A stretch of 64,000 nt of DNA from Amyloporia xantha (taxonomy: Eukaryota > Basidiomycota > Agaricomycetes > Polyporales > Adustoporiaceae). A program made the translations under genes and the position numbers. The stretch is from positions 1,550,001 to 1,614,000 of the forward strand of contig JAYKKR010000004.1 of NCBI GenBank assembly GCA_036971615.1, given 5' to 3'. Below the pieces are notes generated by a model. That model was not told the origin of the DNA, ran no database searches, and was given only the letters and a program-made list of their open reading frames with translations. Below, one piece after another: positions 1 through 64,000 of the stretch (the first letter of the stretch is position 1; each line of letters starts with the position of its first letter).

Positions 1-898
1 GGGCGCTACGCGCAGGACCAGGAGTTGTCTCATTTCCAGCCATTTACGGCGTACCTCACTGAGCAAGGCCACCGACTCGAGAAGAACATCAACATAATGA
101 CGGCGTGGCAAGACCGCTTCGGTAGCATGGTCGACAACTTCCAGCAGTCACTGCTCGCCATCAACAGGCAGCAGGTCAACATGACCGAGCGCATTGATAA
201 CGCCGAGGGCAGATTGGCGGCCTACTGGCAAGAGTTGAAGGCGCGGAGCAGACTCTGCAAGATGTGCGCTCTGAGGACTCGGTCGCCGCATCGCCGCGCT
301 CGAGGAGATGGTCACGGTTCTGCAGGACGATCTGCGTGCAGCCAAGGAGAACATGGCGATGGATCGCCTTGGTGCGCAAGTCGCGAACATGGAGGTGCGC
401 GTGGACACGTTGATGGACAACGTGCGCGATGAGAGCGAGAGGACGCGGCAGGCGATGGCGGGCATTGAGGCAGGTGAGGCGAGATTACAGGGGCTCATCG
501 CGCAGTTTGAGTCAGTGCGCCGTGACGTCGCTCGCCACAACGACGCGGAGGCCGAGACGCTATTGGACAAGGCGCATCTGTCGGTGGAGCTCGTGCAGAA
601 GGCGGAACAGGACGCGCAACGACGGCGCAAGGCGAGGGCGATCATGGACAGCGCTCACGAGGGAGCCACTCCCATTTCGTGGTCTACCTCAGAGCGTGGC
701 TCTGTAGGAGATCAATCGGACTTCACGAATGAAGCTCTGTCGACGCCCGCCGGTGGCTCCACACCTTCAATCAGGCGTTTCTCCTTGGAGATCGACGACG
801 ACGAGATGGCGAGCGTGGCCGCGGAGGAGCGAGAGCCTGATGCCGCAACATCACCCGTCACTGTCGACGACGCCGAGATGCCTCCCGCTTCGCCTTAG
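1..898 (+). CDS. Partial helical/coiled-coil protein of the KDZ element, with frame breaks
   Basis: The 5' end lies outside the window. The visible product is rich in Ala, Glu, Arg, Gln and Asp with heptad-like spacing, and ends in an acidic, Ser/Pro-rich tail, with the stop at 896–898. It is continuous only if the frame changes twice, near 235–245 and near 285–295. In between, a third frame reads a sensible stretch around LQDVRSEDSV. I see no splice sites that explain these changes, so they are decay or sequence errors. There is no recognisable catalytic domain. Its position on the far side of the HMG-like gene suggests an accessory protein of the transposon; that role is inferred. Confidence 0.5.
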
Positions 899-1120
899 AT
901 AATTGTTTTTGTAACTTTGCTGTACTTTCAAACGAATGCATTGTGTACACTCTCCAGCGACCAGTAACATTGAGACTGCGATGACGGCAACACCTCGGCA
1001 TCACAGTGCGCCACGGGGGCTTGCACAGGGAGCGGCACGCCATCGCCATCCTTCGCAGCGCTGAGTTCAATCATCGCCATTGAATTTAAATGCGAGGTAG
1101 TGTACATGGGAAATAGTATT

Positions 1121-4100
1121 CTAACGGCGACCACGCGCTTTAGTGGGTCGGGGCTGAGCTCCCCTACCTGTCTTGCGCGATGACCTACGAATGGCGGGGG
1201 CAGGCTCGCCCTGCTCTTCCTCGCCATCGCTATAAGTCTCCGCCAGAGCCCGCTTTGAGCGACCCGCCTTTTTTCGCTTTTCACGAGGTTGGGGTGGTTT
1301 CTCTGCTTCCTCCTCCTCTTCCTCCTCTTCGCTCACGCGGTGACTTCGCTTTTTCAACTTTTCCTCCTTAGCTTTTGTCTTCTGACGAGTGTGGGTGGCG
1401 ACCTTCATGTCGTTGAGAGCACCCGTGATCGAGGACCCGCCTGCCGTTGGCAGTGCCTGAATATTGATCTCCTTTGCCTGCCGAGCTGTTTGGCGTGTCT
1501 TGCGCTTTGGCACAGGAAGTGAGGGAGAAGGACCACGATTGGCCTCGCCGTCGCTCTCGTCTTCACTGTCATGATTTTCACGGTCGGAGAAATGAACCTG
1601 TAGGCCCCTCATATCTCGAACGGGTGAGAGCTGATTCATCGCAATAGGTGGAGAGGAGGAGAAATCCATACTCCCGCGGCGGACAGTTGCGTCATTGAGC
1701 GCGATGGGGGAGGATGGCGGTGCACGCCCTGGCGCCATTGGCGAGGAAGGCGGTGCGCCGTCAATTGATGGCGGTCTCTCTTCTAGTTGTGGACGCGGTC
1801 TCATACCCAAGGCGCGCTTAGGTATGGATGGAAAGACCGATCTTCCCGTGGTCATTAGCGGCCTTGCTGGAGGCGGTTTTCCTGTGACTGGAAACGGAAG
1901 CGAATGTTTTGCGTGCCTCGCAGAGGTTCCGGCAACGGCGAGCTGGATTGCTGAGCTACTTGGCCATTATGCGCGTCTCGCGATCGCCTTATCTTAGGGG
2001 ATGTGAGGATTGGCGCGGCTTCCCTCGCCAATGCCGCTGGCGGGTCCGGCGTACGACGCTCCTGTTCCGCCCGCAGGGTTTGCAAATGGCGAGGCTTCGG
2101 GCGGAGTGGGGGAGGTGGACCCTTGTTGAGATTCCCAGTGGGCATCATGGGAGGGCGAGGTGATGGCTTCCCCTGTCTGGGAACGTGGGGCGGTGGTGGA
2201 CCATATTTCAACGCCGGTGGTGGGGCCTCCAAAGGTGTTGGCTGCGCCGCGGCCGCAGTGCTACTGCGGGTGACAGAGCTACCTTCCATGGATGGCGCGT
2301 CGCCTTGCACAGATTGTGCCTGCTTCACCAGCGCGCACAACGATGATACATGCGGGTCGAGCCTCTGGGCAATCACGGCGAAGGGTATGGCGCTCTCGCT
2401 GACATCGCGTGGAATGTCCGAAGGCGGGGCGTCGGGATCCTGGAAGGCGAACTGTGCCGCCGTCAGATCGCGGCTTATCATGGCGATCACGAGGAGCACT
2501 TGTTCAATCATGCCGACGTCCCCTGTCAGCCTGCCGGACTTGTTCAAATAAGGCTTCGAGTCGAGCCACTTCAGCACTGGATCGAGCCCATTGGCGTGGC
2601 GATGAACCATATAGGACAAGTGTCGATGCGGGTTGTGCCAGGTCGCCCAGTCGGCGCCTTCCGGCGCCCGCTTTGTCGTCTTCAACCCAGTCTATCACTC
2701 ACAAGGTAAGCCTTAGTTTACGGAGAAAAATGAAGTCACTACCATCATGCGAGGCAGCGCGTCCACGATCACGCGAAATTCTGGCGATGGCGATGCCGCC
2801 TCCAGCCATTGCTGACGCCGTCTACGTGAGAGCAGCGCCCAATTGGGTGCGGCGCCTTTTGCATCTTCGCTGTCATCATCTTCGTCGGAAGTTGACCCGA
2901 CGTCGATGTCCAGATTGAAAGTCTCGTGCTCGGTGTCGTCGTCCACGGCGCTATCGTCATCGGTGCTGAGACGTTGCACGCCTTGCCCTTGCCGCTTTTC
3001 ACCGCCTTCTTTTTCTTCTTTTTGGGGCCCGCCTTGCCTTTAGCGCCTTTGGGTGCTCTCGCCGCCTCATACACAGCAGGGATTAGCTCCGAATCCTCGT
3101 CCCCCTGCTCTTCAGGTATGCCTTGAAGCGGAACGCGCACTGCCCCTTGTTTGCCTCTTGCGCCGCTCTCCAATGATGCAGGACCGCGATGATGTCCTTC
3201 CTGACCATATGCGACGGATCGTCGGGTGGAAGCCGTCTGGCACCATTCCTGCTTCTATAAATTCAGCCCCACGCACTTTGAGCGCGCGCCAAGGGCACTT
3301 CTCTTTGGCGCTTCCTGCAGCCCGTTCTATGGCGCCATCAGCGTCTTTGTGAGCGCCGTGTGGATCAAGACTTACGGTAGTGAGTAGACAGAAAGTCTCT
3401 GATCATGGATTTCATCACAGGCAGGGATGGCGCATCCTCGCCATCCATTGGCGGTATCAACGGGAGACCGCCATCGTCGACCAGCAGCTCTCGCCGTGTG
3501 CCGCGAGACGTTCCCTCTCCGTTGTCAACGCTCGCCTCGCGATTGCTATCAAATGCCTCTGTGCTGTACTTGGCCCATTTGACCATCGTATCTGCGTGCC
3601 AATCGTCCACCTTGGAAAAGGCTTTTCCATTCTCCATCTCATCGTTGAAGTCGTGTCTGTGAAAAGCGGTCAGAGCGGTGAGAGGCGATACAAATTGCCT
3701 GCTCACTCCTGAATGACGACTCTCCCATCAGGAGATTTGTAGCTACTCAACGTAAAGATCCTGACACCATGGCGTCGGTATGCCTCTCGAGCGTATTTCC
3801 TCAGAAACGGAATGAGCTCCTTGTCCGCTTTCCTGCGTCGCCATCAGCTGCCGTTAACTTAGCACAAAGGTCGCGCTCCCACTCACGCCGAAGATCCAGC
3901 CTTGACCTCTTTGGCGTCATTGTTGAACGCATCCGCCTTCATCCGGTAGTCCGCCTTTGCGTCCTCATCCAGTTTGCCCCAATACTCGCTCACTACCTTG
4001 GTGTATGCGCCTATCTCCTGGTGGGCCAGACCTCGTCCTCCCGTCCTTTCGTTGGCCACCCTTAGCAGCTCTGTTTTGTGCTCCTCTTGATACATATCCC

Positions 4101-4397
4101 TCGCTGACCGTTTTTCGTTCCAGGGATGGGCACCTGGGGTTCTACGATTCGGTAGTGGTTGCTGAAATAGGTCCCCAGGGACTATAGAAATGTGTGAATG
4201 ACGAAGATGACAATGCCATGAACTGTTGGTTTGACCTTTTTCAGGCCATTTTTATCTGTCAGCTCTGCAAATTGTTCCATGAGGATATTGACAGCCTCAT
4301 CGACAATGGGTGCCCTCGCAGTGCCTTTGGTGTTGCGCCATCGCTCTATTTGCTCTGGGATCTTGTCTAGATATGCCTGCAGGATAGCTATTCCCAT
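1121..4397 (-). CDS. Multi-exon HMG-box-like, Lys/Pro-rich protein of the KDZ element
   Basis: Reading starts at ATG 4397 with a helical exon (MGIAILQAYLDKIPEQIERW). The next exon, about 4180–3885, carries YQEEHKTELL, a Gly/Arg linker and EYWGKLDEDAKADYRMKADA; this resembles a degenerate HMG-box helix set with the usual W and K/Y positions. Further coding pieces lie at about 3830–3712 (KELIPFLRKYAREAYRRHGV), 3660–3365, 3173–2713 (a KKKKKK run, then an acidic stretch), 2685–1855 (Pro-rich) and 1855–1121 (basic and acidic runs, Arg-rich end). A clean GTGAGC…CAG intron of about 50 bp separates the 3.8 and 3.6 kb exons. One frame change near 2980 has no obvious intron. DNA binding or chromatin association is plausible from composition but not shown, and the exon joins are only partly resolved. 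Confidence 0.5.
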
Positions 4398-4845
4398 GGC
4401 GAGGACAACAAGCAGACCGAGATGCTCTCAGGATGACAGACACTTGGGCACTCCCAACTGAACATTTGCCCAGACGTGTCTGACCTCCGGTGATACTTTC
4501 GTCCTGTTCTAACCCCGCTGATCTCTCTTACACTGCAAGCGTCCATGTCGGGGCAGACCCGACCGGCATCCCTCCGGCGGAGCGCGGCATCTCACAGGCC
4601 GAGGCCCCGGCGTAATGGCGCCGTGGTCGAGAATCGCGGTCCACATGCCAATGACGCGCCTCGATCACCGGATCACGCCTTGCCGATCGGCTGGGCCTGA
4701 TCTTGCCGGCGCTTGCTCAACGATGTGATCGACCAAACAAGTGTGCAAAGCTAATGGACATGCTGTTGCAGCATGGTCAGTAGATGGCAGATTGAGCAAT
4801 AATGCGAGATGGGGCGTGTATCTCCATCCATCTCGTCTGTAAGCC

Positions 4846-6105
4846 ATGATAGCGGGCAGCGGCTTGGAGCTCAGCGACACATTGGCAGCTTGCATGCGCG
4901 ATATGTTTCAGTTTTGGCTACACAAGCTTCGGAATGCAGCCGGACAACCGAGAAACCCACAGCCTCCCACACATATCCGCGCCGATATCGTCGTCGAATG
5001 CAGCCAGATCGCGCACCAGCTCGCAAAGGCATATATCAAACCTGGTGTGTACTCTTGGATGCTGTGGGCATCTACTCATTCTGCGCTGACCGGAAAGTAG
5101 TGCGCTTATCCTGGGACATTGACCGGTATTCTGATGCTATAGGCGTGGGCAACACCGGACAGAACGTGAATCTGGAGGCGCAGCTCAAGACTAAATGGCC
5201 GCCTCTCCTCCCAGACACCACCGTGGTTCTAGATGAACCCTGCGTGCTCCTCGACCAGCACTCGCGCATCCTAGCATGGGTGCTTCCGGGCGTCCTTCAT
5301 GTGAATCGCCAGGTGGGCTCATTCATCTTCCGCCATGCACCATGCTCACTACGCTGTGTCGGCAGAGGGAGATACAATTGGCGACGGCCCACCTATCAAC
5401 ACAACTGATGCGTAAAGCCCCGGGGGTCAGTTGGCGAAACCATGAAGCATATTTCCGCGATCGATCAACCTGCACCACACCTCCGGGGACTGTCAATCTG
5501 TCTCCAGGATGGCACGCGCTGGGTCACACGGTACGCTGACGATCCCTTAACTCTGATGACTGGCGAATGACGGCGCATACATCCAGGGCCCATTGGACCC
5601 AATGCTGCCTTCGGCGAGCTTACGCGATAAAGATGGCCAGAGTGGATGGCGATGGTTGACCGCCATCCGTGAATCAGCCGCCATCCTATCCGGCATGATG
5701 TCCATCATGCATCCCGACCTGTATGCTGCGGGACATACATGCATGGAGTCGCTTCTTGGCGAAGTGGAGTATCCCGCAATAGTAAGCGCTTGGTCTTCGA
5801 TCTTCAATGGCGTTCAGGTCATCAGCAATCGCGAGACGCCGCTACACCGCGACAAAAACTCGCGCAAGCAGTGGTTCGACCTTCTCACCACGGTAGGGAG
5901 CTACGGCGCATTGGAAATGCAGCTGGATGGTCCAAATATCGCTATAGACTACAAGGCGGGTAGCGTGGTTGCGCTTTGCGGAAAGCTTCTGCGCCATGGC
6001 GTTCAGAGATGCGATGGAGAGCGCATATGCTACGCTTATTTTATGAGGGACTCAGTGCATGCCGCGATGAATGTCAAGGCACCGCACTGGATGGAGTGGA
6101 CTTAA
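4846..6105 (+). CDS. TET/JBP-type 2-oxoglutarate/Fe(II) dioxygenase, transposon-borne
   Basis: Four exons give an uninterrupted protein of about 365 residues: 4846–5044, 5098 (or 5101)–5312, 5366–5530 and 5587–6105. All three introns are 53–56 bp with GT–AG ends. The double-stranded beta-helix core is in the last exon. It shows the iron ligands H-x-D in TPLHRDKN and the distal His in LLRHGV, followed by RICYAYFMRDS with the Arg expected to hold 2-oxoglutarate. Upstream are PGTVNLSPGW and NRETPLHRD, both typical of the basidiomycete TET/JBP group. Members oxidise 5-methylcytosine in DNA, or thymine in the kinetoplastid JBP branch. Fungal copies are often linked to KDZ transposons, as here, where the gene lies between the HMG-like gene and the transposase. 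All key residues are present, so activity is plausible. Substrate preference cannot be read from sequence. Confidence 0.88.
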
Positions 6106-6178
6106 GGTTGCATACACAGATCTGTATTTGTGTCAAGTCTATGTTTGTGTATCTAGTAGGGTCGTGAATGGCGAACCA

Positions 6179-9100
6179 TCACACACATGTATTAAAGCGA
6201 GAAGCGGCATGCTCCGCCATGCGCGTCCACAGCGAGACCTGACGGCGCGCATAGCATACATGACCTGGAGGCCCATAGAGGCGGGAGCGCCATAGGTTCG
6301 CCTTGTTATGGAAGCTCGCCTGCGTCCACGCCATCTCTGCCGTGACCATGACAAACTCCTCCGCCCACCTATCCTTACGTGATTTTGCACGGAACCAGTT
6401 GACGCGATGCACTGCCGCGCTGCAGTCAGCATTGCGGGCATTGGACGGACCACAAGCGCACTCACACTCCGTCAACCAGTTGGACTGCGTTGAATCGCCC
6501 TCGATGTCTACGGTCCATATCCAGGACAACTTGTCCTGCCGTGTTCCTCGGATGGAGTTGTCCAGCAGCGCGGTGATCGCCTTGAGGTCATCATGTTGAA
6601 TGGCACGGAAGCGCGCTTTGATGGCGTCAGTCGGATTCAGAGCGAGGATGGCGTGGCGGCTTTGACTGTAAATGCGCACGTTCTCTAGCACCGCCCTCTG
6701 CGTGGAGATGACCTCGTCCCAGGACCGGAGCTTTTGGCGCTGGCTCTTTGCATGACGAACCGCCGTACGAAACAGCACTGACTTGTAACCAATGGCGAGG
6801 CGAATCTGATGAAGGGCGTCATTGGCCTGCCCAATGCGCAAACTCAACTCCTCCGAAGCGATGTCCTCTAAACCGCTGGCCACGACAACATCGTAGCCAA
6901 GCTGCGATGGAAGCGAAATGATGGCGCTCTCAGGCTGGATTCCAGAATCGATCTCACCGGTGTAAATCTCATCAAGAGGATTGACATCTTCCTCCAGTGC
7001 ATCCCATTCAGACCCGTCATAAGCCTCTGAGGCGCCATCCCCATCGGGCTCGGCCACAAGTGGAATGTACGAAGCGGCTTTGGACTCGAATGTCACTATA
7101 CGCTTCTGAAGGCGCTGACGGCGCTCCTCCAGCGCAAGGCGGTCCGCCACCAGCGGATGCCGGCCCATCTTCCGTTTCAGTTGGCTAATGACCAACCTAA
7201 GACCTGTTGTGAGCTTGGCACCCGATGTTCAATGACGCTACCTACTGCAATTCCTGAATCTTCATGCCCGTGGCTATCCATGCAGCTACGCCCTGATGGC
7301 GATGTTGCGATGTTTCCGTTTGCGTTAGTTGAAGTTGGATCTGCATCCGGGTGGGTGCTGCGCCACATCATTAATCATGGCCGTACCCTCTAGTGTGCAC
7401 TCTCACCCTTTCTCATCTGCACGTCAAAGACATCCATCGCGCTGATTTTAGCGTCACGCATGGCGAGCGCCTCGCCCTCAGCGGCTCGCCACTCTCCTAG
7501 CTGCTCCTCCGTGCTCGATCTCTCAATGAACTCCAACACGTCCCCGCTCTCCATGGTGCCGGCTTTGGCCTTTCGCCATTTCCTAACAAGGGTGTTCGCT
7601 GTTGAAACCACAGTCAATCAACCTCTCCACCAATGTCAAGGTTGGCCCACCCATCCCGGTCAACTTCTTCCAATTGGAATCATTCATGTGATCGTCAATG
7701 ACTTCCTTTCTATGTGCTGTGGTCATGCCGCGTGTGCTACCCGAAATGAGATTCAACGGCGCCCAAAGGGTTTCAATCACTTCGCCATCAATCTGACCAG
7801 CACCGGGAATGAAGTTGGGTGAGTAGCGAGGAAAGCATGTGTCTTGATGGCCGTGGACATGAAACAGGCCTATTCCGCGCCGTATCTCCACGTTCGCCGG
7901 CATGTGCAAATACTCACTCTCCCCAAACCGCTTCATGAGATTGATGCCGTATTGACACATGATGTCGTACATCACCAGCAGCACCTGGATACCCGCCATG
8001 GTGGCGAGCACCTCGCTCAGCGCGTAATCCATGTTCATCTGTCTGATGGCGGGTGTAAGTGAACAAAGGAAATAGCAAACCACTTACCTCTCGCCTTTCT
8101 GGAAATCAACCACCGCATGCGGCATGAAACCGTGGCTTCAAGGTTATGGCGATCTGCATTCGCCTGGTTGACGGCGCGATGATCGTGACAGAAGGATTTC
8201 TACATAGGCTATGAGCGTCCAACGGTTCATCCACTAGGAGTCGATCGCGGACCTCTTTATGCTCGATGGCGACAGCGAGATGCTTCTTGTAGGTGTCGTC
8301 GCCCACCATGAAAGCGTCGCCATCGCTGAGAATGACGTCGTCCTCTGGGCGACGCATCTTGAGATGCTCCGCGCTAAAGTTGCCGTCCATTACGATGCTC
8401 CTCATGTACTTCCATCTGCTATCGCGTTACACATGCCGCCCAAAAACGTCTTACATGGCTCACTGTACGGGGTCATCACGCCATCCGGAAGCGAGATTCA
8501 CGCCAGGCTTGGGACATGCCGGGCACCCCAAAGCGAGGCCACCAGCTGGTATCGCGTTGGAGGCGCCATGACCATATCCATGCCATTTGCGGTATTTGAG
8601 GTTTCGCCATTGGCGGGACACCCGCAGAAGCTCTCTGTAACGGTTCTAGCCCCTTCTCAACGGCGAAACAGCTTCATATGCACATAGCGGCTTACCTGCA
8701 CTGAATGCGGGAACGCAGAGTTTGTGACACGTCGAAGCTTGCTGTAGTAATTCATCCCCGAGGTTTTGCACTCCTTGTTGGTAAGCAAAAATCATCCAAC
8801 ACCCGAAATGTGAACGCAGTGCGTGGCCGCTTGGTGCTCCCAGGATAGAGGCCCATGTCCAATAGTTGCAGGTCTCGAGTGAGCCTGTTATCGCACCGAC
8901 ACCACACAACGTCCAGGCTATGCATCCCCGTAACATCTACAATGGTCAAAGTGTCAAATGCGTAGTGACTTCGCGGCGCCGTCGAGTCCGCTTTGATTGG
9001 CTCTTCATCCTCTTCATTGTCCCCGGCGTCACTCACGTCGTCGTCTTCGCCATCGCTATCAGCATCCCCATCCAGCGGCGTGATCGGGACTCCGCATCCA

Positions 9101-9702
9101 CACATGGTTCGCCATCATGCCCGAGATGCATCCGCACCCCAACCTCCCGAAGCCACGCCGGTTCGAAGAACCCATCCGCCCACTTCTCCACCCGATGCAG
9201 CGGCATGCGGCGATGCGTCAACTGCAGGCAGTCCTCGCAATACACGGGGCGCCCAAAGCATTCCAAGCAGCGCCAATCGCCATGCGCATCAGCGCATTTG
9301 CTGCATCGTCTCTCACCTGGTGGAGCTTCTAGCTCGATGATGTGGCTTAGATACACATCGCGAAGTGGAAGCCATTCGCGCATAAAGTCGTTCTGCGACT
9401 GCCCGCCTTCGGCGTTGACATTGAGCGACCCAAATAAGGCGACGGTACTCACCTTGTGCAGACTCTTCATCGGCATCACATCGTCAAACACCACATGCTC
9501 CTGCACGGGTTCGAATATGCGTCATGAGACGCGGCTTTAGAGGGGATTTCGACGGCGATCTTGATGCGCTTGTCGGCACATGCGCACGCGGTAGCGGTGC
9601 TTCCTTGGGAACGTATGTGACGGCGCCTCTTGCAGTTCGCCGTTCTTCGCGACGCACGAACACCGCATCGCCACTGACATGTTGCTTCTTCGTGCGGGCC
9701 AT
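6179..9702 (-). CDS. KDZ transposase with N-terminal CxC2-type cysteine cluster, probably frameshifted
   Basis: Reading begins at ATG 9702 (MARTKKQ, basic tail). Around 9400–9110 follow QNDFMREWLPLRDVYL and a Cys-rich module (CSKCADAHGDWRCLECFGRP, then YCEDC and H residues), which is the CxC2 cluster found in front of KDZ transposases. A GTGAGT…CAG intron separates LHK from SQNDFMREWL. The core continues with YRELLRVSRQWRNLK, LALGCPACPKPGVNL, DGNFS, YDIMCQYGINLMKRF, HVHGHQDTCFPRYSPNFIPG, GQIDGEVIETLW and STRGMTTAHRKEV, the conserved KDZ blocks with acidic catalytic residues. The C-terminal third (7195–6179) is helical and ends in an RRQVSLWTRMAE-like tail. Frame changes without introns occur near 9510, near 9105, at the A5 run 8787–8791 on the plus strand (one base short of the expected frame) and near 7610. 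The copy is therefore probably dead, unless these are assembly errors. Confidence 0.85.
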
Positions 9703-9977
9703 GGCCGTATCACTGCGGACAGATGACAATTGGCTTATTGTGATCCATGACAGCTTCCTTTTCATACTGAATGGCGATCTCTCACGCCCCTGCCTCCTGA
9801 TCCCTTATCAACAACGGATCATATCCACGCGATCACCTTCAGATACTTGGCCGATGCTTATCTCCGACGGATCTTCGCCATGACCTTCCCTCGAGGCGAT
9901 CACCCGATCCACCATCGACTCCTCAAATTCGCCTTGCATTTCGCCTTGGCCTACCAACCCATTCACCCCACGGCGCA

Positions 9978-10730
9978 ATGGCTCTCGCCTTGAAGAATCG
10001 CGAACAGTCCCTCTCCAGCCTCATCGCTATCAACCGCCGACTGATCTCATACTATGCCTGGCGCTGCGAGCAGGCGCTAGCGACCATCATGTCTGTCGCC
10101 GCCGGTAGAGACAAGGTGGCTGGCTTCGACATCACCTTGGCGCGGTGGGAGATTGGCCTCCGCATGGAAATGGTAAGCTTCGCCTTCCCCAACGTGTCTG
10201 CTCTGACGCTCAGCAGGAAGCCCTTCGCGACTGCCTTGGCCGCCTCGCCCTCGTCGGCGTCACCGACGTCGAGCTCCCGACGTCGTCCGCAAGATCAGCG
10301 ACGCCACCGTCTTTGGGGCCGTCCACGGATCCACGTCCTCGAGATACAGCCGTTCACGCCGCTCGCCTCGCCGCCATCCTTGCAGCTACAGAAGCTGCAC
10401 ACAGAAACCGAGCCCGCGTGGTGGACTTGGCCAGACGACCCTCCCAGTCACCTTCCAGCATGGTGGAAGTATCCACTGCATGACAGAGTAAGTCGCCACC
10501 CCGCTCCCACCTTTTCAACACATTCATTCACATAAATTGCATCGATTGCCGCATAGCGTCGCGGAGACACCTATCAAGTCAACTACCGCGATATGAGAGC
10601 GGTCAGCCATCGATTGGATGACGTCGAACGCCTGGTCACCCGCTTCGCCGAGAGTCGCCATCGCGATGCCGGCGACCTCACAAGGATGTTGGACGCCTTC
10701 AAAGAGGTGCTGTTGCCAGATGAGGAGTGA
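9978..10730 (+). CDS. Small helical protein of the KDZ element
   Basis: Exon 1 (9978–10172) encodes MALALKNREQSLSSLIAINR and a helix-rich region ending RWEIGLRMEM. A short intron begins GTAAGC at 10173 and ends at CAG 10213. Exon 2 then reads QEALRDCLGRLALVGVTDVELP. The middle of exon 2 is open in more than one frame, so its splicing is uncertain; a GTATCC or GTAAGT donor near 10,470–10,488 can reach the acceptor just before 10,558. The last exon reads RRGDTYQVNYRDMRAVSHRL, then a coiled-coil-like stretch ending LLPDEE, with stop at 10728–10730. No known domain is visible. It is divergent from the transposase gene, with about 275 bp between starts, so they may share a promoter. Confidence 0.5.
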
Positions 10731-10799
10731 GACCGGGTCTCTGCGCGCCATGTCGTAGGTGGATCTCGCCGTCGTCTGTATGTATTTCTTGTCGCTGCC

Positions 10800-12900
10800 T
10801 TTATGAGCACGAGTGCATGACGTCCCCAGCGTCTCCCATTTGTTCAATGGACCTTGTATTTAAGCGGCTGAATCACATTACCATCCAATCATGTGGATGG
10901 CGATGCGATTCAGACGCTTAACTTCGGGGTAGCATTGACGAATGGCCGAGCTCGAGGACGCCAGCAAATCATGCTCTTTGGACATCGCGCCATGTCAAAG
11001 GTGGGTGTTTTCAGGTGGCGTATGTATCCGTTTCGTCTGCGCTGTGAGTGCATAAATGCATGACGTCCTTCTGCGCCAGCCAATTCTTCAATGGCCTTGG
11101 TATTCAAGCAGCTGAATCGGATGGCCATCCAACAATGGTTGGATGGCGATTCGATTCAGATGCTTTGATCCAGGGTAGCATTGAGGAATCATGCAGGTCG
11201 AGAACGCCAGCACATCACGCCGGCTGCGCACCATGTGCCTCGCCTGCGCGCGCCATGCACGGCGCCATCGGATGGCGCATATTGCCGCTGAACGAGGCGG
11301 CTTCATCTATGACCTTCGGAGCCACAGGTATGCGGCTCTGAAGAGCATAGATGAAGGCGCCCTGTCTGGCGAGCCATAGCGCCATCTCCCAACAGTGAGC
11401 ATGAGCGCGCCATGCACGGCGCCATCGGATGGCGCATATAGCCGCTGAACGAGGCCCCTTCTTCTATGACCTTCGGAGCCACAGGTAAGCGGCTCTGAAG
11501 AGCATAGATGAAGGCGCCCTGTCTGGCGAGCCATAGCGCCATCTCCCAACAGTGAGCATAAGCGCGCCATGCACGGCGCCATCAGATGGCGCCCGTCGCC
11601 GCCGGACAGCGCAACTTCAGTCTGTGGCCCTCAGAGCCACAGGTATGCGGCTCTGAAGACCATAGATGAAGGCGCCCTGTCAGGCGAGCCATAGCGCCAT
11701 CTCCCAACAGCGAGCATGAGCGCGCATGCACTTCGCCATCAGATGGCGCCCGTCGCCGCCGGACAAGGCCCATTTGACTTATGTCCTTCTGAGCCACAGG
11801 TATGCGGCTCGGAGGAACATAAGTCAAGTCTTCCTGTCTGGAGTCTGACTCATTCATGCAAGGCGCTGTTGGATTAACCCATTAACTCCTTGCTCTCTAC
11901 GTTCACCAGTGGAATCGAGTTGCCCTCAGCGCCATGAGTACTCCGGATGCAGCTGATTTGTCCATCAGCATCAGGGTACTCTCAAAACGTGGACGGCGAT
12001 TCGATTCCTCTGGCTGACCCAGGGCAGCAAGGATGAAATGGCCCAGTCCAACAGCGCCAGCACATCATAACACCTGCTGGCGCCCGTCGCCGCCGGACAA
12101 GGCCCATTTGACTTATGTCCTTCTGAGCCACAGGTATGCGGCTCGGAGGAACATAAGTCAAGTCTTCCTGTCTGGAGTCTGACTCATTCATGCAAGGCGC
12201 TGTTGGATAAACCCATTAACTCCTTGCTCTCTACGTTCACCAGTGGAATCGAGTTGCCTTCCGCGCCATGAGTACTCCGGATGCAGCTGAATTGTCCATC
12301 AGCATCAGGGGTACTCTCAAAACGTGGACGGTGATTCGATTCCTCTGGGTGACCCAGGGTAGCAAGGATGAAATGGCCCCGTCCAACAGCGCCAGCACAT
12401 CATAACACCTGCGTGCCATACGCCTCACAATGTGGCAGGCAAGGTACGTGGCGCATGGTTGCATAGCGCGTCTGGACATGGTGGCGCCATGATTCCATAG
12501 CGCATGCTGCCGCTGGAGATGGCCATTGGATCTGTGTCCCGCAGAGGGTCCAGACAGCTGGATCCTTTGAAGGACACATATCAGATGGCCCAGTCTCTGC
12601 GCGTGTCTTGGGTTGGGCGAGAATATGTATTAGATGCTGGTAGGTGGGTAGATCCAGTTCAAATGACCTTAGCGTACATGAAATATGTATAGCGGTAGAA
12701 TATAGCGCGATGCTGCCGCTTGAGATGGCCATTGGATCTGTGTCCCACAAAGGGTCCACACAGCTGGATCCTTTGAAGGACACATGTAAGATGGCCCTGT
12801 CTCTGCGCGTGTCTTGGGTGGGGTGTATGGAGCCGTCGGAAATGGCCAATCAGTCCTTGCGCTTTGAATTGTAGTCACACCACTGACCTGACCACACACG
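10800..12900. repeat. Complex array of hairpin-forming repeats in the KDZ element flank
   Basis: Three repeat types are interleaved. Type 1 is a ~155-bp unit repeated four times from about 11,249 to 11,850, plus a fifth hairpin at about 12,107–12,162. Each unit holds an inverted repeat around the near-constant core GAGCCACAGGTATGCGGCTC. Type 2 is a ~190–250-bp unit with a GATGGCGATTCGATTC-like block, seen at about 10.81, 11.05, 11.87 and 12.19 kb. Type 3 is a hairpin with TGTGTCC and GGACACA arms at about 12.50–12.62 and 12.70–12.83 kb. Short open frames across the array follow the repeat period and are not genes. Confidence 0.85.
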
Positions 12901-13035
12901 AAACGTCGTGATGAATGACAGATTGCAAAGCCTAATGGATGGCGAGGCATTATTATTATTATACATACAGCATGAGATTTATTGAAATGCATATAATTAA
13001 AGCGTAGAAAAGGAAACAATAGGGCGGAATATACT

Positions 13036-13414
13036 ACTTCAAGGCGAGAATATACCACGATAATATGGCGCAGTCGGCCGCGCCGTGTCTACAGGCTATA
13101 TTATAGCCCTCGGCCGACACTACTTGCAGGCGAGAATATACCACAGAAATATGGCGCACTCGGCCGCGCCGTATCTAAAGGCTATATTATAGCCCTCGGC
13201 CGACACTACTTCAAGGCGAGAATAGACCACGATAATATGGCGCACTCGGCCGCGCCGTATCTAAAGGCTATATTATAGCCCTGGGCCGACACTACTTGAA
13301 GGCGAGAATATACTACGGAAATATGGCGCACTCGGCCGCGCCGTATCTACAGGCTATATTATACCCTCTCGGCCGACCCTGCACTGCAGGCTATAGCGAT
13401 GGCGTCGGCCGACG
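13036..13414. repeat. 86-bp tandem repeat, four copies plus a partial fifth
   Basis: Copies begin at 13036, 13122, 13208 and 13294, each exactly 86 bp, with a partial decayed copy after about 13380. Each unit contains three small palindromes: GGCGC…GCGCC, GGCTATATTATAGCC and TCGGCCGA. Copies differ by a few substitutions. The array sits at the inferred right edge of the KDZ element and looks like subterminal repeats that could bind its transposase. That role is inferred. Confidence 0.9.
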
Positions 13415-14281
13415 TCCGCTCTCCTTACTAAGTAATAAAAATTTCACCCATATCTCTCCCTATAGAGTAGGCTATAATGACTGAATGGGCTCCCACTCTT
13501 GCACAATGCAGGCGAGGAACGCTTGCGCTGGTAGTCCACGAAATATTAACCAGGCCCCAGTATGACCCGTCTAAACTGATCATAGGCGCAGCAAAAACCT
13601 GAGAAGTTCAACGACTAAGAGACCGTAAATAATTGAAGTCGACGAATAGAACATCTAACTGCGAAAATGTCTAAGTCAGTATACCAAGTATCGATATTGG
13701 ACGGACAAAATTGACCATAGACTTACTTTTCGGGATTGGGAGGAATCCGACAAATACCAGCGCGCTTCGATGGGCATGGCGAACAATGGGTCTTTACCAC
13801 CCACAAATACCGAGAGTGAAGATCGTTTCGCCTAGTTGCAACTTTTGCAACTCTTTCGGTCTTGTCGCTGCTGACTGCTGGTCAAAGCCGGCTCCGTGAC
13901 TCATGAGTGTCAGGGTCTTCAAGATTCAAGTCCTGCATCGTAGGCATTTTTTTCACTTGGAAACACGATAGGCTGAGGCAAAATTTAAGAGTCTCCGCCT
14001 GTCTTGATTGACCAGATTTCTTGTAAACAGACGGGTATTCATGGAATTTGATTCGGGATCGGCCGCGAGAGGAGCAGGCTTTGGCGCCTACCTTGTCGAG
14101 CCGTCTACGTCTACGTCTACGTCTGCACGAACTTCCGTGTTTCGTTTGACCACTCTACTTCCAGCGACATATTATAAGTATCTTCCTGTGCCCCGTAAGC
14201 GGCTCGCTACACTATCGTACATGCTCTGATCCATACACTTTGAAGGCTATTCTCGCTCTGTTGATTTCGTCACGCTGCGCC
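13415..14281. other. Gap between the KDZ element and the JmjC gene
   Basis: No convincing gene is visible. It contains a TCTACG-type hexamer microsatellite at about 14,104–14,127 and presumably the promoter of the downstream JmjC gene. A T7 run follows a weak B-box-like sequence near 13,945, but no tRNA fold is supported. Confidence 0.6.
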
Positions 14282-16933
14282 ATGTCCACCACTCAAGTCA
14301 TACAGCCGTTGAAATGCAACGCCCGTGGACCGTCGATGGATCATTTTCGTGATCTGCCGAACTGCGCTTACTGTGATGATGGAAAGAGGAAGCAGTGTGG
14401 ATTTATAGGTACGTCTTTCGTTTGGCTTCGTGTCTATCATTGACCCGTAGTATAATGTAGGCCGACGAATAGTCATACTCTCCAATGGTACCAAGGATAT
14501 AGTGTTCGCATCTGCGGAGGAGACTCTCCCAGTGTATAGGCAAGTGTACAATCGTCCGATGGACATTATGACTGTCCAACGGCAGATGGTAGCTATTGGG
14601 TCTATGAGCTACCAACAACGTATTAATGACACATCACTACCTAGAAATATTGTGCGAAGATCCTCTTGCCAAAATTTGAAGATGAAGAACTCAAGCACAA
14701 GCACTGGCAGTCCAACATAATACATTTCCAGCGAGAAATTCGTATGCGGGCAACCTGTGGTATAGTTTATTTATTATCCTTTCATGTTCCATCTGTGTAA
14801 TGTGATCAATACTTTGCAGACTGTTGTTCCTCTGAGCTCCTTTGGCAGAGCTGGCTGTGTACAAAGTGTGGTCAAGAAATCTGTGATAAATGCTCATCTC
14901 AGCTAGATTTCGTTAGTGATCCCTTTCATTTACTGATAGAATGACATCCTAATCAGTGTGAGGTCAAAGCTTTCTGAGAACAAAGCACTTCGGGGTGCCC
15001 GTTGCCAATTAAAATCCATTCGCCCACATCCATTGGATGATCTTATACCCATCTCACGCTTCACTAAGGAAGAGGTTGAAACTACTATTCAGAAGATGAA
15101 ATACATCTTGGAAGATCCTTTACCACCACCACCACCACCATCATCATCATCTATCCCATCTGACAATTCAACTCATGGAATTGTTGGTGATGGTGTTCCA
15201 ATCCAGAGCCCTCCCTCATTTTCTCTTCGGAATGTGTCATTTGACACTTTCCTAGAAGTGTGGTCCTGGGGACAGCCAGTTGTCATCCATGATATCAATA
15301 CCCAATTTCAGGGCAGCTATGGACCATCTTATTTTGTCCAGAAGTATGGGGCATTGAAGGTCGAGATACAGGATTGTGTTACAGATGCAATTGACACAAA
15401 GAAAATCACTGTTGCTGAATTTTTCTCTGTATTTGGTAAAGAGCGCAGTGACAAGAAGATCCTCAAGCTAAAGGCATGTTCCATTATGGTATTACATGGA
15501 CAGTATTATATTCTAATGATTTTTGTAGGACTGGCCTCCACATAATCATTTTTGTGATACATTTCAGGAGCTGTTCCATGCATTCATGCTGGGGGTTCCT
15601 TTTGGTGATTTGACAAGACTGGATGGAGTCTTAAATCTGGCTGCCCATTGGCCTTATAATGGCATAACCCCTGATCTAGGTCTGTGTTTCTATCAATTGG
15701 CAATTTATTCCCACTTTGACCATTGAATAGGTCCCAAGATGTATAATTCTTATGCATCAATGGATGGAGCACAGCATCAGGGTTCTACAAAGCTTCATTT
15801 TGATATGACTGATGCTGTCAATATTATGCTGTGGTCCTCTGATGGCAAAGATGGTCATCCAGGTCCAGCACTCTGGCACATTTTTGCTACTAGAGATGTT
15901 CCACAGCTTCGAGAATATCTGGTCACACAATGCAACTTGAGAGACAAGGGAGATCCAATTCAAGGTCACAACATTTATTTGACAACAAAGACACTGGCTT
16001 TTTTGGCCGAAACTCTCCATATCTATCCCTTCACTATATTGCAGTATCCTGGTGATGCGGTTTTTATTCCTGCAGGTTGTCCCCATCAGGTATGTATTTA
16101 TATTAGATTTTGGTAACACACTTCTCATATAATATATGAAAATCAAAGGTCAGCAATGAAGTTGATACAATTAAAATTGCATGTGATTTTCTCTCTGCTG
16201 AAAATCTCATGCAAACACAAGCACTTATCCCCCACTTTCGGGAACACCGTCTTGCAAACAATTGGGGTGAAGATGTTCTTCAATTTTACACCACTTTGTG
16301 GCATGCATGGAGTTCACTCTCTCGCTGTTCCACTGGTCTTCAATATACAGATAATGACCATAGTCAACCTGTGGGGTCTGTCAATGTTGCAAGCCAGTGT
16401 ACACAAGATGGCAAGGAGTCGAGTGTGGTGGAGGATGAAGACTCACATATGGCTGGGGAGGATTCACATATTGCTGATGAAGACTTTCCAATGGCTGCAT
16501 CCATCATCCCATCTCCACTCCCTCACTTTGATGCAGATGATACAATGGCTCCAGCACCATCTGTTATTCAAGTTGACATACCATTGCCTCAGGGGATGCC
16601 AACCATTCCAATGACAACACACAGGATAAGGGGTAGAGAAATGCAGCGAGGGTATAAAGCACGAACTGTCGAGGAAGGTTATTATTGGCAATGTCCTGTA
16701 AAGAATTGCAAAAAGAAGAAGGTAATGAAACGAGAAGGTGTCATTGAGCATTTGTGAGTGGAAATCAGCTTCTAAGAGAGGATCATGCCTGATACCCAAA
16801 TTATGAATACAGGAAAACATCTCATGGAGCAATTTTGGATAAGAAGAGAAAGTCTAAATATTGCAAGGAAATGGAAACATCTGATGCAGATTTTGAGAAT
16901 ATCATAAAAAACTTCCACAAGTATCTTATATGA
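14282..16933 (+). CDS. JmjC-domain histone demethylase, KDM3/JMJD1-like, with C-terminal C2H2 finger
   Basis: Nine exons encode about 740 residues. Order: an N-terminal Cys-rich stretch (CNARG…CAYCDDGKRKQCGF); a KDM3-type zinc finger (ATCDCCSSELLWQSWLCTKC, then CDKC); a Pro6/Ser5 linker from a (CCA)n-type repeat at 15,122; DWPPHNHF; and the JmjC core with iron ligands H-x-D in TKLHFDMTD and distal His in DAVFIPAGCPHQ. ALWHIFATRDVPQLREYL is also typical of KDM3. The family removes methyl groups from histone H3 lysine 9. The last two exons add a C2H2 finger (CPVKNCKKKKVMKREGVIEH…H) and a basic tail. Introns are short and GT–AG, except 15474–15528, which has a GC donor. All joins keep frame except the one near 14,912–14,957, where no splice choice fits; a one-base error or decay is possible. 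Otherwise the gene looks intact. Confidence 0.8.
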
Positions 16934-17129
16934 TATTATCAATGTAACACACAATTGTAGTTCTTGCTGTCTTCGCTATCATACTGCAATGGAGCGAGAA
17001 CAGTCAGTCATATTCACCGAAATCAAAATCATGCAGACAACGGACATGCATGATATCCAAATTGGATAAAGCAGTGACCGCTGTTCATTCTCAAGGTGTT
17101 ATCTTGCCATGCTCACCTCCTGTCTAGTC
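16934..17129. other. 3' flank of the JmjC gene up to the inverted-repeat arm
   Basis: Short AT-rich stretch with no gene seen. Confidence 0.5.
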
Positions 17130-19907
17130 TGACATATACTTTACAATTCAATGTGTGCGATCCGAAGGTATGTGGATGATCTGAAGGCAGCACATGCATT
17201 CGACCTGAAGGAACATGTTCCATCGAAGACATACATTCAAACCTAAGAAACAAATACATATGTTTGATCTGATAATAAAGATTCAATCTAACTTCATATA
17301 CTCGGTCTGGACATATATATAGGATCGAAAACCAATGATCCAATATGCACCGTCTGAACTGTTTGAATAACGTTAATTCTACAGGAAACTGCATCGTAGA
17401 TTTCAGAGAATACATTCGATCTGAGAGTAGGGATTCAATTTAACCTTGTGCCTTCGTTCAGGTATGCTCTCGACGATTGGTTTACTATCTTGCGTGGCGT
17501 CGCTGATCTCGTTGTACATCTTACAGTGCATTACTCACATCGTTAGTATCCATGGATACGTTCGTTTGCTCAACGCTCTGCAGGGCTCGAGCTGACAATC
17601 AGAGTAAACAGGTATATTATGAGCTCGAGCTCAGCCCGTGGCACAGGTACCTACCGGCCGATCGTTGCGTTTCGCAGCGTGCCGCTGATCTTAATGCGAG
17701 CGTCGATGTCGTTGTTATGTATCAGAGTTCTCTCGACTGACCGTAGGGGCCGGACTGACAATACTGTTTACAGATATATTCACTCTTTGTACCTTACTTT
17801 CATGAAAAGAAAGCTATGCAGCGAAGCGGACGCCACGCGGCATTCCTACCTCGAACGTCCATCGCAAATGGACGGTGCGATGACACGCTTACGTCGTCAG
17901 CGTGAGCCTCGTCGGTCGGCAGCGGCAGCCGTGTCCGCGGTGGACGTAACACCCGTCGTTGACCAATACGTGGCACGTGTCCTCTAGCGGCGGGTACATC
18001 GGGATAATGCAAATGATAAGTATACATAGAACAAGCAACACATACCTGAGAGCGATCGCGTCTTGGCGCGATCCTACAGAGCATATCCCGAAGGGCTATA
18101 AGTAGCGGATGAGCTGAGGTAGATGGCTTGGAAGGGGCTGATACGATCCGACGCGGCGCGGTGAGTCTCGGTGAGGCTGGGAGAGAAAACGAGGCGGCAG
18201 GGAGCGTCTGCAGCTGTAGTTTGTGCGAACGGTTGCATGTCGAAGATGAACGAAGGCGCACCGTCGGGGAGACGGCGCTGGGCATTGACATGGCTAAGTC
18301 GTCTTGCAACCGGCAGCCTGCAGCCTGCAGAGACCGGCCCGGTCGAATGTTTGATTTGAGGGCACAGTAAGACGGGCGCGGGGCTGTAAACGATCTGAGT
18401 GTATGAACGCCGACACGCCATAGGTGTGGACCGTGCCTGGTTCGACTCGAGTTTGAGTACCAGGGGAACCGCTGCGACTGCGAACGGCGTTGACACGAGT
18501 GGGCTGGGAAGCCCGACGGCAGAGTATCGTCCGAGCTGAATACACTCGGTCCTGTTCACGCTGGAGCAACGTTGTCCCCAGTGCACCACTCTGCCCAGTG
18601 AACGGCAAAACGGTTCCCGCAGCGCTGGTAGCGAGCGAGTCCCTGCCCCGGCAGTGACGCGTACCTCCCAAAGTCGAGGCCTCTACGTCCATCTTCCACG
18701 CTCCGTTCCGAAAACGTGCACGAGCGCATTTCCTGCGCATTGCACAAAGAGCATGCACTGGTACTCGCCGAGAACGCGCAGCCTTCACTGTGAACGTAAA
18801 TGAGCTGTGAGTATAGCACGTCCGGTTATGATGCACGAGGACTCACCTAAATGCTAAGCCACCCCACTGTCCCGTTCTTGTCGGCTACGAGAAGATCAAC
18901 CTCGCGCGGCGCTCGCACAGGTACGTGCTTCCACATTCCCGATCCTCGGATGTCTTCTCTCTTCTCGTCCCCTCTGTCAGGACGCTATCCTCCCGTCGCT
19001 CTCGCATCGCCATTTCTGTTCACCCCAAACAACCTCAGTGCTGTCAATCTGAACACATATATGCAAGACAGCTCGAACGCTGGAGCCCGCGCCCTCATCC
19101 TGCGGGCTGTGAAAGCTCCAGGCAGAGGCATAATCGTACTAGAAGCCTTCTAACCCTGCCACGGCAATCGTTCACGACGGAGGCGAGGGGCTTCAAGTCT
19201 AGCTGGCGGTAACGGTAGAGGTGAAGACTTAGGAGCGAGATGTCGACCAAGAGGGTGCCGCGCCATGTGCGATCGACACCAGATCGTGATCGGCTCGCAA
19301 ATTTCAGTGAATGAGTCCGGTTTTCGAATTGGTTACACATATGACAAGTCATCCAGAATTTGAATCTGAAGGAATATGTTCTACCCGAGAAGCGCATATT
19401 CGATTTTAATATATATATACGATCTGAAAGCGAGGGTCCAATCCATCCTGATACCGCAGTTCTGATTCAGTTCGAAGACATAGTATACGATTCGAACCTA
19501 TCACCCGCTTCGTCTCGAATCTCATCACAGACTCTGGTCTAAAACGCGATTTGCGATCCAATACGCATCACCCGAAGTTATACGGATGATCTCAATATAG
19601 TAGGTTCAATCTGTCGCCATATGTTCGACCCGAAAATGCACATTCGATCGCAAGGAATAAGCTGGTTTCAAAATATGTATTCAATCTGAGAGAAGGCATT
19701 TGATTTAAACGTAAAGGTCCATTCGTGTATATACTAGGCTGAAGGCATATCTACGATCCGAGCGTAGCCTCGCCGTTCGACCCTATCAATGATTCCGTGG
19801 TCTGACAAGTGATGTACGATCCAATGGCGCACCTAACAACCATAACGAGTACGAAATATCTAAACCGGGACACTAGAAACATGTCATATCTTCGACTTCG
19901 CAGATGG
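17130..19907. repeat. Left arm of a ~2.8 kb long inverted repeat
   Basis: The sequence from about 17,130 (near GTCTGACATAT) to about 19,907 (near CTTCGCAGATGGA) reappears reverse-complemented at about 42,395–45,170 with very high identity. Outside these limits the two sites differ. Known differences include a missing G near 18,345 on this arm and a few changes near 17,900. Both outer ends are filled with a degenerate quasi-periodic motif of about 24 bp around GATCTGAAGG. The GC-richer centre (about 17.5–19.3 kb) has long open frames on both strands but no recognisable domain. I see no transposase, so this is best called a repeat of unknown class. Confidence 0.88.
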
Positions 19908-20176
19908 AGGGTCAAACTGTGTGATTCCGTCGCGATTCGAGTGAAAAATAGAGTCGATTCTAAACCAAGAGTCAGTTCAGAATTTATTTGGACGACCTGA
20001 AGCCATAGCTACGAGCGTCGATCGACCGCCTCGCCTATTCCGCCTGTACTCTCCACCGTGCGGAGACACGAACACAATCACATCATTCGAAAAATTCACG
20101 GACGCCGCGATAAGACGATACTATCCTCGATTTCAAGACCTTCAGTTAATCAACGATGTTTTGAGATTGCTGCATA
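19908..20176. other. Gap between the left repeat arm and the RRM gene
   Basis: No gene seen. The end of the RRM gene just inside it differs from what the family usually shows, so a rearrangement border probably lies here. Confidence 0.4.
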
Positions 20177-22960
20177 TCAGATCAGCGGCGCGATACACAA
20201 AAGTGCCATTAAACGCACCAGATTGGCCATGAACTGCTGGAAACCAGGCTGAGAAGGCGGAGGTACCGAATTGATCCTGGAAGCCGGTGGCACTGACGCC
20301 ATCATGTGTTGCGGCAGCATGTTATAAGCAAGTTGAGGCATCAATTGCTGCTGCTGAGGTTGGGGCTGCCCATTCTGTTGCAGGAGCGCAAGTAGGTTCG
20401 CGGGAAGGTTCACTAGAGCAGCCGCATGAGGCTGTGCATGTTGAGGAGTCAAGGGTGGCGGTGACATAACAGAGTATGGAGTTCCACCCGCTGCAGCGGA
20501 AATACCATTTGGAGGAAATGGAGGATGTTGCGAAGGGAGTGGAGGCATTGGGGGTGGCTCATAGGAAGCATCTGAGCCCCGGGATTGTGGGGGCATTGGT
20601 GACATTGGAGGAGGTACTGAAGCGGATGCTAAATTAGTCGGCGCTCCTGTGCTATCTTGGAGATGTTTTAATGCTGCTAAAAGCTACTCAATCTTGGTCA
20701 GCGATTATCCATGAGATTTCATAGGGAGCTCACATGTTGGACTTCCTTCGCTTGTTCAAGCCGCTGGTCCACAGGCTATAAAAATGCGATCGATTTGTGA
20801 TTACGATTACGGGTAATATTGCTTACCGGCAGCGGAGAAGGCTGTTGGTTATATGGCAGATATGGCAGAGGGGACCCTGCTCCATAAGGCGGAGGTCCAG
20901 AAGGTCCGGGCGGGCCATAATCACTTTCACGCCCCCTTGATTCGAGACCGTCACTAAATCTACCACGGCGTCCACCACCCCTGCACCGATCAAGCTCGTC
21001 GTCATACGGACGTCCTCGGTCGCCATTCCTTTCCCACTCTCCCCTTCCTCTGTAATCCCAACCATCACCACCATATCCACCGCCCCTGCCTCTGCCACGT
21101 CCTCCGCGGCCTCCTCTACGCCCACGTGGAGGCTCGTCCCAGTCGCGCCTGCGATGGTAAGTCCTACCTTCACGACTGAAAATAAAGGTGAATTTTGGAG
21201 CTGCGTAGTACTAAGAAAGCACGCACAGCGGAGAGTGCCCTCGGTGATCTTCGCCATCAGAAGCAAGGGTGATTTCCATGACCCCATCTTGAAGGCCTTG
21301 GTGGCGTAAGTGGCTGAGGGCTTTCTCGCAAGCCTGGAAGGAATAGATATCAGGGTGCGTAATGCAACATTGGAAGAGCCCAGTTCGTGCTCACTCTGGT
21401 GCTATAGAGTTCAACGAGACATTGGCTGATCAACAGCGACATGATTAGCCATCAACCTTGTAAACTATCTTGGAGTAGACATACTCATCGTGATCAATTA
21501 TCGCTCTGACAGACTTCACATCTCCAAATTGTTGAAACTTGCGGCGAACTTCGTTACCATCAATAAGTTGACCAGAAACAGAGTTCTTCAATGTAACCAG
21601 TAAAGTGCCCTGGAGCTTTCATCAATGAACGAGATAAAAAACATTGGCCGTGCCATTGGAAGTCAAGCAGATAAGAATCGATCACTGACCTGACTCTTGT
21701 CTCTATCACCACTTCGTGTGCCATGGTCATCGCGAGGCAACGAGTAATGAACATCAATCTGTACAAAGACATGCTTGAGGCCCATTTTCATGATTCTCTG
21801 TGCCCATGCTTACCGGACACCCGCCGATCTCCCAGCCCTGAAGACGTTCTTTGGCACGTTCTGCAGCATGCAGATCATACTTTTTGTTCATGACAATCTT
21901 AGTTCACATAGGAAAAGGCACAATCGACTCGACTCACATAAGTCACAAACACCATGCCTCGATTTGCGATTAGATCGAAGAATGTGTGTATCTCGCCATG
22001 TTCCTTGAATAGTCGACGCACCTCCTCACTATCTGTCTCAAACTGCGGAGCACACATTGCATTAGCTTACGCATTTCATCAGATATCAAATTAACGGATC
22101 AGAGAACTGGGCTCCTTGAGAGCACAAAGAATGTATGACTTGCCTCGATGTTGCGGATGAATAAAGTACGACATGGGCGCTCTCGTCGGAGGCGCTCCTC
22201 AATGATTGAATTATGCACTTTATCATTCCTTTCACGACGTTGACCCTGCTCAGGCAGTCGGCCACCAAAACCACCCTGTCCGAAATTCGAGCCCGAATCA
22301 TCTGACAAGAAAATCGGCGATTGTGAGAATGTGAAGTCAGGAATACTGCTCCGGAAAAGGAATGAAGACTGAGCACGTGGGATTGCCTCACTGCAACAAC
22401 ATAGTGAATTGGTTCTAGAGCACTAAAACAATTCTAGCAATGACGTGAAAGCACACGGCTACAACTCTGATGGCAGCGAATAATCTGGAGAGCCGATTTC
22501 GTTGGCTGCAGAAAGATGAACAACCTCACACCATGAAGGACGATAGCCTACTCAAACCTGACATACGAATTACTCAGGGAAGCATCTCGTGTCCGACGGA
22601 CCTCAATTGCCGAAGCACCTGTAGCTCTAGCTGCCAACTCTAACGTGATGTTCAAGCGTACCTTCATAAACCTCATACCCCTGACTGAAGCGACGGGATT
22701 CATCTGGTGATGAGCTAGATTGATCAGGAACACTTGAACTGCAGTTGCCATTCAGATCGAAAGGATGTTGCCCAAACCCGTTGTTGAAGGGGCCGCCTCT
22801 TCGAGATGATTGATTTTCATACATACGTCCATACAGGTGAAGACGATTCATGTTCGGAGGTGGTTTTTCCTGCGAGACGTGTCGGTCGAGGATCAGTTGG
22901 GATTCGATGATATGCTCGATAGTACCAAAACAAAGCTTAGACGAGATGAAGGCATTTGAG
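20177..22960 (-). CDS. RNA-binding protein with two RRMs, RGG region and Pro/Gln-rich tail; ends possibly truncated
   Basis: Minus-strand exons read through several short introns. They include AIPRAQSSFLFRSSIPDFTF, then RPCRTLFIRNIE / FETDSEEVRRLF / DLIANRGMVFVTY (first RRM with RNP1-like RGMVFVTY) and LQGTLLVTLKNSVSGQLIDG with VRRKFQQFGDVKSVR (second RRM). These are followed by an RGG/RGR-rich segment and a Pro/Gln-rich tail with a QQQQ run. The intron after RNIE has a GCAAGT donor (GC–AG); others are GTGAGT or GTAAGC. The layout resembles Mei2-like RNA-binding proteins, which act in RNA turnover and development. The interior is intact. The N-terminal exons fade out near 22.95 kb, and the last residues (VRLMALLCIAPLI) look like read-through into foreign sequence. 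I therefore suspect truncation at both ends. Confidence 0.65.
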
Positions 22961-24009
22961 AGTGAATTCAACCCTACGCAACCCCCATCAAAAATGATAG
23001 TGGCAGTCACGTGCATGTCGTAGCACCGCTAAGTCCCACTAAAGACAAACGTGTTGAAATGTCCGGCATAACCTGGTGGCGGCAGTGCAAGCCCCAGGCG
23101 TCCCTGAAGCAAAACTCCTTCTGGAGTTCTCCAACCGCGCTGTCGGGAAGGTGGTAACCTGCTGAAAGGCAGCGCGCACAGTCTCAGCAGTCGTGGCTTG
23201 GTATGTCCCGCTCCACGTATCGTGGAAGCATTCGCGCTTCCCGAATCCGAAGGATGGGCGATCGGCGACGAGTCTCTCGCTACTTTCGGACCTGCCGTCG
23301 AAGTCGAGAAAGGAATTCTCGCTATGTTCGATCGTCGAGGTGCCCAGCAACACACGTGTCGCAATCAGGTATGTCAACGTTGTCGGCGGATTGCCTACTG
23401 AGACTGAAATAGATTACAGAATCGCCCTACATGTCCTTTTAGAAGTACATGTTGAACGGGAACGAGGCACGACAGCGCAGCATACGGACTTTCTTCCAAA
23501 GTATCCGACTTAACGATGCAAACTGCCTAATGATACACGGCCGGATCACAAAGGTAGATTTGAGTCCAAACTTTAGAAGAGGCATCGCTGACTCGGAGTT
23601 CTGTTGTTAATCAGATATTGAGCATGCCGTCGGAACAAATTCGGGGCAGGTGGAGGGGGCACGCTTCGCGCGAAGGTTCGAAGAGCGTAACTACACGTCG
23701 AGGCGACCTTAGTCAAGGAGGAGAGACGGGTAGAGGAGATCACGTTTGAAGATATCGAGCCCAAGGCCTGGCACCTACGTGCGGAGGAGCGTTCATACAC
23801 GGGCATGAAGCGTCTGCTCGGGGTTTAGCGAAGAGTCAAGAACGACCAAACCGGTTTCACCGTCCGCTCCAGTCGTCCCGATATTGTGGCTGGTTCGAAA
23901 CTCTCGCAGGCCCGCACCAGCCTCCAGTCAGAGCAATCCCACTTCCAAAACAATCGTGCAGGATATACGGCATGGATAGATAGCCCCACACGTCCTCTGC
24001 TCTCCCAGG
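22961..24009. other. Unassigned sequence between the RRM gene and the RAT1 fragment
   Basis: Short open frames exist on both strands (for example about 23,198–23,401 plus and 23,039–23,377 minus), but none shows a domain or coherent splice pattern I recognise. It probably contains further gene debris. Confidence 0.4.
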
Positions 24010-24708
24010 CGTGGACAATCAGTCGTCATCGTCGCTGGTGATGGGCACCTTTCCCCTTAATCTTGAGCAAGCGATTGATGATTGGGTGTTTATGATTTTC
24101 TTCGTTGGAAACGACTTCCTACCTCATCTTCCGTCGCTTGAGATCAGGGAAGGTGCAATCGATACACTGCTCAAGATATGGCGAGATGAACTGCCGAGGA
24201 TGGGTGGTTACCTGACGAATCATGGGCCGGTAGAGCTTGCCAGAGCAGAAATAGTTCTTGAGGGTCTTGCCGGACGCGAAGACGATATCTTCCGCCGCAG
24301 GCGCGAATGTATGTCTTCTATTTTATGACTTGTGTACTTTGTCCACCTTTATTCCGTAGCCGAGGAACGCCAGGAGCAGAATGCGAAGCGTCGTAAGATC
24401 GAGAAGGATGCGGCTACAGGTGGTGCAGGGCCTTCGTCCTCTCTGAATTTGACAGCTCCTCCTGTTGCGCCTTCAATGTCGTCTGCTACTACTACGCATC
24501 CACTTCCTGCTCGACCCAGAAACGACTTTTCCGCGAAAGCAGATAGCATTGACCTCAGTGGCCCGAAAACTGCTGAGACTGCCATGCATGCGCCCACAGC
24601 AGCCCAGGCATTGGCTGGTTCCAATCGTGATGTCGTCGCGAACAGGCGTGCCATACGTATGGCGAACAGTGTCGTACGTATCCAGCATACTCACGACTGT
24701 TATGTATG
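24010..24708 (+). pseudogene. RAT1: Fragment of 5'-3' exoribonuclease RAT1/XRN2
   Basis: The first exon piece reads [40 protein letters not shown] and GGYLTNHG, the conserved nuclease core of the XRN2/Rat1 family, including the GND block of the active site. A GTATGT…TAG intron (about 24,309–24,359) joins it to EERQEQNAKRRKIEKD, the Lys/Arg-rich linker typical of Rat1. Family members have roughly 900–1100 residues; only about 200 are present, with no N-terminal half and no C-terminal part. Rat1 degrades RNA in the nucleus and helps terminate transcription. This piece cannot encode a working enzyme. Retention of the intron points to copying or breakage at DNA level. Confidence 0.85.
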
Positions 24709-25099
24709 ATTGATGGATGTGTATCGCAGAGGGAAGATTATGCTTTGCGTGCAACCAGCGGACGTCGACGCTCTCCACCTTGTCAAATGGCGTTCGCATC
24801 AACAAGACGTAGCTGCTGTAGCATTCTACCATAGTGTCTATTCGATCAACATCGAAGACGCAGCTCATGTTTTGGATGGAGAACCGATGCCTCAAACGGA
24901 ATTGCATCGCTTCAACCAGATATTCTTGGTGTCCGCTGTGTGTGTTGTCGAGTTTGCCTTCCTGATCTTATGATTTCACCTTTGTTGTTCGGCCGATTGT
25001 CGCTATCGACGTTGATGTCCCCGCTTCGCATTTGCTTCGATATCGGAAGACTCCACTCTAACGGTGTGGAACATCATCAACAATAAGCTGCCTTTCTAG
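24709..25099 (+). other. Unassigned coding-like stretch
   Basis: One frame reads GKIMLCVQPADVDALHLVKW, then VAAVAFYHSVYSINIEDAAH and VLDGEPMPQTELHRFNQIFL, which looks like protein-coding sequence from a gene I cannot name. It begins after a GCAG acceptor-like site at the end of the RAT1 fragment and stops near 24,970. Confidence 0.4.
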
Positions 25100-25677
25100 T
25101 CCCACACGACCTGCAAAGATGTGTGTATTCGGCTACCGAGGCTCTCTAGCGGAACTGCGGCCTCTGGCAAGAATTCTAGCACACAGCCAGTCGTGACCCA
25201 GGTCTCAGGATTGTCTGCTCATTCCAAGAAGAAGAACAGGCTGGGGAACCAGATTGGGGCTCTTACTCCACTTCTCGACTCGTTTGGCAACGCGAAGACT
25301 CTCATCAATCCTAATGGGTCGCGCCATGGTCGTTACCTCTAGCTGCACTTCAGTGAGTGCGGCTGATCAATTCGGCGAAGATCCTCATGTTCGGCCTCGA
25401 CAAGTCCTGTCTGAACCGTCTCTCATACGAGGAACGAACGTATCGCGTGTTCTACCAATCGTTGGCTGGAGCAACTCTGGAGGAGCGAGATCGGTTCCAT
25501 TTGGAGGATTCGTCGGACTATGCTCTCCTCGCCTCCTCTGGCTGCTACCGATTACCTTCTGGCCTGTTCAGTGACGACTCCATTGCCATGGACGATTTAC
25601 GTGCGGCAATGAAACCCTGGGCTTCAAATCCAAGCACATCTCGTCCGTCTTCAGCCTTCTTGTGGCTATTTACCGAC
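25100..25677 (+). pseudogene. Fragment of a chitin synthase with myosin motor-like N-terminus
   Basis: Readable pieces are LLDSFGNAKTLINPNGSRHG, then AKILMFGLDKSCLNRLSYEE, RTYRVFYQSLAGATLEERD and DYALLASSGCYRLPSG. These match the myosin motor-like domain at the front of fungal class V/VII chitin synthases, whose C-terminal membrane domain makes cell-wall chitin. There is a premature TAG at 25340–25342 and a frame change just after it. The nucleotide-binding loop region upstream is degraded, and the whole synthase domain is missing. Coding similarity ends abruptly at about 25,677, where EDC4 sequence begins. Confidence 0.8.
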
Positions 25678-26342
25678 GGTCAGTGTGCCTCCACCCAGGC
25701 TGAAGACACCCCCGTCAGAGGAAGTCGAAGGCGAGCGTAGTCGGGATGAGAGCGGGCGCACCCAGAAGACAAGGGGCTAAGAATACGAAGGGGAAGAGCG
25801 TCGGATGGAAGGACAAAGACAAGGATGACAATGGCAAGGAGAAAGAAGCGAGAGGCCGTGGAAGGGACGCCGCAGTTATCAACGAATCGCCCCTCGGTGC
25901 TGCATTGTCTAAGGAGATCAGGAAAGTAGAAGAAAGTCTCCACCCGCGTATTGGCTTATCGGCAAGGAGCTCGACGAGCAACGTACGTATGATATTGGCT
26001 TACCCGAACACTGTTCCTGACTATTGCTTCTCAGACCAACGTTTGGAGGAGGAGGCTTGCGCAAATGAGCAGGCAGCTGGCTTCGTCCGTCAAGAGAAGA
26101 CTCTGAAACTGATGTTCACGGAATTGACGAAAAGCCGCGCGCGCGTCGTCGAGATGGCAGTCAAGTCCGCATTGCAGAGTTCGGTTCTACCTTCCCTCGA
26201 GAATATCACAAAGGCCGAGGTGAAGGCTGCAAGCACGCATCAGCTAACTCTTTCATCATCAGAAGTGTTCAGGCTTAGGCAATTTGGGATCTTGAGCTCG
26301 ATCCTGAGCCTCTACTGTTCAAGTCTGTTGGTGAAGGTTTGA
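25678..26342 (+). pseudogene. EDC4: Fragment of the mRNA-decapping enhancer EDC4-like gene
   Basis: Starting directly at the chitin-synthase junction, the frame reads SVPPPRLKTPPSEEVEGERS, a Lys/Asp-rich stretch (GWKDKDKDDNGKEKEARGR), PLGAALSKEIRKVEESLHPR, then RQEKTLKLMFTELTKSRARV, VVEMAVKSALQSSVLPSLEN and ITKAEVKAA. This is the conserved helical C-terminal region of EDC4-like proteins, which scaffold decapping factors in P-bodies. The WD-repeat N-terminus and the final part are absent. One short intron (GTACGTATG…CAG, about 25,982–26,036) is retained. Similarity fades after about 26,245. EDC4 assignment is from motif memory. Confidence 0.7.
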
Positions 26343-26714
26343 AGGCCAAAACCTACGGAATATCTATGTAGGCTTGTATGAGATCGAAGGATCATGTGGT
26401 CCCGTGAGTGTTCTGATAGCTTTCATTTTGATAGACTTCACAGACGTTGTTTTATTTGCAGCTATATTGTCGTGGTGAAGGTTGGGAAACCTACGGAACG
26501 TACAAAGCCTGGCAATCGTGTAAAATGCGACAGTTGAATCCTCATATTGCAGTACCTCAACCGAGTTCACTTGGACACCTCCATGTCGCCCATGGAGTCG
26601 GAGATCTCGGCTGGATGGTTGTCTATCTCCTTTCGTACGTCTGTGCATGGGTTTACGAAATATGGGCCGAACCTCATTGTGAAGCCGTTTGAAGTCTGCC
26701 AATTTATAATCGCA
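26343..26714. other. Unassigned spacer before the FAS2 fragment
   Basis: An intron-like GTGAGTG…TTTGCAG segment occurs at about 26,403–26,460, with a short coding-like stretch after it, but I cannot assign a gene. It ends where FAS2 similarity starts (LDKVLRKWDQGHWGAPEQRQ). Confidence 0.35.
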
Positions 26715-29700
26715 CGCTGTACGCTAGGTTGGATAAGGTCCTTCGCAAATGGGATCAAGGGCATTGGGGTGCTCCCGAGCAACGGCAGAAGTTGGCCTAC
26801 GTCACTCTCGTTGAACTGGTTGCCTATCAATTCGCGTCGACTGTACGCTGGACGAGATCCAGGACGCTTCTTCACTCGCTACGACTTCGAACGCTTTATA
26901 GAGATAGGACATTCCCCGACGCTCACTGGTATAGCAACGAGGGCTCTGAAGGCAAAATACAAAACCCGAGATGATTCAGCAAGTCGCGTTCGTGCCATTC
27001 TTTGTCATGCGAAGAACACGAAGGAGGTATACTATCAATTCGAAGATGAGCCTGAAGCCCCCGGAGTCGATGTCCAAACGGCAGACGCGACATCGGTTGC
27101 CTCCATTCCATCAGCTACTTCCCCCGTTGCTGCGCCACCTACGCCTGCCCCGGCGCCGGCGTCTACGGCAGCCGCCAGTGTCGACGATATGCCGCTGAAG
27201 GCAATCGAGATCCTGAATGTTATCGGCAAGTATACGTCAGGCCTGGTGGGGCGCCTTGTCGGCAGCAAAATGCCCGGCGGATTCAACATGTCGTCAATCA
27301 AGGCCCATTTATCGAAAGCGTGGGGTCTAGGTCCTTCTCGTGCTGACGGTGTACTTCTGCTCGGCACGACAATGGAACCACCCAAACGTTTATCCTCAGA
27401 GGCGGAGGCTTGGCTTGGCTTGACTCTGTTGTCGCTATATATGCTCAGCGCGCCGGCATCTCTCTGGCCTCAGGTAGGAGGAGGAGGCGGCAGTGGTGAT
27501 CCGACGATGAATAGCGAGGAGTTCTTGAAATTCCAGGCCGAGCAGCAGTGGTTTGCGTCTCAACAAGTTGAGCTCTATTTGCGTTATCTCAAGCGCGATT
27601 CTCGATCTGGAGAGCACAAGTATGAGTCGGAGAAAGCCAACGTTGCTGCTCTGCAGTCTAGGCTGGATGCCGTCGCCCGAGAGCATGGCGATGTCTATAT
27701 TGACGGTATTCAACCTGTTTTCGACGCTCTTAAGGCACGACACTTCGATTCTTCGTGGAACCGGGTTCGTCAAGATGCGCTTCTCATGTTTTATGATATC
27801 ATATTTGGTCGCCTCACCACCGTTGATCGTGAGATCACAGCTCGCTGCATCGCAATCATGAACCGTGCCGACCCGGAGCTCGTCACCTACATGCAATGCT
27901 ACATCGATAGGTGCGACCCAACTCGAGGAGAGACTTACAAGCTCGCGAAGCAATTCGGCCAACAACTGATCGATAACTGTCGCGAAGTCGTAGGCCAGCC
28001 TCCTCTCTACAAAGATGGTAAGTGTTTCGTGTGTCAAATGGGTACATATTATAACCTGCTGTTATTAGTAACGTTCCCTACTGCTCCACATACGGAGGTC
28101 ACCGCCAAAGGCGAAGTCGTTTATTCAGAAGTTGTTCGAGAAAATGTTCGCAAGCTAGAGGCGTATGTCGAAGAGATGGCCAGTGGCGACACGATCTCAG
28201 CTCCCACGAACATCCAAAAAATTCAAGACGATGTCCTGAAATTATGGAACGTTGTGAAGTCGCAGCCCGAGATCAGCGAAGAACAGAAGAATCGTATTCG
28301 GGCGCTTTATGAAGGCGTAGTTCGATCTTTGCGCCCACGCCCAGAGTCTCGCTCGTCCAGGAGCGCCGCGTACTCGTCATGCCTCCTCTCAGTTCCTCCG
28401 TCCTCAGGTATCTGGCATTGCTTCTGTCACTGCTGATAAGGTTCCGCTTCTTCATTTGAAGCGTAAGGTCGGCACGACATGGGAGTATAGCAGCAATCTT
28501 ACCGGGGTATATCTTGATATCCTTCATGAAATTGCGACGTCCGGCACAACGTTCAAAGACAAGAACGCCCTCCTGACCGGTGTTGGCAAGGGCTCGATCG
28601 GCGTTGAAGTGCTCAAGGGCCTCCTTTCCGGTGGCGCTCACGTCGTGATAACTACCTCTCGCTACAGCTGATCCACCGTCGAGTATTACCAGGGCGTCTT
28701 CCAGCGATTCGGCAGCAAAGGCTCTGCATTGACTGTCGTTCCATTCAATCAAGGGTCGAAGCAAGATGTCGAGGCCCTCGTTGACTATATTTATTCGACG
28801 CTTGGCCTTGATCTCGACTACATCATGCCATTTGCAGCCGTCCCCGAGAATGGACGCGAGATTGACGGCTTGGACGACTAGTCAGAATTGGCTCATCGTG
28901 TCATGTCAGTGAATCTACTCCGTTTGCTGGGAGCTGTTAAGATCGAGAAGGCATCTCGCCACATTCTGACTCGACCAACGCATGTTATTCTACCGCTTCC
29001 GCCGAATCATGGTCTATTTGGCAATGCTGGTCTGTACTCCGAGTCTAAGATCGGACTGGAGACGTTGTTCAGCTGGTGGAATTCTGAGAGCTGGGGCGAG
29101 TATCTCTGCCTTGCTGGCGCCGTCATTTGCTAAGCACTCTACTTATGGCATTCAAATGAGACCGACGATTTTACCAGATGGACTCGTGGCACTGGTCTCA
29201 TGGATACGACAAAGTATAGAGTCATGGCGTGAGGACCTTCTCCGCAAAGGAGATGGCTTTCGACATCCTGGAATTGATGCACCCACTTCTTTTCAGCATA
29301 ACTCAGGTGGAGCCTATCTGAGCTGATCTCGACGGTGGAATGGATCGATTACCTGATCTCGCAGAAATTACAGCACGCATTCGCACGAATTTGCACAAGA
29401 AGAGCAAACTCCGCCGTGCAATCGCAAGAGACAATGCCGCCGATTTCAAAGTTGACAATGGTGTGGAAGCAGAGCGCGTTTTGCAGACAGTCAATGTGAC
29501 GCCTCGCGCTAACTTCAAGTTTGAGTTTCCGCCTCTGGAGCCATTGGAATTGCTTTTCGACATTTCAAAGTTACGGAGAATTCTGGATCTCGATCGGGTC
29601 GTCGTTGTTACAGGTTTCGGCGAGGTAGGCCCCTGGGGCAGTTCACGCACTAGATGGGAAATGGAAGCCCGCGGTGTATTTGCCATCGAGGGATGCATCG

Positions 29701-32413
29701 AGATGACGTGGATGATGGGTCATATCAAGCACTTCGATGGTCGCCTCAAGGACGGTTCGCTGTATGTTGGATGGGTCGATACGAAGACTGGAGAGCCCGT
29801 CGATGATAAGGACGTGAAAAGTCGCTATGAAGAAGATATTCTCAGCCATGCTGGCATTCGTTTGATCGGTGAGTATGTCCTTCTTTCGTAGTGACAGGGT
29901 CTCATAGGATGTTACAGAGCCTGACCTCTTCCGTGGCTACGATCCTAAGAAGAAAGTTTTCAACCAGGAGATTGAGCTGTCCCATGATCTGGAACCCTTC
30001 GAGGCGAGCCAAGTGGAGGCTGAAAAATTCAAGTACGAACATGGCGACAGTTGTGATATCTGGGCTGGAGAAGGTGGCCAATACTTCGTCAAACTGAAGC
30101 GTGGTGCTCGCTTGATGGTCCCGAAAGCCTTCAAGTTCAACCGACTGGTCGCTGGACAAATCCCCACTGGGTGGCATGCGGGGCGTTTCGGTATTCCAGC
30201 CGACATCATAGCGCTGACGGATCGTACAGCTCTTTGGACCCTCGTTGCTGCGGCAGATGCTCTCAATATGTCGGGTATCACTGACCCTTACGAGCTTTAC
30301 CAACACATGCACCCATCAGAAGTTGGCACAAGTATTGGTAGTGGTATGGGTGGCATGGAAAGTCTCTCAAAGATGTTCAAGGATCGTAGAGATGAGAAAG
30401 ACGTACAGAGCGATATCTTACAGGAGACGTGAGTGGCTTAACGAATGTCATCATGCTATCTTGCCTGACTTAATGTTTTAACAGATTCATCAATACGACC
30501 GCAGGCTGGGTTAATCTTCTCCTCCTTTCGTCGTGCGGTCTGGTGAAGATTCCTGTGGGTGCTTGGTAAGTGAACAGGATTTATCTTCGCATAGCGGTCT
30601 AAAACAGGTGCAATAGTGCGACTGCCTTGCAGTCTGTGGAAATCGCATGCGATACCTTACTATCGGGGAAAGCGAAAGTCATGCTTGCCGGAGGTTATGA
30701 CGATTTCAGTGAAGAAGGTTCCTACGAGTTCGCCAACATGAAGGCCACGAGCAACTCAGAGACTGAGTTCGCCATGGGTCGCGAACCGACCGAGATGTCA
30801 AGACCAGCGACTACAACCCGCGGTGGAGTAAGTTCAACAGATTCTTCGCTTTATCTTGCCATTAATGTTCTCTGCATCGGTCAGTTTATGGAAGCTCAAG
30901 GGACAGGTGTTCATGTCCTTATGAGTGCAAAGACGGCTTTGGAAATGGGTTGCCCGATTAGAGGAATTGTTGCGTTCACGTTTACGTCCACGTGAGTCCA
31001 GAGTGACTACTACTATCACAGAGCTGACCACGGGCATTAGTTATAAAGCTAGTCGATCTGTACCTGCTCCAGGACGCGGTGCGCTCACCATTGCAAGAGA
31101 AGTTTCCTCAAAACATCCTCTACCTATTCTCGAAGGCGCATACCGTTCACGACAATTGGTATTCCGTCGCAATCAGATTTCACAGTGGCTGTCCAGCGAG
31201 CGTTGCCTCCTTCAAGAAGAGATCGAGCCGCAAACGTGACAACGAGGCTATTGATGGTGATTATCTTGCGACACGCGTGTCAGACATTGAGAAGGAGGCA
31301 GCTCGACAAGAGAAGGACGCACTGGCTACATATGGCATGCTGCATGGCACGGATGCAAGAGTGGCTCCTCTTCGTCGTGCGCTCGCCGTCTGGGGCTTGA
31401 CTGCTGACGACATCGGCGTTCTATCTATTCATGGAACAGGTACTGGTGCGAACGTATGTGACCCTCCTTTTCTGGACTGTATACGTGTTGATAGCCATCC
31501 TTGTGTTCACAGGAAGGGAATGAGACGCATGTTTGGAACGATGTGTTCACCAATATCTCGCGTACACCAGGCAATGCCGTACCCGTTATGGCGCAGAAGA
31601 GTCTGTGTGGCCACTCTAAGGGTGGTTCTGCAGCCTGGCCACTTGCTGGTCTCCCGCAGAGCGTGGATCATGGTATCGTCCCGGTAACAGGAATGCTGAG
31701 TAAGCTATCAAAGCTATCGAAAAGTTCCAGTGTCTGACGACACGTCTGCAGTAACGTGGATTTTCATTTCGAGGACTACACATATCTCAAGTTCCCCTCG
31801 AAGACGATCCATACTGATGGCATTCGCGCAAGCAACATAGTAGGTCATTCTCGCTCATTGTGTTTCAATTGAGCTGAGCATAACACAGTCATCATTCGGA
31901 TTCGGTCAAGTCGGCGGAATCTGCATCACAGTAAACCCTCGCTACCTTCTTGGCGCCCTTGACCCTTCCACCTGTGAAACACACAAGGCTAAGGATGTTG
32001 TTCGCGCCCGACAGACCTACAAAGCCATGAGCGAGATGATGGTTAACAACTCTCTGGTCAGAGGCAAGGATGGACCTCCCTTCACAAAGAATTTCGAGGA
32101 ATCTGTCGTGTTCAATCCTCTTGCGAGATCGGCCTTTGATCCGAAGACTGGCAATTACGCCTTCTCCAAACTAGTCACTCAGCCTGCAATTGATACAGCG
32201 CACGTCAAGGCAGTTCCGGAGATGTTGTCCGAGAAAGATGCGACTGCGGGTGTGGGCGTTGATCAAGGTGCATATTTTTGGATATCTCATTTCGTCCTCG
32301 GGCACTAAAATTTCCTCCAGAGCTGATCTCATCCGTTCCCTCATGGAATCCTTCCTTTGTGTCGCGCAACTTTACGGACGTCGAGATCTCGTATTGCCGT
32401 GCCCACCCTAACG
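26715..32413 (+). pseudogene. FAS2: Fatty acid synthase subunit alpha (FAS2), broken and 3'-truncated
   Basis: The order matches fungal FAS alpha: VTLVELVAYQFAS and the start region; acyl-carrier domain (PLKAIEILNVIGKYTSGLVG, Ala/Pro-rich linkers); the helical region to 28.4 kb; ketoreductase ([20 protein letters not shown]); ketosynthase (VVVTGFGEVGPWGSSRTRWE … SGITDPYELYQHMHPSEVG … SIHGTGTGA … GHSKGGSA). It stops inside the phosphopantetheinyl transferase domain at SRNFTDVEISYCRAHPNV. The ketosynthase Cys is preserved across an intron (30566–30616) that splits its TG|T codon. Breaks include a frame change near 26,860, TGA at 28669–28671 (apparent Arg CGA to TGA), TAG at 28879–28881 and TGA at 29319–29321 (apparent Trp). 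A donor is also damaged near 29,130. The intact gene must be elsewhere, because FAS2 is needed for fatty acid synthesis. Confidence 0.93.
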
Positions 32414-32713
32414 TATAGGAAGCAATATTTGAGCGATGCGATTTACAAGATCCTCGGACGTGAAGTCTCTTGGAATTTATCTCATATCTCTGGCTCATCA
32501 TGATCTAAGCTGCACTGCGTGGACTTGCCACTTACATCAACACACATATTGACCATAGCAATATAATCCTTCTTTTAATCACTGTTCTAGTAGAATGCTG
32601 TCCTTCCTAGGGTATATTGACTGAGAATTCCTCCCTCGATGTATGTTTACGACTAGAGCACTCGCGAACTGATGGAGTGTGGGTGCGCCCGAGTGATCTT
32701 TCCCTCACATCAA

Positions 32714-33752
32714 AAACCCGCAACCCCTCCATGCTCAAGTAAGTAGTCCTTAATGTCCATGTTCGTGCTCGCTGAGACGTTAGATAAGTTCATGTCAACA
32801 CCAGTCGTGTTCTGGTTTCTATACGCCGCCGACTAATCAACGGGGAAATCGGAGCTATGGTTCTATCGTTTGATTCACCACTCAGAACCGACTTGTGGTA
32901 ATTCCGCAGGAAGGGACTCTGCACGACTATCTTCGGCTATATTGGTCAAGCAGCGGAGACTAACTCTGCAATACGTCATGCATATGGAGGTTTTTCCTTT
33001 TCAGGCCTTCACCCCTACATCGATGGACGATGGGAACGATGCGTTGTATATAGTGCCTGATTTTATTCGTTCTCTGATATTTTGACTTCCAGGGCCTTCG
33101 AAGGGATAGTCGCTCCCCATCTCTACGGTGTCATATGATAGGTTCCTTCAAGAGACCGATTATTGTCGAGGAAATAGTAGGATAGGAGAATCTCGGCTTG
33201 GAGTACATATACAACAGCTGACGGATTTCCGCTCGACAGCGCAGGTGTAACATGTTCATCGCGAAAAGAGGCTAGAACGCCTCTTATGTGCAGCTGTGAG
33301 CAGTGTTTGAACTGTTTGCGCGCAGTCTGGTGAATTTATCTACACAGGGGAATATTAGGGCGACAGAAGGTGGCCCTGCCTTTTGGAGAAGAGGCAAATA
33401 TCGTCCCAGCGATCACTGACATTGCGCGCGGACTAAGCGTTAGTACTTGCAGTGCGATGGTGAGTCGCAATACTATCTGGGATCAGATGCAAGTATGATT
33501 TGAGGCATAGGCCTTGTTCCTTCTGCTCGAGCTTGTTTCTTCACCGCCACAAGGAGCTGAGATATTGGATGACTGCTATTGGCAAGCTACCCTGTCGCCT
33601 CTGGGCAAGCCGATGGGGTTGTGTGTACCAGTCGACGTGGAGAAGTTCACATAAGTGGCACTCATGACTAACAGGGTCCTCGACCTCTCATGCTCAAGTA
33701 AGTCGTCATTGATCCCACATTCGTGCTCATTGAGACGTTATATAGGTTTTTT
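32714..33752. repeat. Pair of ~80-bp diverged direct repeats
   Basis: Copies at about 32,714–32,795 and 33,672–33,752 share CATGCTCAAGTAAGT, a TTCGTGCTC block and GAGACGTTA in the same order. Both look like an exon end plus a short intron (GTAAGT…AG), so they may derive from one duplicated gene piece. Confidence 0.65.
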
Positions 33753-33811
33753 TGTCCCCACTTGTTGGCCGTGAGAGCAGCGCCCCATGTAGACGGTACG
33801 TACGGGTGTAC

Positions 33812-34085
33812 GTACGGGTGTTGCTCTTGCGCAAGCCAAAGTCAGGGGTCTCCATTTCAAAATTCTCACAGGAAGACAATTTACAAGGACAGTCTTTGTT
33901 GACATTGTTACTCAAATCTTGGTTAATTCTATGTTTCTTGAGTTATCAGACACCCTGTCGGATCCCCAGTAGCTAGCGACCTCGCCAACGCGAAAATGAC
34001 ATTGCGCTTCAGGAACCTCACCCTGCAAAGTTTGCTCAGGAGCGAGCATGTATTCGATCGAACGAGTCAATCTTGGAGAATCACA
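33812..34085. repeat. Left copy of a ~270-bp diverged direct repeat
   Basis: Shares ordered blocks with 37,923–38,195, including CTCGCCAACGCGAAAA, GACAGTCTTTGTTGAC-like and GTTTGCTCAGG, in the same orientation. No coding function seen; it could be an old LTR or MITE copy. Confidence 0.7.
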
Positions 34086-34261
34086 GCAGTCACGATCGCG
34101 TGGAGACATTGGTACGAATCGGACTGGGCGATATTGGAAAGGTAGGACGCCAGTCCTTCTAGCTCCTTTGGTTTCAGGCTGATCTGATGTTGGCATGCTA
34201 CACTTGCGTCGTGCTACAACGACTCATCGGCAGCGCCAAGAAAGTCAAGGGTGATGTCTGA

Positions 34262-36045
34262 ATGTTATGGCTATCGTTGACTTTATCCGGAGGCTCGCTC
34301 TTAGACAAGTCTATGCGACTGGATATGTATAATGCGCTCCTCCGCAAGCTCCAGGACGCTATCGAGCATCCATGTCTGTCAAATCGATGGTTCAGCATGG
34401 CAGAGCAAGCGATCAACACCGTTTACGCTCTTGGAGAACGCCCGGATATCCTGTGCGATAGTTCGATCAAGACCCTTACTAGGCGCGCATTTGACCAGCA
34501 ACGCCGTTCTAAGACGCCTGAGGCTGATGGACCGGGTGCCATGAATAGGTAAGGTTTCAATAGACGAGTCCGAGCTGTCTGGTGCACCCAGTCAGGCGGA
34601 CGACGAGAAAGACACCGGTGACGCACTCACTCTCAGCCAACCTCCCTTTAAGTCGGACATGTTGCTATCAAGCATATCATCTACTTCGAGCTTGCGGAGA
34701 GGGGATGGAAAAGATAGAAGCACGAAAGACTCTCGCTACCTACTGTTCCCTAGATGCCGATTCCTACCGTATAGCGGAGAAGATTATCGCTGGCCGAAGC
34801 AGCCCCACACCGTTCACTTGGACATCGGGGGCTCGCAGAATCGAGAATGACTTCATCCAGTCGCTGGTAATGCTGAAGACGAGATCGGCGAGAGAATAGC
34901 TTCTGTCAGGGAGACAGAGTTATTGTGCGGTCCCGATTCGCTCTTGGCCATCTATCGCCCTATGGTGGTTCACATATGTGGTAGTCCGCACAAGTTCAAG
35001 GTAAGCTGCAAAAGGTTAAATCGACCATAGACACATTTGACGCGCCAGCAGTAGAGATCGAACGTTGCGGGCTGCAGCGACACTAGCCTTCAGCAAATTC
35101 CTTTGTGGGAGCTCCCGCTTCTGCGATCAACATCGCGCCTTGCTTCTCAAGATTCTCAAGATTCTCGAGACCTCGGTATTATTCAGCCATATTGTGGATG
35201 AAAATAGCGACGAATTGTACAAGGGGCTTTCGGATGCCGATCTCGTCGTCAAGAAAACTTATTTGATGGTATTGACTCACCTTATTCACAACGGTATGAA
35301 CAGAGTGAAGGGTCAGCTCGGGGAGATGGAAAAATGCTTGGAAGATGAAGACGAGAGAATTGCCTATCTCCTCAAGCTCTTCTTCTCGGACTTGTGAACC
35401 AAGGAGGATGCTATCTACAACCATGTGCCTGACGGTAAGTTCATAATCGAAAGTGTACTTGGTATGCAATATATTGAACTATGTCGTAGTCATCAGCCAT
35501 CTTTGGGTTGGCTCACATGCGGTGGAAGAGCCAATTTCTAAAGTACGATGCGATATATTTTCACGTTCATTGGAAAGGTACGTTTGTGGACTGTCTCAAC
35601 TCAACGTCGACTAACGCTGTTGCAGAAGAAGCAAATAGAAAATATCGATGAAAATTTCTGCCAGCATTTCCATCTTACAGAAGATCCTCACCGGTGGCGG
35701 GACATCGCCTTTTGTCTATCTCTACTTCCATTCAAGTTGGAGCGCTTAGTCAAGAAACTAATCGAGGGTCTTGCAATTCTAGTTGCACGAGGAAAACGAC
35801 TTTGCTTGCTTCCAAGAGATTCTCACCAAGGTATACCTTATAGCAAGTAAGATGGGTATCTCATGATGACGCGTTGCTTTCGTAGGCACGATCGAATGAG
35901 CCTGCGAACAAGCCTGACGCGGAGCTCAGCGGATTTGAGACCGTGAGCCGTTGTTCGCTGTACCTGACAGCACTTCTGAACGTGCTAATGATCTACTAAA
36001 TCCTTGAGGAACACAGGCGGCAGGGTGAAGATCACGAGTTCGAGA
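34262..36045 (+). pseudogene. CND1: Condensin complex subunit 1 (CND1), fragment
   Basis: HEAT-repeat coding pieces are clear: MAEQAINTVYALGERPDILC; GNAEDEIGERIASVRETELL and DSLLAIYRPMVVHICGSPHK; then RAAATLAFSKFLCGSSRFCD; NSDELYKGLSDADLVVKKTY and MVLTHLIHNGMNRVKGQLGE; and DIAFCLSLLPFKLERLVKKL. These match the central and C-terminal region of the non-SMC condensin subunit Cnd1/Ycs4, which compacts mitotic chromosomes. A premature TGA follows KLFFSDL near 35,395–35,397. Frame changes occur around 34.6–34.9 kb and 35.6–35.9 kb. The N-terminal half is missing, and the sequence passes directly into homoserine dehydrogenase at about 36,045. Short introns are kept. Confidence 0.88.
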
Positions 36046-36735
36046 AGCGAGTATATCCTCAATTCTCCAAATCGGAGATCGATGTCCTTACGCCAAATAA
36101 GAAGGCTTTCTCTACCGACCTCTCGCTTTATGAAGACACCCTCTCCGCAAGTCTGAGTGGTGCCCGTTTCTTGAACGAAGCGACAGTGGGTTCTGAGTCA
36201 CCCTCATTTGCACTCTCAAGGTTTGGTTGCCACTGGCGGCGAAAAGTTAAGCGTCCTATCAAATTAGGAGTGCCGCAAGTACATCGCAACTTGTACTTTA
36301 AGATCACCAGAGAAGGATTATCCGGTGCGCCATCCTCCAGGTTCACTAATGTCTCAAGTCTCATAACGGAACAAGAAACCCCGCCCGAATGATGACCTGA
36401 ATGGAGCTGATATGGCACACGAGCTCACCATTCTGTCCCGCTGCTTTCGTCACTCCTGACCGCTTTGAAAGACGGGTACCAATCTGTCAGCACTACGTCT
36501 CTGGTACCTCCCGAGCTTGAGGGTGTAGCGACGGGTGACGAATTCATCAAGCGACTTCCAGACTTCGATGCACAGCTCGACAAGATACGCACGGGCGCCT
36601 ACAAAAAGAACAAGGCCCTTCGCTTCGTCAGCGTGATCGACGTGGAATTCGGACTCAAAGAAGTAGATTTTCAAGCTATCTCGATGACCTATCTCATGTC
36701 AACGCGAGGCGTCCGCGGCCATCCAAACTTATGAC
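36046..36735 (+). pseudogene. Homoserine dehydrogenase fragment
   Basis: Immediately after the CND1 fragment the sequence reads TPNKKAFSTDLSLYEDTLSA, GARFLNEATVGSES, a degraded stretch, DDLNGADMAHELTILSRC, then VPPELEGVATGDEFIKRLPD, FDAQLDKIRTGAYKKNKALR and FVSVIDVEFG. This is the order of fungal homoserine dehydrogenase (threonine, methionine and isoleucine synthesis). The nucleotide-binding N-terminus and the last part are missing. A stop (TGA near 36,390) and several frame changes interrupt it. It is a relic joined to a different gene, not a working enzyme. Confidence 0.85.
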
Positions 36736-37329
36736 GGCGATCTACGACCTGGCTCACATCGTTATTGCGAACAGACCATCAAGATCGTTAGCCAAGCGGG
36801 ACTGCCAATTTATTCCTCAGCTCTAATTGCGCTGATCGTTGGATTACACAGGATGAAATCGAGACCAGAGTATCGCGATCTATTCGACTTTGGCCTAGAG
36901 GGCTCCGACGCTTCAAGGGAGCGCTATTGTCTCCGGCATGTGCTTATGATATCTTATGTTCTCTATCTTGACCGAAATTACCATTTTGTTTCGTTATGCA
37001 TGCCATGCTGCAATACGCGCATGTACCTCGATCGAGTCGGGGGACCGGTGCAATCGATACCTAAGTCGATACACGCAGCATGCTCACCGTCCTGTTCAAA
37101 CGTAAGTCACACTGCCGCTTCTATAGGAGGATGGTTACAGCACCAGCGAACCTTCCGGCTGTCATGTGGCAGCGTACACTTTCAACGAGTTCCATCGTCA
37201 ACTCCTTTTGATCTCTAGCCAATTTCGTTCCATCGCCGGAAACCAAGTCCCTCTTCTTTCCTTCTTCACCGTCTCAACGTTAACCATGTCAACCACTCCC
37301 CACTCATTCAACATTGCTGTCCTGAAGCT
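36736..37329. other. Unassigned spacer with coding-like scraps
   Basis: A short frame reads MKSRPEYRDLFDFGLEGSDA near 36,853, probably another gene scrap, but I cannot identify it. Nothing else is supported. Confidence 0.35.
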
Positions 37330-37915
37330 TATCCTTCGCAACAAACGCTTTGCTTACGCCTCAGGTGGGGCCTATCGATGGAAGGCCCGCCCTTGCTTCG
37401 TGACCAAAGCGGATCGACAAGGCTTCTGGGCTGCGCCCCTCTGTGGTGCAAGACAGTTGTTCGAGGGCGTATATGGCCCGAAAGAAAATGTAAGTTTAGG
37501 ACCGCGTTCGAGATGCAATACGCTGATAGTACAGTAGATGAACATGGGATCTTGGACGCCTGTAGATTTCCGCAACACATTGGTCCCTATTCCTACTCAT
37601 CCATCCGCAAACGTCGCACCGTTTGTGCTGCCTTTGCTCTACACTCCGGAACACGAAATCATGAAAATCAAACCATGCTACATATGGACGAAGAACCCCG
37701 GAGAGTACTTGTCGTATAGGGCGTTCCGCGAGTGGAGGGTCCAGATGGCGAGACAGGAGAAGCCGGTGCATTTGGACGAGATCTTCGATCTCGACACGGA
37801 GCGAATCATACAGCTGCGTCTGCAGCACGCGAGCTATGGTATGTCGCACTATCGCTATTCGATGCTCGTGGACTTTGACTGACATTTTGCGTAGGTGGTA
37901 AACGATAGATACCGT
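37330..37915 (+). other. Unidentified coding-like fragment
   Basis: One frame from 37,538 to about 37,840 reads TPVDFRNTLVPIPTHPSANV, then FVLPLLYTPEHEIMKIKPCY and FREWRVQMARQEKPVHLDEI. It ends at a GTATGT donor near 37,840 with a possible TAG acceptor at about 37,895. Codon use and the intron suggest a real exon of an unknown gene, again on the plus strand. I do not recognise the family. Confidence 0.45.
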
Positions 37916-37922
37916 CTTAGTG

Positions 37923-38195
37923 TAGATGTTCTTATGCAAGCCGAAGCCAGAGGGCTCTTTTGCTAAAACTCTCCAGAAAGACAAACTACAAGGGCAGTCT
38001 TTGCTGACAATGAAATTTTAGCCAAATCTTTGTTTCTCGCGTCGTCAGACCCCCAGTTGGACCCGCGACCTCGCCAACGCGAAAACAAGACTGCCCTTCA
38101 GGAAACTCACACTGGGAAGACTCGTTGATGTTTGCTCAGGCGCGGGCATACATTCGACCGAACGAATCCAACCTTGGAGATCACAGCACGCAAAC
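37923..38195. repeat. Right copy of the ~270-bp direct repeat
   Basis: Same orientation and block order as 33,812–34,085, with about a quarter of positions changed by eye. Together the copies bracket the CND1 and homoserine dehydrogenase fragments and the unidentified piece. Confidence 0.7.
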
Positions 38196-38639
38196 TGTGC
38201 CTTGTAAATCTCTCAGTCCCCATCAGACAAGTGAATTGCGCTGAGAGATTCTGATACGGTCAAACACTGTCGAGCTGAATATCGTGCGACTTGGGTCCCG
38301 CTTGAAAAAGGTGCTAGAAGAGTAGTTATTTCTAGGTGAACATTTGTGTAATATTAGGCCATGGAAGAGTTCTTATTTTTGAAACCCCAGCATCTTACGA
38401 AAATCCTGGCAAAACAATTTGCTTCGTCCACGCATTTTCAGCAAAGATATTCTACTTTTGCTTACACAATCGATACAATGTCCCGACCTATAGTATAATT
38501 CCTCGTACCCCTCTAAGGATATAGTTGATTATATTACAAACTTCCGCAGAAATGAAAGCGCACCATCCTGGACAGATAGATTGATAGTCGTTTCAGCTTC
38601 TAGGATATCCACGTTGTCTTCCTTCTTGAGAGCCTGTGA
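38196..38639. other. AT-rich spacer
   Basis: No gene or repeat recognised. Confidence 0.5.
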
Positions 38640-41493
38640 ATTGATTAGCAAGTGCGCCCACATAACAGTAGATGACAATACTCTGCGTCAACGTCAACTT
38701 CGTCGTCAGAGAAGTCAGCAGCGTACTCCGCCTCGTGCACTACAGTCCCGCTAGAGGTACTATCAGGCGCTGAAGTCGCAGACGGTGCGTCACCTGCTTC
38801 CAGTGCTGATTCAGATGACAGGGAGGGTTCTGTGGCATCGCCGCCTGTTTGCAATTGCGATGCTGATGCTGACTCCACATCTGTCGGGGCCGATTGTTTT
38901 GCACTGAGGCGCTGACTTCGTGGACGTGTCAGGGCCGCCGATGACGATGCACTGCCTGTAGTCTCAGAAGTAGAGGAGCTTTTGGATGGTTCTTCGAGCG
39001 CGCCGAGTGGTAAGGATGGAGGTGCTAGTCCGGATGCTGCCAAGGCAGCGAGCATTCCTGACAGTCATGAGCTAGTCGGTAGAGAGCCTGTTACCCTCGG
39101 ACGAAGATAGTCGTGCAACGCCTGGAATGTAGCGATTGCATGAATTGATACCACAATATTGCTGAGATTCTTAGGGAGTCGTCTGCTGCGACCAACCGAA
39201 GGCGTAATTGGCGGGCGAGTAGTGATGGAGAACTCCGCTTGGTTTCTATGACGAACAGTAAGCACGATACAGAATGCATGCGAGCAGACTCACCATCTGC
39301 ACTCTGTGCAACTGTGACCACCTCGAACGACTCCATTCTTGTCAAGCTCTCCTGCAGTTTCTTGACAAATATGGCGAAGGATGTCTGACCGGTCGATGGA
39401 ACCTTGGTTCTTGGCACGGTTAACGCAGAAAAGAACATCTCTTGCCGACGGTCGATGCTCACCGTAGACCGCATATAATATGTTAAAGGTCCATCACCGC
39501 TATGATCATATGTCTTACCTTGCCAGCCCTCGTTTGATGTCATGAACTGGAGCAGACCATCAACCAGACCACTCTGCAGTAGCTCGAAACTAGACACATA
39601 GACACAGATGTATGAGCATTAGAAAACAATCCCGCGAGCTCTTCAAGAGCCACGGTCACGTCTTTTTCTGGGGCGGCTCGGTGTGTGAGCCGCCCAACAA
39701 GACGGCGTAATGTGGCAAATACGTCATCGGTCTCTGCCTCGTCGTCGCCACTAAGGTACCTGAATCGGATGACCCGGGCTCGCAAGGTGATCGCATCATC
39801 AGGCTCCAAGGAGAGAGAGGACAGCTTTTAAATCCAGGTATCGCAGCTGCCATGGCCGCAGAAATAGGCATATGAGTCGGTGTAATAAGCTCTGCCGGAG
39901 AAGGCACATCTGGGTAATCCTTATCTTTGTCTTTGTCCTTGGACTTGGACTTGGACTTGGTCGATGAGAGACCCCGAGATGACAACGCCTCGATCTCGTG
40001 CAATACCCCTTCACGCTTGAAAACTGGTTTGTACTCCGCTGGCATTTTATTGAGAAGCAGCTCTACCAGTTGAAGCGCTCCGATGACCAAAGTGGGATGG
40101 CCTTTCGAAGAGAGAATCGATGACGCGAAGCTCGCGACAGGGCCAGACTGGACAAAAGTTAGAAGCGACGCCAAGATTGACGGAAAGAACGAAACATACA
40201 GTAAAGACGCGGTTCAATTCCTCTCCATCGAGGAAGCTGACCGCTTTGAGCAATCCTGTGAGCGTCTTGACCCTCACCGGGTAATAACGCTAGCTGCATA
40301 GACATCCACCAGAATAGGCGCCATCAGATATAAGAATCTCCCAACAACTTCAGGCCGGGGCGGCATTAGCTCAGACACAAGACTGAGTGCTTCCTCTACT
40401 TGATCTTTGGGGCGATGAGCAAGATTTTCCATAATAGTCATATCCACAGGATCGCCACCAGGCCCAAGTTGTCCGTTAGCAGCGCGCCCTGCTCGTTAAC
40501 TGCTTCGCCTGTTGGATGCAACACCCCTGTGAGGATCTGATAGAGTGTATCAACTATACCGGCCTCCAGCAGGACAAGAGTGATCTTGGGGCTTGCACAC
40601 GTAGCAGTGGCTAATGCTCGGAGTAACAGAGTGAATGTGCTCGCTGAAATCAGAGGCGACCCGCCTGAAGGAAGAAGGAGTAGATTTACGGCCCTGATTA
40701 GGTCAATATCGACCAACACTTCCAGCTTCAAGTTGTCAGGAGCGGCATGGTAGTATGCGTCTACAACACGAATAACACAAAGACACACATACCCAACGGG
40801 GCGTTGATCCGCATAGCCCAAGCAATTGCGAATAATAGGCCAGACTCCTTGAATCATGGGAAAGTGCTCGGGAGAGACATTGCGACAACAATTCGTGGCA
40901 GCTTGTAGTGCGGTTCGCTGAACCGCGATGAAGAAATCGAGATAGTTCAAAAGAGCAGCTAGGCCGTCTTCTCGAACGATGGAACTCGCGGATTCTTCTG
41001 AAGATTTCTCCAATGTCTGCAAATAAAGCAAACCTTTCCAAGACCTGTAACGAAAGCTGACAAAGAATACCAGACTCACACTCCGCGTCTGCTCCGCCAA
41101 CTTGAAGTCGATGTACGAGATCTCGATTAGTTTGCTACAAAGAACAGGAATTGCACCGTGGTAGACGACAGTGTGGGCGACGCCCGGTAATGTTTCCATC
41201 AAGTTGACGAGACATCTGCAAGCCAGTACTTGAGCCTCAAGATTTTCATCGCCTTAGTATGTAGCACCGCCTGAGCTCATGGCCAATGCATCCGCCAACG
41301 CAGCATCTTCGTCGGCCTCCTGCGCCGCATCGTCGTCCGCTTCATCGGGGTCACCGCTGGTGCCATCAAGTAGTATCCGGACGAGCTCGCGTATGTAGGA
41401 TTCAACCTGGAAAGAACCAGCCAACGTGTCTTCCGTGCTCGTACCCTGCATGATCGAACCACAAGCGGATAAGATCCAATCGAACAGTTTCAT
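38640..41493 (-). pseudogene. UFD4: HECT E3 ubiquitin ligase UFD4/TRIP12-like, N-terminal part only
   Basis: Minus-strand pieces in order: TEDTLAGSFQVESYIRELVR; an acidic stretch with DEDAALADALAMSSGG; DENLEAQVLACRCLVNLMET; GVAHTVVYHGAIPVLCSKLI; AALLNYLDFFIAVQRTALQA; ASPKITLVLLEAGIVDTLYQ; VRVKTLTGLLKAVSFLDGEE; IGALQLVELLLNKMPAEYKP; EPDDAITLRARVIRFRYLSG; FAIFVKKLQESLTRMESFEV; SIHAIATFQALHDYLRPRV; and a Ser/Ala-rich acidic end. This is the armadillo-type region of Ufd4/TRIP12 ligases. There is an early stop (TAA) just after GGATY near 41,254. Several exons need frame changes, and the catalytic HECT domain is absent because the fragment ends at about 38.64 kb. Short introns are retained. It abuts a degenerate repeat at 41.64 kb. 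Confidence 0.88.
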
Positions 41494-41637
41494 TCAGACA
41501 CAACATGACTTACATTTGAACAAAGATGCGGACTCCAATTACAACGACAATATACAATACAAAGTACGGTTATGTCTTCGACTGGAGCGTTCGAAGCCCT
41601 CAGGATGACTGCGCTAGTCTCGGCGCTCAGGCTGCCG

Positions 41638-41945
41638 CTGAACGAAGGTATAAGGTTAGATTGGATCCCTACTCTCAGATCTACCATATTCTCTGAGATC
41701 TATGATGCAATTTTTCCGCAGAATCTATATCTCTTAACACCAAGCCCAAGCGTATGTGCGGCTTTCAGATCACCCATACAACCTCGGACGGTGCATATTC
41801 AAGTTGGATCATTGGATCTTCAGACCGAACAAGTGTATGAAGTTAGATTGAACTCCGACTATCAGATCAATGTATGTATTTGTCTCTTAGGTTTGCATGT
41901 ATGTCTTCGACCGAACATGTTCCTTCAGATTGAACACGTATAGTG
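41638..41945. repeat. Diverged extra copy of the outer end of the inverted-repeat element
   Basis: Blocks such as CTGAACGAAGG, CCCTACTCTCAGATC, GGTGCATATT and GGAACATGTTCC-like sequence match 44,848–45,110 in the same order and orientation. The copy is clearly older than the two main arms. Confidence 0.7.
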
Positions 41946-42394
41946 CGTTCCAGAGGAAGACTGGGAGCGAATCAACCTTCATCTGACCTGCCAAGCATTG
42001 GTCCGACCAATATGCAGGGTTATCTTCGATATGCATACCAATCTCAAGCAGTCGTCGTCCGTCATTATTACGAGAGAAGCAGTAGTGGGTGCGGTTCTAG
42101 TCAAGCTCCCGAAGTTGGCTACTACGCTGAATGACCTCAGAGTCATCTGCACCCACACCGACAATATTACCATCTCATCTGCATGGTCATGCGGGCATTC
42201 GGGCACAGGAGGGCATGACGGTCTTGTGCTGAACACCGAAGCGCTCCCCGCATGAATGTAGCCTCTTCTTTTTGCTACCAATGGTGAGTTCTGTTTTAGT
42301 CCCACAAGTCGAGCGCGACGAGCAAAGTCCATGGCCAAACTTCGGGCATGCAGATATTACGAAGTCTCGCCGTCGAGACCATAAACAACCACCA

Positions 42395-45170
42395 TCCATC
42401 TGCGAAGTCGAAGATATGACATGTTTCTAGTGTCCCGGTCTAGATATTTCGTACTCGGTATGGTTGTTAGGTGCGCCATTGGATCGTACATCACTTGTCA
42501 GACCACGGAATCGTTGATAGGGTCGAACGGCGAGGCTACGCTCGGATCGTAGATATGCCTTCAGCCTAGTATATACACGAATGGACCTTTACGTTTAAAT
42601 CAAATGCCTTCTCTCAGATTGAATACATATTTTGAAACCAGCTTATTCCTTGCGATCGAATGTGCATTTTCGGGTCGAACATATGGCGACAGATTGAACC
42701 TACTATATTGAGATCATCCGTATAACTTCGGGTGATGCGTATTGGATCGCAAATCGCGTTTTAGACCAGAGTCTGTGATGAGATTCGAGACGAAGCGGGT
42801 GATAGGTTCGAATCGTATACTATGTCTTCGAACTGAATCAGAACTGCGGTATCAGGATGGATTGGACCCTCGCTTTCAGATCGTATATATATATTAAAAT
42901 CGAATATGCGCTTCTCGGGTAGAACATATTCCTTCAGATTCAAATTCTGGATGACTTGTCATATGTGTAACCAATTCGAAAACCGGACTCATTCACTGAA
43001 ATTTGCGAGCCGATCACGATCTGGTGTCGATCGCACATGGCGCGGCACCCTCTTGGTCGACATCTCGCTCCTAAGTCTTCACCTCTACCGTTACCGCCAG
43101 CTAGACTTGAAGCCCCTCGCCTCCGTCGTGAACGATTGCCGTGGCAGGGTTAGAAGGCTTCTAGTACGATTATGCCTCTGCCTGGAGCTTTCACAGCCCG
43201 CAGGATGAGGGCGCGGGCTCCAGCGTTCGAGCTGTCTTGCATATATGTGTTCAGATTGACAGCACTGAGGTTGTTTGGGGTGAACAGAAATGGCGATGCG
43301 AGAGCGACGGGAGGATAGCGTCCTGACAGAGGGGACGAGAAGAGAGAAGACATCCGAGGATCGGGAATGTGGAAGCACGTACCTGTGCGAGCGCGCGCGA
43401 GGTTGATCTTCTCGTAGCCGACAAGAACGGGACAGTGGGGTGGCTTAGCATTTAGGTGAGTCCTCGTGCATCATAACCGGACGTGCTATACTCACAGCTC
43501 ATTTACGTTCACAGTGAAGGCTGCGCGTTCTCGGCGAGTACCAGTGCATGCTCTTTGTGCAATGCGCAGGAAATGCGCTCGTGCACGTTTTCGGAACGGA
43601 GCGTGGAAGATGGACGTAGAGGCCTCGACTTTGGGAGGTACGCGTCACTGCCGGGGCAGGGACTCGCTCGCTACCAGCGCTGCGGGAACCGTTTTGCCGT
43701 TCACTGGGCAGAGTGGTGCACTGGGGACAACGTTGCTCCAGCGTGAACAGGACCGAGTGTATTCAGCTCGGACGATACTCTGCCGTCGGGCTTCCCAGCC
43801 CACTCGTGTCAACGCCGTTCGCAGTCGCAGCGGTTCCCCTGGTACTCAAACTCGAGTCGAACCAGGCACGGTCCACACCTATGGCGTGTCGGCGTTCATA
43901 CACTCAGATCGTTTACAGCCCCGCGCCCGTCTTACTGTGCCCTCAAATCAAACATTCGACCGGGGCCGGTCTCTGCAGGCTGCAGGCTGCCGGTTGCAAG
44001 ACGACTTAGCCATGTCAATGCCCAGCGCCGTCTCCCCGACGGTGCGCCTTCGTTCATCTTCGACATGCAACCGTTCGCACAAACTACAGCTGCAGACGCT
44101 CCCTGCCGCCTCGTTTTCTCTCCCAGCCTCACCGAGACTCACCGCGCCGCGTCGGATCGTATCAGCCCCTTCCAAGCCATCTACCTCAGCTCATCCGCTA
44201 CTTATAGCCCTTCGGGATATGCTCTGTAGGATCGCGCCAAGACGCGATCGCTCTCAGGTATGTGTTGCTTGTTCTATGTATACTTATCATTTGCATTATC
44301 CCGATGTACCCGCCGCTAGAGGACACGTGCCACGTATTGGTCAACGACGGGTGTTACGTCCACCGCGGACACGGCTGCCGCTGCCGACCGGCGAGGCTCA
44401 CGCTGACGACGTGGCGTGTCATCGCACCGTCCATTTGCGATGGACGTTCGAGGTAGGAATGCCGCGTGGCGTCCGCTTCGCTGCATAGCTTTCTTTTCAT
44501 GAAAGTAAGGTACAAAGAGTGAATATATCTGTAAACAGTATTGTCAGTCCGGCCCCTACGGTCAGTCGAGAGAACTCTGATACATAACAACGACATCGAC
44601 GCTCGCATTAAGATCAGCGGCACGCTGCGAAACGCAACGATCGGCCGGTAGGTACCTGTGCCACGGGCTGAGCTCGAGCTCATAATATACCTGTTTACTC
44701 TGATTGTCAGCTCGAGCCCTGCAGAGCGTTGAGCAAACGAACGTATCCATGGATACTAACGATGTGAGTAATGCGCTGTAAGATGTACAACGAGATCAGC
44801 GACGCCACGCAAGATAGTAAACCGATCGTCGAGAGCATACCTGAACGAAGGCACAAGGTTAAATTGAATCCCTACTCTCAGATCGAATGTATTCTCTGAA
44901 ATCTACGATGCAGTTTCCTGTAGAATTAACGTTATTCAAACAGTTCAGACGGTGCATATTGGATCATTGGTTTTCGATTCTATATATGTCCAGACCGAGT
45001 ATATGACGTTAGATTTATTCCTTATTATCAGATCAAACATATGTATTTGTTTCTTAGGTTTGAATGTATGTCTTCGATGGAACATGTTCCTTCAGGTCGA
45101 ATGCATGTGCTGCCTTCAGATCATCCACATAGCTTCGGATCGCACGCATTGAATCGTAAACTATATGTCA
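42395..45170. repeat. Right arm of the ~2.8 kb long inverted repeat
   Basis: Reverse complement of 17,130–19,907. One extra G near 43,970 relative to the left arm leaves a 340-codon open frame (43,466–44,488, plus strand) here, while the left copy is split. The product is Arg/Ser/Pro-rich with no known domain, and I think it is a chance open frame in GC-rich DNA. The outer edge is at about 45,170 (near TATGTCAGACC). Confidence 0.88.
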
Positions 45171-46565
45171 GACCAGGTGAATATGGGATCTAACAGAAAC
45201 AATACACTAGACTATACTCAGATCCAGTATATGTTGGACTTCTCGTCTCTGACCTATGCATGTGGATCATGTGATTTGCTCGTTACTTTGATTCTGACCT
45301 TGTTTTATATACACTCGCTCGCACAGCGCAGTATGAAGTTAGTTGAACATGTCATATTCTATGATATATGGTCACGGTGAATTCACCTTGACACCATGTA
45401 CACAAAGGAGCACAAAAAGGCACACAGTCAGACTACAGTGCGCTTGGTACAAATTTATGACAATGAACATTACAAATCTAAACTTCAGAGACCGAGCAAT
45501 CAGAGGCAAGAGTACTGAAGCCTGCCCCAAATGATATATCAAATCCATCATGGAGGCTGGACAACGCACTTTCAACATACATGCTCGCCTTCGGCGCTAC
45601 GGGGAATTGAGACTCGACCAAGGTGGTGTAAATGCCGACCAAGATCAGAGTGCAAATAATGAGCAGGTATATTCCTAACCAGGCGGTGCAGTCCTTCGTC
45701 GGCCAACAGTAGATGTGGCACGCCCATTTATGTGTGAGATTCACTAATAGTCCCCACAAACTGCCGGTAAATAACATGGTCATTTATTGACTTCTCTTTT
45801 GAAAAGCCCCACAAGCCCAGGGAAGAGGTCGACTAGCGGAAGCGCATTGACCGTTTGTTCACGATATTTTACATGAGACAGGTGAAGGAAGGCATCCAAT
45901 TTCCCAACAGTGGTGCGAGTCATTAAAAATTTACAGCTGGGAAGGGAAGGAAAGGGAAGCGGGTTTTCAACATCGACTTTGGACATCAATGGCATGACGG
46001 TGCTGTGCAGGTATGGATGATATAGAAGTGGGAATCTGGTTCGATTGGATGCCATTAGCGCCAGATCGACTCGTGAAACTGTCCGAACCCCAAACGGCTG
46101 AAGCGAAGAGACGAGGTTCTGCCGCAGGTCTTATCGAGGCGGAGAAAGGACCTCTGACACCCCGTGGGAGCCACAAGGTACTGTCAGTAGAGCGTGACAC
46201 GACGGTCAATACTCGTGGGGAAGCAGAGTCGAGCGCGAAACGTCACATGTCATGTGACTGCGTAACTCTACCAGTGTGGTCGACTGCGCCACACTTCATC
46301 TGTCTCACCATTCATATATTCCACTCGACGAGGAACGGAGCCCTGCTACATCTTCCTCATACAGTGCTCACTGTTTTGCTATTAATCACCTGCTGCGCAT
46401 ATTTGAGCAGCACCGCTTTGATTTACCCGTGGGTGGCCCCGCCTTGTATTCCGCTTACGGCTCTGATTTGAACTATTCCCTTTTAGAGCTTTGATCACTC
46501 TGTGGCCTTTCGCTGCATATATCTGTGACCTGTGGCCCGTGGCCTTACAATCTTGCTATAAAACC
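45171..46565. other. Spacer between the repeat arm and the FunK1 gene
   Basis: A weak candidate gene lies on the minus strand at 45,478–45,783 (listed separately). The remainder shows no recognised feature. The last ~200 bp presumably contain the FunK1 promoter. Confidence 0.5.
45478..45783 (-). CDS. Hypothetical small membrane protein, weak candidate
   Basis: A 101-codon frame reads MTMLFTGSLWGLLVNLTHKW, then a hydrophobic segment WLGIYLLIICTLILVGIYTTL long enough to cross a membrane, and an ordinary soluble tail. No family is recognised. It could be an exon of a larger gene continuing towards 46,055 or a chance frame. Confidence 0.3.
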   Translation of the reverse strand: MTMLFTGSLWGLLVNLTHKWACHIYCWPTKDCTAWLGIYLLIICTLILVGIYTTLVESQFPVAPKASMYVESALSSLHDGFDISFGAGFSTLASDCSVSEV

Positions 46566-48863
46566 ATGACGAACTCTACCATGTTCGACTCCGACATCAC
46601 CCTTGTCTCTGGGTCCGGCTGTGGCTGCTCAAGCATGTCTCTTGCAGAAGCCACCCCTCGTAGTAAGAAGTCTCTTCACTGGGTCTCGAATAACAACCAA
46701 TGGCTTGGCAAAGATTCTGATAACTATTGCGGCTGGCACAACGAGATCAAGAAGAAGATCAGTGTCTACCCGGGCAAGGTCGAAGACTTCCTGAAGGACT
46801 TTGCGCCTAGCTCGAAGGCATTCCCCAAGATTCCTAGCTATACCGCAAATCCTTTCGGTGCTCTATTTAGGCAGAAGATTCTTGAAACCGAAAAAATGTA
46901 TACGCCTTTGGTGAGCGTTGCTGCATGTTCAGGGAGTACAATGCTGATGTCAAATACGTCGTAGGTCGCTGGATTCAATACATTATGCTCTAGCTTCCCG
47001 GAAAAGAAGCGTCTGCATTTTGTTGACACCAGCAACACAGAGTTTCCTCCCCCGTGCGCTAGATGGACACCCAGCCAAAAAGAAAATAAACCTGACATTG
47101 TTGCACTGACGCCTGGGAAGAGACCTTCCGCGAAGTTGAAAGCCAACGACTGGAAAAATGTTGTGCTCGTCGTGGAAGCCAAAGGGAGCAAGAAGCCCGA
47201 TCCGATGACTGGAGAAAGCGATGAGTGTATGAAGACGCGGCTTCAGCTGACAAGAAATGCGGCGAAGCTTATGTTGGCCCATGGGAGTCTGTGCTGCTTC
47301 ATCATAGGTATCTATGGCTCGACGGCGCGTGTATTCTGCTTTGATCATGCTTCTGCGGTTGCTTCACCGGCATTCGACTACCGGCGACGACATGAGCTAC
47401 TGCGGCGGTTCCTTTGGCGCTTTGTCAATCCTGACTCTGGGACGGTTCTAGGAGGCGACGAACTCTCTTCAATCGCGAAGCCGGCGACGTTGACTTGGGC
47501 GAAGAGAGTTTCCTCCGATTGGCACGACGACGACTGCGAACACAACCGTTTGATCAAGATCCCCGTGACGGTGGCCGGCGAGGAACGATTTGAAGAATAT
47601 CTGCTGCTCCGCTTCCGATCAATCAACTCCAGGGTGTTTTCTCGTTCGACTGTGGTACGGGAAGCTTTGAAAAAAGGTGATAAGAGCGGACGAAGATATG
47701 TCATCAAGCAATCATGGCGGCAAGTGCTCCGGCCCCTTGAGACCAAGTTTTATGAGCGGATCCGGGACTATGCGGTGCGTGAAAATATTCCATTGTTCGG
47801 AATTGCGGGATTGGTGTGCGGCGTGGACCTTGGAGAACACATGTCAGATCTTCATCTCACGCGATCATCTGCGTACCGCGACAGCAAGAACGCTGCCCTT
47901 GGCGAACGCAGTCAAATGTATCTGGTGCTGGATACAGTGGGTCAGCCACTCTCGAAGTTCGATTGCACGAGGACGCTTGTTGAAGCGATTCGCGATGCTA
48001 TTAGAGGCACGTACTTGTGTCTGCCTGTGTCGAACGCAAAATAATTATGTGGTGGGGTTTCAGGTCATGAATTGGCATACAAGGCTGGTGTTTTGCATCG
48101 TGACGTCAGCTGTGGGAACGTGATGATCGCCACCAACAAGCCGTTCAAAGGATTTATTCATGACTTCGACTATAGCAGTCTTATTGACAGTTCCGCGGAT
48201 GTTGATATTGCTCTGACGACAGAGGAACTAGAGATGTCCAATTCCAGAAAAGCAGAACTAAGAGAGCGAACGGTGAGTTCTGTCATCTGTATACGTCCAT
48301 GGTTTTTTCATCCGTGATCACAGGGTACATTCGAGTTTCTTGCTACTGAACTGCTCGACATGCAGGAGCCTGTGATACACACAGTTCATCACGATCTCGA
48401 ATCCTTCTACTGGCTCTTCATATGGATCGTGCTGCGACATACCAAGCATAATCATTTCGACGGCATTTATGCATGCACCAAGCTCTTTGGCTCACAAGAT
48501 GAGGAAATAGCTTCCAGTTTGAAGCGTAGCTGGCTTGGGAAAAATCGACATTCATTCAGCGTGGATAATAGCCCACCACTGAGTCAACTGCTGGATCACT
48601 TGAAACTTCTCCTGTGCAAGAGTATGACGTGGCCTTTCTCACCTGTCGAAGCGGTCCCAATCACGTACGCGTCGATGTTGGCCATCTTCGACGAAGCACT
48701 CACAATGGAAGGATGGCCCGAGAACGACGCTGCTATTCCTTTCATACCTCCCACTGGCGAGCCGAAGAAAGACGAGAAACGTGGAGCTAGCTCGAAGCGA
48801 CCCAGACCGAACGCACCAGATGATCTGGCCGATGCCAGGTCCTCGAAAAAGGCAAGGAAGTAG
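46566..48863 (+). CDS. FunK1-type fungal protein kinase
   Basis: Four exons (46566–46910, 46965–48006, 48064–48272, 48324–48863) give 711 residues without a break. Kinase hallmarks are present: YVIKQSWRQ with the likely ATP-binding Lys, GVLHRDVSCGNVMI as the catalytic loop (HRD…N), and GFIHDFDYSS with DFD in place of DFG, as usual in the FunK1 family. LHTVHHDLESFYWLFIWIVL-type sequence and DEALTMEGWPEND also fit. FunK1 kinases are expanded in mushroom-forming fungi; their substrates are mostly unknown. The C-terminus has a basic run (KRPRPN…SSKKARK) that could direct it to the nucleus. The second intron uses a GC donor (GCACGT at 48007). The decayed paralogue at 52.8 kb has GTCAGT there, which supports the splice choice. 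Confidence 0.9.
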
Positions 48864-49498
48864 AGCTCGAGCTCTGGTTTAGGCGAATCGGTCGGTTAGC
48901 GGATTGAGAATGGACCCGTACTTTTACTCATCGATTTTACAGTCTACTAGGATCCATTGTCGTTTTTATTGTAGGTACTATACTAGTTTGATCCCCGTCC
49001 CTCAGGATTCTTTACGATCTATAGCGATCTGGACATTTGCTTTCGAACGCATTTTTCATCATTTATCTTTATTTTTATTCCAGATAGAATATCGTAGTGC
49101 ATTCAGTTTTTACACCAACAAGGCGTGCATCTTACGTGAGCTTGAGTATCAGGGTGTGAACCTCCAGAACGACGACCTGTAATCCAAAATCCCTCTTCAC
49201 AGAAGCTGCTCTACTAGTTTTATGCTCGTCAGTCTATTAGTCTTGTAGCGGACGTCTTCCCGAGCCAGCGTTCTTGGCGACTACTTTATTGAGGAGCCCG
49301 ATCGCGAATGATCGGTCCGATCATATACGTGCACCGAGTAAACGCCGAGTTGCCTCGCTCCCACCATTTACTGGCTCTGGTAAGTCCCTCTCACGGTCAG
49401 GAGGCCCCCTCCCCGTATCCGCAATACAGTCGTACAGGACTCGCTCACGTACCGTGCACTCGAGGCTACCCAACGCCTCAACTACACTCTAAGCAAAT
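48864..49498. other. Intergenic region between kinase and aldo/keto reductase
   Basis: No gene seen. It should hold the kinase 3' end and the reductase promoter. Confidence 0.5.
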
Positions 49499-51079
49499 AT
49501 GCCCTGGGATCTCATTCCGCTCAATAACGGTCAGTCTTCGTCCGCATCGCCCAATTCACGCTAAGCGACACCGCGAGCACGTCGCTACTAATATCTCATC
49601 ACACGAACAGCAACCAGCATCCCGAGCATTGCCTACGGGACGTGGACGCTTGGCGGCGGCCAGTGGTGCATCGACAATGTCGATCAAGCTGTGTCAGTGG
49701 GCTTCACGCACATCGGTACGTCGTTCGTTAAGTGTTGACGACCGACACTTACATACCAGTCCCAGACACCGCGCAGGGCTACCGCAACGAGCGCGAAGCA
49801 GGCCTCGCCATTCGTGATGCAGGCCTCGCGCGCTCCGATATCTTCATCACGACCAAGTACTCCGGCCTCGGCGGGCTTGATATTGCGACCTCCATACGCA
49901 ACAGCGTCGACAACGTATGTCCGTGACTTTCTCTCTTAGTGTCCACGTACGCTGACCGGCGGGTGTGCGATCGCGGACAGCTCGGCGTCGAGTACGTCGA
50001 CCTCTACCTCATCCACAACCCGCGCCTGGCCTGGCCCGACATCCCCACCGCATGGGCCCAGATGGAGCGCGTGCAGAATGACGGGCTTGCCAAGTGCGTA
50101 CACTGGCATTGTTCGTTTTTACTCCATACCTCACATTACCTCCTCATGGCACACCTCCTGCAGGAGCATCGGCGTGAGCAACTTTGACATCCGGCAGCTA
50201 GAGACGCTCCTCGCGAGCGCGAAGATCAAGCCGGTTGCGAACCAGGTGCGGTGCCCCTCTGTCCCCATCCCCACCCTTGCCATCCGCATCTCCGCATCCT
50301 GACCCACTCCAGATCCTCTTCCACCCGTACGTCCTCCCCGCACAGCTCCCCGTCGTCGAGTATGGCGCCCAGCACGGCATCGTGAGCGAGGCCTACTCCG
50401 TCCTCATGTGCGTCGTGCGTCTCTCGCGGCCCCCTGCCCCGCCGCTGTCCTATTCGTTGTGCTGTGCGCTCATTGGATGCATAATTCGCTGCCAATCGTC
50501 GTCTTCGATCATCAACTCGCTTTCAACCTGACACGAACCATGATCCGGCTCCGAACACACTCCGGACGACCACAGCCCACTCCGGAGCCAGCCTGGGGGC
50601 CCCGTCGATGCGCCCGTGCAAGCGGCCGCGGACCGTCTCGGCGCGCAGCCAGAGCAGGTGCTGCTCGCGTGGGCGAAGGCGAAGGGCGTCGTAGTCGTAA
50701 CGTACGTGTTGGTTTCTTCCTTTCCATTTCGTGTCATGTAACAATAAATAACAACGTCTTCAAAAAATCGAGTCGAACTGAGCTGATACAGTTACTAGGT
50801 CGAGCACGAAGCAGGAGCGCCTGGAAGGATATCTTGCTGCAGGCGATTTTGGTGTGTTCGCTTACTGGCCACTTCCACCCTAGCACCCACTCATTGACCG
50901 CTTCTCGCTAACCCCATTCAGAGCTCACAGAGAATGAGATCGCATCCATCGACGCCGCAGGGACGCTGGGTGCGCGGAGAGTATCTGCGCGCACGTTCCT
51001 CCGGCGCGCAGCGGGCGCGGCGCTTGTGGGCGCAATAGTGCTCGGGGCGTGTAGCTACATGGGGGTGGAGATTTTGTAG
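49499..51079 (+). CDS. Aldo/keto reductase with a hydrophobic C-terminal tail
   Basis: Starts at ATG 49499 (MPWDLIPLNN), stops at 51077–51079, and is interrupted by about eight short introns. The order follows the AKR barrel: SIPSIAYGTWTLGGGQW; DTAQGYRNE with catalytic Asp and Tyr (the Asp codon spans an intron); IFITTKYSG with catalytic Lys; YVDLYLIHNPRLAWPD with catalytic His; GVSNFDIRQLETLL; VANQILFHPYV; QVLLAWAKAKGVVVVT; SSTKQERLEGYLAAGDF; and ELTENEIASIDAAG. All four tetrad residues are present, so an NAD(P)H-dependent carbonyl reductase is likely, of unknown substrate. After the barrel comes RTFLRRAAGAALVGAIVLGA and CSYMGVEIL, a basic stretch followed by about 20 hydrophobic residues at the very end, which looks like a tail anchor. 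Splicing around 50.4–50.6 kb is the least certain part. Confidence 0.85.
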
Positions 51080-52439
51080 GTTTCTCTGCTTGTACATGGA
51101 CAAATTGAGTCACTGGGCGTGGGTGATGTTAGTGTAGGCTGGATCTGTGGACTCGCGGATTGTGTAGTATATGTGCTGTTAGTGCTGTATCTGTGACTTG
51201 GTGCGTTCGAACCATGCATCCGCTGCTTGCGGACTTCTTACGGACGTATCGTGTTAGTATCCCATACAAACTTGCGCTATATCACGCCCACTGGCACGTC
51301 GTTGTATCGTATCACTTTCGTGCTGATCCGAGTGTGGTTGGGTGTTCGAATCCACCAGCAGCTAGACACAGAAAATGCTAGTTCAGAACTGTACAGATGC
51401 ATCTGACACCTGATCGTTATGTATCCTACATACTGTCACGGGATGCAATTCTCCCACCAGGTTTTCGGACGCGGCAATATCCGAGATCACGAGGAGGACA
51501 CGTGATCTTGTTGACACGCCTGCGTCGCCTCTTCTGCTCTACATTTCCATCCTTCAGATATGTACATAGAGTATACGTAGTTGATGAGACAAGCGAAAGA
51601 GACAGGAATTGCTATTAGATGTGTCCGCCATCATTGCATGGCAGACAGTACATGAGAACTGGTTAGCTTAAGAAGGTTGCCAGCAGTGGTCTTGTGAAGT
51701 ATGTGTGGAGTTGGTATGCAAGCAATTCAACATGGCTGTTGAAGACGCATGACTCATGGTGATTGAGGGGCATAATGAGCTATAACAGTCAACTGGAGAG
51801 CTTGGAGGTGCCAGCTCACAATTTTTTGGGTTATCTATTCATTTTTCCCTAGTGTTAAGTATGGAAGCTCAGTGAGCTGTGCACACACGGTGTGATCACA
51901 GCCCAATATGTGCCCATCTTGAATTTTCAGCCCAGATGTGCGAACCGTGTAGGTATCAGTCGAAAATCTCCCATTTTATCCTATGTATGTTGCATTCTTT
52001 AGACTTCAAGTCTCAACTTATAATGCTGACGGTGCGCGGCTTGGTATGTATTATCAGTTTATCTAGATCTAAGCGCCCGTAGATCTCCGCGTCCGAAAAC
52101 CTGGTGGGAGGATTGCATGCTCTCATACTGTCATCGACCCCATACACAGGACCGTCGGCCAACTTGCTACAGGGATGTCCGTGAAAGCGCGTGTTCTATT
52201 ATGAAATGCTCTGATGTGAAGAAGACCTCTCCTGCACGAACTGTGGATTTTTGTTTTGCAAAGTAGACAAAGACGATATCGGTAACTGATTGACTTAGAC
52301 ACGACAGTGACAGTTCAGAATAAGGAGGGCGTCGACTAGGAGTAGCCGCTGCCGAAAGATTCAAAGAACGCCCACAGCACGCGATCATGTGATTTTCAGA
52401 ATACGGGAAGCCTCGGGGAAAGACGATCCTGATTCCTGG
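51080..52439. other. Intergenic region
   Basis: No gene, RNA or repeat supported. A sequence near 51,340 resembles a tRNA B-box but has no matching fold. Confidence 0.5.
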
Positions 52440-53665
52440 CGATGGCAGTGGCCGAAGACATGTCATCAAGTATATATACATGCATATGGCGGTAAGTGCT
52501 CCGGTCCTTCGAGATCACTGGCATAAGTATGTTATCGGTAGATCCAGGATTACGTGGCGCGTGAAAGCATTGCATTGTTCAGGAATCAGGATTGCTCGTT
52601 CAGTGGCAGTGTCCGGCTTTGGGTAACATGTGTCGACCCTTGACCTCTCGCCGAGTCGCATTCATCTGTGTGCCACTAAAGCTAGGGCGCTGCCCTGGGA
52701 GAACGTATTCTAATGTGTCTGGTGTTGGACACGGTAGGTCAGCCACTCTCCGAGTTCGATTGCACGAGAACTCTTGTTGAAGCGATTCGCGACGCCATAA
52801 AAGGTCAGTGTTTCATTATGGCTGCCGGTGTTGAATAACTAAATAGTTGTGTGCCGTGGATTTAGGTCATCGGGCGGCATACAAAGCTGGTGTCTTGCAT
52901 GGCGACATCGGCTATGGGAACGTGATGATCGCCACCAACAAGTCGTTCAAAGGTTTCATCGATGACTTCGACGATAGTAGCCTCGTTGACAGTTCTACGG
53001 ACGGCGGTATTGCTCTGTCATCCGAGGAAATGAAGATGTCCAACTCAAGAGAAATGGAACTGAGGGAGCGAAGCGTGTGTTCTGTCATTAGAAGATTCCA
53101 TGGTTTTTCTAATTGGCGATCACAGGGCACCATCGCGTTCCTTGCTGTTGAATTACTTGACATGCATGAGCCTATTACACATAAAGTCCAGCACGATCTT
53201 GAATCCTTTTACTGGCTCCTCATATTGATCGTCCTGTGGCACACAAAGCACGATCATTTCGATGGCGCTTATGCATGCGATGACCTTTTTGGCGTACAGG
53301 ATGATTCCACGGCCCAGGCTGTGAAAAAAAGCTGGTTCATGGATTCTGCCGTAGGCGTACATGGCAATCCGCCTCTGACTCACCTCCTTGCTCGCCTGAA
53401 GGATTTTGTGAACTCCAGCATGCCGTGGACACCCCTTGCGACTCCGCTCACATATGAGTCGATGTTGGCCGTCTTTGATGAAGCGCTTGATATGGATAGA
53501 TGGCCCGAGGATGACTCTGCTCTTCCATTTGGCGTTGCTTCAGCCATTCCCGACAGCCAAGCATCAGATGGAGACGTTCGCACACGATCAAAGCAGGCCA
53601 GGGATGATAGCGATAATGATGCTGCCGAAGCGCAGGACTCGAAGGAGATGGGCACATCAAGCTAG
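52440..53665 (+). pseudogene. Decayed second FunK1 kinase copy
   Basis: The stretch from about 52,850 aligns residue by residue with the 48.06–48.86 kb exons of the intact kinase: AAYKAGVLHGDIGYGNVMIA, KGFIDDFDDSSLVDS, KVQHDLESFYWLLILIVLWH and DEALDMDRWPEDDSALPFG. The catalytic-loop Arg is Gly (HGD for HRD) and the Ser-Cys of DVSCGN is Ile-Gly-Tyr. The upstream region (52.44–52.85 kb) retains only fragments such as a VLDTVGQPLSEFDCTRTLVE-like stretch in shifting frames. The N-terminal two-thirds is missing, so this is a truncated duplicate. The 3' part remains open to the stop at 53,663–53,665. Confidence 0.8.
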
Positions 53666-55038
53666 AATTCAGGTTTGAGTCCCGAATCCAAGAGTTGAAC
53701 GAGAGTAGAGTGTGTGATCTAACGGGTAATTCTTCTCAGTTTACAGTCACAGCACTGTCCATTCACATCTTCATTACATCTACCCGTATTTCTGGCTACT
53801 ACTCCCTTCGATTGTTTTGGATGACGTTGCGCGCCATTGTTCGACAAAGCTGTGCTTCGCAGACGTACCGGATGTCCCCTCGAGCTCCATTGATCCGTCA
53901 TCCGCGATTCGCCTACGATAGCCCTACAAAACCCGCCTTGAGTTGCTTTGACCGATGTACCAACTCGACCCTGACGTACTAGTCCCGAGGGTTTGGGCCT
54001 ATGGAACAATGCACCGTTGCCGATGTCTCTCACTGGACCTTTGCACACTTGCTAGATTTGTCTCCATTGCATTATGCCATTTTGCCCGGATCTTCCCAAG
54101 AGGGTGCTCGCATCTCCTCGTGCCTTCGCAGTCTAATTGTACCCTGATCGACCATGAGAGCGTCTTCCAGCCGTACGCGCGACCATTATCGCTCCTCATC
54201 GTGTAGTTTCTTATCAACGCCTACACCCTACACCCCAAATCGATCGCTGCTCCCCGTTCTTCGATTATGTGCATGGTCAGGGTCGGTCGCTTCCCTATCG
54301 CCCGGTGGGCGAATATGTGTGTGTTCTTGTGGGAACGCCGCCGTCGCATGCTGTTCGCCAGCTATATATACTGAACTGGTAAGTGATACGATCGGTGTTC
54401 GGCCATACGGCAGTCATCTTCTCGTGCCGGCGCTGCCCTGTATTTGCCCAGCACCACCTACTCTTGTATATTAACACGCCTAGACCCCATTAGATCCCTA
54501 GCAAAGCTGTGAGCGTCGTGTGGTCACTGTTGCGGTCACTGTCAGGGGGCATGGAATTCTCTACCGGCGCACATGAAGCTTTTCTGGCGAGCGCTCATGG
54601 CGGTCTAGGAGTCCTTCGCAGTCTGCCATTCGCGTTCGACAACGCCCACCGGACGGATGCTGTATAGCCTCGTTAGCGATACTCTGCGTGATCGTTATCA
54701 AAGACCCAAGAACAGTGCCAGGTTGGTCGGTCTTGCAAACTCTCAGAGGATCCGCGTAGTATCCGCGTAAGCCTAATCCAAACAGCATTGTATATGCTGG
54801 ATCCCAATAGTATGTGTACGGGTATGCAAATGCAGGTATCTACAGTAATATGTAATAATGATAATGCACGAGATAATGATATGCAAGGTAATAAGTTATA
54901 GACTGCGTGTGGTGAGAGTGAGAGTGAAAGAGGAGTGGAGTAGGGTATATCAAAACGCGAATGATATCCAAGACGGAGAAAGTGAGGTAGTCGATCAGGA
55001 CGGCCTGCGTACTAGCGACGTGCCGCACTTGTCAGGGA
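53666..55038. other. Intergenic region
   Basis: No gene recognised on either strand. A purine-rich low-complexity patch lies at about 54,900–54,940. Confidence 0.5.
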
Positions 55039-57215
55039 TCATTTGCAGTAAATGTTCCTATGCACCGTCTTCTTGTGCCGCTTGAGCGCATCCGAGCGCA
55101 AGAACTCCTTGGGACAGAGCTCGCACTTGTGCGTCTCCTTTTGCCCACCTGTGCCATTGCACTTCGCGGCTCCAGCATGTCGCTTGAGGTCTGTCTTGCG
55201 GCCGAAGGTCTCGCCGCAATCTGGACACGCGAACCGCGGCTTCTTCGCCGTGGTCGTTTTTCGCCGCCGCATCCTGCGCTTTTTCTGCGGCGGGGGAGCG
55301 GTGGATGTAGATGCAGATGCCGGCCCTGACGTTGACGACGACCGGGCCCGCTTTCCGGATGGCCGCGGCGAGAACGCTTGGACATACTCGTCGTCATCGT
55401 CATCGTCGTCCTCGCCGCCGTCCTCGTATTCGTCCTCACTCAGCTCGTCGATCTCGTCCTTGCCATGGGCGACGCCCTCATTAGACTCCTCCTGGAAGTC
55501 TTCCTCGTCGCTGTCGTCCTCGTACTGCGACCGCTTCGACTTCTGCCCCACGGCGCGTGAGGATGGGCCGTCCGACGCGTAGGTGTAAGAGCCAAGCGCC
55601 GAGGTGGTGGCGTGGAAGCGAGCCAGAGAGCCTCGCTCATCTCGGCCGCTTGTCGAGCCCAGCAGAGGACTCACGCTGTGCGGTGTCGATGAGCGCGAGG
55701 CAAACGGTGTGTGGGGCATTGACGTCGCCCTCGATGCTAGTATCGGCAGGCGAGATGAAGACGCCACTGGCGCAGCGCCACCGGTCGACTTCGAGCGGCC
55801 ATGTGTCCGAGTCTGTGGTAGAAGGAACACACCAGTATCCAGCTCCAGCTCCTCCTCTCCCTCCTCGTCGTCGTCCGTTAGCTCTGCCGTTTGAGCAGCC
55901 GGTGATGGAGTCACGTGTGCCGCGTACGCGTTTGCAGGCGTCAATAACTGCGACGGCTCGAGCACAGGCGACGAGGCCTGCAGGGCGTCGGCAATGTCTT
56001 GGATAGACGCGGCAGCCAGGGTAGCTGCGTCATCAAAGTCTCGAAGCTTGGAGGGTCGTGGTTGAGGTGATAGGGAGTTCGAGGCGATGGTGACCGTGGG
56101 CGAGATGGTCAGCATCGGGGAGACCGTCATCATCCGCGAGACAGCCGATGCTGGGGGGTGCGCCATGGCCGGTGAGAGGCTCATCCCAGATGATGATCCT
56201 GTCAACATATTAGAGCCGCTTCTCGAAGACAGGTCATATAGTGTCTCCGAGGGGCTGATGCTGATGTAGGGGGACGTCCCGTCGAGGTAGTCCGCCTGAC
56301 ACAGATCGGGCGAAGTTGAGCAACAAGTGGCACATTTGATATGATTTAATTCACCTGTGCGTACACCCTATGTGGCCCAAGAATTGAAGGGCTGGCAATG
56401 GAGGATTCGTCTTCCCCTGAGAGACTATCAAGCGGGTCCCTCGCCTCGCCACCTGGAGATGATTCGGTTTTTTGCAGGTGGTTCAGCTCGGGGAGCTCGA
56501 ATAAGGGGGTAAGATTGTCCGGCCGGGGTTCCGGCCACTCAAGGTAGGATAGGAAACTATCCTCCGTGCCGCCGAGGGTGAATAGCCGGCCTTCCGGGTT
56601 CTCAACGACGTCGAGGGACGAGTCGGGATCTTGCGAGATGCAAGATACCAAGTTGCAATGGCAGAGCTTGGAAAGGTGCTGAAGTCGATGTTCAAAGGTT
56701 CGAAACACCTCTACGACGTCATGGTCTGAATCTGACCAAGCGACGAGGGCAGCTTCTTCTCGCTATGAAGCTCGTCAGCGTCGACCACAGTTGTGCACCA
56801 AAGGCAAAGACATACGACTAGCGTCGCGCATTGCGAGCTGTCCACGTTCGAGAGATGCATGAACGAGTTAACGACGGGGATGTAGTTCGACCCGTCGAGG
56901 CAAATTTTGTCCGCTTCGGAACTGCTCCACGAAACGCGCACATGAGACCTCCGACGGAGTTCACGACAATACGACTCACGAATTCGCCAAAACCGCGCGG
57001 ACAGCTGAAGTGCGACCCTTGATCGCGACACGGGGATTGAACGCGGTCACCGCTGTTCTAAACGATGATCCGCATTCGTAAGGGTAAACGCGAAAGCGTT
57101 TGTTTTCGGCACGATGGCAGACAGCCGTGGAATGGCTGTCGCTGGAAACGTTGATTAAGGAGTTGAGTTGGTCGAAGAGGTCGCGCAGGAGTTCGTCGCG
57201 CGTAGTAGAGCTCAT
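55039..57215 (-). CDS. C2H2 zinc-finger transcription factor
   Basis: Four exons (57215–56980, 56924–56816, 56762–56355, 56295–55039) join in frame to give 669 residues from MSSTTRDELLRDLFDQLN to the stop at 55039–55041. The long middle is acidic and Ser/Pro-rich, with DDDDDDDEY near the end and a basic patch KKRRMRRRKTTTAKK just before the fingers. Finger 1 reads FACPDCGETFGRKTDLKRH with a following Cys instead of the second His (C2HC). Finger 2 is a regular C2H2, CELCPKEFLRSDALKRHKKT then VH. The layout, two fingers at the C-terminus after a nuclear localisation-like patch, fits a stress- or development-type fungal regulator, but no orthologue can be named. The gene looks intact. Confidence 0.85.
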
Positions 57216-58460
57216 GATAGAGTGGGGGGATAACAAGCGAAATCTGCGGCGTAGGACTCGTGCTTAAATCATAAAGGAGTGTGGGTCCACAGCGCCCGTT
57301 CAAGCGTCTTAAAGTCCGCCTCAAGGTCTGCATGCATCGTGAAAGATGCCTAAATCAATCATCGGCCCCAGGACCGACGTTGCTAGATTTCTTGTGCTTG
57401 TGCCAGATAGATCTGAATCTACTCATGGCGACTCGGCTATTGGTGGGGTATTCAGGACAAAAGGGCCATAGCGAACAAGTCACAATAGCCATTCTAGTGC
57501 CTGGTCAAGGGAGACAACCGAAAACGGTCCTTCCTACGACCAAAGGTCCATGCTGATCTCGACCCCATTTGTCACGACGGTGCGTTTGTGATTCATCAGA
57601 GAACCTAAGTAAAATGAGTGGATCAATCGCCTATTGTTGGCCAAATTCACTCAACTGGAATCCTTTGTTCACGCAGTGATAGTACAGATTTGGGAGAGAT
57701 TTTAGTTTCCAGAGGGAAACTTAGCCGAGCGAGCAATCGAAAGGTAGCAGCCACCATAGACGCTCGTAAGGGTCGACACCGTGGGAACAATATACCCTTT
57801 TCATTCCTCGGCTGATGTTTCCGCCCAGATGAGCGACGTTGACGCTGATCATCGCTTTACACGCTTCAAATTCGGCGCAACCTTCGCGGGAACAAATCCC
57901 GCCCTCCTTGTGAGGACGGTATGTCGCTACAAGGCACACATAGTATTTACTACACCTTGCTCATTGTCTTGCACACTGATGGTAACATGAGGAGGGACCC
58001 GTGCAGTGCGCACACTGGTCGCGCAGTGTGTGGCAACCGCCGAGTACGCATCGCGATATGTCTTGTTTTCGACTTGTATTATACTGCCGCAGGGCCCCCC
58101 TTCACTGATAGGCCTACGGATCAGCGCCAATCTATTGTCACATGTGCTCTAGATTATGCTAATCCGAAGGTGCCCCGCGAGGCTACCTCCCGTGCTCGTC
58201 GGGGCGGTTGTCATCGATTGGCCACTCAGTGCGATGCTCGGTCATTCCGAACGCCATTCCGAATGACACATTTGAACCCTCTCCGCAGATGTTCTATTCG
58301 TCAAACGCACCGGTCAGATGAATGTAATGCCGCGTGCATGTGGCCACTTAACCCGTGGCATTTTCGCGGACCCACAGAGACCCATTTTGCGCTATTTCTG
58401 ATATGTTTTCCCAAGTCACGCAGTCTCTCTTGCCGTTGAATTGTAGGTGGGTCCAAGCTT
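57216..58460. other. Intergenic region upstream of the zinc-finger gene
   Basis: No gene supported. The first few hundred bases should hold the promoter of the zinc-finger gene. Confidence 0.5.
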
Positions 58461-58508
58461 ATTTAATTCTACGGCAATTTAATTCTACGGCAATTTAATT
58501 CTACGGCA
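58461..58508. repeat. 16-bp tandem repeat, three copies
   Basis: ATTTAATTCTACGGCA occurs three times in a row, followed by a decayed partial copy. Confidence 0.95.
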
Positions 58509-61500
58509 ATTACACGGCATCTAGCTCCATGCCAGAGTTCCGCCTTTCCACACGCCCACAAATGTCGCGTTTCGCTCGTTCTGGCCGGCCTCGTTTCACT
58601 TTCTCCGCCATGATATCCCACCAACAGCGCATCATTCTTGTCAGCCGCCCTTGTTGCAAACTATTGTTGTGCACCCTGTAAGCGCTAATTTCCGTCGTGT
58701 GTCTCTAGTAGGGTCATGCGTATTCTGCGCTCCTCGTCTCGGCGTCACACGCTTTTTGCGCGGAGAAATCGCTTATGAAGAATCAGATGTGTCAAAGGGA
58801 ACACAAGCCATTTCACCGCGGACCTATCTTTGGAATGTTTTCAAGCCATGTCGCTCACCACTTCGAGTTGCTCAAATGGACTTGTGTTTTCACTTGTGGT
58901 CTCGATGAAAATCTGTCCCATCCTCACGCAAAATAAATACTTCAAAATGGACGCTCTGTGCAATCTCCGTCGTGTACACAAATGATCTAGTGATTGCCCC
59001 CCACTAGCCTCTGACTGTTGATGTAGGCAGATCATCCCTCATATCAAGATACCTTCCCGCACAGACCGTCATTCGCTCTCTGGTGAAGATATCGCTTAAG
59101 TTCATCATTCCTTATTATCTGAATCTCGTTGACAACCAAGCCATGGGGAGCTCAAAGCTACTTGTCGCATGTCGATCAACTCAGTAAGACCGTTATTCAA
59201 TTTCAGCCAGTTTCAGTTTTAGCCTCACAAGATTTACAGATATGTTGCTGCGTCTCAACCTGTGACGACGAGCAACAAAAATCAAAGAAAGCACACAAAA
59301 GAATAATAGAGACAAGCATACCCTGAAACTCGAAGCAGCCGTCGGACATAGGCCATACCTTGAGCAGCGATACAGATACTGCACAGGTATCGAATCTGCT
59401 GATCCTTTCCCACAGTCATCTGGCATGCATTCCTCGGATGGAGATGCTGGGGCTTTCATGCTCGATTCTATTACTCCTTGTTCTACAGCCAGCCGTCTCG
59501 TATCTTCGAGTTAGCCCTGCGATCAACTTCGTCTTCTTGACACTTCGGCTTCTACTCTTGCTGTTGTGCGCATACCTGGTCTAGTCGTCCCAATTCACGT
59601 ACTTCAGGGTTCCTCTAAGAAGCTCACAGCCTCCGTTCAGTCTTCCATGGCCGCAGAGGACAGGCTTATGACGGGACAATGCTTGCACTGCCTACACCAG
59701 ATGCTCAGTCATACTTCCGATGATATCCTCGCAGTGCGCAGTGGGGAGGACGCGGCGAGTCAAGACCGCTTCATATCTGGCCAGGTTCAAGCACTACCTC
59801 AATGATGTTTCGAGGATGCTTTTGTGAGTGGCTCGTACAATTGAAGGTTACCATTTCTGCTAAACAGCGAGCACTACTGATACATCAGTCATGGAAAGTC
59901 GGACGTTTGGGCGGCTTCGATAACGAAGTTGTCTCCGGGAACGAAGTTGTCTCCGGGCTAAACTTGTCCCTTATCGTTTGAAGTTGCACCCATGCTTCTG
60001 GTACCGGCTGCATTGCCATGATGCACAATGCACATTCAGATTCTGAGGTGCATGGGCGTCCAAGTCCCTGCTGGATAAGCTATTGTATTGCGTGCATCCC
60101 CGCACAGATCCGTCCGGCGACCATTCACACCACAAGATGAGCGCGAAGATCGGCGTATGCCGTCCGTCACTTGTCAAGGCTCCACTCTTGCGTACGGTCA
60201 GATCGGTCGACGTCTTCCTTGATCCCGTTTGTCCCGGCAGGCCGTCATTCATTTAGTGCCTTTTCTCCGTCGTTGAAGGCTTATGATTCGGAGGAGCTTG
60301 CAATACTGGATAGGTTGGTGCGCTATTCTCATCGCGGCTTGAGCTGATTATTGGTATATCGATATCCGAACGCATATGCGTAGCATGTACATGCTGGAAC
60401 TAGTCTAGCGGCGCGGCGAATGAGCGCAGATTCCCCCACGTACACACACATATGAATTACTGGGAAGCCATCGTGTTCTGCAGCAGTGATCCTATTCCGA
60501 CAAAAAAGCGTCTGACCAAGTCGATGTGTACTGCGGCACCTGATGGACTATGTAAGATTGCGCGTGCAAGCACAGTCATCTCCCTTGAGCAGACGCGCAA
60601 GGGTGGTAAATAGGTCGCCTATTGGACACAGGTCTAGATTCCCAAGACCGAGAACAACGGAACGTTACACACTTTCGACTTAAATGGAACGGGTGGAGTT
60701 ATCTTGAGGTCATATCCAAACCACTAAGTACGGTAATGGTAAACTTAACTCTCAAGATGTGAACTTCGCTGTGCAGATTCATTCATGCTGGACCATTAAC
60801 AGAACGGGAAGTCTGCGTGTAGACAGTCCACCGATCAGCGCTCAGCACGAGCCCATGTAGAATAGCTTTGCTGATAACTCGGTGCTCTCCATATACACGT
60901 GGAGACTGAATTCCATTGGTGGGTGGGCGTATCTATCTGGGGAGAAGCCTTCATGGCTCCCTGCTTGTTCACCTGAATCCTGCATACGCTGACATCTCAC
61001 ATTCCATATTTCATTGGCAGGTCTCTATGAACCATTCAATGTTCTCACAAAGAATAGTCTCAAACACACCGACGCGGAGCTGGAATTGCCACTCTGACGA
61101 CACAATTACTGTATTTATGGAGGACTACAACCATCTCCTTTCTTACGTATCGAGCCGTCAATACCGCGCTGCCCCAAGAAATCCTTCCTTTGCCCCTCTT
61201 CCTAGTTGACTCTGTGAAGCGGTATAGGCCTGCTGCGGAGGTGTACAGGGGCCTCCTCGACTTCGTCTCCGAAATCTCTAGGACGCGCGGTAAACCAGTG
61301 ATGCGCTCAACGTGTGGCTCGTCGGTGGGTAGGTGCTGGCTTCGGTGGGGTCCTCGACCGCATTACCATTTCTTTAAAGTTGATCGTCATATCTATAATT
61401 TTCCGCAGGAATCCGTTCGATGTGACCGGAGCACGCACAGCAGGATTGGCGGGGGGGGCTATTTGGGTGGACAGAGCTAGGCTTCCCCTGCCGCCAGATG

Positions 61501-61910
61501 GCTTGGCTGGATTCAGGATCGTTCGCGATCTGAGAGAACTCATATCTGTTGTAGATGGGCTGCCGTAAACATGGCCGAAGTTTGGAATGAGTCGACCATT
61601 TGCGTGCTAATTTCTGATCCCTTGGTGCCCATGTACGTGACGTACTGGGATCCTGTTTGTTGTGAGCTCCGGCTAATAGCCGCAATCGCCTCCGGAGAGT
61701 CGATGGTAGGAAGTGGAGGCATGGGCATAATGCCACTGATGCGATACCCGCATCTTCTCACTCCCTTCGAGCTTTATAGGTCACCAGCAAGTCAAAGACG
61801 CGTGCTCGGTCATGGCTTCGCGTCAGGCGCTCAAGTCGTGACTCGCGATCGCGATCACGTGGGTCGCGTTAGGATGCTGTTACCGCCAAGTTAGAAAGAC
61901 TCATGTCCAT
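58509..61910. other. Gene-poor region
   Basis: Short frames exist (for example 60,916–61,209 plus and 61,540–61,761 minus), but none shows a recognisable domain, coherent splicing or strong composition. I see nothing else that I can support. Confidence 0.5.
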
Positions 61911-62973
61911 CACTGGATGCGGGTATTAATCTTTTTGGGTGAAAGATAGTAAAAAGATTAAAAAAAGAGTTCAAAGGGGTTTACCATCTTTAGCACCTCA
62001 ATATTGATAAAATACCAAGGTAAGATTGATAAAAAGACAGAAAAGAAGATTGAAAAGATATTAAGAACAGATTGAAATAAGATTGAAGAAAAGATTGAAA
62101 TACATCTTATCTGTCTTGTATCAATCTGTTTTCAATATTACAGACAAAAAGATGAAAGTGAGACTGAAATAAGACTTTAACAGGATTGATGGGAAAGATT
62201 GAAAACAGATTGAAATAGGATTGTGACAGCTCTGTCACAGTATGTTCAAAATCTTGTGACATGAAAGATAGAGATAAGACTGTGACCACATGTTTTCAAT
62301 CTTTTCAATCAGTTTTAAATGTCATATGATGCAGAAAAAATGAATACAAGACTGAAATAAAACACAAAAAGGATTGAAAAATAAAGATGAAATAAGACCG
62401 AAATACAATTGAAGCAAGATTAAAATAAGATTAAAATAGGATTGAATTTTTCAATCTTATTTCAATCCTATTTCAGTCTTATTTCAGTCTTATTTCATCT
62501 TTATTTTTCAATCCTTTTTGTGTTTTATTTCAGTCTTGTATTCATTTTTTCTGCATCATATGACATTTAAAACTGATTGAAAAGATTGAAAACATGTGGT
62601 CACAGTCTTATCTCTATCTTTCATGTCACAAGATTTTGAACATACTGTGACAGAGCTGTCACAATCCTATTTCAATCTGTTTTCAATCTTTCCCATCAAT
62701 CCTGTTAAAGTCTTATTTCAGTCTCACTTTCATCTTTTTGTCTGTAATATTGAAAACAGATTGATACAAGACAGATAAGATGTATTTCAATCTTTTCTTC
62801 AATCTTATTTCAATCTGTTCTTAATATCTTTTCAATCTTCTTTTCTGTCTTTTTATCAATCTTACCTTGGTATTTTATCAATATTGAGGTGCTAAAGATG
62901 GTAAACCCCTTTGAACTCTTTTTTAATCTTTTTACTATCTTTCACCCAAAAAGATTAATACCCGCATCCAGTG
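61911..62973. mobile_element. 1,063-bp palindromic non-autonomous DNA transposon, CACTA-like ends
   Basis: The element begins CACTGGATGCGGGTATTAA and ends with its exact reverse complement. The two arms stay nearly perfect complements for about 490 bp each; only the central ~90 bp differ. The trinucleotide CAT flanks both sides (61908–61910 and 62974–62976), fitting a 3-bp target duplication. CACTG ends with a 3-bp duplication are the signature of the CACTA/EnSpm superfamily. The interior is AT-rich with many GATTGAAA-like words and codes for nothing; the identical 60-codon frames in each arm simply reflect the palindrome. Confidence 0.85.
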
Positions 62974-63899
62974 CATGTATCTGTGCCGCTGTGGACTGCA
63001 ATACTGAACATTGGATTTGAGAGAAATTCTCAAGAAGCAAAATATCAGGTGTCGGTCCAGCGACCTATAACAATGCATGGCCGGAACAAGCTAAATTGAT
63101 GATTGCCAGGATCGACAACTCACAGTGTACTCGGAAGTTTGAAGCCAGAACTAGGCGAAGGTGAGCTTCTTTGCTTCCATTTATACCCATGTAACCTGTC
63201 TTCCATTTGAGATTAGATTCAACAGCCAGTCTTCTCGGAAATTTGGAGAGCACTTAAAATGTTTGTTGCAAGAAAGGTTATTACATGATTGACACCACAT
63301 ACTGATACAATATGTCTAGTGTCTAGGTCTGTGTGATTCTATGAGAAATGGATGCGGATTTCCTACTGGAGGTCAACAATAATGTTGAGTCCCATGTTTG
63401 CAGGTATGTCTATTCCGTATGCGTACCCAACTGTAGAACATGCATCTCCCCTGGCTCGGTCACTGGCTCCACATACGTAGAGTCTATCTCAGTTGGGATG
63501 GTGACTGAAGACAAGGTTAGCAACAATGTTGCTTGCTCGATGTCGCCTGGCTGACAAGGATTGTGGGTATTTATAACCGGGTTTTTGGCAGTCGACTCGC
63601 GCTCGAATAAAGGCAGAGATGAAGTGCGGCCTGACTCGTCTGCGTAAGCAAAGGTTAGCATTTGCAAGCAAGAAGTGTAACTCGGAACGTACGACATATA
63701 GTTGGCTTCGTGGGTAAGTGTGGTTTCGGTCGCTCTTGGACGGCTTGAGCTTCCTCTGCCAGTGATGTCATTTATAGTGGATAATCTTCTTTACACTTTG
63801 TACACTTTTTTGTCTAATCTACCCCATACCTGAGTGCTTCACACTCTCTAATCCTCTGGATTATCCCAAGATTTCCCTCACTGTCAGACTACCTTCATT
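62974..63899. other. Intergenic region right of the palindrome
   Basis: No gene supported. The last ~100 bp carry one half of a 16-bp inverted repeat (63850–63865) just before the terminal open frame. Confidence 0.5.
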
Positions 63900-64000
63900 A
63901 TGCAGGATCATCCAGAGGATAAGCCTGAGCATGATCCAGAAGATTATCTAGGAGATAATCCAGAGGATTATCCAGGAAAAGAAATTAATTATGACACCAG
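63900..64000 (+). CDS. Start of an open frame cut by the window edge
   Basis: From ATG 63900 the frame is open to the end and reads MQDHPEDKPEHDPEDYLGDN, then PEDYPGKEINYDT. It has a repeated (D/N)PEDY-type acidic motif. It may be the N-terminus of a transposon protein or a host gene; too little is visible to decide. Confidence 0.35.
   Translation, partial: MQDHPEDKPEHDPEDYLGDNPEDYPGKEINYDT

Follow-up and report, generated by a model that had tools for sequence, protein, structure and literature searches.

Inverted-repeat-bounded loci of dead host gene fragments in the genome of Amyloporia xantha

Introduction

How do broken pieces of about ten conserved host genes come to lie side by side between long inverted repeats? 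The question is raised by a 64,000-nucleotide window (C34:1550001-1614000) in the genome of the fungus Amyloporia xantha, in an assembly of 46.8 Mb and 60 contigs (labelled here C1-C60). Such pieces make up most of a 28-kb stretch with long inverted repeats at both its limits; we refer to this block, with its arms, as E1, and to a neighbouring locus (C34:1447203-1538278) as E2, with others lying on C59 and C42. A reading made from the letters of the window alone had taken the block for serially captured host DNA, perhaps a new kind of gene-collecting element, matching no fungal class familiar to its author.

Plants provide well-known cases in which host gene fragments have been captured in large numbers. 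One report describes such capture as not typical of the mushroom Helitrons it studied (PMC4289320).

Here, we describe E1-type loci as layered and roughly datable captures in a fungus, which suggest exchange with an essential gene after capture; at one of them, E2, captured pieces are brought together with a resolvase-like gene and a recombinase gene. With the layered captures and the E2 genes, the way in which such loci acquire host DNA can be tested in a genome of small size. Judging from the relatives of the block on other contigs, collectors of gene fragments appear to be recurrent and able to trade DNA with living genes.

Results

Composition of the E1 mosaic

The patchwork of dead pieces occupies window positions 20086-41439, close to the limits first proposed (20177-41493), and draws on RRM, SMC2, RAT1, EDC4, myosin-chitin synthase (CHS), FAS2, RICTOR, CND1, homoserine dehydrogenase (HSD) and UFD4 genes. 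All eight gene fragments named in the sequence-only reading are present, and it had missed SMC2, RICTOR and the C29-family repeated sequence. The long inverted repeats that it placed around the mosaic are real: 17124-19912 and 42391-45176 align over 2,790 columns at 99.2% identity. The features of the block are as follows, with parent coordinates and identities in parentheses.

17124..19912, plus strand: left inverted-repeat arm of E1 (copies at C34:1447203-1450882 and 1534618-1538278)
20086..22943, minus strand: RRM protein gene fragment (parent C1:1782478-1785562; 81% then 73%; 200-base internal deletion)
23069..23796, plus strand: SMC2 fragment (23366-23796 to parent C45:930055-930499, 68%)
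24044..24668, plus strand: RAT1/XRN2 fragment with intron (parent C2:352540-353162, 95.7%)
24673..25109, plus strand: EDC4-like fragment 1 (parent C12:3038384-3038818, 85%)
25102..25669, plus strand: myosin-chitin synthase fragment 1 (parent C7:484546-485114, 82%)
25671..26230, plus strand: EDC4-like fragment 2 (parent C12:3037176-3037735, 87%)
26295..26655, plus strand: myosin-chitin synthase fragments 2 and 3 (C7:480989-481299, 78%; C7:479873-479921, 90%)
26658..32409, plus strand: FAS2 part of the fused fatty acid synthase gene (parent C60:463288-469293; 88% then 94.7%)
32407..32670, plus strand: myosin-chitin synthase fragments 4 and 5 (C7:478827-478874, 87%; C7:478540-478751, 79%)
32726..33748, plus strand: RICTOR fragments 1-3 (C58:189347-190229, 70-83%; parent matches PF14663)
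33824..33999, no strand assigned: C29-family repeat piece 1 (71% to C29:303260-303426; no name assigned)
34093..36053, plus strand: condensin CND1 fragment (parent C55:148663-150711, 79%; parent matches PF12717)
36054..36648, plus strand: HSD fragment (parent C55:615250-615958, 78-80%; parent matches PF03447 and PF00742)
36731..36889, plus strand: RICTOR fragment 4 (C58:190351-190510, 77.5%)
37195..38203, no strand assigned: C29-family repeat pieces 2 and 3 (C29:303475-304191, 78%; C29:303170-303254, 77%)
38509..41439, minus strand: UFD4 fragment (parent C20:253867-257138, 92.5-92.7%)
42391..45176, minus strand: right inverted-repeat arm of E1 (99.2% to the left arm)

From left to right the interior runs RRM (minus), SMC2, RAT1, EDC4, CHS, EDC4, CHS, FAS2, CHS, RICTOR, C29 family, CND1, HSD, RICTOR, C29 family and UFD4 (minus), with CHS fragments 4 and 5 resuming a piece that is split by FAS2. 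Stretches of the ten named genes, the C29 family and casein kinase 1 (CK1) align to 19,373 of its 22,478 bases (86%). For about 14% no parent was found, and nine of the stretches left uncovered measure 100-773 bases. Rfam gave no match anywhere in the window at gathering thresholds. Eight of the ten named genes are in one orientation, where the earlier reading had counted six of eight.

Several parents were identified by matches to solved proteins or Pfam domains. The RAT1 parent matches solved 5'-3' exoribonucleases (best E 6.7e-66), that of UFD4 matches solved Ufd4 (E 6.9e-43), and the myosin-chitin synthase parent has Myosin_head, Cyt-b5 and Chitin_synth_2 domains. The names RRM, SMC2, EDC4 and CK1 are presumptive, coming from reading and from characteristic motifs; for SMC2, CK1 and EDC4 such motifs were used because Pfam gave no match to the open frames tried, as was also found for UFD4. 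The EDC4 and chitin synthase pieces have other genomic matches, some nearly as close as the parent: EDC4-like fragment 2 matches C12, C29 and C23 at 87, 86 and 85%, and 24669-24937, in the region of EDC4-like fragment 1, recurs at C34:1542199-1542467 (96%). Part of the SMC2 fragment (23069-23653) is 70% identical to C59:1505944-1506587, and the UFD4 fragment has a single 339-base deletion with 15 bases of overlap.

Mapping the fragments placed their parents on C1, C2, C7, C12, C20, C45, C55, C58 (also C15) and C60. CND1 and HSD are the only two on one contig, at a distance of 465 kb, and these separate parents speak against an ordinary decayed chromosome segment, the outcome that would have undone the capture proposal. 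Misassembly would be an unlikely source of the block, given the graded decay of the pieces and the diverged relatives on other contigs.

Related loci on three contigs

A search for blocks with the same arms located two further inverted-repeat-bounded mosaics with which the arms are shared in part, E2 beside E1 and another on C59. The 91-kb E2 has arms of 3,689 aligned columns (97%) and contains about 15 kb of the E1 block twice, in opposite orientations around a 17-kb centre and at 99.7-99.8% identity to E1, with the UFD4 piece on one side only. The C59 locus (C59:1489612-1527667) lies within the last 140 kb of its contig and has arms of 2,941 columns (99.8%) around 32 kb. Arm identity within a locus is thus 97-99.8%, whereas between C34 and C59 only about 0.5 kb (73-74%) and a few short stretches align. 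E2 and C59 have the order GEN1-SMC2-FAS2-RICTOR in common, some of the C59 matches being short (GEN1 0.5 kb, RICTOR 46-47 bases). Pieces of FAS2 and SMC2 occur in the C34, C59 and C42 loci and RRM pieces in those of C34 and C42; CK1 pieces lie in the arms, amounting to some 1.1 kb on C59 and to 73 bases on C34. Relative to the interior, the C59 arms point outward and the E1 arms inward, so rearrangement has occurred. Further arm copies on C2, at C59:1593685-1596477 and on C35 (69%) lie near the starts of contigs, which may themselves be redundant with C59.

The two E2 arms end together; the E1 arms end elsewhere and at differing points. No target-site duplication was seen at the arm ends of E2 or C59, and for E1 none is definable. 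Two insertions served as a control, with flanking repeats detectable by the same reading: an LTR-type insertion in E2 (C34:1456163-1485912) with terminal direct repeats and 4-base flanking repeats, and, within its left repeat, an insertion that we take to be KDZ-like, with 7-base flanking repeats. The coding content of the LTR-type insertion amounts to a weak zinc knuckle match.

Mode and timing of capture

The RAT1 intron (24309-24359) is present in E1 at the same 51-base length as in the parent, with eight changes; the FAS2 intron shows the same read-through in the E1 copy and the parent; and alignments of the CND1, UFD4 and FAS2 stretches to their parents contain no gap longer than 30 bases. 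Introns were therefore retained, as had been claimed, which rules out capture through spliced mRNA. Thirteen fragment junctions were read by eye, seven between different genes and six at internal deletions. At six of the seven inter-gene joins the pieces meet with at most a few bases shared or added, and one EDC4/CHS join has 64 unassigned bases; a target-site duplication was seen at none of the 13.

The pieces diverge from their parents by 4% to 32%. Using open frames that we chose, changes at first/second codon positions are 3.9/2.4% for RAT1, 4.3/2.9% for FAS2, 4.4/4.0% for UFD4, 8.6/5.6% for EDC4, 11.8/10.4% for CHS, 11.0/13.2% for CND1, 19.3/10.7% for HSD, 17.1/15.0% for RRM and 25.4/14.8% for RICTOR. 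Third positions have changed from about equally (RICTOR) up to some threefold more (FAS2, CHS), an excess that is expected when free copies are compared with constrained parents.

Pieces are also nested. In E1 the FAS2 piece (88-95%) is flanked by chitin synthase pieces (78-90%); on C59 a FAS2 piece (72%) contains a P-type ATPase piece (73-76%) that itself contains a piece of an AreA-type GATA factor (82%), the age order being weak there because the FAS2 and ATPase pieces differ little in identity; and on C42 an RRM piece (82-89%) lies inside FAS2 (66-75%), with an SMC2 piece further on. Kept introns, nested and interleaved pieces and graded divergence, together with the separate parents, support the earlier proposal that capture was serial and at the DNA level.

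Orientation was scored per piece against the SMC2 and FAS2 of its own locus, leaving out the C29 family, CK1 and the GEN1-like, JmjC and F-box genes. Eleven of 13 events agree (two-sided p 0.02) in a grouping made post hoc, namely ten pieces in E1, the ATPase and AreA pieces on C59 and the RRM piece on C42; for E1 alone the figure is 8 of 10 (p 0.11).

A dead FAS2 copy and its living parent

With the C59 copy as outgroup, changes specific to the FAS2 parent number 7/3/28 at codon positions 1/2/3, and those specific to E1 number 24/10/27. Positions 1 and 2 against position 3 give p 5e-7 for the parent and 0.07 for E1, and the two spectra differ (p 0.007). The parent is constrained and alive, and the E1 copy decays with little or no constraint. 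A frame change had led us to suspect that the parent itself is dead, which is ruled out by the intron that explains the frame and by the constraint on the parent. The outgroup copy differs from the parent by 21/15/33% at codon positions 1/2/3 and has eleven stops within one 515-residue match. C-to-T hypermutation (CpG or RIP-like) was considered for this copy and rejected, there being no strong context bias (12.5, 20.1, 20.4 and 16.2% before A, C, G and T).

Divergence along the E1 piece is uneven: identity to the parent is 96-98% at about 27.6-28.8 kb and 96-100% at 29.6-31.6 kb, with one window at 92%, and 88-94% over the remainder. Differences per 100 bases have a variance/mean of 3.51, against a highest value of 1.71 in 500 shuffles; those of RRM, UFD4 and CND1 are even and within shuffles. 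The longest identical run in FAS2, at 231 bases, does not exceed the shuffles (highest 256). These patches suggest that the piece, once captured, underwent gene conversion with the parent; alternatively, they could stem from more than one capture. A 200-base FAS2 deletion at 27225 in E1 is absent from the left half of E2, and thus postdates the duplication of the block.

Genes linked to the loci

Two genes lie beside the arms.

14052..16915, plus strand: JmjC-domain gene (PF02373, E 1.3e-6), its 3' end facing the outer end of the left arm
C34:1451099-1451887, beside an arm: F-box-LRR gene (PF12937)

The arrangement of the JmjC gene beside an arm is repeated on C59, with 74% DNA identity to C59:1492803-1495633. 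Between C34 and C59 its exon differs at 13/119, 14/118 and 42/119 of codon positions 1, 2 and 3 (Fisher p 2.8e-5, second versus third), and the F-box gene, over 789 bases with no indel, at 26, 17 and 54 of 263 (Fisher p 2.8e-6). The same test on the RICTOR fragment gave p 0.13, unlike both genes. Both arm-side genes retain their reading frame on C34 and C59, and these comparisons show them to be under purifying selection. The F-box protein has three relatives, one of them close (60%). The JmjC exon matches seven places, on C34, C59, C5, C29, C53, C33 and C2; those on C5, C29 and C53 are each 13.5 kb from C29-family sequence, and the C29 copy has no arm within 1.4 kb downstream.

The E2 centre contains a GEN1-like nuclease (Pfam GEN1_C, E 4e-27) that is open over 770 codons and matches the solved nuclease-like protein 6grb (E 8e-25), which we take to be Chaetomium GEN1. 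Under simulated neutral change the frame stayed open in 0 of 500 runs at 10% and 16 of 500 at 5%, figures that do not set its age in E2. Fourteen GEN1-like matches fall at about ten places in the genome. A tyrosine recombinase also lies in the E2 centre, with the motifs LLRSDELL, GTHSFRRGG and IVKYLISWND read in exons with plausible introns between them. One exon has 124 relatives, several labelled Tyr recombinase; those with names are from mushroom-forming fungi, the closest being Trametes and Ganoderma. A protein search with the read-through frame returned nothing, only the exon alone being productive, and Pfam gave no match. This exon has a single match in the genome, in the E2 centre; E1 lacks the recombinase, and none of its motifs turned up in the C59 stretches examined.

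Discussion

We lean, with confidence somewhat above even, towards placing E1 in a family of loci, few in number and old, that have inverted repeats at their limits, build up dead host gene fragments through recombination and are refreshed by gene conversion. Where the DNA breaks, either within an old piece or at the inverted repeats, repair would copy in parts of host genes on the basis of little or no homology, by microhomology-mediated template switching or filler-DNA repair, and repair of this type would give near-blunt, nested and interleaved joins. Through gene conversion, the living gene may later overwrite a captured piece, and the arms, converting one another, would stay alike; E2 probably arose by a recent inverted duplication.

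Random repair would not predict the co-orientation of the pieces and need not yield pieces of conserved genes, from which all the named ones come; old pieces of fast-evolving genes would escape searches, and the C29 family is without a name. Transposition could be the reason why loci of this kind are spread over C34, C59 and C42 and relatives of the JmjC gene over C5, C29, C53, C33 and C2.

The selected arm-linked genes in two loci, the sole genomic match of the recombinase exon in the E2 centre, its family labelled Tyr recombinase in other mushrooms, and related sequence on several contigs would fit a giant mobile element, its own genes being the arms with the F-box, JmjC, GEN1-like and recombinase genes and the host fragments being cargo in a Starship or Pack-type manner; E2 would be the fullest copy, and E1 and C59 decayed ones. 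We consider this rather unlikely, as the outer ends differ among E1 left, E1 right and E2, neither the E2 nor the C59 arm ends show a target-site duplication, E1 lacks the recombinase and the examined C59 stretches reveal none of its motifs, the C59 arms are reversed relative to the interior, and the C29 JmjC copy lacks an arm in the 1.4 kb downstream. A palindromic gene-collecting element with its own tyrosine recombinase and GEN1-like resolvase, F-box and JmjC helpers, sense-orientation capture of core genes and repeated host gene conversion is doubtful. Capture by a Helitron or Helitron derivative, later enclosed by inverted repeats, would account for multi-gene, intron-keeping and mostly co-oriented pieces like plant Helitron cargo, and Rep genes exist in this genome; yet none of the 45 Rep matches (PF14214) lies in C34:1.44-1.63 Mb, C59:1.485-1.60 Mb or the C42 locus, and both the nesting and the uneven FAS2 divergence are left unexplained. 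One report finds no tendency of Pleurotus Helitrons to capture host gene fragments (PMC4289320), and we judge this origin very improbable. Since no Rep gene lies near, the E1 ends are ragged, and neither the E2 and C59 ends nor the 13 junctions show a target-site duplication, transposition is not demonstrated; of the proposed new gene-collecting element, it is the collecting that is supported.

A passive graveyard – a heterochromatic region, e.g. near a centromere or chromosome end, where unrelated segmental duplications pile up with neither function nor machinery – is an unlikely account, though one to be taken seriously. Ragged duplications, nested insertions, repeat arrays, inverted duplications and the place of the C59 locus in the final 140 kb of its contig all suit it; the gene order common to C34 and C59, the pair of selected genes linked to the arms at both, and the recurrence of FAS2 and SMC2 pieces in C34, C59 and C42 and of RRM pieces in C34 and C42 do not. 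Inverted pieces of essential genes might also be a source of double-stranded RNA directed at the parent genes, to tune or attack them; in E2 some 15 kb of fragments is present in both orientations, and the named pieces are of conserved genes. Such a silencing role is scarcely credible, since older copies have changed by 15-25% at positions 1 and 2 (RRM, RICTOR), weakening targeting, and E1 has each piece in one orientation.

Comparison with known systems

As far as the loci on C34, C59 and C42 show, the earlier judgement that the block matched no fungal class familiar to its author holds. Plant Helitrons carry DNA-level pieces of several genes, with introns and mostly in one orientation. E1 resembles them in its intron-bearing, mostly co-oriented pieces of several genes, and E1-type loci differ in their long inverted arms, their nesting and the absence of a Rep domain, a RepHel result for the C34, C59 and C42 loci that is silent on non-autonomous copies. 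The known Pack-MULE and Pack-TYPE transposons are small, with defined ends and target-site duplications. Like them, E1 has captured host gene fragments between inverted repeats; here, by contrast, the arms are 2.8-3.7 kb long and 22-84 kb apart, with ragged outer ends that differ among copies, so that the arms are not demonstrably terminal, and no duplication was seen at the E2 and C59 arm ends or the 13 junctions. Starship elements are very large units with a tyrosine recombinase and cargo. The present loci are also very large, with cargo and (in E2 only) a tyrosine recombinase, but this recombinase is without a Pfam match and is central in an inverted duplication rather than at one end, a position that speaks against a Starship.

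Fungal DNA transposons carrying a TET/JBP dioxygenase have defined ends and target-site duplications (PMC12730594). They share with these loci a mushroom host and a captured chromatin-type gene; the words JmjC and jumonji are absent from the main text of their description (PMC12730594). None of the papers covered by our literature search brings together tyrosine recombinase, Agaricomycetes and Crypton, or JmjC, transposon, Agaricomycetes and F-box.

In primates, mosaic segmental duplications are patchworks from many places, and Y-chromosome palindromes have inverted arms that are kept alike. The present loci likewise juxtapose dispersed, intron-containing pieces of different ages, as mosaic segmental duplications do, between arms that are alike; they differ from both in occurring in a fungus, with selected genes linked to the arms and with fragments nested within one another.

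Copies of the nuclease gene and possible contig redundancy

The GEN1-like nuclease found in the centre of E2, the related mosaic neighbouring the inverted-repeat-bounded gene-fragment mosaic E1, has 14 matches at approximately 10 places in the genome (on C34, C18, C12, C5, C1, C26, C14, C45 and C3), which seems many for one genome. Matches between C12:3.06-3.14 Mb and C3:0.14-0.27 Mb run parallel with equal spacing within blocks, as do those of the starts of C2 and C35 to C59:1.59-1.61 Mb, and this arrangement suggests that the assembly includes redundant haplotype contigs.

Insertions, repeats and flanking genes

E2 contains an LTR-type insertion (C34:1456163-1485912), the left repeat of which is interrupted by a 17-kb insertion labelled KDZ-like by reading, with inverted ends of 169 bases and, also by reading, a 7-base flanking repeat. 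A tandem repeat with an 86-base unit is located left of the JmjC gene at window 13033-13377, and an inverted array of it lies at the opposite side of the E1-E2 spacer (C34:1545237-1545970). Toward the left of the window is a KDZ transposase (7583-8080; PF18758, E 1.7e-31), and to the right of the E1 right arm are two related fungal protein kinase genes (46965-48863, with a PF17667 match, and 52847-53665), 75-81% alike over two stretches. Near the right end, in a stretch of 36-40% GC, is a near-perfect inverted repeat (61911-62973) with 485-base arms that are 97% alike, a 12-base spacer, and a perfect outer pair of 55 bases.
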